In this document: positions 1-64,000 of the stretch, in pieces | Layout of the letters: every line of letters begins with the position of its first letter | Numbering within the stretch: the first letter of the stretch is position 1 | From: an uncultured Atopobiaceae bacterium | Lineage (GTDB): Bacteria > Actinomycetota > Coriobacteriia > Coriobacteriales > Atopobiaceae | DNA: 64,000 nucleotides | Direction: 5' to 3' | Assembly: GCA_944322145.1 (NCBI GenBank) | Contig: CALUNW010000002.1 | Coordinates: 62,001-126,000 of the forward strand | Translations under genes and position numbers: made by a program | Notes under the pieces: model-generated | What the model saw: the letters and a program-made list of their open reading frames with translations, nothing else | What the model was told of the DNA's origin: nothing | Database searches by the model: none

Positions 1-809
1 GCCCCTCCGACGCCGTCGAGATCCTGGGCCTGCAGAGCGTGCCGATGGCCGGCGACGAGTTCCGCGTCTTCCAGGACGACCGCGACGCCCGCGACCTCGC
101 CGACCAGCGCGCCCTCAAGGCCCGCATCGAGGAGCAGAACCGCGTCAAGCACGTCACGCTCGAGAACCTCTTCGACACCATGGCCGACGCCGAGGTCAAG
201 GAGCTCAACCTCATCATCAAGGCCGACGTCCAGGGCTCGATCGAGGCGCTGCAGGACTCCCTCGACAAGATGGACCAGTCCGAGGTGCGCATCAACACGA
301 TCCACTCCGCCGTCGGCGCGATCACCGAGACCGACGTCGTCCTCGCGGACGCCTCCAACGCCATCATCATCGGCTTCGGCGTGCGCCCGGAGGCCAAGGC
401 CCGCGCCGCGGCCGAGCGCGACGGCGTCGAGATCCGCACCTACAGCGTCATCTACAAGGCGATCGAGGACATCGACGCCGCCCGCATCGGCATGCTCAAG
501 CCCACCGAGGTCGAGGTCCAGACGGGCACGGCCGAGGTCCGCGACACCTTCAAGGTGCCCAAGGTCGGCATCGCCGCGGGCTGCATGATCACCGAGGGCG
601 AGATCTCCCGCGACGACCAGGTGCGCCTCGTGCGCGACGGCATCGTCGTCTACGAGGGCAAGATCGCCTCGCTGCGCCGCTACAAGGACGACGTCAAGAG
701 CGTCAAGGCCGGCTTCGAGTGCGGCATCGGCCTGGAGAACTTCCAGGACGTCAAGCCCGGCGACCAGATCGAGGGCTTCCGCATCGACCAGGTCGCGCGC
801 ACGGAGTAG
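1..809 (+). CDS. infB: Translation initiation factor IF-2, C-terminal part (cut by left window edge)
   Basis: C-terminal ~269 residues of IF-2, the GTPase that positions initiator tRNA on the ribosome. The frame is open from base 3, so the start and the G domain lie outside the window. Visible are the end of the linker region, the C1 domain (KELNLIIKADVQGSIEAL) and the C2 beta-barrel that holds fMet-tRNA (VPKVGIAAGCMITEGEISR). The stop is at 807-809. It heads the infB-rbfA-nrnA-truB-ribF cluster, a conserved order in many bacteria. Identification is secure. Confidence 0.96.
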   Translation, partial: PSDAVEILGLQSVPMAGDEFRVFQDDRDARDLADQRALKARIEEQNRVKHVTLENLFDTMADAEVKELNLIIKADVQGSIEALQDSLDKMDQSEVRINTIHSAVGAITETDVVLADASNAIIIGFGVRPEAKARAAAERDGVEIRTYSVIYKAIEDIDAARIGMLKPTEVEVQTGTAEVRDTFKVPKVGIAAGCMITEGEISRDDQVRLVRDGIVVYEGKIASLRRYKDDVKSVKAGFECGIGLENFQDVKPGDQIEGFRIDQVARTE

Positions 810-810
810 T

Positions 811-867
811 CCCAAATAGGGACAGGACACTTTTGGGACATCACGGGGCGGGCCTTGGGCCCGCCCC
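811..867. repeat. REP-like inverted repeat plus GC hairpin between infB and rbfA
   Basis: Two small inverted repeats fill the infB-rbfA gap. The first pairs CCCAAA (811-816) with TTTGGG (832-837) around GGGACAGGACAC, a GGGACA word that recurs in other gaps of this window. The second is a 9-bp hairpin, GGGGCGGGC (845-853) with GCCCGCCCC (859-867), loop CTTGG, without a T-run. It could act as an mRNA processing or stabilising hairpin inside the operon rather than a terminator. Confidence 0.5.
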
Positions 868-888
868 GACCCGCCGGGGGAGCACAGC

Positions 889-1308
889 ATGAAGCAGAAC
901 CAGCACTCCAGAAGGACCAACGAGCTCGCCCGCGAGAAGCTCGCGAGCATCCTTCTCTTCGAGGTCTCCGACCCCGACCTCGCGCTCGTTACCGTCACGG
1001 GCGTGGAGGTCTCGATCGACAAGTCCTACCTGCGCGCCTACGTGAGCTGCGACGCCGACCGCTACGACGAGGTCACCGCCGCCCTGGCGCGCGCCAAGGG
1101 CCGCATCCGCTCGCTTCTGGGACGCTCGCTCAGCTGGCGCGTGACGCCGGAGCTTGACTTCCGCATCGACACCACCACCGACGAGGCGGAACGCATCTCG
1201 CGCGCCCTCGAGGAGGTCCCGCCCACGCTCTCCGTGGAGAAGGACGAGTTCGGCTACCCGGTCGAGCCGGAGGAGCCCGCCGAGCCGGCCGAGAAGGACG
1301 AGGAGTAG
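889..1308 (+). CDS. rbfA: 30S ribosome-binding factor RbfA
   Basis: 139-residue RbfA, a single KH-fold protein needed for late maturation of 16S rRNA and the 30S subunit. It begins MKQNQHSRRTNELAREKLAS and contains the family core (LALVTVTGVEVS, then TPELDFRID about residues 87-95). The last ~30 residues are an acidic Glu/Pro-rich tail (EPEEPAEPAEKDEE), longer than in most homologues. The start is supported by GGGGGAG 8-14 bases upstream. It sits between infB and the DHH phosphoesterase, as usual. Confidence 0.94.
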   Translation: MKQNQHSRRTNELAREKLASILLFEVSDPDLALVTVTGVEVSIDKSYLRAYVSCDADRYDEVTAALARAKGRIRSLLGRSLSWRVTPELDFRIDTTTDEAERISRALEEVPPTLSVEKDEFGYPVEPEEPAEPAEKDEE

Positions 1309-1317
1309 GGGGCGCCC

Positions 1318-2346
1318 ATGGGGGGCAGCTGCGAGCGCGCCGCGCAGGGCGCGCAGTTCGACGCCATCTGCGCTCTGATCGAGGGCGCGCGCACGATCGC
1401 TATATGCGCGCACACCTCGCCTGACGGCGACGCGCTCGGCTCGGGCCTCGCCCTGGCCGAGATCATCGAGCGCACCTGGCCGGGCCGCGAGGTCACGAGC
1501 CTGCTCGCCGACGACGACGTCGTGCCGAGGATCTACGAGTTCCTCCCCGGCGTCGAGCGGCTCGTCCGCGCCTGCGACTACGACGGGGCGCCGGACCTCT
1601 TCATCTGCGTCGACCTCTCTCAGCCCGGGCGGCTCGCCGACGCGCGCGCCGTCCTCGAGCGCTCCGCGCACGTGGCGGTCCTCGACCACCACCCCTGCGA
1701 CGAGCCCTGCTGGGACGCCGGCGTGGTCCGCCCCGACGCCGCGGCGGCGGGCGTGATCGTGACCGAGTTCGCCCGCCACGCGGGCTGCGAGCTCACGCCC
1801 ACCATGGCACAGAACCTGCTCTGCGCCCTCATGACCGACACGGGCTGCTTCCAGTACCAGAACGCCGACGGCGAGGCGTTCTGCGTCGCGAGCGCGCTCG
1901 TTGAGGCGGGCGGCTCGCCCTCGGACGTGTCGCTGCACGTCTACCAGAGCGACCGCCTGGCGTACCTGCACCTCTCCGCCACCGTGATGGGCCGCATCGT
2001 CACCTTCGAGCGCGGCAAGATCGCCTACAGCTACGCCACCTCCGCCGACTTCGCCGCCACGGGCGTGCCCGTGGCCGAGTGCGACGGCCTCGTCGACCTC
2101 GTCCGGCGCGTCGACGGCTGCGAGGTGGCCCTCTTCCTCAAGGAGGTGCCCGGCGGCAAGGTGCGCGGCAACCTGCGCGCCAAGTCCGCCCGCGACATCT
2201 CCGTCATCGCGCGCGAGATGGGCGGCGGCGGCCACCCGGCGGCGGCCGGGTTCACCGTCGAGGGCGACATCGACCAGGCCCTCTCCACGGTGCTGCCCAA
2301 GCTGCGCGCCCTCTACGTCGAGCCCGCGTCCGCGGCGGAGGGCTGA
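1318..2346 (+). CDS. nrnA: DHH-family oligoribonuclease / pAp phosphatase (NrnA-like)
   Basis: 342-residue DHH/DHHA1 phosphoesterase of the NrnA type, which degrades 2-5-nt RNAs and dephosphorylates 3'-phosphoadenosine 5'-phosphate. Metal ligands are visible: HTSPDGDALGS (about residues 32-42), an Asp in FICVDLS, and the signature LDHHPCD near residue 121. The C-terminal DHHA1 domain carries the substrate loop GGGGHPAAAGF near residue 305. Its place between rbfA and truB is the conserved one. The ATG follows the rbfA stop by 9 bases and is coupled to it. Confidence 0.92.
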   Translation: MGGSCERAAQGAQFDAICALIEGARTIAICAHTSPDGDALGSGLALAEIIERTWPGREVTSLLADDDVVPRIYEFLPGVERLVRACDYDGAPDLFICVDLSQPGRLADARAVLERSAHVAVLDHHPCDEPCWDAGVVRPDAAAAGVIVTEFARHAGCELTPTMAQNLLCALMTDTGCFQYQNADGEAFCVASALVEAGGSPSDVSLHVYQSDRLAYLHLSATVMGRIVTFERGKIAYSYATSADFAATGVPVAECDGLVDLVRRVDGCEVALFLKEVPGGKVRGNLRAKSARDISVIAREMGGGGHPAAAGFTVEGDIDQALSTVLPKLRALYVEPASAAEG

Positions 2347-2348
2347 CC

Positions 2349-3266
2349 TTGGCCCGCCGTCCGAGCGCGTTCTCGGCGCTCATCGCCATCGACAAGCCAG
2401 CCGGCATGACGAGCCACGACGTCGTCTCCCGCGTCCGCCGCGCGGTGGGCGAGAAGCGCGTCGGCCACGCCGGCACGCTCGACCCCGCCGCCACCGGCGT
2501 GCTCGTGGTGGGCATCGGCCAGGCGACCAAGCTCCTGGGCCTGCTCACGCTCGACCGCAAGGGCTACCGCGCCACCTTCCAGCTGGGCTCCGAGACCACG
2601 ACCGACGACGCCGAGGGCGAGGTCACGGCAACTGCCGAGGTGCCGAGCGAGCTGCTCGACCCGATGCGGGCGGCTGCCGCGGTGGCGGCCCTCGTGGGCG
2701 AGCATGACCAGGTGCCGCCGTCCTTCTCGGCCGTGTCCGTGAACGGGAGGCGCGCCTACGACGCCGCCCGCGCCGGCGAGGCGCTCGAGCTCAAGGCCCG
2801 TCGCGTCCGCGTCTTTGGCGCCGAGCTGCTCGGCGTCGACCCCGACGCCCGCACCTGGGAGCTCGACCTCGACGTCTCCAAGGGCACCTACATCAGAAGC
2901 ATCGCGCGCGACCTCGGCCGCGAACTCGGCTGCCGCGCGCACGTCGGCGCGCTCTCGCGCACCTTCGCCGGCCCCGTGACGCTCGCCGACTGCGTGAGCC
3001 TCGACGAGCTCGAGTCCGGCGGCGCCGGGCTCGTCCACGAGCGCTGCCTCGACCCGGTGGCCACGCTCGGCCTTCCCGCCCGCGAGCTCGCGCTCGAGGA
3101 GGTCTCCGACGTCATGTGCGGACGGCGCATCGAGGCCGGCGGCGTCGCCGGCGGCCGGCGCGTGGCGCTCACCTTTGGCGACGGCCTCGTCGGCATCTGG
3201 CGCTGCGACGCCCGCCACCTCGTGTGCGAGTCCAACTTCCCCCAGGCCATCGAGGGGGTCCGCTGA
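2349..3266 (+). CDS. truB: tRNA pseudouridine(55) synthase TruB
   Basis: 305-residue TruB, which makes pseudouridine 55 in the T-loop of tRNA. The catalytic Asp lies in GHAGTLDPAATGVLVVG near residue 45. DVSKGTYIRSIARDLG and a C-terminal PUA-like part follow. I chose the TTG at 2349 because CGGAGGG stands 7 bases before it and the protein then begins MARRPSAFSALIAIDKPAGMT, the normal length. The stop TGA overlaps the next possible start (TGATG, 3264-3268), so truB and ribF are probably translationally coupled. Confidence 0.94.
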   Translation: MARRPSAFSALIAIDKPAGMTSHDVVSRVRRAVGEKRVGHAGTLDPAATGVLVVGIGQATKLLGLLTLDRKGYRATFQLGSETTTDDAEGEVTATAEVPSELLDPMRAAAAVAALVGEHDQVPPSFSAVSVNGRRAYDAARAGEALELKARRVRVFGAELLGVDPDARTWELDLDVSKGTYIRSIARDLGRELGCRAHVGALSRTFAGPVTLADCVSLDELESGGAGLVHERCLDPVATLGLPARELALEEVSDVMCGRRIEAGGVAGGRRVALTFGDGLVGIWRCDARHLVCESNFPQAIEGVR

Positions 3267-4537
3267 TGTCCGCACAAAGGGGACGTGTTTTTTCGTGCAG
3301 ACGTTTTGGGACAGGTTTCCCATCGCCGGGAGACGGCGTCGAGAAGGGCCTCGCGCAGCGCCTCCGCGCGCTCTCGCCGGAGCGTCCGCTCTACAGCGAC
3401 GCGGCCCGCGACCTCGTGCGGGACGCTCTCGTGGCCGTCGAGCCCCCCTTGAGGGTATGTACACCCACCCAGGAGGGTATGTACACCCAGCCCCTCGGTT
3501 CTTCTCGCAAATCAGCAGGTCAGAGCCTTGGGCGAGAAGAACCGGCGGATTGCGAAGTGTACACACCCTCCATGCGGGGTGTACACACCCTCGACCAGGC
3601 GCCGCGCCCCCGCGCCGTCTGCGCGATCGGTGCGTTCGACGGCGTGCACCGGGGCCACCGCGCCCTGATCGCGCGGGCGCGGGCCGAGGCGGACGCGCGC
3701 GGCGACGAGCTCATGGTCGTCACGTTCTCGCCCGACCCCTCCGTCGTCCTCGCGCCGCGCCATCCCCAGCGCATGCTGATGCGCGACGAGGACCGCCTGC
3801 GCGCCCTGGGCTCGACCGAGGGCGTCGACCGGCTCGCCGTCATCGACTTCACGCCCGAGCTCGCCGCCCTCCCGTACGACCGCTTCGTGCGCGAGGTCCT
3901 TGACGAGCTCGCCGACCTCGACTGCGTCGTCGTGGGCGCGGACTTCAGGCTCGGGGCCGGCGGCGCGGGCGACGTCGCGGCCCTCGCCGAGCTGGGGCGC
4001 GCCGACGGCTTCGACGTCGTCGGCATGGAGCTCGCGGACGATGGCGGCGCGCCGATCACGGCCACGCGCATCCGCGGCCTGCTCGCCGAGGGCGCCGTCG
4101 AGGAGGCGGCGGGCCTTCTCGGCCGCTGCCACTGCGTGAGCGGCGCGGTCGAGCACGGACGCGGCGAGGGGACGGGCTTTGGCTTCCCCACGGCCAACGT
4201 GCGCGTGGGGGAGGGCGCCGCGCTCCCGGCCGAGGGCGTCTACGCGGGCTACGTCGCCCTGGGGCGCACGGCCTGGCCCGCGGCGATCAACGTGGGCAAG
4301 CCCAGGTCCTTCTCGCCCGGCGAGGAGGGCGCGCCCTTCCTGGAGGCGACGCTGCTGGGCTTTGCGGGCGACCTCTACGACGCGCGCGTGAGCGTCGTCT
4401 TTGTGCGCTGGCTGCGCGCGCCGCGGCGCTTTGGCTCCGTGGAGGAGCTCGAGCGCACGGTGCTCGGCAACGTCGACTGGGTGCGCGGGACGCTGGGCGA
4501 GAAGGACGTCGAGCTCGCAGGGGAGGTGACGGCGTGA
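3266..4537 (+). CDS. ribF: Bifunctional riboflavin kinase / FAD synthetase with repeat-bearing N-terminus
   Basis: RibF makes FMN and FAD from riboflavin. The FAD-synthetase core starts with CAIGAFDGVHRGH (about residue 118 if the ATG at 3266 is used) and the riboflavin-kinase domain with GFGFPTANV (about residue 303). The core is normal, but about 115 residues precede it where homologues usually have 15-25. This extension includes a REP-like stretch (3275-3318), a segment with normal coding bias (3335-3445: GVEKGLAQRLRALSPERP...), and a complete 142-bp repeat element (3451-3592), all without a stop. Initiation at ATG 3266 (overlapping the truB stop) or at ATG 3572 (inside the element, 15 residues before the core) are both possible. 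The next gene, dnaG, overlaps by 4 bases. Confidence 0.88.
   Translation: MSAQRGRVFSCRRFGTGFPSPGDGVEKGLAQRLRALSPERPLYSDAARDLVRDALVAVEPPLRVCTPTQEGMYTQPLGSSRKSAGQSLGREEPADCEVYTPSMRGVHTLDQAPRPRAVCAIGAFDGVHRGHRALIARARAEADARGDELMVVTFSPDPSVVLAPRHPQRMLMRDEDRLRALGSTEGVDRLAVIDFTPELAALPYDRFVREVLDELADLDCVVVGADFRLGAGGAGDVAALAELGRADGFDVVGMELADDGGAPITATRIRGLLAEGAVEEAAGLLGRCHCVSGAVEHGRGEGTGFGFPTANVRVGEGAALPAEGVYAGYVALGRTAWPAAINVGKPRSFSPGEEGAPFLEATLLGFAGDLYDARVSVVFVRWLRAPRRFGSVEELERTVLGNVDWVRGTLGEKDVELAGEVTA
3275..3320. repeat. REP-like GGGACG/GGGACA sequence at the truB-ribF junction
   Basis: Contains GGGGACGTG, a T-run and TTTTGGGACAGG in about 45 bases, immediately after the TGATG overlap of truB and ribF. 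Similar GGGACA/GGGACG words occur at 811-837, about 28163-28176, 43204-43216, 44862-44870 and 51750-51758. Base composition here is clearly less GC-rich than in neighbouring codons. I read it as a degenerate member of a dispersed REP-like family; a boundary cannot be set from one copy. Confidence 0.4.
3451..3592. repeat. 142-bp repeat element, copy 1 (inside the ribF reading frame)
   Basis: Left arms GAGGGTATGTACACCC at 3451 and again at 3473, and right arms GTGTACACACCCTC at 3557 and 3579. Both pairs are spaced exactly 22 bp. Inside is a second inverted pair, GGTTCTTCTCGC (3497-3508) and GCGAGAAGAACC (3532-3543). The same architecture and length recur at 37655-37796 and 58288-58430. In this copy the right arms carry CACACCC instead of CATACCC. 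The arm centre TGTACA is itself a palindrome. Confidence 0.9.
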
Positions 4538-6492
4538 TCTCCGACGAGGACAAGGAGCGGGTCCGCCAGGCGACGGACTTCGTGCAGCTGGTCTCCGAGA
4601 CCGTGGAGCTGCGCCAGCGGGGCCAGGAGTTCTGGGGCTGCTGCCCCTTCCACGGCGAGAAGACCCCGTCGTTCAAGGTGAACCCCGCGACGGGGCTCTG
4701 GCACTGCTTTGGCTGCGGGGAGGGCGGCGACGTCTTCTCCTACGTGCAGCGCCGCGAGAACCTGGAGTTCCCCGACGCGATCCGCTACCTCGCGGACCGC
4801 GCGGGCATCGAGCTCGCGGAGGAGCGCGGGGGGCAGCGCGGCCCCCGGAAGACCCGTCTCATGGAGGCCCTCGGCGAGGCGGAGTCCTACTATCACCTGA
4901 TGCTCATGCGCGGGCGCGGAGAGGGGCCGGACTCCGCGCGCCGCTACCTCTCGGGGCGCGGATTTGGCTCGGACGTGTGCCGTCGCTGGGGCCTGGGCTA
5001 TGCGCCCGGGCACGGCCAGCTGGTGGCCCAGCTGCGCGCCAAGGGATTCTCGGCCGCGGAGCTCGTCTCTGCCGACCTCGCCTACGAGCGCTCCGGGCGG
5101 CTCACCGACCGCTTCTACGACCGCGTGATGTTTCCCATCCACGACGAGATGGGGCGTGCGATCGCCTTCGGCGGGCGCATCCTGGGCGCCAAGCGCGAGG
5201 GCGTCGCCAAGTACGTGAACACGCGCGACACCGCCGCCTTCAACAAGGGCAAGCACCTCTTCGCCTACGACCGCGCCAAGGAGTCGATGGCGGCGACGGG
5301 CGAGGCCATCGTCTGCGAGGGCTACACCGACGTCATCGCCATGCACGAGGCGGGCTTCACCAATACGGTGGCGGCGCTCGGCACGGCCTTCAGGCTCGAC
5401 CACGTGCGCCTCATGGAGCGCCAGCGCGTGAGCAAGATCATCTGCATGTTCGACGGCGACGCCGCGGGCCAGCGCGCCGCCGAGCGCGCGGTGCGCTACA
5501 TCGACAAGACCTCGGCGGCCCTCTTGTGCGTGGTGCTGCCGGACAACCAGGACCCGATGGAGTTTCTCGCCGCGCACGGCGCCCCCGCGCTGCGCCCGAT
5601 CCTCGACTCAGCGCGCCCGCTCATGGACTTCGTCTTCGAGAAGCGCCTGGCGGGTCACGACCTCACCTCGCCGGGCCGGCGCGTGCGCGCGCTCGAGGAC
5701 ATGGCGTCGCTGCTCGCGCCCCTCAAGCGCTCGGTGCTCCTTGACGAGTACGCGACGCGCCTGGCGGACACCCTGGGCATGGACGTGGACGAGACGAAGC
5801 GCGCCATCCGCGAGGCCAAGGTCGTGGAGCCCGACGACGAGCGGCCCGTGCGCCGACCGGCGGCGCAGGGGCAGACGCCGGGCCGGGCCGCCGCGCCCCG
5901 CCGCGATGCGGGGGGCTCGTCCTTCTCGCCCGCGGCCGAGGACGACTTTGCGCCGGTGCCGGACGACTACGTGCCCGCCGAGGCCTACGACGCTCCCGCA
6001 GCCGCGCCCGCGCCGGCCTTGAGGGCGCTCTCGGCCGACGAGCGCATGCAGGTCGCCGCCGAGCGCGAGCTGCTGAGCGCGCTCGCCCAGCGCCCGGACG
6101 CGCTGCGCGCCTACGAGGACCGCATCGCCGGGCTCTCCTGGGCGGACGCCCGCCACGAGGCGATGGCGTGGGCCATGCTCTCCACGCCCGAGGGGTCGAC
6201 CCCTGCCGAGGTCGTCGCCGCGGCGACGACCGTCACCCCCGACGCGCCGGCCATCCTCTCCGGCGGCCGCGTGATGGGGGAGGGCGAGCTCACGGACGCC
6301 GAGAAGCTCGACCTCATCGTGGACAACGCCGAGCTCTGCTCGTGTCGTCGGAGAATCCGGCAGATCCGGGTGGAGCTCTCCGCCTCGGGGACGCCGGACG
6401 ACCGCTCAGAGAGCCTCTTCCAGGAGGCGACGGAGCTCCAGCGCAGGGTCGGCGAGCTCTCGAGGAGAATCTCGTCGGTATCCACCGAGTAG
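4534..6492 (+). CDS. dnaG: DNA primase DnaG
   Basis: 652-residue primase that makes RNA primers at the replication fork. The N-terminal zinc-binding domain is intact ([12 protein letters not shown] near residue 36, [11 protein letters not shown] near 57). The TOPRIM core shows [17 protein letters not shown] (about residue 258) and [11 protein letters not shown] (about 308). A Pro/Ala-rich linker (about 440-505) leads to a C-terminal helicase-interaction region. The GTG at 4534 overlaps the ribF stop (GTGA). It lies directly before rpoD, an arrangement common in Gram-positive bacteria. Confidence 0.96.
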
Positions 6493-6499
6493 TTTTGGG

Positions 6500-6505
6500 T
6501 ATACT
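6500..6505 (+). promoter_or_regulatory. Likely -10 box (TATACT) of rpoD
   Basis: TATACT at 6500-6505, 32 bases before the rpoD GTG and just after the dnaG stop. No convincing -35 hexamer is visible 16-18 bases upstream. It would let rpoD be transcribed independently of the long upstream operon. Confidence 0.45.
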
Positions 6506-6536
6506 TCTGACCGTTCATGCGTCGAAGGGGACATAC

Positions 6537-7895
<1,359 letters not shown>

Positions 7896-7900
7896 TTCCC

Positions 7901-7930
7901 ACGGCCCCGGCTCGCCCGGGGCCGTTTCGT
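7901..7930 (+). terminator. Rho-independent-like terminator of rpoD
   Basis: Stem CGGCCCCGG / CCGGGGCCG with loop CTCGC followed by TTTCGT, starting 6 bases after the rpoD stop. The T-tract is short, as is usual at this GC content. Confidence 0.75.
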
Positions 7931-7956
7931 GCGGCGCCGTCGTGCGCCTCTCTCGC

Positions 7957-8022
7957 CGAGTAAGAGAAATGTGCGAGAAGCAGTCCCCGGAGGAGGTGCT
8001 TCTCGCACATTTCTCTTACTCG
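7957..8022. repeat. Perfect 26-bp inverted repeat in the convergent gap after rpoD
   Basis: Left arm 7957-7982 and right arm 7997-8022 are exact reverse complements over 26 bp with a 14-base loop (GTCCCCGGAGGAGG). The arms contain AGAAATGTGCGAGAAG, which joins two words seen in other repeats here: GAAATGT of the ATGTACGACC family and the GCGAGAAG motif. There is no T-run. It sits between convergent rpoD and the DUF2304 gene, so it could stop transcription from both sides or be a mobile palindromic element. Confidence 0.9.
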
Positions 8023-8051
8023 ATATTCCCGGGGCCGTGCCCTCGGTCGGC

Positions 8052-8393
8052 TTAGCGCGTCGGTGCGTCCGTGTCGCGCAGGGCAATCTCCTGCACGAGC
8101 GCGGTGAGCTTGGTCTGAAGCTGCGTCACCTGGGACTGCAGGTTGAACTGTCGGATGAGGAGCAGGGCGATAATCGCGAGAAAGACGAAGTTTGATGGCG
8201 ACTGGACGCCCAGAAGGTCGGAGAAGAAGAACGCGATCTGCGGGAACACCGCCACCACCACAAGGCCGAGGCTCAGCAGGAGCCAGTAGATCGAGCCCGT
8301 GGCGGAGAGCTGGGCCTTCTTGATCTTGCGTACCACGAAGGCCAGGACGACGACGGCGCAGATGACGAGAAAGACGCGGAGCATGACGGACAT
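8052..8393 (-). CDS. DUF2304 small membrane protein
   Basis: 113-residue DUF2304 protein with three predicted membrane helices (about residues 4-20, 32-52 and 67-83) and a C-terminal amphipathic coiled-coil-like segment (IRQFNLQSQVTQLQTKLTAL). Proteins of this family are usually encoded beside a DPM1-like GT2 glycosyltransferase, and this one ends 6 bases from one (8400-9086). By that association it probably assists polyprenyl-linked sugar transfer at the membrane. The biochemical role is unknown. Confidence 0.85.
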   Translation of the reverse strand: MSVMLRVFLVICAVVVLAFVVRKIKKAQLSATGSIYWLLLSLGLVVVAVFPQIAFFFSDLLGVQSPSNFVFLAIIALLLIRQFNLQSQVTQLQTKLTALVQEIALRDTDAPTR

Positions 8394-8399
8394 GGCGGC

Positions 8400-9086
8400 C
8401 TACTTTCTGAACCACATGGCAAACAGGATGGAGACGCAGGCGTTTGCCATGTAGGAGATCGACTTCGAAAGGGTGAGGTAGCTCTCGCCTGCCATGCGGT
8501 CGCGCATCTCCACCTGGCACTCAGTGACGTGGGCCCCCTTGCGCTTGATGAGGAAGGCGAGGGTGTCGGGCTCGGGCGCAAGGTCGGTGCGCGTGGCAAA
8601 CTGCTCGATCATGGATCGGTCGTAGAGGCGCATGCCGGATGTCGGGTCGCGAATCACCACGCCGCAGGTGAGCTTGATCAGGGCGGAGATGAGGTTGGAG
8701 CCTGCCATCCGCAGCGACCTCGGCTTGGGCTCGGTCACGAAGCGCGATCCCACGACGATGTCGGCGCCCGTCTCCTCCTGACGGCGCACGAGGTCTGCGA
8801 GGTGCTCGGGACGATGCTGCCCGTCCGCGTCGAATTGGATGACGCTGTCGTAGCCGTGGCGCCAGGCGTACTTCATCCCGGTCTGGAAGCCTCCCGTGAG
8901 GCCGAGATTCACCGGCTGATCGATGACGTTGTACCCGTGCTCGTGACAGAGGGCCGAGGTGCGGTCGCGCGAGCCGTCGTTGACGATGACGTAGTCGAAC
9001 TCCGGCGCCACCGCCCGCAGCTCCTCGACCGTCGAGACGATCGACTCCTCCTCGTTGTAGGCGGGAATGATGATCAAAGTTGACAC
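8400..9086 (-). CDS. GT2-family glycosyltransferase (DPM1/polyprenyl-phosphate mannosyltransferase-like)
   Basis: 228-residue GT-A fold enzyme. The N-terminus IIIPAYNEEESI, the nucleotide-sugar site VIVNDGSRDRT and the metal site QFDADGQHRPE (the DXD equivalent) are intact, and FLIKRKGAHVTECQVEMRDR lies near the end. It resembles dolichol/polyprenyl-phosphate sugar synthases without the C-terminal membrane domain, and the neighbouring DUF2304 protein may supply the anchor. It most likely charges a lipid phosphate with a sugar for envelope polysaccharide assembly. The donor sugar cannot be read from the sequence. Confidence 0.9.
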   Translation of the reverse strand: MSTLIIIPAYNEEESIVSTVEELRAVAPEFDYVIVNDGSRDRTSALCHEHGYNVIDQPVNLGLTGGFQTGMKYAWRHGYDSVIQFDADGQHRPEHLADLVRRQEETGADIVVGSRFVTEPKPRSLRMAGSNLISALIKLTCGVVIRDPTSGMRLYDRSMIEQFATRTDLAPEPDTLAFLIKRKGAHVTECQVEMRDRMAGESYLTLSKSISYMANACVSILFAMWFRK

Positions 9087-9141
9087 GAGTTGCTCCTTGG
9101 TCGGTCTGGCGGCTCACATGATACCGCGTTCTCGCCGCGCC

Positions 9142-10392
9142 TCAGCTCTTGCGGTCGTCCATCATGATGAGCGCAAACGACAGGACGATCGCCACGAGGC
9201 ACCCTCCGATCACGGAGAAGTTGATGCCGTTCATGCCCGCGGCGGCGGTGAGGGGGACGGCGAGCGCGAGCGCCGAGACAAGCGCGACGAGGTTGCAGGC
9301 GAGCATGGCGCCCGTGCGGCGCAGCACCACGAGAACGTCGTTGGTGTAGAAGAGGACGCCGACGCACCCGGTGGCGACGAGAACGAAGGGGAAGAGGTAG
9401 GTGTACGGAGCTATGCTCGGGCCAAACACGAGCTGAAGCCCCCAGTCGCCCAGGGCGCTCAGGATGGCGATGAAGACGAGGACGACTCCCACGATCAGCG
9501 CGAGAATGCGAAAGAACGCCCGGATGAACCTCGCGCGCCCCTCCTCGAGCAGCGTCTTGGCAAGCGTCCCGATGAGCGGGCTGTACAGATAGGTCGCCGA
9601 GACCTGGATGAGCACCGCGGGCGTGGCGACGCTCGCATAGATGCCGAGCGCCTCGCTGCCATACGTTGCCCCGAAGTACTGGCGCACGATGGAGACGATT
9701 CCGTTGGCGCAGAGGCTCGCGAGCATCGCGAGCAGGCAGGCTCGGCCGAGGCCCGAAAGGCGCGCGCGGTCGAGGCGCGGGGCCATCGGCCCAAAGCGTC
9801 GCGCGTGGGGGAGGTCGAAGATGAGCGTCACCGCGATGCAGGCGGCTGCCATGCCGAGGATGCCGAGCACGAGGTTGTCGGCGAGGGCGAGCGGGACGGA
9901 GAATCCCACGAGCGACGCCACGCCTCGAATGAGCTGTGACTTTCCTATATAGTCCATCCGCCCGCCCAGCTGGTCGATGCCATAGAGGACGTCGGAGAAG
10001 ACCTCGTCGGACTTGAACACGAGATAGGCGGCAGACGCGGCGAGAAACTCGACGTTTGAGCCGGCGCTCAGGGGGAGATACACCGCCGACCACAGGAGGC
10101 CCGCCACGATGGTGACGAAGCGAAATCCGACGTAGTCGCCGCTCGAGTACTCGTGACGCAGGTCGGAGACCTGGAAGGTCCTGATCTTGTAGAGGCCGAT
10201 GGAGGCGAAGATGACGCCGTTCGCCATGGCGAAGGCGAGGGCCCCCGAGTTCTCGTAGCCTGTCGAGAGGCGCACCACGAGGACGCTCGTGAGCCACTGG
10301 CAGCCAAGATAGAACAGGCAGCCAAAGGCGTTCCACAGCGTGTTGGCGCGCAGTGAGAGGGGGGCGGGGGAGGTGTCGGTAGCTGTGCTCAT
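9142..10392 (-). CDS. Wzx-type polysaccharide flippase / oligosaccharide transporter
   Basis: 416-residue multi-spanning membrane protein of the MOP/MATE-like polysaccharide transporter superfamily, with about 12 hydrophobic segments (for example VVGLLWSAVYL-like and ALIVGVVLVFIAILSALGDW). Such proteins flip lipid-linked repeat units outward. It reads in the same direction as the GT2/DUF2304 pair, with 55 bases between. Third-codon GC is a little lower than in housekeeping genes, typical of surface-polysaccharide islands. No polymerase (Wzy) or chain-length regulator is visible nearby. Confidence 0.82.
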   Translation of the reverse strand: MSTATDTSPAPLSLRANTLWNAFGCLFYLGCQWLTSVLVVRLSTGYENSGALAFAMANGVIFASIGLYKIRTFQVSDLRHEYSSGDYVGFRFVTIVAGLLWSAVYLPLSAGSNVEFLAASAAYLVFKSDEVFSDVLYGIDQLGGRMDYIGKSQLIRGVASLVGFSVPLALADNLVLGILGMAAACIAVTLIFDLPHARRFGPMAPRLDRARLSGLGRACLLAMLASLCANGIVSIVRQYFGATYGSEALGIYASVATPAVLIQVSATYLYSPLIGTLAKTLLEEGRARFIRAFFRILALIVGVVLVFIAILSALGDWGLQLVFGPSIAPYTYLFPFVLVATGCVGVLFYTNDVLVVLRRTGAMLACNLVALVSALALAVPLTAAAGMNGINFSVIGGCLVAIVLSFALIMMDDRKS

Positions 10393-10443
10393 GAGACCGT
10401 ATTGTACACGCAGCCCTCTGGGAAGCCGCTCTTGCTGTGCAGA

Positions 10444-10474
10444 TTCACAACGTCCCTCTGCTTTCGACTAAGAT
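10444..10474 (+). promoter_or_regulatory. Candidate promoter of the 10.5-kb glycosyltransferase
   Basis: TTCACA (10444-10449) and TAAGAT (10469-10474) with a 19-base spacer, in the divergent gap between wzx (minus) and the GT2 gene (plus). The expected transcript start near 10482 lies upstream of GTG 10506 but after ATG 10473. This argues for the GTG start. Confidence 0.35.
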
Positions 10475-10505
10475 GAGATGCGCTCCCGAGAAAGAAAGGC
10501 GTCCC

Positions 10506-11300
10506 GTGTTCACCCCGCAAGATCACACCTTCGCCCTGTGTGCCTATGGTGCGTCTCCGTACCTGGAAGAGTGCGTCCGCTCGCTTCTCGCCCAGACCGT
10601 CAGGACCAACGTCCTCATCGCTACGACGACGCCCAATGACGAAATTCGTCGCGTTGCCGAGAAGTACGGCATCAAGCTTCACGTGAACGACGGCGAGCCG
10701 GGCATCTGCCATGACTGGAACTGCGCAATGGGCCACTGCTCCACCCCGCTCGTCACCATCGCACACCAAGATGACGTCTACCTGCCTCGCTATGCGGAGA
10801 GGATGCTCGCCCTCATGAACGAGGAGAAGCGCCCGCTCATCTTCTTCACCGATTACGGCGAGCTTCGAGATGGTAGCCCGTGCGACAGCAACCGCCTCCT
10901 CGGCATCAAGCGCACGCTGCTCGCCCCGCTCAAGGCGAGGTCGCTTCGCAGCAGCAAGCTCGTGCGCCGCCGCATCCTTTCGTGCGGCTCCGCCATCTGC
11001 TGCCCATCGGTCACCATGTGCGTGCCCAACCTTTCCTCGCCGGTCTTTGTGAGCACCATGAAGTCGAATCTCGACTGGGAGGCGTGGGAGCGCATCTCTC
11101 GGCTCGACGGCGCGTTCCTCTACTGCCCCGAGGTCCTCATGCGCCACCGCATTCACGAGGGCTCCGAGACCTCGCACCTCATTCGCGATGACACGCGGAC
11201 CAAGGAGGACCTGGCCATGCTCGAGAAGTTTTGGCCACGGCCCGTTGCGAGACTCGTCAACCGCGTCTACGCGGCGGGGCAGGCGAGCAACAGCCTATAG
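10506..11300 (+). CDS. GT2-family glycosyltransferase
   Basis: 264-residue family-2 glycosyltransferase: FALCAYGASPYLEECVRSLL at the N-terminus, the donor-site region IKLHVNDGEPG and the metal-site equivalent TIAHQDDVYLPRY. The C-terminal part (LVNRVYAAGQ) lacks membrane helices. I prefer GTG 10506, preceded by GAAAGG, over ATG 10473 or 10437 because the conserved domain then starts at once and the likely promoter lies between. It is the first plus-strand gene of the polysaccharide island, ahead of the rml genes. Its acceptor is unknown. Confidence 0.85.
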   Translation: MFTPQDHTFALCAYGASPYLEECVRSLLAQTVRTNVLIATTTPNDEIRRVAEKYGIKLHVNDGEPGICHDWNCAMGHCSTPLVTIAHQDDVYLPRYAERMLALMNEEKRPLIFFTDYGELRDGSPCDSNRLLGIKRTLLAPLKARSLRSSKLVRRRILSCGSAICCPSVTMCVPNLSSPVFVSTMKSNLDWEAWERISRLDGAFLYCPEVLMRHRIHEGSETSHLIRDDTRTKEDLAMLEKFWPRPVARLVNRVYAAGQASNSL

Positions 11301-11317
11301 GGAGGGCTCAGCGGTAG

Positions 11318-13291
<1,974 letters not shown>

Positions 13292-13304
13292 GGAGGTCAC
13301 GGCG

Positions 13305-14777
13305 ATGGAGTACGAGAAGCGGCTTGTTGCGCACGACACGGGCATCCCGGGTCTTACGGTCGTCGACCTCCCCGTCCACGGCGACAGCCGCGGCTGGTTC
13401 AAGGAGAACTGGCAGCGGGAGAAGATGGTTGCCCTGGGCCTGCCGGACCGCCGCTGGGTGCAGAACAACGTCTCGTACAACGTGGGCAGGGGCGCGACCC
13501 GCGGCATCCACGCCGAGCCGTGGGACAAGTTCGTCTCCGTGGCCACGGGCTCGGTCTTCGGCGCCTGGGTCGACCTGCGCGCGGGGAGCGAGGCGTTCGG
13601 GAGGACGTACACGTGCACCCTCGACCCGTCGAAGGCGATATACGTGCCCCGCGGCGTGGGCAACTCCTACCAGGCCCTCGAGGACGGCACGGCGTACACC
13701 TACCTCGTGGACGCGCACTGGTCCGCGGAGCTCAAGGGGACGTACACGTTCGTGAACCTCGCCGACCCGGACCTCGCCATCCCCTGGCCCATCCCGCTCG
13801 GGGAGTGCGAGCTCTCCGAGGCCGACAAGAACCACCCGCTCCTCAGGGACGTCGAGCCCATGGCGCCGAGGAGGACCCTCGTCACGGGCGCGAACGGCCA
13901 GCTGGGCCGCGCCGTGCGCGGGCTCGCCGAGGAGCGCGGCCTCCTCGGCAGCTTCGACTTCTGCGACGTCGACGAGTTCGACTTCTCGGACCCCGCCCAG
14001 TACGGCAGGTACGACTGGCCGCTCTACGGCGCGGTCATCAACTGCGGCGCCTACACCGCCGTGGACGCCGCGGAGACCCCCGAGGGGCGCGTGGCGGCCT
14101 GGAGGGCCAACGCGGCCGGCCCGGCGCTCCTCTCGAGGGCCTGCGCCGAGCACGGGATCACGCTCGTGCACGTGAGCTCCGACTACGTGTTCGACGGCGC
14201 CCGCGAGGCGCACGACGAGGGCGAGCCGCTCTCGCCGCTGTCCGTCTACGGCCAGAGCAAGGCCGCCGGCGACCTTGCCGTCTCCACGTGCCCCCGCCAC
14301 TACGTCCTGCGCAGCTCGTGGGTGGTCGGCGACGGCCGCAACTTCGTGCGGACCATGTGCGCCCTCTCCGACCGCGTCGCCGACCCGGGCGACCCGCTCG
14401 ACCACGTCGACGTCGTTGACGACCAGGTCGGACGCCTCACCTTCGCCGACCAGATGGCCGGGGGCATCCTCCACCTGCTCGGCTACCGCCCGGGCTCGCC
14501 GCTGCCGCTCGAGCCGGCGCCCTTCGGCGCCTACGACCTCACCGGCTCCGGCCGCGCCGCGTCGTGGGCCGAGGTCGCCCGCGAGGTCTTCGACCTGCGC
14601 GGCGGCAACGGTGGCGCGGTGCGCCCCGTGAGCACGGCCGACTACTACGCCGGTGCCGCCGGCCCCGTCGCCCCGCGGCCGGCGCGCTCCTCCCTCGACC
14701 TCTCAAAGATCGAGGCCGCGGGCTTCTCGCCCCGCGACTGGGAGGAGGAGCTCGCGGAGTACGTCTCTGCGCTGTAG
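13305..14777 (+). CDS. rfbC/rfbD: Fused dTDP-4-dehydrorhamnose 3,5-epimerase / dTDP-4-dehydrorhamnose reductase (RmlC-RmlD)
   Basis: 490-residue fusion of the last two steps of dTDP-L-rhamnose synthesis. Residues ~1-185 are a cupin epimerase (DSRGWFKENW, RGIHAEPWDKFVSVATGSV, YVPRGVGNSYQAL). Residues ~190-490 are the NAD(P)H reductase (RRTLVTGANGQLGRAVRGL, SSDYVFDGAREAHDE, YGQSKAAGD with the catalytic Tyr/Lys pair). The epimerase half has the shorter RGIHAEPWDK form rather than RGLHYQ, as seen in other fused proteins. With rmlA and rmlB it completes the pathway in three genes. Confidence 0.95.
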   Translation: MEYEKRLVAHDTGIPGLTVVDLPVHGDSRGWFKENWQREKMVALGLPDRRWVQNNVSYNVGRGATRGIHAEPWDKFVSVATGSVFGAWVDLRAGSEAFGRTYTCTLDPSKAIYVPRGVGNSYQALEDGTAYTYLVDAHWSAELKGTYTFVNLADPDLAIPWPIPLGECELSEADKNHPLLRDVEPMAPRRTLVTGANGQLGRAVRGLAEERGLLGSFDFCDVDEFDFSDPAQYGRYDWPLYGAVINCGAYTAVDAAETPEGRVAAWRANAAGPALLSRACAEHGITLVHVSSDYVFDGAREAHDEGEPLSPLSVYGQSKAAGDLAVSTCPRHYVLRSSWVVGDGRNFVRTMCALSDRVADPGDPLDHVDVVDDQVGRLTFADQMAGGILHLLGYRPGSPLPLEPAPFGAYDLTGSGRAASWAEVAREVFDLRGGNGGAVRPVSTADYYAGAAGPVAPRPARSSLDLSKIEAAGFSPRDWEEELAEYVSAL

Positions 14778-14807
14778 CCCCGTCGAACACAGGAGATCGT
14801 CGTCACC

Positions 14808-16901
14808 ATGTGGACTCAGTTTGCCCTTGTCGTTGCCGTGCTGTGCGTGATGCTGTTCGCACCCGGCGCACTTCTCGCAACGTCCCTGCGCCTGCGCCCC
14901 CTTCGGGCGCTCGCCGTCGCGCCCGTCCTCTCGACGCTTGTCTACGTCCTTCTCGCCAACGTCTACGCCGTTGCCGGAGTTCCCGCCTCGGGAGCCACAC
15001 TCTTCATTCCCGCCCTGTTGGCGAGTGTCGTCGCGGCGGGCGCGTCGCTTGCCCTTCGCGCTGGTCGCCGGCGCGCGGGCTCGCACGCCGCCGGCCCCGT
15101 GGCGGTGTCTCCCTGGAGGCGTGACGTCTCCCTTGTACCCTGCGCTCTCTGCCTCGCAGTCGGGCTGGTCGCGATCACCGCGGTGTTCGTGAAGAACCTC
15201 GACGGTCCGGCGTCATATCTGCAGGAGTACGACAACGTGTTCCATCTGGGCGTCGTCCACAACTTCGTCGAATCGGGGTCCTTCTCGTTCTTCAACAACA
15301 CGCTCTACTCCGTTCCCGACCTCTCCTTCACTCCTCCAAGCGAGTTTGAGTCCTCCTTCTACCCGAGCGCCTGGCACTGTCTGGCCGCGATGGCGGTCAC
15401 CCTCACCGACGCGTCCGTCCCGCTCGTCGCCAATGCCCTCAACACCACCATGGCGGGCATCGTCTTCCCCCTCACCCTGCTCGTCCTCGTCGACGGCCTG
15501 TTTCGCGGAGATCGGCGCGTGTGTGCCTGCACGGCGTTGAGCGTGATGGCAGTGGGGGCGTTCCCGTGGGTGTTCCTGCTCTTTGGGCCGCTTCACCCCA
15601 ACCTGATGTCCTACGTCCTGCTGCCCGCCGTCATCTTCTCCTTCTATATGTTTTTCGAGGACGGGCAGCTCGTGGCGGATCGCGTCTGCGCGGGCGCGCT
15701 GTTCGTGATGGGCATGATCACGGTCGCCGCGTCGCAGCCCAATGCCGTCTTCACCGCCGCGGTCTTCCTGGCGCCCTTCGTCGTCTGGCAGGCGTCGCGC
15801 CTCGCGGACCTCTCTGCGCTTCGCCGCCATGCCGTAGCATGGCGCGTGGCCCTCTCTGCGGCTGCCATCGTCATCGTCGCGCTCATCTGGCAGTTCTGCT
15901 TCGGTCTCGACGCGCTCCAGGACACGGTCACCTTTGACATCTGGAAGGCCACCACGAATCCCGCCCAAGCGGTCGTGAACGTCCTCACGCTTGGGCTGAC
16001 CTCCTATACCGCGGCTCAGCCCTTGGTCGCCGCGGCGGTCGCCATTGGCTTTGCGCGCGTTCTCACCACGCGGCGGCTGCGCTGGATGGCGGCGTCCTAC
16101 TGCTTCGCGGCCGTTATCTATGTCGTTGCCGTCTCGAGCGACGGTGACCTCAAGCAGCTGCTCGCGGGCTTTTGGTACGCCGACCCGCCGCGCCTTGCCG
16201 CCACGATCGGCCTCTTTGCCATCCCGCTCGCCGCATTGGGCGTGGCGACGATGTGGGGCTGGGTCTCATCGATCGTCTCGAAAAAGACTGCACACGCCTC
16301 CGACGGACGCCTCGCCCCGTCCGCACGTCTCGGGCTCTTCTCGGCGCTCGCCGCCCTGTGGATGGTCACGGTCTTCTATCCCAGCTATGCGGTGCCCGGG
16401 CGCTACAGCGTCGAGACGGCCTTCGGTCGCGTGCGCTCATCTGCTCGACAGGGAAACGACCAGCAGGCGGTAAACGTCTTCGACGAGGACGAGCGCGAAT
16501 TTGTGGAGGAGGCGCTCTCCCTCATGCCGGAGGACTCGCTCATCATCAACGAGCCCAACGACGGCAGCGCGTTCGCGTATGCGACCATGGACGCCAATCT
16601 GTACTACCGTTACCTCCCCGTGAGCGCGGTCGAGCTCGAGAACGACGAGAGCCGCCTTATCAGGATGAGCCTGGACGAGTATGCCTCGGACTCAGAGGTG
16701 CGGGATGCGGTCGCCTCCACTGGGGCACGTTACGTCCTCGTCCTCGACATGGATGGGGAGAGAACCGATGAACGACGGTTCCTCAGCAGCTATTATCCGG
16801 AGCAGTGGGAGGGCATCAACGAGCTTACGGACGACACCCCGGGCTTCAAGGTCCTTCTCGCCGAGGGCGACATGCGCCTCTACGAGCTGACTGCGCTCTA
16901 G
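14808..16901 (+). CDS. Large polytopic membrane protein of the DUF6541 type
   Basis: 697-residue membrane protein with about 12-14 hydrophobic segments in the first 530 residues and a soluble C-terminal tail (about 545-697, NVFDEDEREFVEEALSLMPEDSLI...). The luminal-loop motif YLQEYDNVFHLGVVHNFVESG and SFYPSAWHCLAAMA resemble actinobacterial DUF6541 proteins and GT-C-like enzymes. An arabinosyl/rhamnosyl-transferase-like role in envelope glycan assembly is plausible, not shown. It follows rmlCD by 30 bases (AGGAGAT before the ATG). Third-position GC is lower than in rmlABCD. Confidence 0.72.
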   Translation: MWTQFALVVAVLCVMLFAPGALLATSLRLRPLRALAVAPVLSTLVYVLLANVYAVAGVPASGATLFIPALLASVVAAGASLALRAGRRRAGSHAAGPVAVSPWRRDVSLVPCALCLAVGLVAITAVFVKNLDGPASYLQEYDNVFHLGVVHNFVESGSFSFFNNTLYSVPDLSFTPPSEFESSFYPSAWHCLAAMAVTLTDASVPLVANALNTTMAGIVFPLTLLVLVDGLFRGDRRVCACTALSVMAVGAFPWVFLLFGPLHPNLMSYVLLPAVIFSFYMFFEDGQLVADRVCAGALFVMGMITVAASQPNAVFTAAVFLAPFVVWQASRLADLSALRRHAVAWRVALSAAAIVIVALIWQFCFGLDALQDTVTFDIWKATTNPAQAVVNVLTLGLTSYTAAQPLVAAAVAIGFARVLTTRRLRWMAASYCFAAVIYVVAVSSDGDLKQLLAGFWYADPPRLAATIGLFAIPLAALGVATMWGWVSSIVSKKTAHASDGRLAPSARLGLFSALAALWMVTVFYPSYAVPGRYSVETAFGRVRSSARQGNDQQAVNVFDEDEREFVEEALSLMPEDSLIINEPNDGSAFAYATMDANLYYRYLPVSAVELENDESRLIRMSLDEYASDSEVRDAVASTGARYVLVLDMDGERTDERRFLSSYYPEQWEGINELTDDTPGFKVLLAEGDMRLYELTAL

Positions 16902-16945
16902 AGCCTCGTTTCGCGGCGCGGCGAGAAGAAATCCCAAAATCTCGC

Positions 16946-16973
16946 TTGCATCTCCCTCCGCCATCTGTATACT
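16946..16973 (+). promoter_or_regulatory. Promoter of tRNA-Asn
   Basis: TTGCAT (16946-16951), a 16-base spacer, then TATACT (16968-16973), about 30 bases before the tRNA. This is the best match to a vegetative promoter in the window. Confidence 0.7.
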
Positions 16974-17002
16974 CTTCTCTTGTGCAAACGCACCCCACCA
17001 AT

Positions 17003-17077
17003 TCCCCGGTGGCGCAGTGGTAGCGCAGCTGACTGTTAATCAGCGTGTCGTAGGTTCGAATCCTACCCGGGGAGCCA
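17003..17077 (+). tRNA. tRNA-Asn (anticodon GTT)
   Basis: Cloverleaf read by eye. Acceptor TCCCCGG (17003-17009) pairs with CCGGGGA (17067-17073), the discriminator is G (17074) and CCA is encoded (17075-17077). The anticodon stem GCTGA/TCAGC encloses CTGTTAA, giving anticodon GTT at 17035-17037. The T-arm has GGTTCGAATCC. No intron and no neighbouring tRNA. It is flanked by a good promoter and a strong terminator, so it is a monocistronic unit. Confidence 0.97.
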
Positions 17078-17085
17078 GAGAATGC

Positions 17086-17119
17086 GAGGTCACGGGCTAT
17101 GTCCCGTGGCCTCTTTTTT
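17086..17119 (+). terminator. Rho-independent terminator of tRNA-Asn
   Basis: GAGGTCACGGG (17086-17096) pairs with CCCGTGGCCTC (17103-17113) over 11 bp with one G-T pair, followed by six T (17114-17119). It is the cleanest intrinsic terminator in the window. Confidence 0.9.
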
Positions 17120-17174
17120 CATGTTTCTACACGCTCGTCGCGCAGCGTTGCGCATCTTGCTCGCCGCCCAGCCA

Positions 17175-17288
17175 AGATTTGTACGACCTTTCGTGGGCGA
17201 GAGGCGGAGGCTATGTGCATCCTTGCAGGTAGATGGCCCGTCGTCTCCTCGCGTGCCGGCCGCAGCCAGGATATGGTCGTACAAATCT
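17175..17288. repeat. ATGTACGACC-family inverted repeat, copy 1
   Basis: Arm AGATTTGTACGACC (17175-17188) and its exact complement (17275-17288) enclose 86 bp. The same GTACGACC arm design recurs at 57346-57439. A further 7-bp hairpin, GGGTCGC (17294-17300) with GCGACCC (17327-17333), lies just outside. Together with the tRNA terminator and the wzm promoter, this accounts for the 337-base gap 17078-17414; no gene is visible in it. Confidence 0.8.
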
Positions 17289-17349
17289 CGCAGGGGTCGC
17301 GCATCAGCTGCGCGTCAGCCGCGCGGGCGACCCGCCCTCTCTGCCATTT

Positions 17350-17378
17350 CTGTGACTCATCCGGGGCTGTGATAGGAT
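17350..17378 (+). promoter_or_regulatory. Candidate extended -10 promoter for the Wzm/Wzt exporter genes
   Basis: TGATAGGAT (TG-A-TAGGAT, hexamer at 17373-17378) with a weak -35 (CTGTGA, 17350-17355). It would start a transcript about 30 bases before the wzm TTG. Confidence 0.4.
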
Positions 17379-17414
17379 TCCCACGTAAAGCAGCCAGCCA
17401 GGCCGGGAGGAACC

Positions 17415-18239
17415 TTGAGCCAGGAACGCACCACTGCCGCGACGGGCGCGCACGTCTCCGGCGTCAGCGCAAAGAACCGCTTCATCCTCGAGCAGCTCGT
17501 GAGCAAGGACTTCAAGCTGCGCTACCGCCGCTCCGTGCTGGGCGTCGTCTGGAGCGTGCTCAACCCGCTGCTCATGATGATCATCATGAGCTTCGTGTTC
17601 TCCTACTTCCTGCGGGGCTCCAACGTGGAGAACTACCCGCTCTACCTCATCGTGGGCAACATCACCTTCGGCCTGATGAACGAGGCCACGTCCACCGGGC
17701 TGACCTCCATCATCGACGCGGCGCCCCTGCTCAAGAAGGTCAAGGTCGACCGCTGGGTCTTCCCGGTGCAGAAGGCCTTCACCGCCGTCGTGAACTTCGC
17801 GCTATCGCTCATCGCCGTCGTCATCGTCATGCTGTTCTTCCAGGTGACGCCCACGTGGCACCTGGTCTGGATGCTTCCGGCGCTGCTGCTGCTCATGGTC
17901 TTCTGCATGGGCGTCAGCCTGCTCATCTCCTCGCTCGCCGTCTTCTTCCGCGACATGGTCCACCTCTGGAGCGTGCTCATCACCGCCTGGACCTACCTGA
18001 CGCCCATCTTCTGGGACCTCTCGCTGCTCACGAGCGCGGGCGCCCCGTGGTACGTCCTCGCGGTGGTCAAGGCCAACCCCATGTACAACTACATCGACAT
18101 GATGCGCTGCGCGATCGTCTACCAGGCGACCCCGGGCAGGACGGTCATCCTGCTCGCGATCTTCTGGGCGCTTCTCGCCCTCGTGGCGGGCGTCGTCGTC
18201 TTCCGCAAGACCGAGCACAAGTTCATCCTCTACATCTAG
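17415..18239 (+). CDS. wzm: ABC-2 type polysaccharide export permease (Wzm-like)
   Basis: 274-residue ABC-2 permease. The N-terminal cytoplasmic part contains VSKDFKLRYRRSVLGVVWSVLNPLL, the amphipathic helix and first membrane segment typical of teichoic-acid/O-antigen exporters (TagG/Wzm). About six membrane helices follow, and the protein ends FRKTEHKFILYI. It would export a finished glycan across the membrane with the ATPase encoded 14 bases downstream. The start is TTG 17415 with GGGAGG 4 bases before it; no ATG fits. Confidence 0.92.
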   Translation: MSQERTTAATGAHVSGVSAKNRFILEQLVSKDFKLRYRRSVLGVVWSVLNPLLMMIIMSFVFSYFLRGSNVENYPLYLIVGNITFGLMNEATSTGLTSIIDAAPLLKKVKVDRWVFPVQKAFTAVVNFALSLIAVVIVMLFFQVTPTWHLVWMLPALLLLMVFCMGVSLLISSLAVFFRDMVHLWSVLITAWTYLTPIFWDLSLLTSAGAPWYVLAVVKANPMYNYIDMMRCAIVYQATPGRTVILLAIFWALLALVAGVVVFRKTEHKFILYI

Positions 18240-18253
18240 GCAGGTACACCCCC

Positions 18254-19924
18254 ATGGCAAACACCGAGGCTCCCGAGTACGCCATCGAGGTCGACAACGT
18301 CTCGATGATCTTCAACATAGCAAACGAGCAGCTCAACAACCTCAAGGAGTATTTCATCAAGATCATGAGGCACGAGCTGTTCTTCAAGGAGTTCCGCGCC
18401 CTCAACGACGTGAGCTTCAAGGTGAGGCGCGGCGAGGTCGTGGGCCTGGTGGGCACCAACGGCTCCGGCAAGTCCACGATGCTCAAGTGCATCGCGGGCG
18501 TGCTCGAGCCCTCGGAGGGCTCCGTCACCGTGCGCGGCAACATCGCGCCCCTGATCGAGCTGGGCGCCGGCTTTGACGCCGAGCTCACGGCGCGCGAGAA
18601 CATCTACCTCAACGGGGCCCTTCTCGGCTACACCCGCGAGTTCATCGACGAGCATCTCCAGGACATCATCGACTTCGCCGAGCTCGAGAACTTCATGGAC
18701 ATGCCCCTCAAGAACTACTCCTCGGGCATGGTCGCGCGCATCGCCTTCGCCATCGCCACGGTGACCGAGCCCGACGTGCTCATCGTCGACGAGACGCTCT
18801 CCGTGGGCGACGTCTTCTTCCAGCAGAAGTGCGAGGACCGCATCAAGCGCTTCATCGAGTCGGGCAACGTCACGGTGCTCTTCGTGTCGCACTCCATGGC
18901 ACAGGTCGCCCGAATCTGCGAGCGCGTCATCTGGATCGAGAAGGGCGTGCAGCGCATGGACGGCCCCGCCAAGGAGGTCTGCGAGGCCTACCGGGCACAG
19001 TTCGAGCCGGTCCCCGCCCAGGCGGTCGAGAAGGTCACGATCGAGCGCCTCGTCGCAGACACCGCTGACGCGCTGGTCGGGGCGAACGCGCGCACGGGCC
19101 TCATCCCCGAGGCCGCGCCGAGCGGCGCCCCCAACCGCTTCTATCTCGCCTACACCGGCATGCCCCAGGGCATCCCCGGCGTGAGGTACCAGGTCAAGAA
19201 GGCCGGCGCGTACTTCTACGTCACGCTCGACCCGTCCCTGTACCAGGTTGTCTCCCTCAAGGACCAGGAGGGGCGCATCGTGCGCGAGGTCATCGACGAG
19301 GGGACCTATACCGTGGAGATCGACCTCGCCGACCACGCGCGCCATCGCTACGACCTCGCGTGCACCACGTACGAGTTCACCGTCAAACGCTTCGGCCACT
19401 ACGCCGACGTCAACTCCGCGGCGTGGTACTCCGTCTCGGTCGAGCGCGCCTACAACCTGTACTACCTCGACGAGGCCGAGAACAACCTCTTCTTCCCGGA
19501 GAGTCCGATCACCCCGGGAGACGCGGTGTGCCTGATCAGCCGCATGGCGGGCGGCCCGGGCGAGAAGGACGAGGCGCTCGCATGGGCGCGCGAGGCGGGG
19601 ATCGTCGACGGGCTGCCGGGGTTCGACGCAGCAGACACGGTGAGTCGCGAGCAGTACGCCCACATGCTCGCCAACCTCGCGCGCGCGAAGGGGGAGTACG
19701 CAGAGGCCTCGCTCGAGGCGCTCTCCGACATCTCCGACGCCGACGGCATCTCCGACTGGGCCCTCGCCGACGTGGCCTGGGCCGTCGCCAACCGGGTCAT
19801 GGGCCGCGGCGGCTTTGTCAACAGCGCCGGCACGCTCACCCGTGCCGAGGCGGTCGCCCTGGCGGTGAACTACCAGCCCGAGTCGCTCGACGGCCACGAC
19901 CGCGTGGTGAACCCGCGCCCGTAG
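18254..19924 (+). CDS. wzt: Wzt-like polysaccharide ABC exporter ATPase with C-terminal SLH-like repeats
   Basis: 556 residues, about twice the size of a bare TagH/Wzt ATPase. Residues ~1-255 are the nucleotide-binding domain: Walker A GTNGSGKST (about 66-74), signature NYSSGMVAR (about 153), Walker B VLIVDETLSVGD, His switch VLFVSHSM. Residues ~290-415 form an unrecognised beta-rich segment (RFYLAYTGMPQGIPGVRYQV onward). From ~418 to 545 three S-layer-homology-like units follow: ITPGDAVCLISRM, then VSREQYAHMLANLAR (~462), then ISDWALADVAWAVANRVMGR with LTRAEAVALAVNY (~528). Wzt proteins often carry a C-terminal glycan-binding domain that sets cargo specificity, and SLH repeats bind cell-wall glycans, so the repeats may do that job here. 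No signal peptide is present. Confidence 0.9.
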   Translation: MANTEAPEYAIEVDNVSMIFNIANEQLNNLKEYFIKIMRHELFFKEFRALNDVSFKVRRGEVVGLVGTNGSGKSTMLKCIAGVLEPSEGSVTVRGNIAPLIELGAGFDAELTARENIYLNGALLGYTREFIDEHLQDIIDFAELENFMDMPLKNYSSGMVARIAFAIATVTEPDVLIVDETLSVGDVFFQQKCEDRIKRFIESGNVTVLFVSHSMAQVARICERVIWIEKGVQRMDGPAKEVCEAYRAQFEPVPAQAVEKVTIERLVADTADALVGANARTGLIPEAAPSGAPNRFYLAYTGMPQGIPGVRYQVKKAGAYFYVTLDPSLYQVVSLKDQEGRIVREVIDEGTYTVEIDLADHARHRYDLACTTYEFTVKRFGHYADVNSAAWYSVSVERAYNLYYLDEAENNLFFPESPITPGDAVCLISRMAGGPGEKDEALAWAREAGIVDGLPGFDAADTVSREQYAHMLANLARAKGEYAEASLEALSDISDADGISDWALADVAWAVANRVMGRGGFVNSAGTLTRAEAVALAVNYQPESLDGHDRVVNPRP

Positions 19925-19948
19925 CTGGCCCGTCCTGCGCCGACTTTT

Positions 19949-19999
19949 CGGGCCGGTTCCGGTCGCTCTCCTTGCTCCAAAACGACCGCGGCCGGCCCG
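19949..19999 (+). terminator. Probable terminator of the wzm-wzt operon
   Basis: Hairpin with CGGGCCGG (19949-19956) pairing with CCGGCCCG (19992-19999) and an inner CGGTCG/CGACCG stem, followed by TTATTCTCG. It starts about 25 bases after the wzt stop. Confidence 0.55.
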
Positions 20000-20043
20000 T
20001 TATTCTCGCCCGCGCCCCCGCCCCGCGGCGCCCGCCCATGGTG

Positions 20044-20161
20044 TACACTGGACTGGATTCTTTAAGCCGGTGCGAGACGCCAGCAAGGTCAGGCCTCCCG
20101 GGGCGCTTTCATATGCCTTTCTCGGTCGCTCGTGTCGGTCTTTGGCAGGGCGTCTTTTTTT
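20044..20161 (+). promoter_or_regulatory. pyr operon promoter and PyrR-type attenuator leader
   Basis: A -10 box TACACT (20044-20049) is followed by TTTAAGCCGGTGCGAGACGC at 20061-20080 and CAGCAAGG. This resembles the PyrR-binding hairpin of actinobacterial pyr leaders (a GCC...GGC stem with a GAG-type loop, then AAGG). GACGCC (20076-20081), part of that hairpin, can instead pair with GGCGTC (20149-20154), which is followed by seven T (20155-20161). That gives a terminator. PyrR with UMP would choose between the two folds. The terminator stem spans a 67-base structured loop, so the exact fold needs modelling. Confidence 0.65.
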
Positions 20162-20175
20162 GAGAAGGGAGTCCC

Positions 20176-20745
20176 ATGGAACAGCCTGTGCTCAAGGCCC
20201 AGATCATGGACGAGCAGGCCATGAGCCGCGCGCTCACCCGCATCGCCCATGAGATCATCGAGAGGAACGAGGGGGCCGCGAGCATCGCGCTCGTGGGCAT
20301 CGTGCGCCGCGGCGCCGCGCTTGCGCCCCTCCTCGCCGACGAGATCGCCAAGATCGAGGGCACGCGACCGCCCGTGGGCACCCTCGACGTGAGCTTCTAC
20401 CGCGACGACGTGAGCCGCAAGATCGCCCCGGTCGAGTTTGGCACCGACATCCCCTTCGCGGTCGACGACCGCGACATCGTGCTCGTGGACGACGTCCTCT
20501 ACACCGGCCGCACCATCCGCGCCGCGCTCGACGCCCTCATCGACCTGGGGCGCCCCAAGACCGTCCAGCTCGCCGTCATGATCGACCGCGGGCACCGCGA
20601 GCTTCCCATCAGAGCCGACTACGTGGGCAAGAACGTCCCCTCCTCGCACGAGGAGGACGTCCGCGTGACCCTCGCCCCCTACGACGAGGCCAACGCGGTC
20701 GAGATCTGGACCAAGCCCGCCGAGAAGAACGGAGGCGACCGCTAA
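20176..20745 (+). CDS. pyrR: PyrR: pyr operon RNA-binding regulator / uracil phosphoribosyltransferase
   Basis: 189-residue PyrR. The PRPP-binding signature DIVLVDDVLYTGRTIRAALD is near residue 100, and FYRDDVSRK and VGIVRRGAALAPLLAD are family features. It binds pyr leader RNA when UMP is high and also has UPRTase activity. It is the first gene after a leader with a possible alternative terminator. AGAAGGGAG lies 5 bases before the ATG. The pyrB ATG follows the stop by one base. Confidence 0.96.
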   Translation: MEQPVLKAQIMDEQAMSRALTRIAHEIIERNEGAASIALVGIVRRGAALAPLLADEIAKIEGTRPPVGTLDVSFYRDDVSRKIAPVEFGTDIPFAVDDRDIVLVDDVLYTGRTIRAALDALIDLGRPKTVQLAVMIDRGHRELPIRADYVGKNVPSSHEEDVRVTLAPYDEANAVEIWTKPAEKNGGDR

Positions 20746-20746
20746 C

Positions 20747-21682
20747 ATGCTGTCAGTCAAGCACCTCATCGACACGACGAGCCTCACCGCCGACGACATC
20801 ACGCAGATCCTCGACACGGCGCGCTCGTTCTCCGAGGTCAACAAGCGCGCGATCAAGAAGGTCCCCGCGCTTCGCGGCCGCACGATCGTCAACCTCTTCC
20901 TCGAGCCGTCCACGCGCACCAAGAGCTCCTTCGAGCTCGCCGAGAAGCGCCTCTCCGCCGACTCCCTCTCCATGGGCGGCGCCACCTCCTCGGTCGTGAA
21001 GGGCGAGAGCCTCGCGGACACCATCGAGACCATCGACGCCATGAACGTCGACATGTTCATCTGCCGCGCCAAGCTCGCCGGCACGCCGCAGAAGATCACC
21101 GAGCACACCGACGCCATCGTCATCAACGCCGGCGACGGCAAGCACCAGCACCCCACCCAGGCGATGCTGGACCTCTACACCATCCGCGAGAACTTCGGAC
21201 ACCTCGACGGCCTCAAGGTCGCCATCGTGGGCGACCTCAGCCACAGCCGCGTGTGCGGCTCGCTCGTGCCCGCGCTCAAGACCATGGGCGCCGACGTCAC
21301 GCTCGTGGGCCCGCCCACCTTCCAGGTGGACGACCCGGACTACTACGGCGTGCCGCAGACGGCCGACCTCGACGCCGTCATCCCCGAGATGGACGTCGTC
21401 TACATGCTGCGCGTCCAGCTCGAGCGCATGGAGGGCGCGGCCATCCCGTCCCGCCGCGAGTACAACCGCCTGTGGGGCCTGGACATGTCCCGCGTCAACA
21501 AGATGAAGCCCGAGGCCATCATCTGCCACCCCGGCCCCATGAACCGCGGCATGGAGATCAACGCGGACGTGGCCGACTGCGCGCGCTCGCGCATCCTCGA
21601 CCAGGTCAACGCCGGCGTCCTCACGCGCATGGCCGAGATGTACCTGCTTCTGGGAGGAGAGAACAATGGCGTATCTGCTTAA
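20747..21682 (+). CDS. pyrB: Aspartate carbamoyltransferase catalytic subunit
   Basis: 311-residue ATCase, which joins carbamoyl phosphate and aspartate, the committed step of UMP synthesis. The carbamoyl-phosphate loop FLEPSTRTKSSFELAEKRL is at about residue 51, then GGATSSVVKGESLADT, and HPTQAMLDLYTI at about 136. No pyrI regulatory subunit is present, as in Gram-positive bacteria. It overlaps pyrC by 17 bases. Confidence 0.97.
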   Translation: MLSVKHLIDTTSLTADDITQILDTARSFSEVNKRAIKKVPALRGRTIVNLFLEPSTRTKSSFELAEKRLSADSLSMGGATSSVVKGESLADTIETIDAMNVDMFICRAKLAGTPQKITEHTDAIVINAGDGKHQHPTQAMLDLYTIRENFGHLDGLKVAIVGDLSHSRVCGSLVPALKTMGADVTLVGPPTFQVDDPDYYGVPQTADLDAVIPEMDVVYMLRVQLERMEGAAIPSRREYNRLWGLDMSRVNKMKPEAIICHPGPMNRGMEINADVADCARSRILDQVNAGVLTRMAEMYLLLGGENNGVSA

Positions 21683-22979
21683 GGGCGCCCACGTCGTCGA
21701 CCCGCAGCTGGGCCTCGACGACGTCCGCGACGTGCTCATTGACGGCGACAAGATCGCCGAGGTGGGCGAGGGCCTCGAGGCGCCGGAGGGCGCGGAGGTC
21801 ATCGACGCCGCCGGCAAGTACCTCGTGCCCGGCCTCGTGGACATGCACGTGCACTTCCGCGACCCCGGCTTCGAGTACAAGGAGACCATCGAGACCGGCG
21901 CCCGCGCCGCCACCCACGGCGGCTTCACCGACGTGGCCACGATGCCCAACACCGACCCGGTGACCGACAACGGCGCCGAGGTCCGCTACCAGATCGACCG
22001 CTCGCGCCACGCCGGGCTCTGCCACGTGCGTCCCATCGGCGCGCTCACGGTGGGCGAGAAGGGCGAGACGCTCGCGGAGATCGGCGACATGGTCATGGAG
22101 GGCGCGGTCGCCTTCTCCGACGACGGCCACGGCGTCCAGAGCGCGGGCATGATGCGCACCTGCATGGAGTACGTCTCCCAGTTCGACAAGGTCGTCTCCG
22201 CGCACTGCGAGGTGGAGTCTCTCACCACGCACGGCGTCATCAACGAGGGCCGCGCCTCCACGCGCCTGGGCATGTTCGGCTGGCCGGCGCTGGGCGAGGA
22301 GCTCGAGATCTACCGCGACATCGAGCTCTGCCGCATGACCGGCTGCTCCCTGCACATCGCCCACATCTCCACCGAGAAGGGCCTCGAGCTCGTGCGCGCC
22401 GCCAAGGCCGAGGGGCTGCCCGTGACCTGCGAGGTCACGCCGCACCACCTGTTCCTCTGCGAGGACGACATCACCGACGCCTACGACACCAACCTCAAGA
22501 TGAACCCGCCCCTGCGCACCGCCGCGGACGCCGCGGCACTCCGCGAGGGCATCCTCGACGGCTCGATCGACTGCATCGTGACCGACCACGCGCCGCACGC
22601 CCCGCACGAGAAGGACTGCGAGTGGGAGATCGCCTTCTTCGGCATCGTGGGCCTCGAGACGTCGCTGCCGCTCATGCTCACCAACCTCGTGCTCCCCGGC
22701 ACGATGAGCTGGTCGCGCCTCGTCGAGGTCATGGCCGTCAACCCGCGCCGCTGCCTGCGCCTGCCCGAGATCCGCGTGGAGGCCGGCTGCACCGCCGACC
22801 TCACCCTCATCGACCCGGCCGCCCAGGTCACGGTTACCGAGGACTGGCTCCAGAGCCGCTCCAAGAACTCCGCGTGGCTGGGCCAGACGCTCACCGGACG
22901 GGCCACCGACGTCTTCGTCGCCGGGCGCCACACGCTCACGGGCGGCGTGGTGACCCCGGTCAAGAGGGTCCTTCGATGA
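21666..22979 (+). CDS. pyrC: Dihydroorotase
   Basis: 437-residue class I dihydroorotase, a zinc amidohydrolase that cyclises carbamoyl-aspartate. Metal ligands are visible in VDMHVHFRDPGFEYKE (the HxH motif, about residue 58) and in SAHCEVESL, LHIAHISTEKGLE and IVTDHAPH (the catalytic Asp). Length is normal. It overlaps pyrB upstream and pyrK downstream (ATGA at 22976-22979). Confidence 0.97.
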   Translation: MAYLLKGAHVVDPQLGLDDVRDVLIDGDKIAEVGEGLEAPEGAEVIDAAGKYLVPGLVDMHVHFRDPGFEYKETIETGARAATHGGFTDVATMPNTDPVTDNGAEVRYQIDRSRHAGLCHVRPIGALTVGEKGETLAEIGDMVMEGAVAFSDDGHGVQSAGMMRTCMEYVSQFDKVVSAHCEVESLTTHGVINEGRASTRLGMFGWPALGEELEIYRDIELCRMTGCSLHIAHISTEKGLELVRAAKAEGLPVTCEVTPHHLFLCEDDITDAYDTNLKMNPPLRTAADAAALREGILDGSIDCIVTDHAPHAPHEKDCEWEIAFFGIVGLETSLPLMLTNLVLPGTMSWSRLVEVMAVNPRRCLRLPEIRVEAGCTADLTLIDPAAQVTVTEDWLQSRSKNSAWLGQTLTGRATDVFVAGRHTLTGGVVTPVKRVLR

Positions 22980-23764
22980 GCGCCGGACTCTCGGTCCACG
23001 ACTTCGCGGTCGTCTCAAACGAGCCGGCAGCCGACGGCCTCATGCGCATCGTCATGGCCGCTCCCGAGCTTGCCGCGGCGTTGCGCCCCGGCCAGTTCGT
23101 GAACGTGCGCGTCCCCGGCGACGCGAGCCAGATCCTGCGCGTGCCGCTGTCCTTCAGCCACGCCGACGCCGCGGCCGGCACCGTCGAGATCGTCTACGCC
23201 GTCGTGGGCGACGCCACGCGCCGCCTCTCCGAGATGGCGCCCGGCGCCACCTCCACGGCCGTCGGCCCCTGCGGCAACCCCTGGTCGGAGGTTGTCGGCG
23301 CCCGCCGCGCCTGCGTGGTCGCGGGCGGCGTGGGCATCACGCCGGTCGTCGCCTGCGCCCGCATGCTCGCGGGCTCGGGCGTGGCGTTCGACGCCGTGGT
23401 GGGCGCGCAGACCGCCGGCAGGCTCTGGGGCGCGGACGTGCTCGAGGGGCTCGGCGCCGGCACGGTCGCCGTCACCACCGACGACGGCACCGCCGGACGG
23501 CGCGGATTCACCACCGACGCCCTCGCCGACCTTCTCGCCCAGGGCCCCTATGACGTGGTCTACACCTGCGGCCCCGAGGTCATGATGGCGGGCGTGGCGC
23601 GCATCTGCCGCGAGGCGGGCGTGCCCTGCCGCGTCTCCATGGAGCGAATGATGAGCTGCGGCTTTGGCGCGTGCGCCACCTGCAACGTGGCCATGGTTGA
23701 CGGAACCTACAAGTCCTGCTGCAAGGACGGCCCGGTCTTCGACGCCGAGGAGGTGGCGTGGTGA
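22976..23764 (+). CDS. pyrK: Dihydroorotate dehydrogenase electron-transfer subunit (FAD / 2Fe-2S)
   Basis: 262-residue PyrK, which passes electrons from PyrD to NAD. The FAD-binding RVPLSFSHAD and the NAD-binding GGVGITPVVACARML are intact. The C-terminus carries a 2Fe-2S motif, MSCGFGACATCNVAMVDGTY plus a later Cys pair (SCCKDG). With pyrD it forms a class 1B dihydroorotate dehydrogenase. It overlaps pyrC by 4 bases and pyrD by up to 7. Confidence 0.94.
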   Translation: MSAGLSVHDFAVVSNEPAADGLMRIVMAAPELAAALRPGQFVNVRVPGDASQILRVPLSFSHADAAAGTVEIVYAVVGDATRRLSEMAPGATSTAVGPCGNPWSEVVGARRACVVAGGVGITPVVACARMLAGSGVAFDAVVGAQTAGRLWGADVLEGLGAGTVAVTTDDGTAGRRGFTTDALADLLAQGPYDVVYTCGPEVMMAGVARICREAGVPCRVSMERMMSCGFGACATCNVAMVDGTYKSCCKDGPVFDAEEVAW

Positions 23765-24693
23765 TGGGAGAGAAGAGCGTCAGCATGGCCGTCGACCTCG
23801 GCGGCGTGCGCATGCAGAACCCCGTGAACACCGCCTCGGGAACCTTTGGCTTCGGGTCTGTCTTCGAGGACTTCTTCGACGTGGCGCGCCTCGGGGCGAT
23901 CACGCTCAAGGGCTGCTCCGCGGAGCCCTGGGCCGGCAACCCGGCGCCGCGCATGTGCGAGGTGCCCTCCGGCATGATGAACACCGTGGGCCTGGCCAAC
24001 CCCGGCGTCCGCGGCATGGTCGAGCAGTACGGGGAGTACCTGGCTGGCCTCGAGGGGCGCGGCTGCCGCGTCATCGTGCAGGCGGCCGGCCACTCCGTGG
24101 AGGAGTACGTGGCGGCCGTCGAGCTCATCGAGGAGCACTGCCCCTGGGCGAGCGGCGTCGAGATGAACATCTCCTGCCCCAACATCGCCCGCGGCGGTGC
24201 CCTGGTGGGCGGCACGCCCGAGAGCGCCTCCGAGGTCGTGCGGGCCGTTCGCCCGCGCGTGAGACGGCCGCTGCTCGTGAAGATGGCCCCCGTGCGCGTG
24301 CCCGAGATCGCGCGGGCCTGCGAGGCCGAGGGCGCCGACGCGCTCTCGCTCATCAACACGATCAACGGCATGTCCATCGACGTGCGCACGCGCAGGAGCC
24401 GCCTCTCCAAGCCCACGGGGGGCGTCTCGGGACCTGCCATCCACGCCATCGCCGTCCGCATGGTCTGGGAGGCCGCGCAGGCCGTCAAGATCCCGATCAA
24501 CGGGATGGGCGGCGTGACGAGCTGGCAGGATGCCGCCGAGATGATCCTGGCCGGCGCCACCTCCGTCACGGTGGGCACCGCCAGCTTCTACGACCCCACC
24601 TGCGCCGCCGACGTCGTCGACGGGCTTGCCGCCTGGGCCGCGGAGCAGGGCGTCACGGACATCAACGAACTGATTGGAGCCTTCGAATGCTGA
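23758..24693 (+). CDS. pyrD: Dihydroorotate dehydrogenase, catalytic subunit (class 1B)
   Basis: FMN-dependent TIM-barrel enzyme that oxidises dihydroorotate to orotate. PVNTASGTFGFG, the catalytic-loop region EMNISCPNIARGG (a Cys base, typical of class 1) and the phosphate-binding IPINGMGGVTSWQDAAEMI are present. The start could be GTG 23758, GTG 23761 or ATG 23764. GAGGAGG at 23747-23753 suits 23761 or 23764 best. It pairs with pyrK and overlaps pyrF by 7 bases. Confidence 0.95.
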   Translation: MVMGEKSVSMAVDLGGVRMQNPVNTASGTFGFGSVFEDFFDVARLGAITLKGCSAEPWAGNPAPRMCEVPSGMMNTVGLANPGVRGMVEQYGEYLAGLEGRGCRVIVQAAGHSVEEYVAAVELIEEHCPWASGVEMNISCPNIARGGALVGGTPESASEVVRAVRPRVRRPLLVKMAPVRVPEIARACEAEGADALSLINTINGMSIDVRTRRSRLSKPTGGVSGPAIHAIAVRMVWEAAQAVKIPINGMGGVTSWQDAAEMILAGATSVTVGTASFYDPTCAADVVDGLAAWAAEQGVTDINELIGAFEC

Positions 24694-25409
24694 CGTACGA
24701 ACAGGCAAGCGACAAGGTCATCATCGCGCTGGACTGCTCTAAGGAGCGCGCCTTCGAGCTGGCGGACATGCTCGCCGGCAAGGCCACGTGGGTCAAGGTC
24801 GGCATGACGCTCTTCTACGCCGAGGGCCCGGCCATCGTCGACGCGATGCGCGAGCGCGGGCTGCGCGTCTTTCTCGACCTCAAGGTCCACGACATCCCGT
24901 TCCAGGTCCAGGGCGCCGTCCGCGCCGCGTCGCTCACCGGTGCCGACATCCTCTCGATCCACGGCCTGGGCTCCTCCGCGATGATCGCCGCCGCCCGCAC
25001 GGGCGCCGAGGAGGCCGCGGAGCAGCGCGGCGGGGACCGCACCCGCCTCGTGGCCATCTCGGTCCTCACGAGCATGGACCAGGCGGCGCTCGCCGAGATC
25101 GGCGTGGAGTCGCCCGTGGCGGAGGAGGTCGCGCGCCTGGCGAGCCTCAGCTACGGCGCCGGCGCCGACGGCATCGTGTGCTCCCCGCAGGAGGCCGCCG
25201 AGATGCGCGCCCTTCTCGGCCCCGACGCGCTTATCGTGACCCCGGGCGTGCGCCCGGCGGGCGCCGAGGTGGGCGACCAGAAGCGCATCGCCACCCCTGC
25301 CGCCGCGGTGGCGGCCGGCGCGTCCAAGCTGGTCATCGGCCGCCCGATCACCGGCGCCGAGGACCCCGTGGCCGCCTTCGACGCCATCTGCGCCGAGCTC
25401 ATGGCGTAG
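24687..25409 (+). CDS. pyrF: Orotidine 5'-phosphate decarboxylase
   Basis: 240-residue OMP decarboxylase, the last step to UMP. The catalytic Asp-Lys network is in VFLDLKVHDIPFQVQGAV (about residue 58), and the phosphate-binding VTPGVRPAGAEVGDQKR (about 187) and VIGRPITGAEDP are intact. It starts inside the pyrD stop region (ATG 24687). No carAB or pyrE is present in this window, so those steps are encoded elsewhere. Confidence 0.97.
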   Translation: MLTYEQASDKVIIALDCSKERAFELADMLAGKATWVKVGMTLFYAEGPAIVDAMRERGLRVFLDLKVHDIPFQVQGAVRAASLTGADILSIHGLGSSAMIAAARTGAEEAAEQRGGDRTRLVAISVLTSMDQAALAEIGVESPVAEEVARLASLSYGAGADGIVCSPQEAAEMRALLGPDALIVTPGVRPAGAEVGDQKRIATPAAAVAAGASKLVIGRPITGAEDPVAAFDAICAELMA

Positions 25410-25430
25410 GCCCGGCGGCACGCCCCGGCG

Positions 25431-25482
25431 AGGTGCGGCAGATGGACGGTCCGGGCTCGGAAAACGTCGCATCGCCGCACCT
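25431..25482 (+). terminator. Hairpin after pyrF (probable terminator)
   Basis: AGGTGCGGC (25431-25439) and GCCGCACCT (25474-25482) close a stem that can be extended inward by GATG/CATC and GACG/CGTC. No T-run follows directly. It starts 22 bases after the pyrF stop. The rest of the gap to 25629 shows no gene. Confidence 0.5.
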
Positions 25483-25629
25483 AAGACGGCCCGTTTTGTG
25501 GAGGATTGCCCCTGAGCTGCACCTTTGGTGAAGAGGGGTTGCAAAACCTCAGGTGAATGGGCAAACTTGATTGTTGCGAAGCCGCCGGTCCGGCTCGGCG
25601 GCGCGAAGAAACGCGAATTGGAGGAACAC

Positions 25630-25938
25630 ATGGCTCTACCCCAGCTTACTGACGAGCAGCGCAAGGCCGCCCTCGAGAAGGCCGCCCAGGCCCGCCACGA
25701 GCGCGCCGAGCTGCGCGAGAAGATCAAGAGCGGCAAGGTCGCCCTCGAGGACGTCCTCGACTCCGACGACCCCATCGCCAGCCGCATGAAGGTCTCCACC
25801 CTCATCGAGTCCCTCCCCGGCTACGGCAAGGCCAAGGCCGCCAAGATCATGGACGAGCTCGGCATCTCCGCCACCCGTCGCGTCAAGGGCCTCGGCGCTC
25901 GTCAGCGCGAGCAGCTGGTCGAGGCTCTCTCCAAGTAA
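25630..25938 (+). CDS. mihF: Actinobacterial integration host factor mIHF
   Basis: 102-residue mIHF, a DNA-binding and bending nucleoid protein peculiar to Actinobacteria and unrelated to HU/IHF. It has a charged N-terminal helix (QRKAALEKAAQARHERAELR) and a C-terminal helix-two-turn-helix, SLPGYGKAKAAKIMDELGIS, followed by RRVKGLGARQREQL. It directly precedes gmk, the conserved actinobacterial order, and this is the strongest phylogenetic marker in the window. GGAGGAA stands before the ATG. Confidence 0.95.
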   Translation: MALPQLTDEQRKAALEKAAQARHERAELREKIKSGKVALEDVLDSDDPIASRMKVSTLIESLPGYGKAKAAKIMDELGISATRRVKGLGARQREQLVEALSK

Positions 25939-25939
25939 A

Positions 25940-26539
25940 TTGGAGCAGAGAGCTCGGCTCTTTGTCGTCTCTGGGCCGTCAGGCGTGGGCAAGGGGACGC
26001 TCGTCGCACTGCTGCGCGAGCGCCTCCCTCGCCTGGGCCTGACGGTTTCTGCGACTACACGAGAGCCACGACCGGGCGAGGAGGACGGCGTCGCCTACTA
26101 CTTCCTCACCGAGGACGAGTTCGACCGTCGCGTCGCGGCGGGCGAGTTCCTCGAGTGGGCGTGGGTCCACGGGCATCGCTACGGCACGCTGCGCGAGGAG
26201 GTCGAGCGCGTCACGGGGCAGGGACGCTCCGTGGTGCTCGAGATCGACGTGCAGGGAGGCCTCAACGTGCGCGAGGCCCTTCCCGACGCGGTGCTCGTCT
26301 TCATCGAGGCCCCCAGCGCCGAGGAGCTCGAGCGTCGCCTGCGCGGGCGCGGCACCGAGGACGAGGCCTCCATCGAGCGTCGCCTCGCCGGCGCCCGCGA
26401 GGAGATGGCCTGCGCGCCCCGCTATGACGTCCGCATCGTGAACGACGACCTCGAGCGCGCCCTGGGCGAGCTCATGAGCACTATCGAGAAGTACGAGAAC
26501 AACGGAGGTCTCCCCGAAGATGTCTGTGATCAAGCCTGA
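25940..26539 (+). CDS. gmk: Guanylate kinase
   Basis: 199-residue GMP kinase. The P-loop SGPSGVGKGT is near residue 11, then SATTREPRPGEEDGVAYYFL and LEIDVQGGLNVREALPDAV. It phosphorylates GMP to GDP. The only plausible start is TTG 25940, one base after the mihF stop, suggesting translational coupling. It overlaps rpoZ by 20 bases. Confidence 0.96.
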   Translation: MEQRARLFVVSGPSGVGKGTLVALLRERLPRLGLTVSATTREPRPGEEDGVAYYFLTEDEFDRRVAAGEFLEWAWVHGHRYGTLREEVERVTGQGRSVVLEIDVQGGLNVREALPDAVLVFIEAPSAEELERRLRGRGTEDEASIERRLAGAREEMACAPRYDVRIVNDDLERALGELMSTIEKYENNGGLPEDVCDQA

Positions 26540-26804
26540 GATTGACACCCTGCTCGACAAGACCGAGCACAACCCCTTCCTGCTCTGCTCCATCGCGTCC
26601 AAGCGCGCCTGCGACATCAACAACATGGTTCGCGGCCAGCACCTGCGCGTGACGGCGATCCAGGACTTCGACGACATCACCACCGTCGCGTCCGGCAAGG
26701 ACCCGGTTTCTATTGCCATGCAGGAGATCGAGGACGACACCCTGAGCTTCGTCAAGGAGGACTTTGACGAGGACATCCGGGGCGCCAACACGATCGTCCT
26801 GTAG
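26520..26804 (+). CDS. rpoZ: RNA polymerase omega subunit
   Basis: 94-residue omega, which helps fold and assemble the beta' subunit. The core SKRACDINNMVRGQ aligns with the conserved (A)RR/KRA-x-I-N region, and the acidic C-terminus (DDTLSFVKEDFDEDIRG) is usual in this lineage. It begins 20 bases before the gmk stop, with GGAGG before the ATG. thiI follows directly. Confidence 0.93.
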   Translation: MSVIKPEIDTLLDKTEHNPFLLCSIASKRACDINNMVRGQHLRVTAIQDFDDITTVASGKDPVSIAMQEIEDDTLSFVKEDFDEDIRGANTIVL

Positions 26805-28058
26805 GTGCGCATGACCGAGAGACTCTGCCTCGTCCACTACCACGAGATCGGCCTCAAGGGCAAGAACCGCGCCACGTTCGAGAACCAGCTCGTCACCAAC
26901 CTGCACCGCGCGCTCCAGGCGTTCCCCGTCGCGAGCATCGCCCGCATCTCGGGGCACATCGCCGTGGAGACGACCGGCCGCTACGCCAGCGAGGAGCTCG
27001 CCGCCGCCATCCGGCGCGTGCCGGGCGTGGCGCGCGTAAGCCTCGCCTACAAGTGCGGTCTCGACGAGGGCGAGTACTGCGCCGCGGCCGTCCGCGCGCT
27101 CGGCGAGGCGGGCGAGTTCGCCACCTTCAAGGTGCACGCGCGCCGCTCGTCGACCACCTACGAGCGTCACAGCCTCGAGATGAACCAGATCGTCGGCGCG
27201 GTCCTGTGCGAGGCCTTCCCCGACAAGAAGGTCGACGTCCACACCCCGGACGTGACCGTCGTCGTGCACGTGGTCCAGGGCAACACCTTCGTCTACGCGG
27301 CCTCCGCGCCGGGCGTGGGCGGGCTTCCCGTCGGCACGGCTGGCAAGGTCGTGACGCTGCTTTCGAGCGGCTTCGACTCGCCGGTCTCCACCTGGATGGT
27401 GGGCCGCCGCGGCGCGATCTGCGTGCCCGTGCACTTCTCGGGGCGTCCCATGACCGCCGACACGAGCGAGTGGCTCTGCCAGGACATCGTCGAGGCGCTC
27501 GCGCCCTCGGGCGTGGTCGGCCGCCTCTACGTGGTGCCCTTCGGCGAGCGCCAGCGCGAGATCTCGCTCGCCGTGCCCCAGGGCCTGCGCATCATCATGT
27601 ACCGTCGCGTCATGCTGCAGGTCGCCGAGCGCATCGCCCAGCTCGAGGGCGCGAAGGCCCTCGTCACGGGCGAGTCGCTCGGGCAGGTGGCATCGCAGAC
27701 GCTCGAGAACATCGCCGCGGTGAACGAGGCGGTGACGATGCCCGTCCTGCGCCCGCTCATCGGCTCCGACAAGCAGGAGATCATCGCCCGCGCCCATGAG
27801 ATCGGGACCTACGACATCTGCTGCGAGACCGCGCCGGACTGCTGCACGCTCTTCATGCCGCGCCGCCCCGAGACCCACGCGCGCCTGCGCGAGGTGCTCG
27901 AGGCCTGGGAGAGCTTCGACCACGAGGGCATGGTCGCGGACCTCGTCGAGCACGTCGAGTGGCGCGACTTCCCGCAGTGCCCCTCCTATCACGCCCCCAA
28001 GGGGCCGCTGCGCGAGCATCATCGTGACCTCTGCGCGGCCTCGCGCTGCGAGCGGTAG
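26805..28058 (+). CDS. thiI: tRNA uracil 4-sulfurtransferase ThiI
   Basis: 417 residues if the GTG at 26805 is used, 415 from ATG 26811. It has an N-terminal ferredoxin-like part and THUMP domain (HYHEIGLKGKNRATFENQL; ARRSSTTYERHSLEMNQIVG) and a PP-loop domain (LLSSGFDSPVSTWMVGRRGA). It makes 4-thiouridine at tRNA position 8 and may serve thiazole synthesis. The C-terminal rhodanese domain of the E. coli enzyme is absent, as in most Gram-positive forms. ALVTGESLGQVASQT is the AMP/active-site signature. Confidence 0.94.
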   Translation: MRMTERLCLVHYHEIGLKGKNRATFENQLVTNLHRALQAFPVASIARISGHIAVETTGRYASEELAAAIRRVPGVARVSLAYKCGLDEGEYCAAAVRALGEAGEFATFKVHARRSSTTYERHSLEMNQIVGAVLCEAFPDKKVDVHTPDVTVVVHVVQGNTFVYAASAPGVGGLPVGTAGKVVTLLSSGFDSPVSTWMVGRRGAICVPVHFSGRPMTADTSEWLCQDIVEALAPSGVVGRLYVVPFGERQREISLAVPQGLRIIMYRRVMLQVAERIAQLEGAKALVTGESLGQVASQTLENIAAVNEAVTMPVLRPLIGSDKQEIIARAHEIGTYDICCETAPDCCTLFMPRRPETHARLREVLEAWESFDHEGMVADLVEHVEWRDFPQCPSYHAPKGPLREHHRDLCAASRCER

Positions 28059-28101
28059 GCCATCCCGCCGCGAGCGGCACGACTTTAGTTGATGCATTTA
28101 T

Positions 28102-28140
28102 GGGCGACGCCCCCGCTGCCGGGGGCGTCGCCCTTCTCGT
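28102..28140 (+). terminator. Terminator after thiI
   Basis: 14-bp perfect stem (28102-28115 with 28120-28133), loop CTGC, followed by TTCTCGTT. It starts 44 bases after the thiI stop. The descending tail CCCTTCTCG carries a copy of the CTTCTCG word discussed under findings. Confidence 0.7.
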
Positions 28141-28210
28141 TAAGCTCCGGCGCAGCTCGCGCAAACGTCCCTGTCCAAGTTTTTTGGCCGCGCGGCCCCC
28201 TCGCGGCCCT

Positions 28211-28234
28211 CCTCCCGGCATGCTGGGAGGAGGG
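28211..28234 (+). promoter_or_regulatory. Hairpin covering part of the comEA ribosome-binding region
   Basis: CCTCCTCCC (28211-28219) is complementary to GGGAGGAGG (28225-28233), which lies in the purine-rich leader 12-20 bases before the comEA ATG. Part of the Shine-Dalgarno region (GGAGGTGG, 28233-28240) remains free. Just upstream, TTTTTTGGCCGCG and a GGCCGCG/CGCGGCC hairpin add structure. Folding could limit comEA translation. Confidence 0.45.
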
Positions 28235-28244
28235 AGGTGGTCGC

Positions 28245-28925
28245 ATGGCACAGGAGAGGGGACGTTGGCGAGGGCGGCTTGCGGGAAGGTACGGCCTGGC
28301 GTGCGGCATCATGGCGGCGGTGGCGGCCTGCGCGCTTCTCGTGGGCGTGACGCTGCTCGGCGGGCTCGGGGGCACTCCGGTGACGATCGAGCGGGCGCCG
28401 CAGGTTGCCGCCGCCGGGCCCGCGGAGGACGCGGAGCCCGAGGAGAACATCGAGCCAGAAGAGCCGGTCGCGGCCGAGGAGGTGCCGGCCGCGGAGCCCG
28501 CGGCGGTGGTCGTCCACGTGGACGGCGCGGTGGCGGCGCCCGGCGTCTACGTCCTCCCGGAGGGCTCGCGCGCCAACGATGCCGTGACGGCCGCGGGCGG
28601 CCTCGCCGAGGGCGCGGACACCTCGGGGGTCAACCTCGCCGCACCCGTCTCCGACGGCGAGAAGATCCACGTGCCGCTCGAGGGGGAGGCCGGAGCCGCG
28701 GCCTCGGCGGCCTCCGGGGAGGGGGCCGCGGACGGGCCGGTGAACATCAACCTCGCGGGGGTCGAGGAGCTCGACGAGCTGCCGGGCGTCGGGGAGGCCA
28801 CGGCACGCGCCATCGTGGAGGACCGCGAGAAGAACGGGCCCTTCTCGACGCCCGAGGACCTCATGCGCGTCTCGGGAATCGGGGAGAAGAAGTTCGAGCG
28901 CCTCGCGGGGCTCATCTGTGTCTGA
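28245..28925 (+). CDS. comEA: Competence protein ComEA (DNA receptor)
   Basis: 226-residue ComEA, the membrane-anchored receptor that binds incoming DNA during transformation. Layout: a short basic N-terminus, one membrane helix (about residues 18-42), an acidic Ala/Glu/Pro-rich linker (about 55-88), an SLBB domain (VVVHVDGAVAAPGVYVLPEG, about 88-145) and a C-terminal helix-hairpin-helix domain (VNINLAGVEELDELPGVGEA onward) that contacts DNA. The ATG is chosen from the purine-rich GGGAGGTGG before it. It overlaps comEC by 8 bases. Confidence 0.94.
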   Translation: MAQERGRWRGRLAGRYGLACGIMAAVAACALLVGVTLLGGLGGTPVTIERAPQVAAAGPAEDAEPEENIEPEEPVAAEEVPAAEPAAVVVHVDGAVAAPGVYVLPEGSRANDAVTAAGGLAEGADTSGVNLAAPVSDGEKIHVPLEGEAGAAASAASGEGAADGPVNINLAGVEELDELPGVGEATARAIVEDREKNGPFSTPEDLMRVSGIGEKKFERLAGLICV

Positions 28926-31242
28926 CGAGGTCGCGCGGCCCGACCGCCCGCTGCTGCCGCCGCTGCTCTGGGCGCTCGTGGCCGTGCTCGCCGTCTCGCG
29001 CGCCGCGCTGCGGTCCGGGGCCGACGCGGGCGCCCTCGCTGTTTGTTCCGTCGTCGCGGGGCTTGCGACCTGCGCCGTCCTTCTCGTTCTGATGCGAACG
29101 CGGGCGCAGCGGGCGGCAGCCGCGGCGCTCGTGGTCGCCGCCGCGGCGGCGTGCGCGGGGATCTCCTGCTCCCGCGAGCTCGCCGCCCAGCGCGCCCTCG
29201 AGGCGGCCCTCTCGGGGAGCCCCGTCTCGGCCTGGGAGCTCGTCCTCGAGGGCGACATGTCCGAGGGCGCCTCGGGCTGGCGCGGGCGGGCGCGCGTGGC
29301 CGGTACGGGCGGCCGCGTCTGGCTGCTCGCCGACGAGCCGCTCGGGATGGGCGATACGCTGCGCTGCGTGGGGCGCTTCTCGCCCAACGAGGAGGGGGAG
29401 TGGGGCGAGAGCTCGCGCGCCCAGGGGCTCGCGGGGACGGTGCGCGCCGTCCGCGTCCTCGAGCGCCGCGCTCCGACGGGGGCGCGCGGGGCCGTGGTGG
29501 CACTGCGCTCCGCCGTCCTCGCGAGCATCGGCGCGGAATCCTCCGACGCGCGGGCGCTGCTCGCGGGCACCATCTGCGGCTCGACGGCGGCCATGGCCGA
29601 GCGCGGGCTCGACGACGTCTTCGCTGCCTGCGGGGTTTCGCACCTCGTCGCCGTCTCGGGCGGGCACCTCGTCCTGGTGGCCGCGCTCGGCGCTCGGCTC
29701 CTCGAGCGGACGCGCCTTCCCGCCGTTGCGCGCGCCGCCGTCCTGCTGCTGCTCACGGGCGGCTTCGTCGCGTTCTGCGGCGCGCCGTCCTCCGCGGTGC
29801 GCGCCTGGGCGATGTCGGTCGTCGCCGCGCTCGCGTCCCTCGTCGGCCGTCGGTCCCACCCGCTCTCCGCCGCGAGCGCTGCGGCGCTCGCGATGGCGCT
29901 CGTCGACCCGGGCGTGACCGGGCAGCTCGGCTACCTGCTCTCGGTCCTCTGCGTCTGCGGCATCTGCGCCCTCGGCGCCTATGCGCGCTATCTGGTGCGC
30001 GTTGTGCTGCCGCGTCCCGCGAGCGCTCGCTCCGGGCCGTGCGCGGCGCTCGCGCGCCTGCGGGCGGACGCCGAGGAGGCGCTTGCGCTCACGCTCGTCT
30101 CGCAGCTCGTGACGATGCCGCTCACCTGCGCGACGTTCGCCCAGCTCTCCCTCGTGGCGCCGCTTGCCAACGTGGTGCTCGCGCCGCTCTTCTCGGCCCT
30201 TCTCGTCTTCGGCCTGGCCTCCGCCGCGCTCGTCTGGGCGCCGCCGCTGCAGCTCGTCGCGCTGATCGCCTGTGACGCCGCGGGGGGCGCGCTCATGGCG
30301 CTGCTGCGCGCTCTGGCGGGGCTGCCGCTCGCGTGCGTCCCGGTGAGCGTCGAGGAGGGGCCGGCGCTTCTCGCCCTCGCCGTCCTTCTCGCCCTGCTGC
30401 TCCTGTGGTGGCCGCGCGCCTCCCGGCGCGTCGTCGGGGCGGCGCTCGCCGTGCTTCTCTCCTGCGCCCTCGCGTGGGTGGGGCGGTGGCGCCTGCTCGC
30501 CCCGGCGCGCGTCGTGGTGCTGGACGTGGGCCAGGGCGATGCGATCCTGGTCACGGACGGTCCGGCGGCGGTGCTCGTGGACACCGGTCCGGGCGACGCC
30601 GTCGTGGGGGCCCTGGCGCGCGCGAACGTCTTCCACCTCGACGCCGTGGTTCTCACGCACCTGCATGCCGACCATGCGGGCGGGCTCGAGGACGTCCTTT
30701 CTGCGGTGCCGGTCGGCCGCGTGGTCGTGCCCGAGGCCACGGTCCTCTCCGAGCTGCCGGCAGGGTGCGCGGTCGAGGAGGTGGGCTACGGCGACGCCCT
30801 TGGCGCCGGGCGCTTCTCGCTCGAGGTCGTCTCTCCCGTGGTGCCGGCGGGAGGGGAGGGCAACGAGGGCTCGCTCGAGCTGATGCTGTCCTTCGACGAC
30901 GGCGGCCGCGCGCTCACGGGGCTGCTCGCGGCCGACGCCGAGGTAGAGGAGACGTCGGCCGCGGTGGCGCGCGGCGACGTTGGCGACGTCGACTTCCTCA
31001 AGGTGGGCCACCACGGCTCCGAGGCCTCGCTCGACGCCGCGACGGCCGCGGCGCTGGCCCCGGAGGTGAGCGTCGCGAGCGCGGGGGAGGGCAACTCCTA
31101 CGGGCACCCCGACCCCGCGTGCGTGGAGGTCCTGGAGGGCGCCGGCTCGGTCTTTCTCTGCACGATCTGGGCCGGCGACGTCACCGTGGAGCCCGGGGCG
31201 CAGGGCCCCGTGGTGAGCTGTCAGAAGGGAGGGGGGCCATGA
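28918..31242 (+). CDS. comEC: Competence protein ComEC (DNA uptake channel)
   Basis: 774-residue ComEC, the inner-membrane channel for single-stranded DNA in natural transformation. It has an N-terminal membrane and OB-like part, the multi-helix competence domain (VSHLVAVSGGHLVLVAALG, LLTGGFVAFCGAPSSAVRAW) and a C-terminal metallo-beta-lactamase domain (VVLDVGQGDAILV, metal site THLHADHAGG, KVGHHGSEAS). All domains are intact, so the uptake channel looks functional. The GTG at 28918 is inside the end of comEA. The gene contains about nine copies of the CTTCTCG word, one of the densest runs in the window. Confidence 0.95.
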   Translation: MSDEVARPDRPLLPPLLWALVAVLAVSRAALRSGADAGALAVCSVVAGLATCAVLLVLMRTRAQRAAAAALVVAAAAACAGISCSRELAAQRALEAALSGSPVSAWELVLEGDMSEGASGWRGRARVAGTGGRVWLLADEPLGMGDTLRCVGRFSPNEEGEWGESSRAQGLAGTVRAVRVLERRAPTGARGAVVALRSAVLASIGAESSDARALLAGTICGSTAAMAERGLDDVFAACGVSHLVAVSGGHLVLVAALGARLLERTRLPAVARAAVLLLLTGGFVAFCGAPSSAVRAWAMSVVAALASLVGRRSHPLSAASAAALAMALVDPGVTGQLGYLLSVLCVCGICALGAYARYLVRVVLPRPASARSGPCAALARLRADAEEALALTLVSQLVTMPLTCATFAQLSLVAPLANVVLAPLFSALLVFGLASAALVWAPPLQLVALIACDAAGGALMALLRALAGLPLACVPVSVEEGPALLALAVLLALLLLWWPRASRRVVGAALAVLLSCALAWVGRWRLLAPARVVVLDVGQGDAILVTDGPAAVLVDTGPGDAVVGALARANVFHLDAVVLTHLHADHAGGLEDVLSAVPVGRVVVPEATVLSELPAGCAVEEVGYGDALGAGRFSLEVVSPVVPAGGEGNEGSLELMLSFDDGGRALTGLLAADAEVEETSAAVARGDVGDVDFLKVGHHGSEASLDAATAAALAPEVSVASAGEGNSYGHPDPACVEVLEGAGSVFLCTIWAGDVTVEPGAQGPVVSCQKGGGP

Positions 31243-31253
31243 GCGCCGCATCT

Positions 31254-31259
31254 GCTACA
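31254..31259 (+). promoter_or_regulatory. Candidate -10 box (TACACT) of the toxin-antitoxin pair
   Basis: TGCTACACT (TG-C-TACACT) at 31251-31259, 37 bases before the preferred antitoxin ATG. It would give the pair its own promoter, independent of the com operon. Confidence 0.45.
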
Positions 31260-31295
31260 CTGGGGGCCATGATTATGGCCCAAAGGGGGTGTGAA

Positions 31296-31565
31296 ATGCC
31301 CAGATGCATACCCATCAAGGAGATCAAGAACACGACTGAGTTCGCGCGGCTCGTCGAGGAGTCGCCCGAGCCCGTCATCGTGACGCGCAACGGCCGCGAG
31401 GCCTTCGCCGCGATGTCGATCGAGCTGCTCGACTCTCTGCGCATGGAGCGCGCCCGCGCCGAGCTCTACCGGCTCATCGAGGAGGCGGAGGAGGCCTCGC
31501 GCGAGGGTAGGGTCATCGACGCCCGCGAGTCGATCAGAAGGACGCGTGAGCGCTATGGCCTGTGA
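31296..31565 (+). CDS. Type II antitoxin, Phd/YefM family
   Basis: 89 residues from ATG 31296, which has AAAGGGGG 6 bases upstream; an ATG at 31239 overlapping the comEC stop would add 19 residues. The fold signature IPIKEIKNTTEFARLVEESP and PVIVTRNGREAFAAMSIELL is that of Phd/YefM antitoxins. The helical C-terminus (ELYRLIEEAEEASREGRVID) is the expected toxin-binding part. It overlaps the toxin gene by 11 bases. Confidence 0.88.
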   Translation: MPRCIPIKEIKNTTEFARLVEESPEPVIVTRNGREAFAAMSIELLDSLRMERARAELYRLIEEAEEASREGRVIDARESIRRTRERYGL

Positions 31566-31860
31566 CGTCATCTTCACCGAGCCGGCGGAGTGGGACTACG
31601 AGCGCATAGTCGCCTACCTGCTTTACGAGCGGGAGAACCCCCGCGGCGCTCAGCGCTTCCTCGCGGGGCTCGACCACCTGGTCGAGAACCTCTCGCGCAT
31701 GCCGAAGATGTACCCGCACGCGGCGGACGGCCATGTGGCGGAGGCCGGCTACCGCAAGGCCGGGTTTGCGAGCTACGTCGCGCTCTATCGCATCGTGGGC
31801 GACGTGGTGGAGATCGACCGCATCTTTCACGCCAAGCAGGACTACGCGCGGCTGCTCTAG
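31555..31860 (+). CDS. Type II toxin, RelE/ParE family
   Basis: 101 residues from ATG 31555 (a GTG at 31546 is also in frame). VIFTEPAEWDYERIVAYLLY, an N-terminal helix pair, then YRKAGFASYVALYRIVGDVVEIDRIFHAKQDYARLL are typical of RelE/ParE toxins. It would cleave mRNA on the ribosome or poison gyrase; the sequence does not decide which. The pair lies between comEC and holA, genes that are usually adjacent. Confidence 0.9.
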   Translation: MACDVIFTEPAEWDYERIVAYLLYERENPRGAQRFLAGLDHLVENLSRMPKMYPHAADGHVAEAGYRKAGFASYVALYRIVGDVVEIDRIFHAKQDYARLL

Positions 31861-31878
31861 CCGCAGGAGGGATCTCAC

Positions 31879-32841
31879 ATGGCAGACAAGCCCGCGCTGC
31901 TGCCGGCCTACCTCATCGTGGGGCCGGACGAGCTCAAGCGCAAGCAGGCCCTCGCGCGCCTGCGCGCCCGCGTGGACGGGCCCTTCTCGGCCTTCAACCT
32001 CGAGGAGATCGTCGCGGGCGGGGACACCGACGTGGTGTCCGTGCTCGCCTCGCTCAACACGCTGCCCATGGGCGGCGACCGGCGCGTCGTGGTGATCGAG
32101 AGCGCCGAGAAGCTCCCCAAGGCGGTCTCTGAGGCCATCGTCGAGTACCTCGGCAACCCCAACGAGAGCTGCACGCTGGCGCTCGTGGCCGCAACGCTCG
32201 CCAAGACCACGCGCCTCTACAAGGCCGTCGCCAAGGTCGGGCCGCGCACCGTCATCGAGTGCGCGGCCAAGAAGGGGCGCGACCTGCCGCCCTACGTGCA
32301 GAAGCTCGCGGCGGCGCATGGCGTCTCGATCGCGGCGGACGCGGCGCGCGAGCTGGTGGCGCGCGTGGGCGAGTCCACGACGATGCTGGACACCCAGATC
32401 GCAACGCTCGCCGCGCTGATGGGCGGGGCGGGCACGATAACGACGCCCTTCGTCGAGGCCAACGTCGCGCGCGTGGCCGAGGTCAAGCCCTGGGAGTTCC
32501 TCGACCGCCTCTCCGAGCGCGACGCGCGCCGGGCGCTCGCGCTGTACCGCTTGCTGGACGGGTCGGCGCTGGGACTGCTGTCGCTCGTGACGGGGCGCGT
32601 CCGGGAGCTTCTGTGCGCGCGGTCGCTCGACGCCCGAGGTCAGGCGCACGGAGTCGCCGCCGAGCTCAAGAAGCAGGACTGGCAGGTGAGAAACTACGTG
32701 CGCTGGGCGCGCGCCTTCGCCGACGGCGAGCTCGAGGCCCTGCTCGGGGAGTGCGCCCGCGTCGAGCGCGCCCTCAAGGGCGGTGCCGACGAGCGCACCG
32801 AGATGGTCCGGCTGATCGCCCGCGCATGCGGCGTGGCGTGA
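31879..32841 (+). CDS. holA: DNA polymerase III delta subunit
   Basis: 320-residue HolA, the clamp-loader subunit that opens the sliding clamp. LLPAYLIVGPDELKRKQALA at the N-terminus, then EEIVAGGDTDVVSVLASLNT and RRVVVIESAEKLPKAV, fit the family. The C-terminal collar region is helical (KKQDWQVRNYVRWARAFADG). GCAGGAGGG stands before the ATG. In related genomes it normally follows comEC directly; here the toxin-antitoxin pair separates them. Confidence 0.93.
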   Translation: MADKPALLPAYLIVGPDELKRKQALARLRARVDGPFSAFNLEEIVAGGDTDVVSVLASLNTLPMGGDRRVVVIESAEKLPKAVSEAIVEYLGNPNESCTLALVAATLAKTTRLYKAVAKVGPRTVIECAAKKGRDLPPYVQKLAAAHGVSIAADAARELVARVGESTTMLDTQIATLAALMGGAGTITTPFVEANVARVAEVKPWEFLDRLSERDARRALALYRLLDGSALGLLSLVTGRVRELLCARSLDARGQAHGVAAELKKQDWQVRNYVRWARAFADGELEALLGECARVERALKGGADERTEMVRLIARACGVA

Positions 32842-32853
32842 GGCCGGGGTTCT

Positions 32854-32930
32854 TCTCGCCCCGCCGCCCGGCCCGTCTCGCCCCGCCGCCCGGCCCGTCT
32901 CGCCCCGCCGCCCGGCCCGTCTCGCCCCGC
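32854..32930. repeat. 22-bp tandem repeat, 3.5 units
   Basis: Units starting TCTCGCCCCGCCGCCCGGCC at 32854, 32876 and 32898 are identical over 22 bp. A half unit (32920-32930) ends at the border of the inverted repeat at 32929. The first unit begins inside GTTCTTCTCGCC (32849-32860). The array lies entirely after the holA stop. Confidence 0.92.
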
Positions 32931-33005
32931 TAGTACGCACAGTTCTAGAAACCCGGAAAAAGTACCTGCGGATATATGAAAGTTAATCGAGCTGTGCGTA
33001 CTAGC
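32929..33005. repeat. Left inverted copy of the TAGTACGCACAG repeat flanking the orphan gene
   Basis: 77 bp bounded by perfect 14-bp inverted ends, GCTAGTACGCACAG (32929-32942) and its complement (32992-33005). The interior (CTGCGGATATATGAAAGTTA) is much more AT-rich than its surroundings. The same sequence occurs in reverse orientation at 34237-34311. GTTCTTCTCGCC (32849) and CCGAGAAGAACC (33010-33021) bracket it as an outer inverted pair. Confidence 0.93.
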
Positions 33006-33066
33006 AAGGGCCGAGAAGAACCCGCCCCGCTATCACGCCCCCGCCACCCGACTGATAGGAGCCGCC

Positions 33067-34191
33067 ATGCGCGTCACGGTTAGCGGTTTCGCCGCGCTCA
33101 GGGCGCTGCGTGTCTTCAGGGCCTCGCGTGCGATCCTTCCCGCGGAGCGCGTGCTCCCGCCGACCCCCGACCCGAGCCCGCGCCGCAGGTGGGGCGCGGG
33201 CCTCTTTCCCCTCGAGCGGCTGGCGCTCGATGAGCCCCCGTCTGCCGAGTGCCCGATCGAGCTTGTCGTCCCACGGGCGGCCGCGCGCGTCCAGGCGCGG
33301 TTTGTCACGTGCTCGGTCCACCCCTCGCGCCTCCCCGCAGAGTCGTTCGTCGACTTGGGCGACGGCCTGTTCGTCCCTTGTCCCGAGCTGCTGTTTCTGC
33401 AGCTCTCTCGCGTCATGATGCCCGAGGCGCTCGCCCTTCTCGGCTACGAGCTCTGCGGCACCTACGCGCGCGATCCGCGCGATCCGCGGGGAGGCGTCGT
33501 CACCTATGACGTGCCGCCCGTCACGTCCGCCTCTTCCATCGCGTCGTATCTCGACGCGTGCGGCGTGCACTCCGGCGTGCTGGAGTCGAGGCGCATGCTC
33601 GCGAGCGTGCGGGACAACTCGTGGTCGGCCATGGAGTCGGTCATGGCCCTGCTCGCGGTGCTGCCCGTTCACCGGCTCGGGTACGAGTTCGGCGACATCG
33701 TCCTTAACGTTCGCCACGGAGCGTCCCCCGAGCTCGTTGCCCTAGGCGCGAAGGAGTCGCGCGTGCCGGACATCGAGGTCGTGGGGACGCACGTGGGCTT
33801 CAACTACGACGGTCGCGGGCACCTGGACCTCGAGTCGATCGCCGCGGCTGCCGCGGCGGGGGACGCGTCCCGTGAGCTGCGGGCTGTGAGGGAGAAGAAC
33901 TACGACGACATAAAGCGCGACCGAGAGCTTGCAGCGGGCGGGCGCATCATCTTCCCCGTGGTCTCCCAGGACCTGTACGCCCCCGGAGGGCTCGACGCCG
34001 TCATGCTGGAGGCGGCCCAGGCGATGCACGAGATCGACGGGCGAAGCCTGGCCAACATTCACGTGGCCATGGACGAGTCGTATCAGAGCCGGCGCCAGAG
34101 GCTGGTCTGGGCGTTGCTCCCGTGGGAGAAGGGTATGGGGTACGCACGCGCCCACGTCGCCTACCGGCCATGGGCGGTAGGCGTGAAGTGA
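33067..34191 (+). CDS. Orphan protein with a predicted restriction-endonuclease-like C-terminal domain, inside an inverted-repeat cassette
   Basis: 374 residues. I do not recognise a named gene; the pattern resembles multi-copy hypothetical proteins I associate with Coriobacteriia. Residues ~70-150 (PCPELLFLQLSRVM, ALLGYELCGTYA) look like an AbiEi/substrate-recognition-type region. The C-terminal part has GFNYDGRGHLDLES (about 242-255), followed by YDDIKRDRELAAGGRIIFPV (about 281-300). This is the order of a DUF559/Vsr-like PD-(D/E)XK nuclease core (acidic residue, YDG-x-x-H, D-x-x-R-D-x-x-L, G-x-x-I). Catalytic competence is unproven. AGGAG precedes the ATG. It is flanked by inverted copies of one repeat and is not a normal member of the holA-rpsT neighbourhood. 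Confidence 0.5.
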   Translation: MRVTVSGFAALRALRVFRASRAILPAERVLPPTPDPSPRRRWGAGLFPLERLALDEPPSAECPIELVVPRAAARVQARFVTCSVHPSRLPAESFVDLGDGLFVPCPELLFLQLSRVMMPEALALLGYELCGTYARDPRDPRGGVVTYDVPPVTSASSIASYLDACGVHSGVLESRRMLASVRDNSWSAMESVMALLAVLPVHRLGYEFGDIVLNVRHGASPELVALGAKESRVPDIEVVGTHVGFNYDGRGHLDLESIAAAAAAGDASRELRAVREKNYDDIKRDRELAAGGRIIFPVVSQDLYAPGGLDAVMLEAAQAMHEIDGRSLANIHVAMDESYQSRRQRLVWALLPWEKGMGYARAHVAYRPWAVGVK

Positions 34192-34236
34192 CGGGCCCGC
34201 GCCCTTCTCGCCTGCGCCCCGTCCTGGTCGCCCCGA

Positions 34237-34311
34237 TAGTACGCACAGTTCGATTAACTTTCATATATCCGCAGGAAAGAAATGCGAGTTTCTAGAACTA
34301 TGTGTACTAGC
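34237..34311. repeat. Right inverted copy of the TAGTACGCACAG repeat flanking the orphan gene
   Basis: Reverse complement of the 32929-33005 element with changes in the middle. Ends are TAGTACGCACAGTT (34237-34250) and AACTATGTGTACTA (34296-34309), 12 of 14 matching. The shared interior (TTAACTTTCATATATCCGCAGG) is AT-rich. Copies of the CGAGAAG/CTTCTCG word flank it at 34203, 34325 and 34342. Confidence 0.9.
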
Positions 34312-34374
34312 AGGCTCCGCGGGCCGAGAAGGACGCGGGGTCGAGAAGGACGCGTGCCCGCGGCCCCGCGCCAC

Positions 34375-34408
34375 AAAAAAACGGACCCGGGCAGCACCCC
34401 GGGTCCGC
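34375..34408 (-). terminator. Terminator of rpsT (minus strand)
   Basis: Read on the minus strand: CGGACCCGGGG, a short loop, CCCGGGTCCG, then seven T (complement of the A-run at 34375-34381). It lies 23 bases beyond the rpsT stop. Confidence 0.88.
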
Positions 34409-34431
34409 TTCTGCGTGCTATGAGGGAGAAG

Positions 34432-34695
34432 CTACTTGATGGAGTTCACGAGCTTCTGGACGCCGCTCTTGCGCTGAGCGGCCTGGTTCTTGTGGATGAT
34501 GCCCTTGGAAGCGGCCTTGTCGAGCAGGCGGCCGGCCTTGTTGGCGGCGTCCTGGGCGGCGTCGACGTCCTTGGCCTCGACGGCGAGGCGGACCTTCTTG
34601 ACGGCGGTCTTGAGCTCGGAGCGGACCGCGCGGTTGCGCTGACGCGCCTTCTCAGCGGTGATGATGCGCTTCTTCTGAGACTTGATGTTAGCCAC
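34432..34695 (-). CDS. rpsT: 30S ribosomal protein S20
   Basis: 87-residue S20, a primary 16S rRNA-binding protein. MANIKSQKKRIITAEKARQR at the N-terminus, the helical body, and KGIIHKNQAAQRKSGVQKLV at the C-terminus match the family closely. It is transcribed alone on the minus strand, divergent from lepA. On the minus strand a TGCTATATT extended -10 lies about 75 bases upstream, and GAAAGGAAC precedes the start. Confidence 0.97.
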   Translation of the reverse strand: MANIKSQKKRIITAEKARQRNRAVRSELKTAVKKVRLAVEAKDVDAAQDAANKAGRLLDKAASKGIIHKNQAAQRKSGVQKLVNSIK

Positions 34696-34762
34696 GTGCA
34701 GTTCCTTTCGGTTCTTTTCTATCTGAGGCCTCTGTGCTGAGACACGGCGAGGTCAACCCGAT

Positions 34763-34771
34763 GAATATAGC
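34763..34771 (-). promoter_or_regulatory. Candidate extended -10 promoter of rpsT
   Basis: On the minus strand TGCTATATT (TG-C-TATATT) stands in the divergent rpsT-lepA gap. It gives an rpsT leader of roughly 60 bases before the AAGGAAC ribosome-binding site. No clear -35 is visible. Confidence 0.45.
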
Positions 34772-34790
34772 ATATCGACCGCGAGTTCGC

Positions 34791-34796
34791 TATCAT
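34791..34796 (+). promoter_or_regulatory. Candidate -10 box of lepA, placed for a leaderless mRNA
   Basis: TATCAT (34791-34796) ends 7 bases before the lepA ATG, so the transcript would start at or next to the first codon. No Shine-Dalgarno-like purines occur in the intervening TCACCAC. The -35 is not evident. Confidence 0.4.
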
Positions 34797-34803
34797 TCAC
34801 CAC

Positions 34804-36611
<1,808 letters not shown>

Positions 36612-36615
<4 letters not shown>

Positions 36616-37604
36616 CGGCCGCCGAGGTGCTGGCCGCCTTCGCGCCGGCGGCCGGCCTGGCGCCGACCTGTCCCGCGTGGGACGGAGAGCTTACGGGCAG
36701 GCTGCTCATGGCGCCTATGGCGGGCGTGTCCGACGCGGCGTACCGCCTCATGGCGCGCGCGGGCGGCGCGGCGCTTGCCTACTCCGAGATGGTCTCGTGC
36801 GCGGGGCTCCACTACGGCGAGAAGAGCTGGGAGCTCGTGGACCCCGACCCGGCGGAGCCGGAGATCGCGGTGCAGCTCTTTGGCTCCAAGCCGGATCTTT
36901 TCCGCGAGTCCGCCGAGCGCGTGGCGGCGCGCCTGGGGGAGCGCCTCGCGCTGATCGACGTCAACATGGCCTGCCCCGTGCCCAAGGTCACGAAGAAGGG
37001 CGAGGGCTCGGCGCTGCTGGAGAATCCCGAGCTCGCGGCGAAGATCGTGCGAGCGTGCCGCGAGGGCGCGCCGGGCGTGACCGTGACGGTGAAGATTCGC
37101 CGCGGCCGCTACATGGGGCAGGAGGTCGCGCCCGAGTTCGCGCGCGCCATGGAGGCCGCCGGCGCGGCCGCGGTGGCCGTGCACGGGCGCTTTGCGACGC
37201 AGATGTATCACGGCGAGGCGGACTGGGGCGTCGTGAGCCGCGTCGTGGACGCCGTGGGCATCCCCGTCATCGCGTCCGGCGACATCCTCTCGCATGACGC
37301 CGCGCAGCGCGCGCTCTCGGAGACCGGCGCCTCTGCCGTGATGGTCGCGCGCGGGACGTACGGCAACCCGTGGGTCTTCTCGGGCCACGTTCCGACGACG
37401 GCCGAGAAGATCGCCGCCTTCGAGTGCCACGTGCGCCTGCTCGAGGCCACCGGCGCCCACCTCAAGCGGGCGCGCAGCCTCGCGGGCTGGTACTTCAAGG
37501 GCATGCCGGACGCGGCGCGCTGGAGAAACGCGGCCATGAGCTGCGTTGAGGCCGAGGAGTTCCTCGCGGTGGCCGCGGAGGTCCGCGCCGCGCTGGGGGA
37601 GTGA
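36612..37604 (+). CDS. dus: tRNA-dihydrouridine synthase
   Basis: 330-residue FMN-dependent TIM-barrel enzyme that reduces uridine in the tRNA D-loop. It shows [20 protein letters not shown], the catalytic-Cys loop [35 protein letters not shown] and the FMN-phosphate site [14 protein letters not shown] 36612 overlaps the lepA stop (GTGA). An N-terminal extension of ~30 residues precedes the barrel. Which Dus subclass it belongs to cannot be settled by eye. Confidence 0.93.
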
Positions 37605-37654
37605 GGGGCGCGCGTCCTTCTCGGCCGGGCCGGCGCCGCCCCGTTCCGCCCCTC

Positions 37655-37796
37655 GAGGGTATGTACACCGCCTCCTGAGGGTATGTACACCGCCCCAACT
37701 TGGGCGCGCCGCGTTTCCGCTGGTAGAAGAGCTGCCGAGAAGAACGGGCTGCTCGGGAGCGTGTACATACCCTCGAAGGGCGGTGTACATACCCTC
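37655..37796. repeat. 142-bp repeat element, copy 2 (dus-hemW gap)
   Basis: GAGGGTATGTACACC at 37655 and 37677 (22 bp apart), and the inverted GGTGTACATACCCTC at 37760-37774 (first base changed) and 37782-37796 (22 bp apart). Total length is 142 bp, as in copy 1. CCGAGAAGAAC (37735-37745) is inside, though without its inverted partner. It lies wholly between genes. Confidence 0.92.
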
Positions 37797-37841
37797 AGAG
37801 GGGGCGACGTACGTGCCCGTTGTCCATGGGAGGAGCCGACG

Positions 37842-39014
37842 ATGATCTCCGCGCTCTACCTGCACATACCGTTCTGCCGCGCAAAGTGCGCGTACTGCGA
37901 CTTCGACTCGCGGGCGCTGTGCGGCGAGGCGCTCGAGGACGTGGCCGCGCGCTACCTCGAGGCGCTGCTCGCGCGGCTGGACGCCTTCGGGGAGGCAGGC
38001 GCGCTCGCGGGCGTTCGCACGGTCTACGTGGGCGGCGGCACGCCCACGGTGCTGGGGTCGCGCCTGGCAGGGCTCGTGCGCCGCGTGCGGTCGTGGTGCG
38101 CGCCGACCGAGCTCACCTGCGAGGCCAACCCGGAGTCGTTCGACGACGCCATGGCGGCCGCGCTGGCGGAGGCCGGCGCCACGCGCGTCTCGCTCGGGGT
38201 GCAGACGCTCGAGCCGGCGGAGCTTGCCGCCATCGGGCGCATCCACACGGCAGAGCAGGCCCTCGCCGCCGTCGCGCGCGGGCGAGCCGTGGGGCTCGAC
38301 GTCTCCTGCGACCTCATGTGCGGCCTGCCGGGGCAGACGAAGGAGAGCTGGCGGCGCACGCTGGGCGGGGTCGTGGGCGCGGCGCCGGACCACGTCTCGG
38401 TCTACCCGCTCACGCTCGAGGAGGGAACGCCGCTCGCGCGCCGCGCGGACGCCGACCCTGCGCTCGAGCCGGATGGGGACCTCCAGGCCTGGTGCATGGA
38501 GGAGGCGCGCAGCGAGCTCGTGGCGGCGGGCTACCGTCCCTACGAGGTCGCGAGCTACGCGCGGCCCGGCCACGCATGCGCCCACAACATCGCGTACTGG
38601 ACGGGAGAGAGCTACCTCGGGCTGGGCCGCTCGGCGGCGGGCATGCTCGCGGCGGGGGAGTGGGACGAGCTCGCGGCACTTCTCGGCGGCGAGCCGGCGG
38701 GCGCGGCGCGCGTGCGCTACGTCCAGCGCGACGACGCCGGCACGCGCTTCGACGTAGAGCGCCTGTCCGCGCTCGAGGCCGTGGCGGAGGACCTGATGCT
38801 CGGCATGAGGATGACGCGCGGCGTGGCCCCGGAGCTGCTCGGGCGCGCGCGGTCGCTGGCGGGCGAGAAGAGCGTTGACGCCGCTGTGGACGAGGCGCTC
38901 TCGCGCGGCCTCGTCGCCTGGGATGCGGACGGCCGCCTCGCGCCGACGGGGCGGGGATGGCTCCTCGGCAACGAGCTCTACGGCCTCATGTGGGACCTCG
39001 CGTCGGACGACTAG
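37842..39014 (+). CDS. hemW: Radical SAM coproporphyrinogen oxidase-like protein HemW
   Basis: 390-residue radical-SAM protein. The cluster motif HIPFCRAKCAYCDFDS (CxxxCxxC) is at residue 8, and the HemN/HemW continuation is present: VGGGTPTVLGSR, EANPES, RVSLGVQTLEPAELAAIGRI, YPLTLEEGTPL. It lacks the longer N-terminal part and extra Cys of true HemN, so it is more likely the heme chaperone HemW than an oxidase. AGGAG stands 7 bases before the ATG. It is not part of a heme operon here. Confidence 0.9.
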   Translation: MISALYLHIPFCRAKCAYCDFDSRALCGEALEDVAARYLEALLARLDAFGEAGALAGVRTVYVGGGTPTVLGSRLAGLVRRVRSWCAPTELTCEANPESFDDAMAAALAEAGATRVSLGVQTLEPAELAAIGRIHTAEQALAAVARGRAVGLDVSCDLMCGLPGQTKESWRRTLGGVVGAAPDHVSVYPLTLEEGTPLARRADADPALEPDGDLQAWCMEEARSELVAAGYRPYEVASYARPGHACAHNIAYWTGESYLGLGRSAAGMLAAGEWDELAALLGGEPAGAARVRYVQRDDAGTRFDVERLSALEAVAEDLMLGMRMTRGVAPELLGRARSLAGEKSVDAAVDEALSRGLVAWDADGRLAPTGRGWLLGNELYGLMWDLASDD

Positions 39015-39052
39015 CCACGGCCTGCCCACGGGTGGTGACGGCCAATTGCCGC

Positions 39053-39076
39053 GGACCCAAATCCGGATTTGGGTCC
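39053..39076. repeat. Perfect 24-bp palindrome, copy 1
   Basis: A self-complementary 24-mer with left half GGACCCAAATCC. A second copy with one changed base lies at 61396-61419. It is 38 bases after the hemW stop. There is no T-run, so intrinsic termination is unlikely; the perfect two-fold symmetry suggests a protein site or a mobile palindromic unit. Confidence 0.9.
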
Positions 39077-39164
39077 AGGGCGGCGCACGCAGCTCTGCGA
39101 TTACCTGCGAGCTTGAGGCTTGCTTGAGAGTCTGGCTCCCCCAAGCCTCAGGCTCAACCAGAGC

Positions 39165-39193
39165 GTTCTTCTCGCCCATGCGGCGAGAAGAAC
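39165..39193. repeat. Hairpin built from two inverted copies of the GTTCTTCTCGCC motif
   Basis: GTTCTTCTCGCC (39165-39176), loop CATGC, GGCGAGAAGAAC (39182-39193): a perfect 12-bp stem made of nothing but the dispersed motif. A weaker GAGCTTGAGGCTT/AGCCTCAGGCTC pair lies just upstream (about 39111-39156). The rest of the hemW-reductase gap holds no gene. Confidence 0.93.
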
Positions 39194-39279
39194 GACCGGG
39201 TCGCCGAAGCCTCGCGTCAGCCCTGCCGTACATCCCCTACGCTGGGTCAGACCGTACGAAAACGAGGAGAGGAACCCTC

Positions 39280-41289
39280 ATGGCAACGTCCAAGCTGCTC
39301 GAGCCGATCAGGGTCGGCAACCTCACGCTCAAGAACCGCATCATGTTCCCGCCGCTCACCACCGGCTACGAGGAGCGCGACGGCTCCATCGGCCCGCGCA
39401 GCCTCGCGTTCTACGAGCGCCTCGCCAAGGGCGGGGTCTCCTACATCGTCATCGGCGACGTCGCGCCCGTGAACACCGCGAGCCCCACGCCCAAGCTCTG
39501 CGACGACTCCCAGATCCCGAGCTTCGCCGCGCTCGCCGACGCCGTCCATGCCCATGGCGCCAAGCTCGCCCTGCAGCTCTTCCACCCCGAGTACGACGTC
39601 CCCGGGGTCGGCAGGCTCATCATGACCTCGCGCAAGGCGGCGATGGAGGGGCAGAAGGCCCAGGCCGCCGGCGACATGGAGGCCTTCGCCGCCAAGATGG
39701 CGGAGTCCAAGGAGATCGCCAACCAGGCCTACGCCAAGCTCCACCACGACATGCAGCACTTCGTCTCCGAGGCCACGGTCGAGCAGCTCGCCCAGATCAA
39801 GGACGCCATCGCCGCCTGCGCCGCCCGCGCGGAGAAGGCCGGCGTCGACGCGATCGAGGTCCACGGCGACCGCCTGGTGGGATCGCTCTGCTCCACCGCG
39901 CTCAACCACCGCACCGACGACTACGGCGGCCCCTTCGAGAGCCGCGTGCGCTACGCGCTCGAGGTCGTCGCCGCGATCAAGGGGGCCGCGCCCGCGCTCA
40001 TGGTGGAGTACAAGCTGCCCGTCATCATGACCAACCCCGACGGCTCCAAGCGCGGCAAGGGAGGCCTCGAGCCCGACGAGGCCTGCGAGCTCGCGGTCCT
40101 TCTCGAGAGGGCCGGCGTCGACATGATCCAGGTCGCCCAGGCCAACCACACCGGCAACATGGGCGACACCATCCCGCCCATGGGCACGATGCCCTACAAC
40201 TGGACGCTCCCGGTGGCTGAGCGCGTGAAGGCGCTCGTGGGCGTCCCCGTCGCCACCGTCGGCCGCGTCGTCACCCCCGAGGCGGGCGAGAAGATCCTCG
40301 AGGACGGCCAGGCCGACGTCATCGGCTACGGCCGCTCGCTGCTCGCCGACCCCGACATCGCCCTCAAGGCCGCGACCGGCGAGCCGGTGCGCCTGTGCCT
40401 CAACTGCAACAAGGGCTGCGTCGACGCCATCCAGGGCCGCCGCTACATCTCCTGCGTGCTCAACGCCGAGAACGGCGACGAGGCTACGATCTCGATCCGC
40501 CCCGGTGACGGCGACAAGCGCGTGGCCGTGGTCGGCGGCGGCATCGCCGGCTGCGAGGCCGCGCGCGTGGCGGCTCGCCGCGGCTACCGGGTGACCCTCT
40601 TCGAGCGCGCCCGGCGCCTTGGCGGCCAGATCGAGCTCGCCGCCGCGCCCCCGCGCAAGTCCGAGATCATGCGCGCCGTGGAGTACTACGAGCGCGCGCT
40701 GCCCGCCCTCGGCGTCGAGGTGGTGCTCGGCCACGAGGCGTCCGCGTCCGACCTCGCCGGGTATGACGCCGCGATCGTGGCCGTGGGCGCCGACAACGTG
40801 AGCCTGCCCGTGCCCGGCGCCGACCGCGACAACGTCGTCTCCGCCTGGGACGTGCTCGCGGGCAGCGTGTCGCCCGAGGGTCGCGTCGCCGTGATCGGCG
40901 GCGGACTGGTGGGCACCGAGTGCGCCGAGTACCTGCTCGCCCGCGGCTGCGAGGTCGCGATCGTGGAGATGCTCGACAAGATCGCGGCGGGGGAGTCCGG
41001 CACCATCCTGCCCACGATCATGGCGGAGTTCGCCGAGAAGGGCGTGGAGCAGCTGGTGAACACCCGCGTGACCGCGATCACCGACGCCGGGGTCGAGGCG
41101 GAGCGCGACGGCGAGGCCGTGAGCGTGCCGTGCGACTGGGTCGTCATGGCGGTGGGGTCGCGCGCGGTGCCCTTCGACGTCTCCGGCATCGACGTCCCGG
41201 TGACGTTGGTGGGCGACTGCTCCGGCGAGCGCACGGCCGACATCGCGAGCGCGATCCGCACGGCATACGCCGCTGCCAACCAGATCTAG
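39280..41289 (+). CDS. NADH:flavin oxidoreductase of the Old Yellow Enzyme / 2,4-dienoyl-CoA reductase type
   Basis: 669 residues in two parts. The N-terminal FMN TIM barrel (about 1-375) shows IRVGNLTLKNRIMFPP, EVHGDRLVGSLCSTALN and a 4Fe-4S motif CLNCNKGC...C near 365-385. The C-terminal FAD/NAD(P) domains show VAVVGGGIAGCEAARVAARR near 408 and VAVIGGGLVGTECAEYLLAR near 535. This is the layout of 2,4-dienoyl-CoA reductase, trimethylamine dehydrogenase and bile-acid BaiCD/BaiH-like enzymes, common in gut anaerobes. The substrate is not readable. GAGGAGAGG precedes the ATG. It is a single-gene unit. Confidence 0.92.
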   Translation: MATSKLLEPIRVGNLTLKNRIMFPPLTTGYEERDGSIGPRSLAFYERLAKGGVSYIVIGDVAPVNTASPTPKLCDDSQIPSFAALADAVHAHGAKLALQLFHPEYDVPGVGRLIMTSRKAAMEGQKAQAAGDMEAFAAKMAESKEIANQAYAKLHHDMQHFVSEATVEQLAQIKDAIAACAARAEKAGVDAIEVHGDRLVGSLCSTALNHRTDDYGGPFESRVRYALEVVAAIKGAAPALMVEYKLPVIMTNPDGSKRGKGGLEPDEACELAVLLERAGVDMIQVAQANHTGNMGDTIPPMGTMPYNWTLPVAERVKALVGVPVATVGRVVTPEAGEKILEDGQADVIGYGRSLLADPDIALKAATGEPVRLCLNCNKGCVDAIQGRRYISCVLNAENGDEATISIRPGDGDKRVAVVGGGIAGCEAARVAARRGYRVTLFERARRLGGQIELAAAPPRKSEIMRAVEYYERALPALGVEVVLGHEASASDLAGYDAAIVAVGADNVSLPVPGADRDNVVSAWDVLAGSVSPEGRVAVIGGGLVGTECAEYLLARGCEVAIVEMLDKIAAGESGTILPTIMAEFAEKGVEQLVNTRVTAITDAGVEAERDGEAVSVPCDWVVMAVGSRAVPFDVSGIDVPVTLVGDCSGERTADIASAIRTAYAAANQI

Positions 41290-41385
41290 CGCGGAGCTGC
41301 GGGCGGGCCGGGGCGCGGCTCCCGGCCCGCCCGGGCGCCCCGTCTCCCCGCATCGACCGCCCGTCCTTCTCGCCCCTTGCGCGCG

Positions 41386-41401
41386 TGGCGCAAATGCGCC
41401 A
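41386..41401. promoter_or_regulatory. Palindromic operator-like site upstream of the dCMP deaminase gene
   Basis: TGGCGCA-AA-TGCGCCA, 7-bp perfect half-sites with a 2-base centre, directly followed by TGCTAGCAG, which could be an extended -10. It lies 34-49 bases before the ATG, a position suited to repression. Confidence 0.4.
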
Positions 41402-41434
41402 TGCTAGCAGCGGAAACACGAGAGGGAGGCAGCC

Positions 41435-41905
41435 ATGCCGGGCAAGCGCACCGACGTCATCAGCTGGGACGACTTTTTCATGAGGGCCGCCGTCGCGGCG
41501 AGCCTGCGCAGCAAGGACCCCAACACGCAGGTGGGCGCCTGCATCGCGGACACCAATCACCGCATCCTCTCCGTGGGCTACAACGGGACGCCGCGCGGCC
41601 TCAACGACGACGAGTTCCCCTGGGGCATCGCCGACGACCCCCTCTACGACAAGCACAACTACGTCATCCACGCGGAGGCCAACGCAATCCTCAACTACCG
41701 CGGCTCGCTCAAGGACATGACGGGCGCCACGGTCTACGTCACGCTCTTCCCCTGCCACGAGTGCGCCAAGACCCTGGTGCAGGCCGGCATCGGCGAGGTC
41801 GTCTACCTGGACGACAAGTACGACGGCACGGAGGACAACCGCATCTCCAAGAACATCCTCGACCGCTGCGGCGTCTCCTATCGGAGGATGAGCCTCGCGG
41901 AGTAG
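41435..41905 (+). CDS. dCMP deaminase family protein
   Basis: 156-residue zinc deaminase. The active-site signature HAEANAILN (about residue 72) and the Zn ligands PCHECAKTL (about 106) are intact, and GACIADTNHRILSVGYNGTPRG is typical of dCMP deaminases. It makes dUMP for dTTP synthesis. B. subtilis ComEB belongs to the same family, but here the gene is not in the com operon. AGAGGGAGG precedes the ATG. Confidence 0.93.
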   Translation: MPGKRTDVISWDDFFMRAAVAASLRSKDPNTQVGACIADTNHRILSVGYNGTPRGLNDDEFPWGIADDPLYDKHNYVIHAEANAILNYRGSLKDMTGATVYVTLFPCHECAKTLVQAGIGEVVYLDDKYDGTEDNRISKNILDRCGVSYRRMSLAE

Positions 41906-42028
41906 GCGTCCCGCCGCCTCGCCGCGCCGCCGCGAACTGCGCGGATACCGTGGCGTTTCTCCAAAACCCCTGAATGCCGGGTATACTCTCCCCATCTGTG
42001 ACGTATCGCCAGCAGGGAGACATGCCAC

Positions 42029-43132
42029 ATGGCATCGATGAACGACAAGGACTACTACGCCATCCTGGGCGTCGAGAAGGACGCCTCCACCGAGGAGATC
42101 CGCAAGGCGTTCCAGGCCAAGGCGCGCAAGCTTCACCCCGACGTCAACAAGGAGCCGGACGCGGAGGAGCGCTTCAAGGAGGTCTCGGAGGCCTACGCCG
42201 TGCTCTCCGACGACGACAAGCGCAAGCGCTATGACGCCATGCGCTCCGGGAACCCCTTCGCGGGGGCGGGCTATGGCGCACCGGCGGGCACCGGCGGCTA
42301 CGGCGACCCCTTCGGCGGCAGCCCCTTTGGCTGGGGGCCCTTCGGCGGGGGCTTCGGCGGCGCGTCACGCTCGCGTCGCTCGCGGGCGTACAGGCCCCGA
42401 GCCGGCGCCGACGTGGTCTACGAGCTCACCGTCGACGCCGAGAAGGCCAAGGAGGGCGTGCGCCGCGGCGTGACCTACCAGCGCTACGCCTCCTGCGACG
42501 TCTGCCACGGCTCCGGCTCGGTCGAGGCGGAGCGCCCCGAGACCTGCCCCACGTGCGGCGGCGCGGGCCACATCACGGTGGACACCGGCATCTTCGGCGT
42601 CATGATGATGACCTGCCCCGAGTGCGAGGGCACCGGAAAGGTCGTCGCGGACCCCTGCTCCGCCTGCGGCGGCTCGGGCCGCACGCTCACGGCGAGCGAG
42701 GTCGTCGTCGACGTGCCGGCGGGCAGCCACGACGGCGACGAGGTGCGCGTGGCAGGCATGGGCAACGCCGGCACCAACGGCTCGACCACCGGCGACTTCG
42801 TCTGCCGCGTCTGCGTCCCCGAGGAGCGGCTCACGCGCTCCCAGGCGAGCGGCTTCAACTTCATCGGCTTTGCGATCCCGTTTCTGGTGCTCGGCCTCGC
42901 CACGTCGACCCTCGCCTCGCTCTCGCTCATGGTGATCATCCCCGTGGTCGTGGGCGTGGTGCTCGTGGTGCGCGACGGCATCCGCCTCGCGCCCCGCTGG
43001 TGGAGAAACGCCGGCATGGCCGTGGCCAACGGCATCTCAAACGGCTTCATGATCGCGCTCGTCTTCGCGCTGATGTTCTCCTGCACGGCGGGTCTCGGGC
43101 GCGGCGGGTACATGGGGCGCTACTACTGGTAG
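42029..43132 (+). CDS. Membrane-anchored J-domain protein with DnaJ zinc fingers
   Basis: 367 residues. The J domain has an intact HPD (KLHPDVNKEP, about residue 35), then a Gly/Phe-rich linker (about 75-115). Four CxxCxGxG repeats follow: CDVCHGSG, CPTCGGAG, CPECEGTG, CSACGGSG. In place of the full DnaJ substrate-binding domains only ~60 residues precede three hydrophobic segments (FIGFAIPFLVLGLATSTLAS, LMVIIPVVVGVVLVV, FMIALVFALMFSC). It would recruit DnaK to the membrane. It lies directly before a complete dnaJ, with a terminator between. Confidence 0.85.
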   Translation: MASMNDKDYYAILGVEKDASTEEIRKAFQAKARKLHPDVNKEPDAEERFKEVSEAYAVLSDDDKRKRYDAMRSGNPFAGAGYGAPAGTGGYGDPFGGSPFGWGPFGGGFGGASRSRRSRAYRPRAGADVVYELTVDAEKAKEGVRRGVTYQRYASCDVCHGSGSVEAERPETCPTCGGAGHITVDTGIFGVMMMTCPECEGTGKVVADPCSACGGSGRTLTASEVVVDVPAGSHDGDEVRVAGMGNAGTNGSTTGDFVCRVCVPEERLTRSQASGFNFIGFAIPFLVLGLATSTLASLSLMVIIPVVVGVVLVVRDGIRLAPRWWRNAGMAVANGISNGFMIALVFALMFSCTAGLGRGGYMGRYYW

Positions 43133-43159
43133 CTTCAGAAAAGTGATAGCTTTGTGAGC

Positions 43160-43183
43160 GGCGGGGGCGTGCCCCCGCCTTTT
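43160..43183 (+). terminator. Terminator between the two J-domain genes
   Basis: GGCGGGGGC (43160-43168), loop GT, GCCCCCGCC (43171-43179), then TTTT (43180-43183). A possible -10 (TATAAG) and a GGGACA word follow before dnaJ. Confidence 0.75.
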
Positions 43184-43230
43184 CCGGGGTATAAGGCCCT
43201 CGGGAAACGTTTGGGACAAGTCACTGGAGT

Positions 43231-44469
43231 ATGCACGTGGAACCGAAGAAGGACTACTACGAGGTGCTCGAGGTGCCTCGCGACGCGGACGCCAAGACGA
43301 TCAAGCGCGCCTTCCTCAAGAAGGCCCGCACCCTGCACCCCGACGTCAACAAGGCGCCGGACGCCGAGGAGCGCTTCAAGGAGGTCAACGAGGCCTACGC
43401 CGTCCTCTCCGACGACCAGAAGCGCGCCAACTACGACCGCTACGGAGACCCTAACGGCCCCGGCGGCTTTGGCTCCGACTACGTGGACGTCTCCGACATC
43501 TTCGGCGGCGGGGGCTTTGGCTTCGGCGACATCTTCGACTCCTTCTTCGGCGGCGCCGGGCGCGCGGGCGCCCAGGCGCGCACCCGCGGCCGCGACATGG
43601 GCATCCGCCTCACGGTGACCCTCGAGGAGGCGGCCTCCGGCTGCAAGAAGACCGTCGCCTACACGCGCCTCGCCCCCTGCGAGGACTGCGGCGGCACCGG
43701 CGCCGCCGAGGGCGGCAAGATGCACACGTGCGAGCGCTGCCACGGCACGGGCCGCGTGGTCGAGGTCCAGCGCACGATCTTCGGGCAGATGCAGACGCAG
43801 GCGACCTGCCCCGTCTGCCACGGCCAGGGCCAGGTCATCGACCATCCCTGCGAGACCTGCGAGGGGCAGGGGCGCACGCCCTCCCGCGAGAAGGTCGAGG
43901 TCCAGGTGCCCGCGGGCGTCCACTCCGGGCAGACCCTCACCGTCCCCGGTAAGGGCGAGGCCGGCGTGCGGGGCGACTCCTCGGGAGACCTCGTGGTGAG
44001 CATCGAGGTGGCCGACAGCGACCGCTTCGAGCGCCGCGGCGATGACCTGTTCTGCACGGTCCAGGTGGACGCGCTGCAGGCCATCGTGGGCACCACGGTC
44101 ACGATCGACGGCATCATGGAGGGCGAGCGCGTCACGGTGGAGGTCCCCGCGGGCTGCCAGTTCGGCCAGCAGGTCGTCGTCGAGCGCAAGGGCATGCCGC
44201 GCATGGGCATGATCGCCCGCGGCAACCTCGTGGCCGTCGTGCAGGTGGAGACCCCGCGCGACCTCACCAAGAAGCAGCTGCTCGACGTCGCGGCCATCGT
44301 CGCGGAGCGTTCGCTCGACGACGGCCCGACGGGCGATAGGGGCGAGAAGGACGAGAAGGACGCGGGCCCGGAGGCCGAGGGCTTCTCCGCGGCCGCAGAG
44401 AACGCCGCCGAGCACTTTGCCAAGGAGCGCTGGCACGCTCCCAGAAACCCGTTCAGGAGCCGCAAGTGA
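43231..44469 (+). CDS. dnaJ: Chaperone protein DnaJ
   Basis: 412-residue canonical DnaJ: J domain with HPD ([10 protein letters not shown]), Gly/Phe region ([17 protein letters not shown]), four zinc-finger repeats ([32 protein letters not shown]) and the C-terminal substrate-binding domains. The last ~50 residues are charged and unusual. No dnaK, grpE or hspR is adjacent. It overlaps mtaB (GTGA at 44466). The ATG at 43231 has GGAG 7-10 bases upstream. Confidence 0.95.
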
Positions 44470-45818
44470 CGACGCCTGCCGCGCCCGCGGTCGCCCTCGT
44501 CAACCTGGGGTGCCGCGTCAACCGCGTGGAGCTCGACCTCATGGCCTCCGAGCTCGAGCGCGCGGGGGCGCGCCTCTCCGGCGAGCGCGAGGCCGACGCG
44601 ATCGTGGTGAACACCTGCGCCGTCACCGGCGAGGCCGAGGCCAAGGCGCGCAAGGCCGTGCGCCGCGCGGCGTCGCAGCCGGGGGGCCCGCTCGTGGTGG
44701 CCACCGGCTGCGTGGCGAGCCTGTTTGCCGACGAGCTCGCCGCGCTCGCGCCCAACGTCGTGGTGGAGCGCGACAAGGCGCGCGTGGCCGGGCTCGTGAT
44801 CGAGCGCCTGGGCCTGGCTTCCCCCTCGGCGGGCGACGCTGTCGCGCCGAGCATGCCACAGGGGACGGAATCCGGCCCGGAAGCCGGCGATTCTGGCCGC
44901 AGCGGCATGCTCGAGGGCTGCGCCGCCGCGACCCCCACGCCCACCGGCCGCACCCGTCCCGGCATCAAGGTCCAGGACGGCTGCGACAACCGCTGCACCT
45001 ACTGCATCGTCTGGAAGGCGCGCGGGAGGGCGCGCTCGGTCGCCGCCGACGAGGTCCTTCTCGCCGTGCGCCAGGCCCAGGGCCGCGGCGCGCGCGAGGT
45101 CGTGCTCACGGGCATCAACCTGGGCTGCTACCGCGCCGCCGGCCCGGACGGCCGCGAGCTCGGGCTGCCGGGCCTTCTCGACCTCCTGCTCGAGCGCACC
45201 GACGTGGAGCGCATCCGCCTCTCCTCGATCGAGCCGCCCGACGTCACGCCCGAGCTCTGCGCCACGATGGCCGCGGCGGGAGAGCGCGTGGCGCCCTTCC
45301 TCCACGTCTGCCTGCAGTCCGGCTGCGACGAGACGCTGCGCCGCATGGCGCGCGTCTACCGCACCGACCTCTTCCGCCGCGTGGTCGAGACCGCGCGCGA
45401 GCAGGTGCCGGGCATCGCCCTGGGCACGGACCTCATCGTGGGCTTTCCCGGCGAGACGGACGCGGAGTTCGACCAGAGCCTGGCCTTCTGCCGCGAGATG
45501 CGCTTTGCCAAGATGCACGTCTTCCGCTACTCGCGCCGCCCCGGCACCCCCGCCGCGACGATGCCCGACCAGGTCGACCCGCACGTGATGGCCGAGCGCG
45601 GCGCCCGGGCCCGCGCGCTCGCCGACGAGCTGCGTCTCGCGGAGGCGCGCCGCCTGGTGGGCGAGAAGGACCTCGTGGTGGTGCAGTACCCCGGCCGCGG
45701 CGTCACCGGCGGACTCTTCGACGTGACGCTCGACCCGTCGGTGCCGGTGGACTCGCTCGTGCCGGTGCGCCTCGTCGACGTCTCGCCCGACGCCACCCTC
45801 GCCGCCGAGCTCCCCTAG
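44466..45818 (+). CDS. mtaB: tRNA t6A methylthiotransferase MtaB (radical SAM)
   Basis: 450-residue methylthiotransferase. N-terminal MTTase domain Cys residues are in [24 protein letters not shown] and VATGCVASL. The radical-SAM motif is [20 protein letters not shown] (about residue 173), and a C-terminal TRAM-like domain follows. It makes ms2t6A37 in tRNA. The linker between the MTTase and SAM domains contains a 60-bp palindrome-bounded insert (44851-44910) translated in frame as [20 protein letters not shown]. The start overlaps the dnaJ stop. Confidence 0.93.
44851..44910. repeat. 60-bp REP-like palindrome inserted in frame within mtaB
   Basis: GCATGCC (44851-44857) and GGCATGC (44904-44910) bound a 60-bp segment containing CAGGGGACGG and a CCGGC/GCCGG inner hairpin. 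Sixty bases equal 20 codons, so the frame is kept. It lies in the variable linker of MtaB, and the GGGGACGG word matches the REP-like gaps elsewhere. Confidence 0.6.
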
Positions 45819-45889
45819 CCCGGCGCCTGCCTGCCCGCGCGCCGCCGTTCGGGTATCATCGGGGTAGGGAACGCCGTCACAGGAGGAGC

Positions 45890-46847
<958 letters not shown>

Positions 46848-46855
<8 letters not shown>

Positions 46856-47357
46856 CGAGTACGACCTCTCCTGCGAGGAGGGCGTGCGCGCCCCCATCGG
46901 CGACGAGGACATCTGCGCGGCGTGCGACCTCGTCCTCGCCCAGGAGGGCGTCGAGCGGCCCTGCATGGTCTCCATCTCGGTGGTGAGCGAGGAGCGCATT
47001 CGCGCGCTCAACGACGCCTGGCGCGACGTCGACCGCGCCACCGACGTCATCTCCCTCGAGTGCGAGCGCCCCGACGACCCCGACCTCGCGCCGGGGGAGC
47101 CCTGCGAGCTCGGCGACATCGTGCTCGCTCCGGCCTACATCGCGCGCCAGGCGGCCTCGTTCGGCACCACCGAGGCCGACGAGTTCCGCCTGCTGCTCAC
47201 GCACGGCCTGCTGCACCTGCTCGGCTACGACCACCTCGACGAGGACGAGGCCGAGGCGATGGAGGCGCGCGAGGAGGCGCTTCTGGCCCTCATGCCGTGC
47301 GACCGGCCCATCGACCACGTCACGCTCACCCGCCACCGCGAGGACGGCGACGCATGA
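46848..47357 (+). CDS. ybeY: Endoribonuclease YbeY
   Basis: 169-residue zinc endoribonuclease for 16S rRNA 3'-end maturation. The metal motif THGLLHLLGYDHLDEDEAE (HxxxHxxGxxH) is at about residue 123, and the RATDVISLECE region precedes it. It starts within the phoH end, with AAGGAGG before the ATG, and its stop overlaps the dgkA ATG (ATGA). Confidence 0.95.
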
Positions 47358-47728
47358 TACCCGGGTCAAAGAGCGACCACCCCGGCTTCCGCAAGAGCTT
47401 CCTCTTTGCGATCCAGGGCTTCAGGACCGCCGTCGTCACCGAGCGCAACATCAAGGTCATGCTCGCCGTGGGCGCGCTCGCCGTCGCTGCCGGCCTGGTG
47501 CTGCAGATCGACCTGCTGAGCTGGGCGATCATCTTGCTGTGCTGCGCCGTGGTCATCATGGCGGAGCTCTTCAACACGGCGGTCGAGACCATCGTCGACC
47601 TCGTCTCGCCCGAGTTCCACCCGCTCGCCGGCCGCGCCAAGGACATCGCGGCGGCCGCGGTGTGGTTCCTCTCCTTCGTCGTCGCGGTCGTGGGCGTGCT
47701 CGTCTACGCCAACGCCATCATCAGCTAG
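47354..47728 (+). CDS. dgkA: Diacylglycerol / undecaprenol kinase
   Basis: 124-residue DgkA with three membrane helices. The signature AELFNTAVETIVDLVSPEFH (about residue 73) holds the catalytic Glu, and an N-terminal amphipathic helix (FRKSFLFAIQGFRTAVVTER) leads in. Gram-positive homologues phosphorylate undecaprenol. It is the third of four genes, phoH-ybeY-dgkA-era, a conserved run. Confidence 0.94.
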   Translation: MIPGSKSDHPGFRKSFLFAIQGFRTAVVTERNIKVMLAVGALAVAAGLVLQIDLLSWAIILLCCAVVIMAELFNTAVETIVDLVSPEFHPLAGRAKDIAAAAVWFLSFVVAVVGVLVYANAIIS

Positions 47729-47750
47729 GGGCCCGCCCCGAGGAGGTCAC

Positions 47751-48662
47751 ATGCCCGAGAAGAACGAGCCGTTCCGGAGCGGATTCGTCGCCCTGGTGGG
47801 CCGGCCCAACGCCGGCAAGTCCACGCTGCTCAACGCCTGCATGGGCGAGAAGGTCGCCATCACGAGCCCCGTGGCCCAGACCACCCGCCGCCGCATGCGC
47901 GCGGTCATCAACACGCCCACGAGCCAGCTCGTGATCATCGACACGCCGGGCCTGCACAAGCCCAAGGACGCCCTGGGCTCCGAGCTCAACAAGGCGGCGC
48001 TCGCCGAGCTCGCCGACGCCGACGTCGTGGCCTTCCTCGTGGACGCCACCAAGCCCGTGGGCCGCGGCGACGAGTGGGTGGCGCGCCACGTCGACTCTTC
48101 CGAGGCGGACTACAAGCTGCTCGTGCTCACCAAGGCCGACATCGCCGGGCCCGAGCAGGTGTCCGCGCAGCTCGAGGCGGCCCGGGCCCTCTGCCGCTTC
48201 GACGACGAGCTCGTGGTCTCGGCGACCGAGGGCTTCAACGTCGACGCGTTTCTCGCCCTGGTCTCCGCGCACCTGCCGGAGGGTCCGCGGTGGTTCCCGG
48301 AGGGGATGGACGTGGACGCCACCCCCGAGGACCTCGTGGCCGAGTTCGTGCGCGAGAAGCTCTTCTTGCACCTGCGCCAGGAGCTGCCGCACTCGGTGGG
48401 GGTGCTCTGTGACGAGATCGACTACGCCGACGACGGGCACGCCTCGATCGCGGCCACGATCCTCGTGGAGCGAGACGGCCAGAAGGGCATCGTGCTCGGA
48501 CGCGGCGGCCAGATGATCAAGCGTGTTGGCATCGAGGCGCGCCGCGACATCGAGCGCCTGCTCGGCTGCAAGGTCTTTCTCGACCTCACGGTGCGCGTGG
48601 CCCCGCAGTGGCGTCGCGACGAGCGGGAGATCCGGCGCCTCGGCTACGGCCTGGAGGAGTAG
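47751..48662 (+). CDS. era: GTPase Era
   Basis: 303-residue Era, a ribosome-assembly GTPase binding the 3' end of 16S rRNA. G1 GRPNAGKST, G2 TRRRMRAVI, G3 DTPGLHKPK and G4 TKAD are followed by a C-terminal KH domain (QKGIVLGRGGQMIKRVGIEA). GAGGTC lies before the ATG. recO follows after one base. Confidence 0.97.
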   Translation: MPEKNEPFRSGFVALVGRPNAGKSTLLNACMGEKVAITSPVAQTTRRRMRAVINTPTSQLVIIDTPGLHKPKDALGSELNKAALAELADADVVAFLVDATKPVGRGDEWVARHVDSSEADYKLLVLTKADIAGPEQVSAQLEAARALCRFDDELVVSATEGFNVDAFLALVSAHLPEGPRWFPEGMDVDATPEDLVAEFVREKLFLHLRQELPHSVGVLCDEIDYADDGHASIAATILVERDGQKGIVLGRGGQMIKRVGIEARRDIERLLGCKVFLDLTVRVAPQWRRDEREIRRLGYGLEE

Positions 48663-48663
48663 C

Positions 48664-49413
48664 GTGGCCGGCAGGCGCACCTATCGGACGCGCGCCATCG
48701 TGCTCGACCGCACCAAGCTCGGGGAGACGGACCTCATCCTGACGCTGCTCGCCGAGGACGGGTCGCAGCGCCGAGCCGTCGCGAAGGGGGCGCGCAAGCC
48801 GGGCGGGAGGCTCGCCGCGCGCGTGGAGCTCTTCTCCGAGTGCGACCTGCTGCTCGCGGAGGGGCGCAGCCTCGACGTGGTGAGCGAGGCGGCGCTCGTC
48901 GACGCCCACCCGCGTCTGCGCGGCGACTTCGACCGCGTGGCCGCCGCGAGCGCCGTGGCAGAGGTCGCGCGCCTCACCTGCTTCGAGGACGCGCCGGACG
49001 GCTTTCTCTACCCCATCTGCTCCCGCGCGCTCGGGGTGTGCGAGGAGGCGGCCGACCAGCCCCACCTCGACCTCGTCGTGGCCGCCTACGTCATGAAGGT
49101 GCTCGCGCACGGCGGCTGGCGCCCGGAGCTGGGCGGGTGCTGTGCCTGCGGCGACGAGGCGATGACGTTCTTCTCCTCCGCGGCGGGCGGCGCCCTCTGC
49201 TCGAGCTGCGCGCGCGAGGTGGCGGGCGCGCAGTCCCTGCCCGCGGGGCAGCTCGCGTGGCTGCGCGCGCTCATTGCGTGCACCTTCGACGAGCTGCTCG
49301 CCGTGGCAATCGACGCCGAGACGTCCGTCTCGCTGCTGGGCGTCGTCCACTCCTGGGCCGCCACTCACCTCGACGCGCGCCTGCGCGCCATGGAGTTTCT
49401 CGCCGGCGTGTGA
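48664..49413 (+). CDS. recO: DNA repair protein RecO
   Basis: 249-residue RecO, which loads RecA with RecF and RecR. The N-terminal OB fold has YRTRAIVLDRTKLGETDLIL, and a zinc finger (CCACGDE...CSSC, about residues 160-180) is present. The GTG start follows the era stop by one base. It is the last gene of the phoH-ybeY-dgkA-era-recO run. Confidence 0.94.
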   Translation: MAGRRTYRTRAIVLDRTKLGETDLILTLLAEDGSQRRAVAKGARKPGGRLAARVELFSECDLLLAEGRSLDVVSEAALVDAHPRLRGDFDRVAAASAVAEVARLTCFEDAPDGFLYPICSRALGVCEEAADQPHLDLVVAAYVMKVLAHGGWRPELGGCCACGDEAMTFFSSAAGGALCSSCAREVAGAQSLPAGQLAWLRALIACTFDELLAVAIDAETSVSLLGVVHSWAATHLDARLRAMEFLAGV

Positions 49414-49462
49414 GCGCGGCAGGGGCGGGCCTCACGCACACGGGACAATCTGACCAACAATC

Positions 49463-49487
49463 GGGGCAGTCTGAGCCCCTCTTCTTG
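49463..49487 (+). terminator. Probable terminator after recO
   Basis: GGGGC (49463-49467), 7-base loop, GCCCC (49475-49479), then TCTTCTTG. The stem is short but GC-only and the tail is T-rich. It marks the end of the era-recO operon and the border of the accessory locus. Confidence 0.5.
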
Positions 49488-49513
49488 TAAGCCGCCATGC
49501 TGGCCCGGATACT
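49485..49513 (+). promoter_or_regulatory. Promoter of the redox/export locus
   Basis: TTGTAA (49485-49490), 17-base spacer, GATACT (49508-49513), 30 bases before the first ATG. Both boxes differ from consensus by one or two bases. Confidence 0.5.
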
Positions 49514-49543
49514 TCTAGAAGGTTGGAAGAAAGGGCTTGTGCA

Positions 49544-50395
49544 ATGGTTGACGTGCTCATTGTTGGCGCCGGTCCGGCTGGCGTCTCCGCTGCCTTGACC
49601 GCCAGTGCTCGTGGCCTGAGCACCCTGTGGTTTGGGAGCCGCTCCCTGAGCGAGAAGCTCGAGAGGGCCGAGCTGGTGAGAAACTATCCGGGCCTTCCGG
49701 ACGTCTCGGGCCGTGATATGCGCGACGCGTTTCTTCGACAGGTGGACGAGCTCGGCATTGAGATTCTCGAGCAGCGCGTTGCGTCGATCTACCCCCTTGG
49801 CTCATCGTTTGCCGCCTGCGCGGGAACCGACTATTTCGAGGGAAGGGCGCTCATCCTCGCAACGGGCGTCCACGCCGCGAGGTCCCTGCCTGGAGAGCAG
49901 GAGCTCCTGGGGCACGGCGTGAGCTGTTGCGCCACCTGCGACGGCGAGCTCTACCGCGGCAAGAGGATAGCCATCGTGTGCGAAGACCCCTCGCTCGAGG
50001 ACGAGGTCGCCTTTCTCGCAGATCTTGCCGAGACCGTCGCTCTCTTTACGCCGTTCGAATGCGAGACGCCCCTTCCGGGAAGGGTCGAGCGTTTCCTCGG
50101 CACCCCCACTGCCATCGTGGGCAATGGCCGTGTCGAGGGCGTTGAGTTCGACGGGGGGCTCATGCCGTTCGACGGGGTCTTTTGCCTGAGAAAAAGCGTC
50201 AGCCCCCAAGCGCTTCTGCAGGGCCTCGAGACGATTGACGGGCACATCGTTGTCGATCGCTCGCAGCGTACCTCAATCGCAGGGTGCTTTGCCGCGGGGG
50301 ACTGCACGGGCAGGCCCTACCAGTTTGCCAAGGCGGTCGGCGAGGGAAACGTCGCCGCCCACTCGGCGGCCGAGTATCTGAAGAGCGCACGTTAG
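49544..50395 (+). CDS. Thioredoxin reductase-like flavoprotein
   Basis: 283-residue FAD/NAD(P) disulfide oxidoreductase. The FAD site VLIVGAGPAGVSAAL is at residue 4, the redox-active CATC sits in SCCATCDGELYRGK (about residue 127), and the C-terminal FAD motif AGCFAAGDCTG is present. It is shorter than typical TrxB (~310), and the NADPH motif is weak: IAIVCEDPSLEDEVAF replaces the usual GGGDSAxEEA. The electron donor may therefore not be NADPH. Codons use more T in third position than the flanking core genes. It is the first gene of a four-gene block with a PPIase-like protein, a thioredoxin and an envelope protein. Confidence 0.85.
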   Translation: MVDVLIVGAGPAGVSAALTASARGLSTLWFGSRSLSEKLERAELVRNYPGLPDVSGRDMRDAFLRQVDELGIEILEQRVASIYPLGSSFAACAGTDYFEGRALILATGVHAARSLPGEQELLGHGVSCCATCDGELYRGKRIAIVCEDPSLEDEVAFLADLAETVALFTPFECETPLPGRVERFLGTPTAIVGNGRVEGVEFDGGLMPFDGVFCLRKSVSPQALLQGLETIDGHIVVDRSQRTSIAGCFAAGDCTGRPYQFAKAVGEGNVAAHSAAEYLKSAR

Positions 50396-50418
50396 CGATC
50401 TGTCCTAAGGAGATGCGC

Positions 50419-51363
50419 ATGGGTTCAAAGGTTGTCTCGCTCTTTGACTATCACGATGTGCCACTTGACATTCCCACCTTTACCCTGGACGGGGAGGCTC
50501 TCACAAGAGAGCTCGAGCGGCTTGCCAATGCGCACGCCACCTGGGAGGAGGGCCAGAGCGTCTCTTCGGGGGACATGGTCATATGCGACCTCTTGTCCGA
50601 GCTGCCTCGCTACCAAAGGAATCAGGTTCGCTTCATTGCGGGAAGCGGCATGTTCAATCGCGTCATCGAGGATGCCCTCATCGACGCGCGAGTTGGCGAG
50701 AAAATCGAGGTCACGTTGCCCGAAGGACTGGTCACGGTCACCGTAACGTCCGTCGTCAACAGGACTGTCTGCCCCGTTGACGACGAGATGGTCCGTGACC
50801 TTTGCCTGGAGGGCGTGAGCACGGTCGATGAGTACCGTCGTCATCTCGTGAGCCAGCAGATGGCCGAGCACCTCGCCTCGATTCGCTTTAACCTTGTCGG
50901 CGAAATCGAGAGGGCCGTTGTTGAGGGCTCGCGTTTTGAGCTTGAGGAAAGCGATTGGGAGCGGGCGGCCTCGCTCGAGCTCAACCGCTGCGCGGCCATT
51001 GCGCGCCAGGAGGGTCTTGACATCAAGACGATGACCCCCGAGCAGTTTGCCGGTCGCATCCCCGTGAGAAGCTACGAGGAACTTGTTGCCATGACGCAGG
51101 AGACGAGCTGGAACAGCCTCCGCCGCTTTCTTCTGGGTCGCTGCTACGCCGCCACTGACGGCTTCACGGTGAGCGAGAAGGACTATCGCGCTCACATCGA
51201 GGAGTACGCAAAGGCCTGGCACCTGACTGACGAGCAGGCCCGAGAGGCCCAGCCCTGGGAGCTCTACTGCTTCACCTCCCATTGCATCCATGCGTACGAC
51301 CTCTGGGGTGCATGGGTTGAGAGGCGCTACTACGAGATAAACGACCCGTCCAGCTTCTACTAG
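50419..51363 (+). CDS. Short trigger-factor-like protein (PPIase-like plus C-terminal chaperone part, no ribosome-binding domain)
   Basis: 314 residues from ATG 50419, which has AAGGAG 6 bases upstream; ATG 50413 is too close to it. FTLDGEALTRELERLANAHA then SGDMVICDLLSE corresponds to the helix leading into the trigger-factor PPIase domain. FIAGSGMFNRVIEDALIDAR and VGEKIEVTLPEGLVTVTVTS are the FKBP-like core, and CPVDDEMVRDLC the junction to the helical chaperone arms. The N-terminal ribosome-docking domain with its GFRxGxxP signature is absent. It probably helps fold specific clients, perhaps thiol-containing ones given its neighbours. This is a distant match; confidence in the fold is moderate. 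Confidence 0.6.
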   Translation: MGSKVVSLFDYHDVPLDIPTFTLDGEALTRELERLANAHATWEEGQSVSSGDMVICDLLSELPRYQRNQVRFIAGSGMFNRVIEDALIDARVGEKIEVTLPEGLVTVTVTSVVNRTVCPVDDEMVRDLCLEGVSTVDEYRRHLVSQQMAEHLASIRFNLVGEIERAVVEGSRFELEESDWERAASLELNRCAAIARQEGLDIKTMTPEQFAGRIPVRSYEELVAMTQETSWNSLRRFLLGRCYAATDGFTVSEKDYRAHIEEYAKAWHLTDEQAREAQPWELYCFTSHCIHAYDLWGAWVERRYYEINDPSSFY

Positions 51364-51394
51364 CAATCGTCCTTGCGAAAGGGAAGGGAAGACC

Positions 51395-51712
51395 ATGCCC
51401 ATTCAGCACGCCACCGCAGAGAACTTCGAACAGCTCGTCTCTCGGGACTTTGTCATCGTTGACTTCTGGGGCACCACGTGCGTTCCCTGTAAGCTGTTTG
51501 CCCGCGTTCTCGAGGATCTTGACGCGGAGATTCCGTTTCTGAACATCGTCAAGCTCAACACCACGGACAATCCCGAGATTGCCGAGGCGTACCACATCGG
51601 AGCCGTTCCAACGGTGCAGTTCTACAAGAACGGCCAGCTCGTCGAGAGCCATGTGGGCGTCATGAGCGCCGATGACATCAAGGCAGTTCTCTCTGAGCAC
51701 CTGTACTCATAG
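51395..51712 (+). CDS. Thioredoxin with a CVPC active site
   Basis: 105-residue thioredoxin fold. The active site is WGTTCVPCKLF (about residue 31) rather than WCGPC, with the cis-Pro loop VPTVQFYKNGQ intact. The Gly-to-Val change between the cysteines should alter redox potential compared with housekeeping thioredoxins. It lies 31 bases after the trigger-factor-like gene, and the reductase two genes upstream is its probable partner. GAAGGGAAG precedes the ATG. Confidence 0.9.
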   Translation: MPIQHATAENFEQLVSRDFVIVDFWGTTCVPCKLFARVLEDLDAEIPFLNIVKLNTTDNPEIAEAYHIGAVPTVQFYKNGQLVESHVGVMSADDIKAVLSEHLYS

Positions 51713-51911
51713 CGCATAGGCAGCGCAATCGGGACGTTCTGCGCACGTGTGGGGACAGAATCGCCGCAACCGCTTTTCATGGGTCTTCTCCTTGTCTTAA
51801 ATCGAGATGCCAGACACCGCGCGTCTCGCTTCCACGTTTCTAGAGAACGGGGCTCCACGCAATCTGCAAGCGCGCCCCTTTGGTAATGTGAGCTCGTTAA
51901 GGAGGTTGGAC

Positions 51912-52397
51912 ATGTTCTTAAAGAAGGTGCTCCTCGCCGCGTCGGGATTGGCCCTTGCCCTGTCCCTCGGTGCCTGCGGTGGAGCGGGGGACAAGGCTCC
52001 CGAGCCCGTGAACCCTGCGTCCTGCACATACGAGGAGATGGTTGACTATCTCACCGAGAGCGGCTTCATCGCCGAGGACGCAGAGCCCATTGACATGCTG
52101 ACCACCGAGGGCTATGTGACCGACAACACGGGCGGACAGCTGCCGACGGCTCCCTTCGCTGACAAGGCCGAGGACTTCGACGGTCTTTGGCTCATGTGGT
52201 GGGACCCCGCGCCCTCCGAGGCCTATGAGAACTGCTTTGTCAACTTGGCCGCGAACAACGGTGTTGTGGTCTACCAGGGCGGCGCCGCCATTCTGGAGAC
52301 GGACGCTGTGAACGGCAACTTTGCCATTGCCTTTGGGGACGGCTATGCGCAACAGGACGAGGCCCTGGAGGCATTCCAGGCGCTTTCGGCCGAATAG
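51912..52397 (+). CDS. Small lipoprotein of the redox/export locus
   Basis: 161 residues with a lipoprotein signal (hydrophobic LLAASGLALALS, lipobox SLGAC with Cys22). I do not recognise a family. The mature part contains YEEMVDYLTESGFI, MLTTEGYVTD, LWLMWWDPAPSEAYENC and NGNFAIAFGDG. The same order of motifs appears in the membrane-anchored protein at 56032-56508, so the two look like diverged paralogues on either side of the ABC exporters. AAGGAGG precedes the ATG. The 199-base gap before it holds a GGGGACAG word and no gene. Confidence 0.75.
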   Translation: MFLKKVLLAASGLALALSLGACGGAGDKAPEPVNPASCTYEEMVDYLTESGFIAEDAEPIDMLTTEGYVTDNTGGQLPTAPFADKAEDFDGLWLMWWDPAPSEAYENCFVNLAANNGVVVYQGGAAILETDAVNGNFAIAFGDGYAQQDEALEAFQALSAE

Positions 52398-52426
52398 CCA
52401 CTGGAAACCCTTATCGCATGCGACTC

Positions 52427-52471
52427 GCTCTGCCTTCCCTCCTGTGAACGGAAGGCGGAGCTTACCTTTTT
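52427..52471 (+). terminator. Terminator/attenuator between the lipoprotein and the ABC exporter genes
   Basis: GCTCTGCCTTCC (52427-52438) pairs with GGAAGGCGGAGC (52450-52461) over 12 bp with one G-T pair, followed by TTACCTTTTT. It separates the redox genes from the exporter genes, possibly setting unequal expression. Confidence 0.75.
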
Positions 52472-52499
52472 CGTGGGCTAGGAACTGCTAGAGGCGAGG

Positions 52500-54254
52500 G
52501 TGGCGAACAACATGGACACGAGTGCGCTCTTCCGAAAGAGGTACGGCAGCTTTAGGCGCTTCTTTGCCATGCTGGCTAAGGCGCGGCTTCCGTATCTGTG
52601 GATCGTTGGCTATCTTGTCGTCTCCGCGATAATCGCTAACGTTGGCGTGAGCACCACGGAGTACAGCGCCGCGCTCTTCGCCGGCAACGTTGGTCTTCTG
52701 ACGGTGGTTCTCCCGTTCCTGTTCTTCCAGGTGCTCTCACTTTTCATCGGATCGCTCTCCCAGCTGCTCAGCAACCTCTGCACCGCCCGCATCGATCGCA
52801 ACCTTCGTCGAATGGTCTGGCGCAAGGTCGTACACTTGCCGCTTCGCTTCTTTGAGGCAAACAACCCCAAGGAGCTTCTCAGCCGCATCACCACGGATGT
52901 CTCGGACATCAGCAGCCTCATCATGCTGGTCTTTCTCTCGGCGCTCACCACGGCATACTCGAGCTGGGTCATCCTCGAGCGCATCTCGAGCTATGACAGC
53001 GACCTCATGTGGTCGCTCTTCATCGTGCTTCCCGTCAACCTCCTCATAACCTTTGTGATGGGTCGCATGCGCTTTGGCGTGGCCGACCTCATCAACAAGA
53101 GAAACGCCGAGCTCACCGCATCGGTCTCGGAACGTACCAACAACATGCTGCTCATCAAGTCCATGGCCACCGAGGACAAGGAGTCGGCCAACGTGGGCGA
53201 GCGCATGAGGGCAAGCTATTCCGCCGACGTGATGAACCTCTGGGTCACCAACCTCGCGCTTCCCGCCAACGCAATCGCAACTGCGCTGCAGACGGTAACC
53301 ATCATTCTCGTTGGTCGCGGGTTTTACTCCTCTGGCGCCCTCGACCTCACGCAGTGGGTTGCGTACTACGGCTTTGCCACGCAGCTCACCAACATCCTCG
53401 GCGCCTACTGCGGCTACTGGTCATCGTTCAAGGGAGCACAGGGCGCCGTCGACCGCGTCTCCCAGATCATGGACGAGAGGGAGGAGAACCTTAGGGACGG
53501 ATCTGACGCCGGCGCACTTGCGGGTGACATCCGCCTTGAGAATGTCACCTTCTCCTATGGTGACACGCCCATCTTCGAGAACCTCTCGCTCTCCATCCCG
53601 GCTGGTAGGGTCACGGCCGTCGTTGGTCCCTCGGGCAGCGGGAAGTCGACGCTGCTCAACGTCATCGACCGACTCTACCCGCTGCATGACGGTCGTATCC
53701 TCTTTGGCGACAAGGACAGCGCGTCTTGCTCGCTCTCCAGCTATCGCGGCGCGCTCGGCTACGTAACGCAGGAGAGCGTGCTCTACAAGGGCACCATCCG
53801 ACAGAACCTCCTGCACGGGATCGGGCGCTGTCCTACGGATGAGGAGCTTGACGACGTCTGCGAGATGGTCGGCATCCTCGACTTTGTGCGCGAGCAGCCC
53901 CGGGGCTACGACGCTCCAGTTGATGAGAACGGGTCCAGCCTCTCCGGCGGCCAGCGCCAGCGCTTCTCGGTTGCGCGTGCCCTGCTCAAGCACCCGGACT
54001 GTCTGCTTCTTGATGAGGCAACTGCCGCCATGGACATCAACGGAAAGGACTGCGTCTGGAGGAGCATCCGCCACGTGATGGAGGGAAGGACCGTAGTCTA
54101 TGTGGCACATGACGTCCAAACCCTCCGGAACGCCGATTACGTCATCGTTCTCGAGGACGGTCATGTGGCAGCCGAGGGTCCGCGGGAGAGCGTGCTTAAG
54201 ACCAACGCCTTCTGTCGGCAGATGATGGACGCAGACGAGGAGGGACGGTCATGA
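52500..54254 (+). CDS. ABC exporter half-transporter (membrane and ATPase domains fused), subunit 1
   Basis: 584 residues. Six membrane helices lie in ~25-310 and the ATPase domain in ~340-580, with Walker A GPSGSGKST (about 376), Q-loop GYVTQES, signature LSGGQRQR (about 481), Walker B LLLDEATAAMD and switch His VAHDVQT. All catalytic residues are present. It resembles MsbA/CydDC/peptide exporters; no peptidase C39 domain is present. GTG 52500 has GAGG 5 bases upstream; ATG 52512 is an alternative. The stop overlaps the next ABC gene by 4 bases, implying a heterodimer. Confidence 0.9.
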   Translation: MANNMDTSALFRKRYGSFRRFFAMLAKARLPYLWIVGYLVVSAIIANVGVSTTEYSAALFAGNVGLLTVVLPFLFFQVLSLFIGSLSQLLSNLCTARIDRNLRRMVWRKVVHLPLRFFEANNPKELLSRITTDVSDISSLIMLVFLSALTTAYSSWVILERISSYDSDLMWSLFIVLPVNLLITFVMGRMRFGVADLINKRNAELTASVSERTNNMLLIKSMATEDKESANVGERMRASYSADVMNLWVTNLALPANAIATALQTVTIILVGRGFYSSGALDLTQWVAYYGFATQLTNILGAYCGYWSSFKGAQGAVDRVSQIMDEREENLRDGSDAGALAGDIRLENVTFSYGDTPIFENLSLSIPAGRVTAVVGPSGSGKSTLLNVIDRLYPLHDGRILFGDKDSASCSLSSYRGALGYVTQESVLYKGTIRQNLLHGIGRCPTDEELDDVCEMVGILDFVREQPRGYDAPVDENGSSLSGGQRQRFSVARALLKHPDCLLLDEATAAMDINGKDCVWRSIRHVMEGRTVVYVAHDVQTLRNADYVIVLEDGHVAAEGPRESVLKTNAFCRQMMDADEEGRS

Positions 54255-56035
54255 GAAGCCCGGCTGACGTCGTCGCGCAACACGCCGCGGAGACTCGGAG
54301 GCAGAAGTTTTCCTTCAGGTCGTTTCTGAGGTTCTATACGCGCTTTCCCATCCCGTGGTGGCTGTTTCTGCTCTCGCTTCTCGTGAGCCTGGTCAACACC
54401 GAGGTGATGCTTCGAACCGCGGAGTACCTGATTCAGATCAACAAGGGCGAGCTCTACAACGGCGTGCTCATAGGCTACGCGCTCGCCACCGTCCTAAACG
54501 CCGCCCTCTCGATGCTCGTCAACGTCACCAACGAGTACGGGGTTGCCAAGGTGACCTTCCGCGCCCGGCGCCTGCTGTGGGGAAAAATCCTTCACCTGTC
54601 CATGCGCGAGGTGGAGCGGCGCGGACCCTCAGCGCTCATCTCGGGTGTCGTGAACGACATCAAAGAGGCGAGTGCGGTGGTAAGGATCACCTTCTCCGTT
54701 GTTGCCTCGCTCTACAGCCTCGTCCGATGCTGGGTCGAGATGTTCCGGTTCAACTCCACCCTCTCGCTCTACATGCTTGCCCTCATCCCGCTCGCGCTCG
54801 TGGTGTTCGCCATCGTGGGACACCTCCAGTACCAGATGATGAGACGTCGCTACGAGAGCCTTAGCTCAATGACGAGATTCTTCTCCGAGCACCTCTCCGC
54901 CGCCAAGCACGTCAAGGCACAAGCCATCGAGGACCTTGAGGTCGAGGGCGGCTTCGACGTCATCAACGAACGGTACCGCGCTGACGTCTACTACGCCTGC
55001 ATGTTCGCCCTGCAGACGCTCACGAATTCGCTCTACACCACCATCGGCACGGTGGCCATTGCCATCTTTGGCTCTGACCTGATCCGCCGCGGGCAGATGC
55101 CGCAGACCGGCATCAACGACTTCAGCACGTACCGGTCTCGTGTCGACCAGTACACCGCCGAGGTGCTCACGCAGTATCAGACGCTGAAGGGCACCCAGGG
55201 GGCGCTTCAGTACGTTGGCGCGCTGATCGACGGTCCCGTTGAGGACCCGGACGCCGGCGTCGATCTCCCGCCAGCCGACGTTTTGGAAACCCTGCGTCTT
55301 GACAGCGTCTCGTTTGGCTACATTCCACAGCAGCCCGTGCTGCACGACCTTTCCTTCTCGATTCCCGCCGGGAAGGTGACCGCGATCATCGGCGACAACG
55401 GGTCGGGAAAGTCGACGCTGCTCAAGCTCCTGCAGGGAGTCTACAGCCCAGACAGCGGTCGCATCTGGCTGGGGGATGTCGCTGAGGACGAGGCGAAGGC
55501 CTCTCAGCTGAGGCGCAGGTTCGGCGTCGTGCTCCAGAACAACCCGCTTTTCTCGGGGACCGTCTACGACAACATCGCCTACGGCGTGGAGGGCCCCGTT
55601 GAGCGAACGCGTGTAGAGCAAGCCGCGCGCCTGGCCGAGGCCGCAGACTTCATCCATGAGCTTCCCCAAGGCTACGACACCGAGGTCGGCGTTGCGGGTA
55701 GCCTGCTCTCCGGTGGACAGCGTCAGCGCGTGGCGATTGCCCGCACCCTCATGACAGCTCCTGACTTCCTGCTTCTCGACGAGGCGGGCGCAAGCCTCGA
55801 CTACCGCACCGACCGCACGATATTCCGCACCATCCGCGAGCAGTTTGCCGGCAGGACAGTGGTCGTGGTGGCCCATGACATGCGTACCGTTCTCGATGCC
55901 GATTTCATCGTCGTGCTACACCACGGAGCGCTCGAGGCCTCCGGCACGCACGACGAGCTCGTGAGGACGAGCCCCACGTATAGAACCTATCTCGAGAAAC
56001 AGGGCTATGCGCTCCCGGAGGAGGCGTCCTTATGA
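54251..56035 (+). CDS. ABC exporter half-transporter, subunit 2
   Basis: 594 residues with the same layout. The N-terminal ~30 residues are polar and six helices follow, then the ATPase domain with Walker A GDNGSGKST (about 380), Q-loop GVVLQNN, signature LSGGQRQR (about 487), Walker B LLLDEAGASLD and switch His VAHDMRT. Both half-transporters therefore keep intact ATP sites, unlike many heterodimeric exporters with one degenerate site. It overlaps the preceding and following genes by 4 bases each. The substrate is unknown: thiol compounds (as for CydDC, whose genes adjoin trxB in E. coli) or a peptide. Confidence 0.9.
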   Translation: MRSPADVVAQHAAETRRQKFSFRSFLRFYTRFPIPWWLFLLSLLVSLVNTEVMLRTAEYLIQINKGELYNGVLIGYALATVLNAALSMLVNVTNEYGVAKVTFRARRLLWGKILHLSMREVERRGPSALISGVVNDIKEASAVVRITFSVVASLYSLVRCWVEMFRFNSTLSLYMLALIPLALVVFAIVGHLQYQMMRRRYESLSSMTRFFSEHLSAAKHVKAQAIEDLEVEGGFDVINERYRADVYYACMFALQTLTNSLYTTIGTVAIAIFGSDLIRRGQMPQTGINDFSTYRSRVDQYTAEVLTQYQTLKGTQGALQYVGALIDGPVEDPDAGVDLPPADVLETLRLDSVSFGYIPQQPVLHDLSFSIPAGKVTAIIGDNGSGKSTLLKLLQGVYSPDSGRIWLGDVAEDEAKASQLRRRFGVVLQNNPLFSGTVYDNIAYGVEGPVERTRVEQAARLAEAADFIHELPQGYDTEVGVAGSLLSGGQRQRVAIARTLMTAPDFLLLDEAGASLDYRTDRTIFRTIREQFAGRTVVVVAHDMRTVLDADFIVVLHHGALEASGTHDELVRTSPTYRTYLEKQGYALPEEASL

Positions 56036-56508
56036 GAAAGTTCACCATTGTCTTCTCGGTTCTTCTCGTGCTCTGCTTCACGGGAGTCCTGGCATACGTG
56101 GCCGGCTCCCCGGAATTCGTTCCGCCCCAGACGCTCGTGACCGCCAAGGACGAGGACCCCGAAGCTCCCGTGTGGGACGAGACCCTGGACGACCTGCTCG
56201 CGTATCTGGAGGGAGAGGGGCTCATCGATCTCTCCGCCAAAGGGCTTCTCACCAACGAAGGACTCTGCTCTGAAGCCTACATCGTTAACGGCGCCGAGTT
56301 CTACTACTGGGATCTTGACGCCCTTGATGAGGACAGTGACGAGTATCAGGCCTATGTGAGCCTCAAGTCCGAGGGCTTCATCGACCTGTACGGCTCGGGC
56401 TATGTCATCTCCCCGGTGAGCAACGGCCCCTTCGGCCTGCTCGCGACGCGCTACTCTGGAGATGCGGACGCTCTGGTGGACGCCTTCGAGTCGTTTGGTC
56501 AGGAGTAG
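56032..56508 (+). CDS. Small membrane-anchored envelope protein, paralogue of the 51.9-kb lipoprotein
   Basis: 158 residues. The N-terminal hydrophobic segment (FTIVFSVLLVLCFTGVLAYV) is a signal anchor; its LVLC is not a good lipobox. The rest is acidic and soluble: LDDLLAYLEGEGLID, LLTNEGLCSEAY, FYYWDLDALD, LKSEGFIDLYGSGYVI, NGPFGLLATRYSG. These follow the same order as in the lipoprotein upstream of the exporters (YLTESGFI, LTTEGYVTD, WWDP, NNGVVVYQGG, NGNFAIAF). The function is unknown. ATG 56032 overlaps the exporter stop, so it is co-translated. Confidence 0.75.
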   Translation: MRKFTIVFSVLLVLCFTGVLAYVAGSPEFVPPQTLVTAKDEDPEAPVWDETLDDLLAYLEGEGLIDLSAKGLLTNEGLCSEAYIVNGAEFYYWDLDALDEDSDEYQAYVSLKSEGFIDLYGSGYVISPVSNGPFGLLATRYSGDADALVDAFESFGQE

Positions 56509-56535
56509 GCCAAGGCGCCGGGAGAGGGGATGGCC

Positions 56536-57303
56536 ATGGAGACGATGAGGACCCTGCTGGTCGACGAGGACGAGGACCTGAGGCGGCAGCTGTGGGCGCT
56601 GCTCTCCATGTACGGAACGTTCTCGCTGGTCGGGACTGCGGGCACCACCGAGGAGGGCAAGGACTTCGTTCAGGAGCACGAGGTCGACGTCGTCTTCATC
56701 AACTACCAGCCCGCCGACGCCATGCACAGCAGCACGGGCGACTACCTCGCGATGCTCATCGCGCAGAGCGAGCCGGACGTCCAGGTGGTGCTCTACTCGG
56801 ACTCGACCGACGAGGCCTACCGCGCCTGCAGGAGCCAGTGCAGCGGCTTTCTCCTGACGCCCTTCGATCCGCTGGCGCTGCAGACGCTGGTCAACAGGCT
56901 CGTCTATGTTCACGACCTCCAGCTGACGAAGAGGGAGTCGCTCAACCGCAGCATCATGATCCGCACGCGCAGCGGCTACCAGCTGACGCGCCTGAGCGAC
57001 ATCCTCTTCGTGGAGCGCCGCAACCGGGCCAACGTCATCGTCACCGAGGGCGGTGCGGAGGTCGTCCTGCAGGGCTACACGATGAACGAGATCGAGCACC
57101 TGCTCGAGGGCAGCGGCTTCTACCGGTGCTACCAGTCCTTCATCGTCAACCTGAGCAAGGTGGCCTTCGTTCGCGCGGACAGCGCGAGCAAGAACTACGC
57201 CATCCAGTTCAACGGCTATGACGGGGAGATCTTGCTCAGCCGCAACAAGTACGGAGAGCTGATCGGCCTGCTCAAGGAGAGGTACGCCCGAATCAACCTC
57301 TGA
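56536..57303 (+). CDS. LytTR-family transcriptional regulator with a degenerate receiver domain
   Basis: 255 residues from ATG 56536, which has GGAGAGGGG 6 bases upstream; ATG 56530 directly abuts those purines. Residues ~1-125 have the response-regulator fold (TLLVDEDEDLRRQLWALL), but the phospho-acceptor Asp is Asn56 (VVFINYQP) and the conserved switch Lys is Thr108 (GFLLTPFDP). Residues ~140-255 are a LytTR DNA-binding domain (IMIRTRSGYQLTRLSDILFV, FYRCYQSFIVNLSKVAFVR). It probably works without phosphorylation, and no histidine kinase is adjacent. It follows the small envelope protein by about 20-27 bases and likely controls the locus. Confidence 0.88.
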   Translation: METMRTLLVDEDEDLRRQLWALLSMYGTFSLVGTAGTTEEGKDFVQEHEVDVVFINYQPADAMHSSTGDYLAMLIAQSEPDVQVVLYSDSTDEAYRACRSQCSGFLLTPFDPLALQTLVNRLVYVHDLQLTKRESLNRSIMIRTRSGYQLTRLSDILFVERRNRANVIVTEGGAEVVLQGYTMNEIEHLLEGSGFYRCYQSFIVNLSKVAFVRADSASKNYAIQFNGYDGEILLSRNKYGELIGLLKERYARINL

Positions 57304-57345
57304 GGCTCAAACGTGCCGCGCGGTTCGAGTCGCGCGCCTTTGGGG

Positions 57346-57439
57346 GAGAAATGTACGACCTTCTCGCCAGACGAAAAAGCAGCGACTTACGAAATTAAAT
57401 CAATGGCATAGCTGCTTCCGAGATGGTCGTACATTTCTC
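57346..57439. repeat. ATGTACGACC-family inverted repeat, copy 2
   Basis: GAGAAATGTACGACC (57346-57360) and its exact complement (57425-57439) enclose 64 bp. Inside, AAGCAGC/GCTGCTT forms a smaller hairpin, and CCTTCTCGCCAG (57359-57370) carries the dispersed motif. The left arm shares GAAATGT with the 26-bp palindrome at 7957. A GCGCG/CGCGC hairpin (about 57316-57337) just before it may terminate the LytTR gene. Confidence 0.85.
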
Positions 57440-57540
57440 GGGGATTTGGACCGGAGGCGGCGCCGCCCGGCGCCGCCCGGCGCGCGATGCGGCATAATGG
57501 GCGGCCGTGCCCTGACATCCGCGAGAGGGGAGTGCGCCCC

Positions 57541-58260
57541 ATGTCAGATAAGCCGCTGATCGGCTGTGTTCCGCTCGTCGACTACGCCCGCGAGAGCCTG
57601 TGGATGCTCCCGGGCTACCTCGACGCCGTCCTCGAGGCCGGCGGCGTGCCCGTGATGCTGCCGCTCACGAGCGACCCCGCGGTCGTGGCGCGCCTGCTCG
57701 ACGCCCTCGACGGGCTCGTCGTGACCGGCGGCCAGGACGTCGACCCGGCCCGCTACCGCGCTGACGACCCCGGCCAGGCCGCCCTCTGCGGCGAGCTCAG
57801 CCGCGAGCGCGACGCGATGGAGGCGCTGCTCGTCCCGGCGGCGCTCGAGCGCGACCTGCCGCTGCTCGGCATCTGCCGCGGCCTCCAGGCCCTCAACGTC
57901 GTCCTGGGCGGCACGCTCTGGCAGGACCTGCCTGCGCAGCTGCCCTCTAAGGTCGAGCACCACGGGAAGGCGCCCTACGAGAACCCGGTCCATGAGGTCG
58001 ACGTGCTCCCGGGCACGCCGCTCGCCGCCTGCGTGGGCGCCGGAGCGCTGCCGGTCAACAGCTTCCACCACCAGGCGCTGCGCGACGTGGCGTCGGGCCT
58101 GGAGGTCATGGCGACGGCGCCGGACGGCGTGGTCGAGGCCGTGTGGCGCCCGGCGTCTCGCTTCTGCTGGGCGGTCCAGTGGCACCCCGAGTTCGCGCAC
58201 GCCGTCGACGAGCCCAGCCGCAAGATCTTCTCGGCCCTCGTGGACGCCGCGCGGGGCTAG
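57541..58260 (+). CDS. Class I glutamine amidotransferase-like peptidase (C26, PuuD-like)
   Basis: 239 residues. The catalytic Cys is in LPLLGICRGLQALNVVLGG (about residue 114) and the His-x-Glu in VQWHPEFAHA (about 218), with VVTGGQDVDPARY near 60. Such enzymes hydrolyse gamma-glutamyl amides, for example gamma-glutamyl-GABA or folate polyglutamate. No putrescine-pathway genes are nearby, so the substrate is open. GAGAGGGGAG precedes the ATG. It is a single-gene unit. Confidence 0.9.
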   Translation: MSDKPLIGCVPLVDYARESLWMLPGYLDAVLEAGGVPVMLPLTSDPAVVARLLDALDGLVVTGGQDVDPARYRADDPGQAALCGELSRERDAMEALLVPAALERDLPLLGICRGLQALNVVLGGTLWQDLPAQLPSKVEHHGKAPYENPVHEVDVLPGTPLAACVGAGALPVNSFHHQALRDVASGLEVMATAPDGVVEAVWRPASRFCWAVQWHPEFAHAVDEPSRKIFSALVDAARG

Positions 58261-58287
58261 GCGACGCCCGCCGCTGAGCGCGGCCGG

Positions 58288-58430
58288 GAGGGTTTGTACA
58301 GTCGCCCTTGAGGGTATGTACACCCCTCCGAGCTGCTCGTTCTTCTCGCCAGCTTATCTACCTGCGCGTTTGCAACCAACCCAAAACCAGCGGGTGTACA
58401 TACCCTAACGGGGCGGTGTACATACCCTCA
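58288..58430. repeat. 143-bp repeat element, copy 3 (upstream of rpsO)
   Basis: Left arms are a degenerate GAGGGTTTGTACA at 58288 and a good GAGGGTATGTACACC at 58310 (22 bp apart). Right arms GGTGTACATACCCT (58393) and GGTGTACATACCCTC (58415) are again 22 bp apart. GTTCTTCTCGCC is inside at 58339-58350. With the rpsO promoter and leader, this accounts for the 356-base gap 58261-58616. Confidence 0.92.
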
Positions 58431-58516
58431 TAAGGGGCCTGCACCCGCCCGCACCCGGCCCGACGCCGCGCGCGTCTCGTGGATTTTCTGCCGAGAAGGA
58501 CCCGCGTCCGAGCTTG

Positions 58517-58525
58517 TGCTACACT
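58517..58525 (+). promoter_or_regulatory. Extended -10 promoter of rpsO
   Basis: GTGCTACACT, with TG-C-TACACT at 58517-58525 and no clear -35. Transcription would start near 58532, leaving an ~85-base leader. Confidence 0.55.
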
Positions 58526-58531
58526 GCCACA

Positions 58532-58616
58532 GGTCAGTACCCCGTACCTGGAGGCCCGCCAACTGCCTGACGGCCATCCCAGTTCGGGGCGAATCTATGT
58601 GAAAGGTGGTTTTGAC
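58532..58616 (+). promoter_or_regulatory. rpsO leader, possible S15 autoregulatory RNA
   Basis: The leader can form CAGGT/ACCTG and GGCC/GGCC stems, and a long-range CCCCG (about 58541) with CGGGG (about 58585) pairing that would make a pseudoknot-like fold ahead of AAAGGTGG. S15 represses its own mRNA in several phyla. Whether this leader does so needs structure prediction. Confidence 0.3.
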
Positions 58617-58895
58617 ATGGCAGTCACCAAGGAGCGCAAGGCCGAGCTCGTCGCCCAGTACGGCAAGGACGAGAAGGACTCCGGTTCCGCGGCCGTGCAG
58701 GTCGCCCTGCTCACCGAGCGCATCAAGGGCCTGACCGAGCACATGAAGACCCACAAGAAGGACTTCCACACCCGTCGCGGCCTCCTGATGCTCGTCGGCA
58801 AGCGTCGTCGCCTGCTCTCCTACATCAAGAGCAACGACATCGAGGCCTACCGTACCCTCATCAAGAGCCTCGGCATCCGCGACAACATCCAGTAA
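58617..58895 (+). CDS. rpsO: 30S ribosomal protein S15
   Basis: 92-residue S15, a primary binder of the 16S central domain. [40 protein letters not shown] and [20 protein letters not shown] are near-universal. AAAGGTGG precedes the ATG. It is followed by a terminator and pnp, the conserved rpsO-pnp pair. Confidence 0.98.
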
Positions 58896-58905
58896 GCGGC
58901 TTTAC

Positions 58906-58935
58906 GAGGGGGCGCCCGCGGGTGCCCCCTCTTTT
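58906..58935 (+). terminator. Terminator between rpsO and pnp
   Basis: GAGGGGGC (58906-58913) pairs with GCCCCCTC (58924-58931), with an inner GCCC/GGGT, followed by TTTT (58932-58935). Confidence 0.75.
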
Positions 58936-58942
58936 GGTTTAG

Positions 58943-59008
58943 CCCGCGCAGCGGGCGGCGGCCGGCAGCACGGCCGCCACGACGGCCCGCCTGCAATGGG
59001 GCAGGCGG
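58943..59008 (+). promoter_or_regulatory. Structured 5' leader of pnp
   Basis: Three consecutive hairpins sit directly before the ribosome-binding site: CCCGC/GCGGG (58943-58955), GGCGGCCG/CGGCCGCC (58957-58978) and CCGCCTGC/GCAGGCGG (58987-59008). Pnp autoregulates through a leader hairpin and RNase III in E. coli. A similar arrangement here is inference. Confidence 0.4.
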
Positions 59009-59024
59009 AGATAAGGGAAAAGAT

Positions 59025-61265
<2,241 letters not shown>

Positions 61266-61295
61266 GGCGTAGCACCATTCCTTGACACGCTGTCC

Positions 61296-61335
61296 GGCGG
61301 CCCCGGGCATCCCTTTCCGGATGCCCGGGGCCGCC
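61296..61335 (+). terminator. Strong hairpin after pnp
   Basis: A perfect 17-bp stem (61296-61312 with 61319-61335) with loop CTTTCC, 30 bases after the pnp stop. There is no T-run. It may stabilise the 3' end or terminate with help. Confidence 0.6.
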
Positions 61336-61395
61336 GCCGTCACTCGGTCCGGCCTCTTGCCGGCATCAACACAAATGAGGATTTGAGTTGCGATT

Positions 61396-61419
61396 GGACC
61401 CCAATCCGGATTTGGGTCC
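61396..61419. repeat. 24-bp palindrome, copy 2 (one change)
   Basis: GGACCCCAATCC at the left half, against GGACCCAAATCC in the copy at 39053-39076; the right half is identical. It stands alone between pnp and the RNase J gene. Confidence 0.85.
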
Positions 61420-61446
61420 TGGCTGCGGCGCCGCGCCCGCACTTCT

Positions 61447-61488
61447 CGCCCGCACTCGTGAGTGCGGGCATCGAGTGCGGGCGTTTTT
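61447..61488 (+). terminator. Nested inverted repeat with T-run in the pnp-rnj gap
   Basis: CGCCCGCACTCG (61447-61458) pairs exactly with CGAGTGCGGGCG (61472-61483), followed by TTTTT (61484-61488). A competing palindrome GCCCGCACTC/GAGTGCGGGC (61448-61469) overlaps it. It fits an intrinsic terminator, though about 180 bases after pnp. Confidence 0.6.
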
Positions 61489-61640
61489 GGGTCCGCAGCG
61501 CATCGAGTGCGCGACCCCACCCGGACCCCGACGCCAAGTGCGTGCATCGAGTGCGCGCCGGCCCGCACTGGATGCGACGGGCGAGAAGTGCGGGCGGGCT
61601 CCCGGCGCTTGCCGAGAAGTGCGTGCCCGCCCCGTGCCCT
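61489..61640. repeat. Irregular repeats of GCATCGAGTGCG and GAGAAGTGCG in the pnp-rnj gap
   Basis: GCATCGAGTGCG occurs at about 61468, 61499 and 61543, and CGAGAAGTGCG at about 61582 and 61613. The units are unequally spaced, so this is not a CRISPR. Together with the features just upstream, it fills the 516-base gap 61266-61781. No gene is visible, and the last ~140 bases before RNase J are ordinary sequence with an AT-rich patch (about 61690-61720) that may hold the rnj promoter. Confidence 0.6.
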
Positions 61641-61781
61641 CCGCGCGTCCCGTGAAGCCATCGTGGAACATGCCGGCGGCTCGTTCTTCTCGTTTACAAT
61701 TAACCGGTATGCGAATTGGTGCGGCCCGAACGGCCGTCTCATATAGCCTGACCAAACACGCGCGAAAGGAACCATTCGGGA

Positions 61782-63446
61782 ATGCCAAAGAAGGACATAG
61801 CGCTCAAGATCATCCCCCTCGGGGGCCTTGACGGCATCGGCAAGAACATGACCGCCTTCGAGTACGGGGACGACATGGTCCTCGTCGACGCCGGCCTGAT
61901 GTTCCCCGACGAGGGGCAGCCCGGCATCGACCTCATCCTTCCCGACTACACCTACGTCCTGGAGAACGAGGAGAAGCTCCGCGGCATCATCATCACCCAC
62001 GGCCACGAGGACCACACCGGTGCCCTGCCGTACCTGCTGGCCGACCTCACCCGCAAGGTGCCCATCTACTCGAGCAAGCTCACGCTTGGCTTCATCCAGG
62101 GCAAGCTCGCCGAGCACAACATCCGCTCGCCCAAGTTCCGCGAGGTGAACGACGGCTCCACCATCACGCTGGGCGCCTTCACCATCACGTTCTTCTCGAT
62201 GACGCACTCGATCCCGGCGGCCTTCGGCGTGTTCATGTCCACGCCCGCGGGCACCGTCATGCACACCGGCGACTTCAAGTTCGACCAGACGCCCATCGAC
62301 GGCCAGCGTCCCAACTACCAGGCCATCAACAAGTTCGGCTCCTCGGGGGTGGACCTCCTGCTCTCCGACTCCACCAACGCCACGCGCCCGGGCTTCACGC
62401 CGTCCGAGGCCGCCGTGGGCCGCGACATCCGTCACGTCATCAAGAACGCCCCGGGCCGCGTCTTCGTGGCGGCGTTCTCGAGCCACATCCACCGCCTCCA
62501 GCAGATCTGCGACGCCTCCGTCGCCGTGGGCCGCAAGGTCGTCGTGACGGGGCGCTCCATGGTCACCAACACCAAGGTGGCGCGCGACCTTGGCTATCTC
62601 AAGATCGACGAGGAGAACATCATCGACGCCTATGACGTCGACCGCATCCCGGACGAGAAGATCGTGGTGCTGTGCACCGGCAGCCAGGGCGAGCCGCTCT
62701 CGGCGCTCGCGCGCATGGCCAACGGCGAGCACAAGTCGCTCTCCATCCACGAGACGGACACCGTGATCATCTCGGCCACGCCCATCCCGGGCAATGAGAA
62801 GAGCGTCCAGGCGATCGTCAACTCGCTCTCCAAGGTGGGCTGCGAGATCTACGACAAGAGCAAGGGCCTCGTGCACGTCTCCGGCCACGCGAGCGCCGAG
62901 GAGCTCAAGCTCATGCTCGCCATGGCCAAGCCCCGCTACTTCATGCCCGTCCACGGCGAGGCGCAGCACCTGCGTGCCCACGCCGAGCTCGGCAAGCAGA
63001 TGGGCGTCCCGGCGAGCCACGTCTTCGTGCTCGACAACGGCGACTCGCTCGAGATGGTCAAGCACAAGGTCCGCCGCGGTCGCGCCGTCGAGTCCGGCGT
63101 GGTCTACGTGGACGGCGGCACGGTCACCGAGGCCAACCCCGTGGTCCTGCGCGACCGGCAGAAGCTCGCCCAGGACGGCGTGGTCACCTGCACCGTCATC
63201 ATCTCCAAGCGTCGCGGCTCGGTCGAGGCCGTGGAGGTCACCTCGCGCGGCGTGGCAAGCTCTACCGACGACCTGCTGCTCGGCGAGGCCCAGGAGCTCG
63301 TGCGCGCGCACGTGACCAAGCTCGCGGGGTCGGGGAGCGTCAACATCGACGCGCTGCGCCGCGGCGTGCGCAACGCGCTCTCCAACCAGCTCTGGAACAG
63401 GACGCACACGCGGCCGATGATCATCCCGGTCGTGATGGAGGTCTAG
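61782..63446 (+). CDS. rnj: Ribonuclease J
   Basis: 554-residue RNase J with 5'-3' exonuclease and endonuclease activity. The metallo-beta-lactamase core has THGHEDHTGALPYLLADL (about residue 72), MHTGDFKFDQ and LLLSDSTNA. The beta-CASP part (FSSHIHRLQQICD, TGSQGEPLSALARMANGEH, VHVSGHAS) and the C-terminal domain complete it. Together with pnp upstream it supplies much of the mRNA decay machinery. GAAAGGAA precedes the ATG. Stop at 63444-63446; ftsK follows after 4 bases. Confidence 0.97.
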   Translation: MPKKDIALKIIPLGGLDGIGKNMTAFEYGDDMVLVDAGLMFPDEGQPGIDLILPDYTYVLENEEKLRGIIITHGHEDHTGALPYLLADLTRKVPIYSSKLTLGFIQGKLAEHNIRSPKFREVNDGSTITLGAFTITFFSMTHSIPAAFGVFMSTPAGTVMHTGDFKFDQTPIDGQRPNYQAINKFGSSGVDLLLSDSTNATRPGFTPSEAAVGRDIRHVIKNAPGRVFVAAFSSHIHRLQQICDASVAVGRKVVVTGRSMVTNTKVARDLGYLKIDEENIIDAYDVDRIPDEKIVVLCTGSQGEPLSALARMANGEHKSLSIHETDTVIISATPIPGNEKSVQAIVNSLSKVGCEIYDKSKGLVHVSGHASAEELKLMLAMAKPRYFMPVHGEAQHLRAHAELGKQMGVPASHVFVLDNGDSLEMVKHKVRRGRAVESGVVYVDGGTVTEANPVVLRDRQKLAQDGVVTCTVIISKRRGSVEAVEVTSRGVASSTDDLLLGEAQELVRAHVTKLAGSGSVNIDALRRGVRNALSNQLWNRTHTRPMIIPVVMEV

Positions 63447-63450
63447 GCAC

Positions 63451-64000
63451 ATGCCCGCAAAACGCAGCACAAACGCAGCAAAGGGCCGTGCCTCGGGAAA
63501 GAAGCCGACCCGCGGCCAGGCCAAGCCCGCGGCCTGCGCGCTCGCCCTCGGCACGGCGCAGTCCGACATCCTCGGCGTGGTCCTCGCGGTCGTGGCGGTG
63601 GCGATGCTCGTCTCAGTCGTCGTGCCGTCCTCGGCCGTCGTGACGAGCGCCGTCCATGACTTCCTCGCGCTCTCCTTCGGCGCCGGCGCCCCGCTGGTTC
63701 CGGTGGCCCTGTTCGCCTTCGCGATGACCTTCTTCTTCGACGGCGAGGGCCCGGTCTCCGGGCGCATCGCGGCGGGGATCGCCCTCGTGCTTCTCGCCGT
63801 GCTCGCCATGCTCTCGCTCAACTTCCCCGGCGCCGCCGAGGACCCGGCGCTCGTCCTCGACCCCGCCAGCGCTGAGCAGGCCGGCGGCTACGTGGGCGGC
63901 GCCCTTGCCTTTGCCCTGCTCACCCTGCTCGGAGGCATCGTCGGCAACGTCGTGCTCGTCGGGTGCGTCCTGGCGGGCGTCGTCGTGTGCGGCTTCTCAA
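63451..64000 (+). CDS. ftsK: FtsK/SpoIIIE-type DNA translocase, N-terminal part (cut by right window edge)
   Basis: First 183 codons from ATG 63451. A basic leader (MPAKRSTNAAKGRASGKKPT) is followed by four hydrophobic segments (about 40-60, 72-92, 103-122 and 143-183), the membrane domain expected of FtsK/SpoIIIE. The ATPase and gamma domains would lie beyond the window. The position directly after RNase J is the common actinobacterial and Gram-positive order, which supports the call. GGAGG lies 9-13 bases before the ATG. Confidence 0.8.
   Translation, partial: MPAKRSTNAAKGRASGKKPTRGQAKPAACALALGTAQSDILGVVLAVVAVAMLVSVVVPSSAVVTSAVHDFLALSFGAGAPLVPVALFAFAMTFFFDGEGPVSGRIAAGIALVLLAVLAMLSLNFPGAAEDPALVLDPASAEQAGGYVGGALAFALLTLLGGIVGNVVLVGCVLAGVVVCGFS

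Follow-up and report, generated by a model that had tools for sequence, protein, structure and literature searches.

A short dispersed word in Atopobiaceae genomes as a probable DNA-uptake sequence

Introduction

Why does a single short word recur, in both orientations, along a stretch of actinobacterial DNA that also encodes ComEA and ComEC? The window analysed here, a 64-kb stretch (64,000 nucleotides) of the genome of an uncultured Atopobiaceae bacterium, had been read in an initial annotation as carrying a dispersed uptake-type signal of Coriobacteriia. According to the excerpted text of one source (PMC12616744), only two families, both Gram-negative, are known to have uptake words, which leaves open whether such words are peculiar to the type IV pilus combined with an outer membrane or arise generally wherever transformation is biased. 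Among the literature matches listed, which covered few subscription journals and no bioRxiv, none described uptake words or natural transformation in Coriobacteriia.

Results

The window contains 17 copies of the exact 12-mer GTYCTTCTCGCC, against a mean of 0.07 after shuffling (largest shuffle, 1). As GTCCTTCTCGCC it lies on the plus strand at 4306..4317, 5919..5930, 14946..14957, 16851..16862, 30382..30393 (within comEC), 41363..41374 (intergenic) and 45054..45065, and on the minus strand at 4496..4507, 19559..19570, 44341..44352, 45660..45671 and 61143..61154. The GTT form, GTTCTTCTCGCC, is found on the plus strand at 32849..32860, 39165..39176 and 58339..58350, and on the minus strand at 39182..39193 and 3531..3542; the copies at 39165..39176 and 39182..39193 are the first and second arms of an intergenic inverted pair, and that at 58339..58350, also intergenic, falls within a separate MITE-like element. 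Sixteen of these positions had been given exactly in the initial annotation, which overlooked the copy at 3531. The core CTTCTCG appears 121 times, 58 on the plus and 63 on the minus strand, with a shuffled mean of 14.2 and a largest shuffle of 24. The earlier by-eye counts (about 55-60 CTTCTCG and about 60 CGAGAAG) were thus sound, but the expectation of 6-7 set against them was too low, and the excess is about 8.5-fold rather than 18-fold. Our gene calls place 21 core copies in the non-coding 10.6% of the window, close to the previous estimate of some 20 copies in about 8%.

Genome-wide, as for the uptake sequences DUS and USS, the word stands far above codon-preserving and Markov expectation. 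The 2.40-Mb genome holds 484 copies of GTYCTTCTCGCC, 257 forward and 227 reverse, and a single copy of a reversed-pattern control. The codon-preserving test covered 462 kb of the genome, with 348 genes from our own simple gene caller and 30 synonymous-codon shuffles. GTYCTTCTCG occurs 90 times in the sense orientation of genes, compared with 12.4 after shuffling, 102 times antisense, compared with 49.2, and 99 times between genes, compared with 0.6 under an order-2 Markov model; the total is 293, about one copy per 1.6 kb. Its intergenic density exceeds that inside genes by a factor of 3.4, whereas the absolute number is larger inside, where both orientations occur. Recognition of the word is sharply bounded: the 462 kb contain 104 exact 12-mers but only 0-7 copies of any variant with one change at position 1 or at positions 3-10, and changes at positions 2, 11 and 12 are tolerated.

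Could codon use or amino-acid bias, through Glu-Lys and Leu-Leu pairs, be the sole cause? CGAGAAG is often read as Glu-Lys, and roughly half of the antisense copies survive codon shuffling; codon use accounts for part of the CGAGAAG excess and not for the remainder. The sense and intergenic counts refute it as sole cause, as the initial annotation had argued, and the near absence of words that differ by one letter at position 1 or at positions 3-10 also speaks against this explanation, to which we give practically no credence. We give just as little to the idea that a small mobile repeat spreads the copies. While a half-site of the MITE-like element occurs no more than 130 bp away from 14 of 100 intergenic copies, the other 86 have no such half-site nearby, and the word still numbers 638, 855 and 256 in G085, G090 and G111, which are among the genomes without any exact half-site. 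This rules out such a repeat as the main cause. The flanks of intergenic copies are almost flat, at no more than 0.44 bits per position, so the word does not belong to a longer repeat; no REP- or MITE-type conserved sequence was found in these flanks outside the word itself.

Chi sites and KOPS are polarised with replication. The word is not: its two orientations are about equally frequent genome-wide, as had been claimed from the window, and on the complete chromosome of G111 the best two-arc value was 19/129, which 1716 of 2000 random trials equalled or exceeded. Local GC skew, a poor marker of the leading strand here, gave a lean of 78:51 for G111 and one of 156:135 for G000. With copies in 19 of 20 stretches spread across G111, the word resembles DUS and USS in being both orientation-balanced and spread over the chromosome. 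An apparent strand bias in the hit listings of some genomes was taken as an artefact of forward hits being listed first; the polarity of G111 was tested directly. Inverted neighbours within 60 bp make up 12 of 290 pairs in G000, compared with 5.6 under random placement (16 of 1000 trials gave at least 12); for convergent pairs at a distance of 60-200 bp the count is 15, compared with 6.1 (0 of 1000 trials). The proposal that inverted copies form hairpins therefore holds as far as a moderate excess of pairs goes, but the majority of copies lie outside such pairs and three of the 12 close ones resemble a single repeated element.

Like DUS and USS, the word is depleted in mobile or foreign DNA, as seen in one conjugative stretch of G111 and the relaxase region of G000. 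The former, which lies beside a relaxase and carries conjugation genes, is the only one of the 20 stretches of G111 without GTYCTTCTCG; its GC content is normal, and it ranks lowest against codon expectation (1.02, followed by 1.14 and then by 1.33-2.29 for the remaining 18). The latter has 1 copy in 10 kb, compared with a mean of 6.3 over 45 bins. Genes of atypical codon use, compared by quintile, show no depletion in G000 and some in G111. Word density correlates positively with GC in G000 (r 0.52), so gaps of low GC prove little.

How far does the word extend among relatives? Thirty of 31 genomes of the genus carry 227-855 copies and one, G088, carries 40; most other genera of the order Coriobacteriales are near background, GTYCTTCTCG is absent from 21.8 kb of a named Collinsella locus, and none of 346 genomes outside the order exceeds 29 copies, a number reached in a genome of 11 Mb. 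The initial assignment of the signal to Coriobacteriia was thus too broad, although its uptake-type character is supported: the lineage is Atopobiaceae near Olsenella, as placed by lepA (80 loci kept, 4 of them from Coriobacteriia, 2 of these from Atopobiaceae). Another genus, g16, carries GGKYTTCTCGGCA, with 264 and 271 copies, which has in common with the main word the TTCTCG core and a G four bases upstream of it. The word thus has lineage dialects with a common inner core, one of them clear, as DUS and USS do. Five of 13 sampled family genomes (G018, G020, G036, G040 and G052) had no such word among their top k-mers. In G088, CTTCTCG is nonetheless the top 7-mer of 8176. We considered this genome as a natural knock-out and rejected it, as tblastn showed no stop in those parts of its comEA, comEC and Tad genes that aligned (residues 1-65 of ComEA and the first 45 of TadB were unaligned); its low count is not accounted for.

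Between relatives, 21 of 81 aligned sites are conserved, compared with about 19 expected from neighbouring 10-mers; the intergenic subset, 7 of 14, has no separate control. Site conservation overall is no proof of selection, and single positions are evidently not kept, which we read as turnover.

The window also encodes two candidate parts of an uptake machine. The first, comEA (28311..28925, plus strand, start codon from our own gene caller), encodes an SLBB and helix-hairpin-helix DNA-binding protein that scores 65.1 bits against TIGR00426 (cut-off 53.1) and 77.3 bits against PF12836, with 100 bits against TIGR01259 falling below the cut-off of 152. The second, comEC (28918..31242, plus strand), encodes the putative DNA-internalisation channel and matches PF03772 (138 bits) and TIGR00360 (63.1 bits, above the cut-off of 36.5); its match to TIGR00361 (E 2.7e-51, 174.5 bits) falls below the cut-off of 190. 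Together with dprA and a Tad operon, both are present. The initial annotation was right to place both genes in the window, but as an argument they prove little, because comEC occurs in 137 of 140 family genomes, motif-rich and motif-poor alike. The Tad locus is equally present in motif-poor genomes, so having the machine does not by itself predict the word. A T2SSE ATPase is present in every one of 15 genomes; that of G000 lies within the Tad operon, and G000, G028, G087 and G020 have further, uncharacterised ATPases above the cut-off. When we looked for a receptor by charge, no basic Tad pseudopilin stood out, and the outer parts of those examined were mostly acidic. In a Tad-protein tree of the 15 genomes, the genus with GTYCTTCTCGNC (g1) forms one clade with g28, g34 and g15 (support 0.98), and g27, g29 and the dialect genus g16 fall elsewhere, among motif-poor genera; this scatter points either to an old trait with losses or to repeated gain.

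Discussion

Taken as a whole, these genome comparisons support the uptake-type interpretation, with which most of the sequence tests agree: enrichment beyond codon use, strand symmetry, dialects with a common core, turnover of sites and a conjugative stretch free of enrichment all argue for it. We put the probability that GTYCTTCTCGNC is a DNA-uptake sequence at roughly three in four (0.77). How might such a sequence work? A surface protein of the competence machine would prefer double-stranded DNA bearing GTYCTTCTCGNC, so that word-rich DNA from kin would enter and recombine more frequently; across generations, this import bias would keep the genome filled with copies. The selecting step would be DNA uptake itself, the machine would probably consist of the Tad pilus, ComEA and ComEC, and the reader might be a Tad pseudopilin or another exposed protein.

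Other processes can also fill a genome with a short word. A bias may act at another step of transfer or recombination than surface binding, such as packaging by a gene-transfer agent, loading of vesicles or a nuclease that spares the tag. Genome statistics are blind to the step at which gene transfer is biased, but no match to the phage portal PF04860 or the terminase TerL PF03354 was found in any of the 31 genus genomes, which argues against a phage-derived agent of those types, and we regard this explanation as improbable. We are marginally more sceptical of a Chi-like signal that modulates a nuclease of the RecBCD, AddAB or AdnAB type and owes its enrichment to protecting self DNA and guiding repair. 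A short, dispersed word whose copies lie mostly inside genes and do not accumulate in a conjugative stretch would suit such a role, yet the lack of polarity, the higher density between genes and the dialect in another genus do not. A site of chromosome organisation (of the KOPS, parS, Noc or matS type) or a widespread regulatory site would explain many copies and a high intergenic density, but appears very unlikely given the missing polarity, the occurrence across nearly all of G111, the presence of both orientations inside genes and single sites conserved no more than their surroundings.

If the word is indeed an uptake sequence, it is one of a monoderm actinobacterial family and perhaps read by a Tad-type machine. 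We lean, though only slightly, toward a bolder version, in which natural transformation guided by uptake sequences arose here independently, for a third time. This would be its first case in a monoderm (Gram-positive) lineage and the first in which a Tad-type pilus, rather than a type IV pilus, reads the word, and genus-level dialects around TTCTCG would limit gene exchange among gut Atopobiaceae. Comparable behaviour of a word in a monoderm family equipped with a Tad machine would suggest convergent evolution. It would also mean that natural transformation is frequent in these little-studied gut commensals, and a simple tag could make gut Atopobiaceae genetically tractable.

The comparison with known systems underscores both likeness and divergence. 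Chi and KOPS are likewise dispersed, over-represented short words, but the Atopobiaceae word is unpolarised. The parallel with the neisserial DUS lies in a short, non-palindromic word inside and between genes; excerpts of the neisserial literature describe dialects around a fixed core (PMC3630211), and sites that are sparser within genomic islands and lie about 400-1100 bp apart (PMC7371117), a closer spacing than that of the Atopobiaceae word. The pilus would differ, being probably of the Tad type in Atopobiaceae and type IV in Neisseria. The Atopobiaceae word, known here from sequence alone, differs in its letters and in its monoderm host in the Actinomycetota, and, whereas many neisserial copies sit in inverted pairs at gene ends, most of its copies do not. 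The USS of Pasteurellaceae, as excerpted in PMC12616744, is over-represented genome-wide and has an inner core common to its dialects, and the Atopobiaceae word does likewise; sequence and phylum differ, as probably does the pilus. A likeness in machinery comes from Micrococcus luteus, in which an actinobacterial Tad locus is required for transformation and for which the excerpted text mentions no uptake word (PMC6668835).

Enrichment and anatomy of the word

The dispersed 12-mer GTYCTTCTCGCC (10-mer form GTYCTTCTCG, core CTTCTCG) is, by its statistics, probably a word of the DNA-uptake type. Its 12-mer coordinates in the initial annotation are all correct, one further copy having been overlooked, and the core counts made there by eye lie close to the exact 58 and 63 in the window; the expectation of 6-7 cores for both orientations was too low, as shuffling gives 14.2. 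The host genome (G000; 25 contigs, 2,402,356 bases; the window is C2:62001-126000) is taken to belong to the Atopobiaceae, order Coriobacteriales, because the lepA protein of the window shares 99% identity with its counterpart in an uncultured Atopobiaceae bacterium and 95% with the one in Olsenella sp. An285; family f1 is taken to be the Atopobiaceae.

Can codon use account for the excess? Our sample comprised 462 kb of G000 (the window plus 398 kb in stretches), with 348 genes from our own codon-model gene caller, some genes being missed or misplaced. GTYCTTCTCG occurs 192 times in genes (0.48 per kb) and 99 times between them (1.64 per kb), and 2 more copies span a gene end. Thirty rounds of synonymous-codon shuffling, gene by gene, yield 12.4 sense copies against 90 observed and 49.2 antisense copies against 102, and an order-2 Markov model of intergenic DNA yields 0.6 against the 99 found. 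Within genes the word is read chiefly as Val-Leu-Leu or x-Glu-Lys-Asp/Asn.

A motif-free ranking of 7-mers, combining genic and intergenic excess over about 100 kb from each of 13 sampled family genomes, places CTTCTCG first in six (G000, G026, G056, G057, G059, G116) and its shifted form TTCTCGG first in G028; in five (G018, G020, G036, G040, G052) CTTCTCG is not among the nine listed 7-mers. In G088, a low-copy member of the window's genus, it is second in 100 kb and first of 8176 7-mers in 500 kb, and it is first of 8125 in G111, a relative with a complete chromosome. Core and 12-mer can part company: in G059 the core is in excess while the 12-mer stays at background (3 copies), and in G020, with 42 12-mers, the core is missing from the top words.

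The information resides in about 12 positions, G-T-Y-C-T-T-C-T-C-G-N-C, and the flanks of intergenic copies hold at most 0.44 bits at any position. Because single changes of GTYCTTCTCGCC at positions 1 and 3-10 are rare in the 462 kb (0-7 each, against 104 consensus copies), while positions 2, 11 and 12 tolerate change, the pattern points to recognition by a protein. Across motif-rich genera, aligned intergenic copies have the core TTCTCG in common and mostly keep a G four bases ahead of it, the bases between the two varying. At C1:50220-50299 of G000, GTCCTTCTCGCC stands in five exact tandem copies spaced 14-18 bp.

Distribution across genomes

The exact 12-mer is present in 227-855 copies in 30 of the 31 genomes of the window's genus, the exception being G088 with 40; the control, the 12-mer pattern read backwards, reaches at most 5 in each. 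A scan of 140 genomes of family f1 found 291-484 copies in all three genomes of genus g27 and intermediate counts in g15 (45-86; 5 genomes), g34 (49-79; 8 genomes), g28 (51 and 93), one g25 genome (144) and g20 (129). Five single genomes of further genera (G006, G020, G043, G047, G138) have 29-54, and the remaining family genomes 0-19. Genus g16 has its own dialect, GGKYTTCTCGGCA, with 264 and 271 copies (control 3 each), which is moderately raised in G001 (84), in G030 (48) and in three members of the window's genus (G092, G105 and G108; 52-53), and numbers 18 in G000.

Outside the Atopobiaceae, a 272-genome scan of the order found the word raised in all four genomes of genus g37 of family f3 (G141-G144; 44-103 copies), other sampled f3 genera being near background; apart from g37, counts outside f1 were at most 15. 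Exchange, common ancestry or convergence could each explain the word in g37. Beyond the order, the maximum among 346 genomes, from an even draw of 396 phylum genomes, was 29, in an 11-Mb genome.

Placement and turnover

Orientation is close to balanced, with 257 forward and 227 reverse 12-mers in G000 and, in 20 stretches spread over the chromosome of G111, 61 and 68 by strand. No two-arc polarity was found in G111, where the best division gave a polarity of 19 of 129, a value equalled or exceeded in 1716 of 2000 random trials; local GC skew, a poor marker, suggests a lean, with splits of 78 to 51 (G111) and 156 to 135 (G000). Between gene pairs, sites per kb number 2.0 (co-directional), 1.8 (divergent) and 2.7 (convergent). 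Inverted pairs are in moderate excess, yet form a minority of copies.

Are individual sites maintained? We compared the comEC-lepA region with 13 relatives, which hold GTYCTTCTCG at 0.14-0.86 per kb of the fetched stretch. Of 81 aligned site comparisons, two duplicate rows having been removed, 21 were conserved, where 10-mers nearby in these alignments would predict about 19, the comparisons being non-independent through sites in common; intergenic sites, which had no separate control, were conserved in 7 of 14 cases. Since conservation so nearly matches expectation, there is no clear retention of single positions, but the site population as a whole is kept. Transfer bias fits this turnover better than regulatory or chromosome sites of fixed position would.

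Another dispersed element, some 100-180 bp long and present at about 3443-3605, 37647-37810 and 58302-58445 of the window, looks like a MITE or REP-like sequence. It has inverted GAGGGTATGTACACC half-sites at both ends, often paired 22 bp apart, and its centre often contains one uptake word. Exact GGGTATGTACACC occurs 96 times in G000, and the element is found in 14 of the 31 genus genomes, abundantly in about five.

Elsewhere in the window, 39280-41289 encodes a long-form bilirubin reductase (NF045599, 1031 bits against a cut-off of 750), a gut function of interest. Overlapping 10-mers of G036 (L046-L050), among them GACTGGTAAT and GTAATCAAAC, recur 31-32 times over 100 kb and look like a putative CRISPR array.

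Foreign and mobile DNA

One of the 20 stretches of G111, L191 (2030001-2050000), is the only one lacking GTYCTTCTCG. GYNCTTCTCGNC is likewise absent there, whereas the remaining 19 stretches average 11.7 copies and have at least 3 each; GC (0.695) and the control word count are ordinary. CTTCTCG in its genes stands at 1.02 times the codon expectation (1.14 in stretch L174, 1.33-2.29 in the other 18) and GYNCTTCTCG at 0.39, against 1.56-5.77 elsewhere. L191 looks like part of a conjugative element because a relaxase lies at 2,027,617, 2 kb outside it, and the stretch itself encodes a VirD4-type coupling protein, a TraG-type P-loop protein and a CHAP protein. Further genes there, for a two-component system and a member of the D-Ala-D-Ala ligase family, look like glycopeptide-resistance cargo.

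The longest word gap in G000, 13.7 kb of low GC with three core copies, has genes that look, from their translations, like a putative glycosyltransferase and flippase. Motif density in G000 increases with GC (r 0.52), and low-GC gaps are therefore weaker evidence than L191. The relaxase region of G000 has one GTYCTTCTCG in 10 kb against a mean of 6.3; atypical-codon genes of this genome show no depletion of the word. Among the 31 genus genomes, the relaxase family PF03432 occurs in 8, and the phage portal (PF04860) and TerL (PF03354) families had no match; going by these two phage families alone, frequent transformation could have cured prophages.

A candidate uptake machine

The window's comEA and comEC are open reading frames, and DprA is present in all 16 genomes tested. 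G000 also has a Tad operon encoding CpaB, CpaE, TadA, TadB, TadC, Flp, two TadE-like proteins and a TadG-like protein; several of these names were assigned from sequence and position, the Pfam matches over cut-off being T2SSE, T2SSF and one TadE. The TadG-like protein (L213 4288-6300, in the Tad locus; 670 residues) has no Pfam match and is a candidate exposed pilus component. PMC6668835 describes transformation of Micrococcus luteus as needing a Tad locus. We infer that the Tad machine reads the word. CpaB, CpaE, TadA, TadB and TadG-like homologues occur in all 15 loci compared, motif-poor ones included, so a genome that has the machine need not have the word. The gene caller overlooked small pilins in some of these loci, and tblastn recovered them in the three Tad loci checked. 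A small ORF 3' of comEC (31296-31565) weakly matches the phd antitoxin family, at 25.1 bits against a cut-off of 20.8, and may be no gene.

Relation to known uptake words

Among the literature matches listed, there was no report of such a word in Coriobacteriia. In most respects that sequence can test, its statistics agree with those of DUS and USS, the uptake words of Neisseria and Pasteurellaceae, but the lineage and envelope type of the Atopobiaceae host differ from theirs, and the pilus probably differs too.
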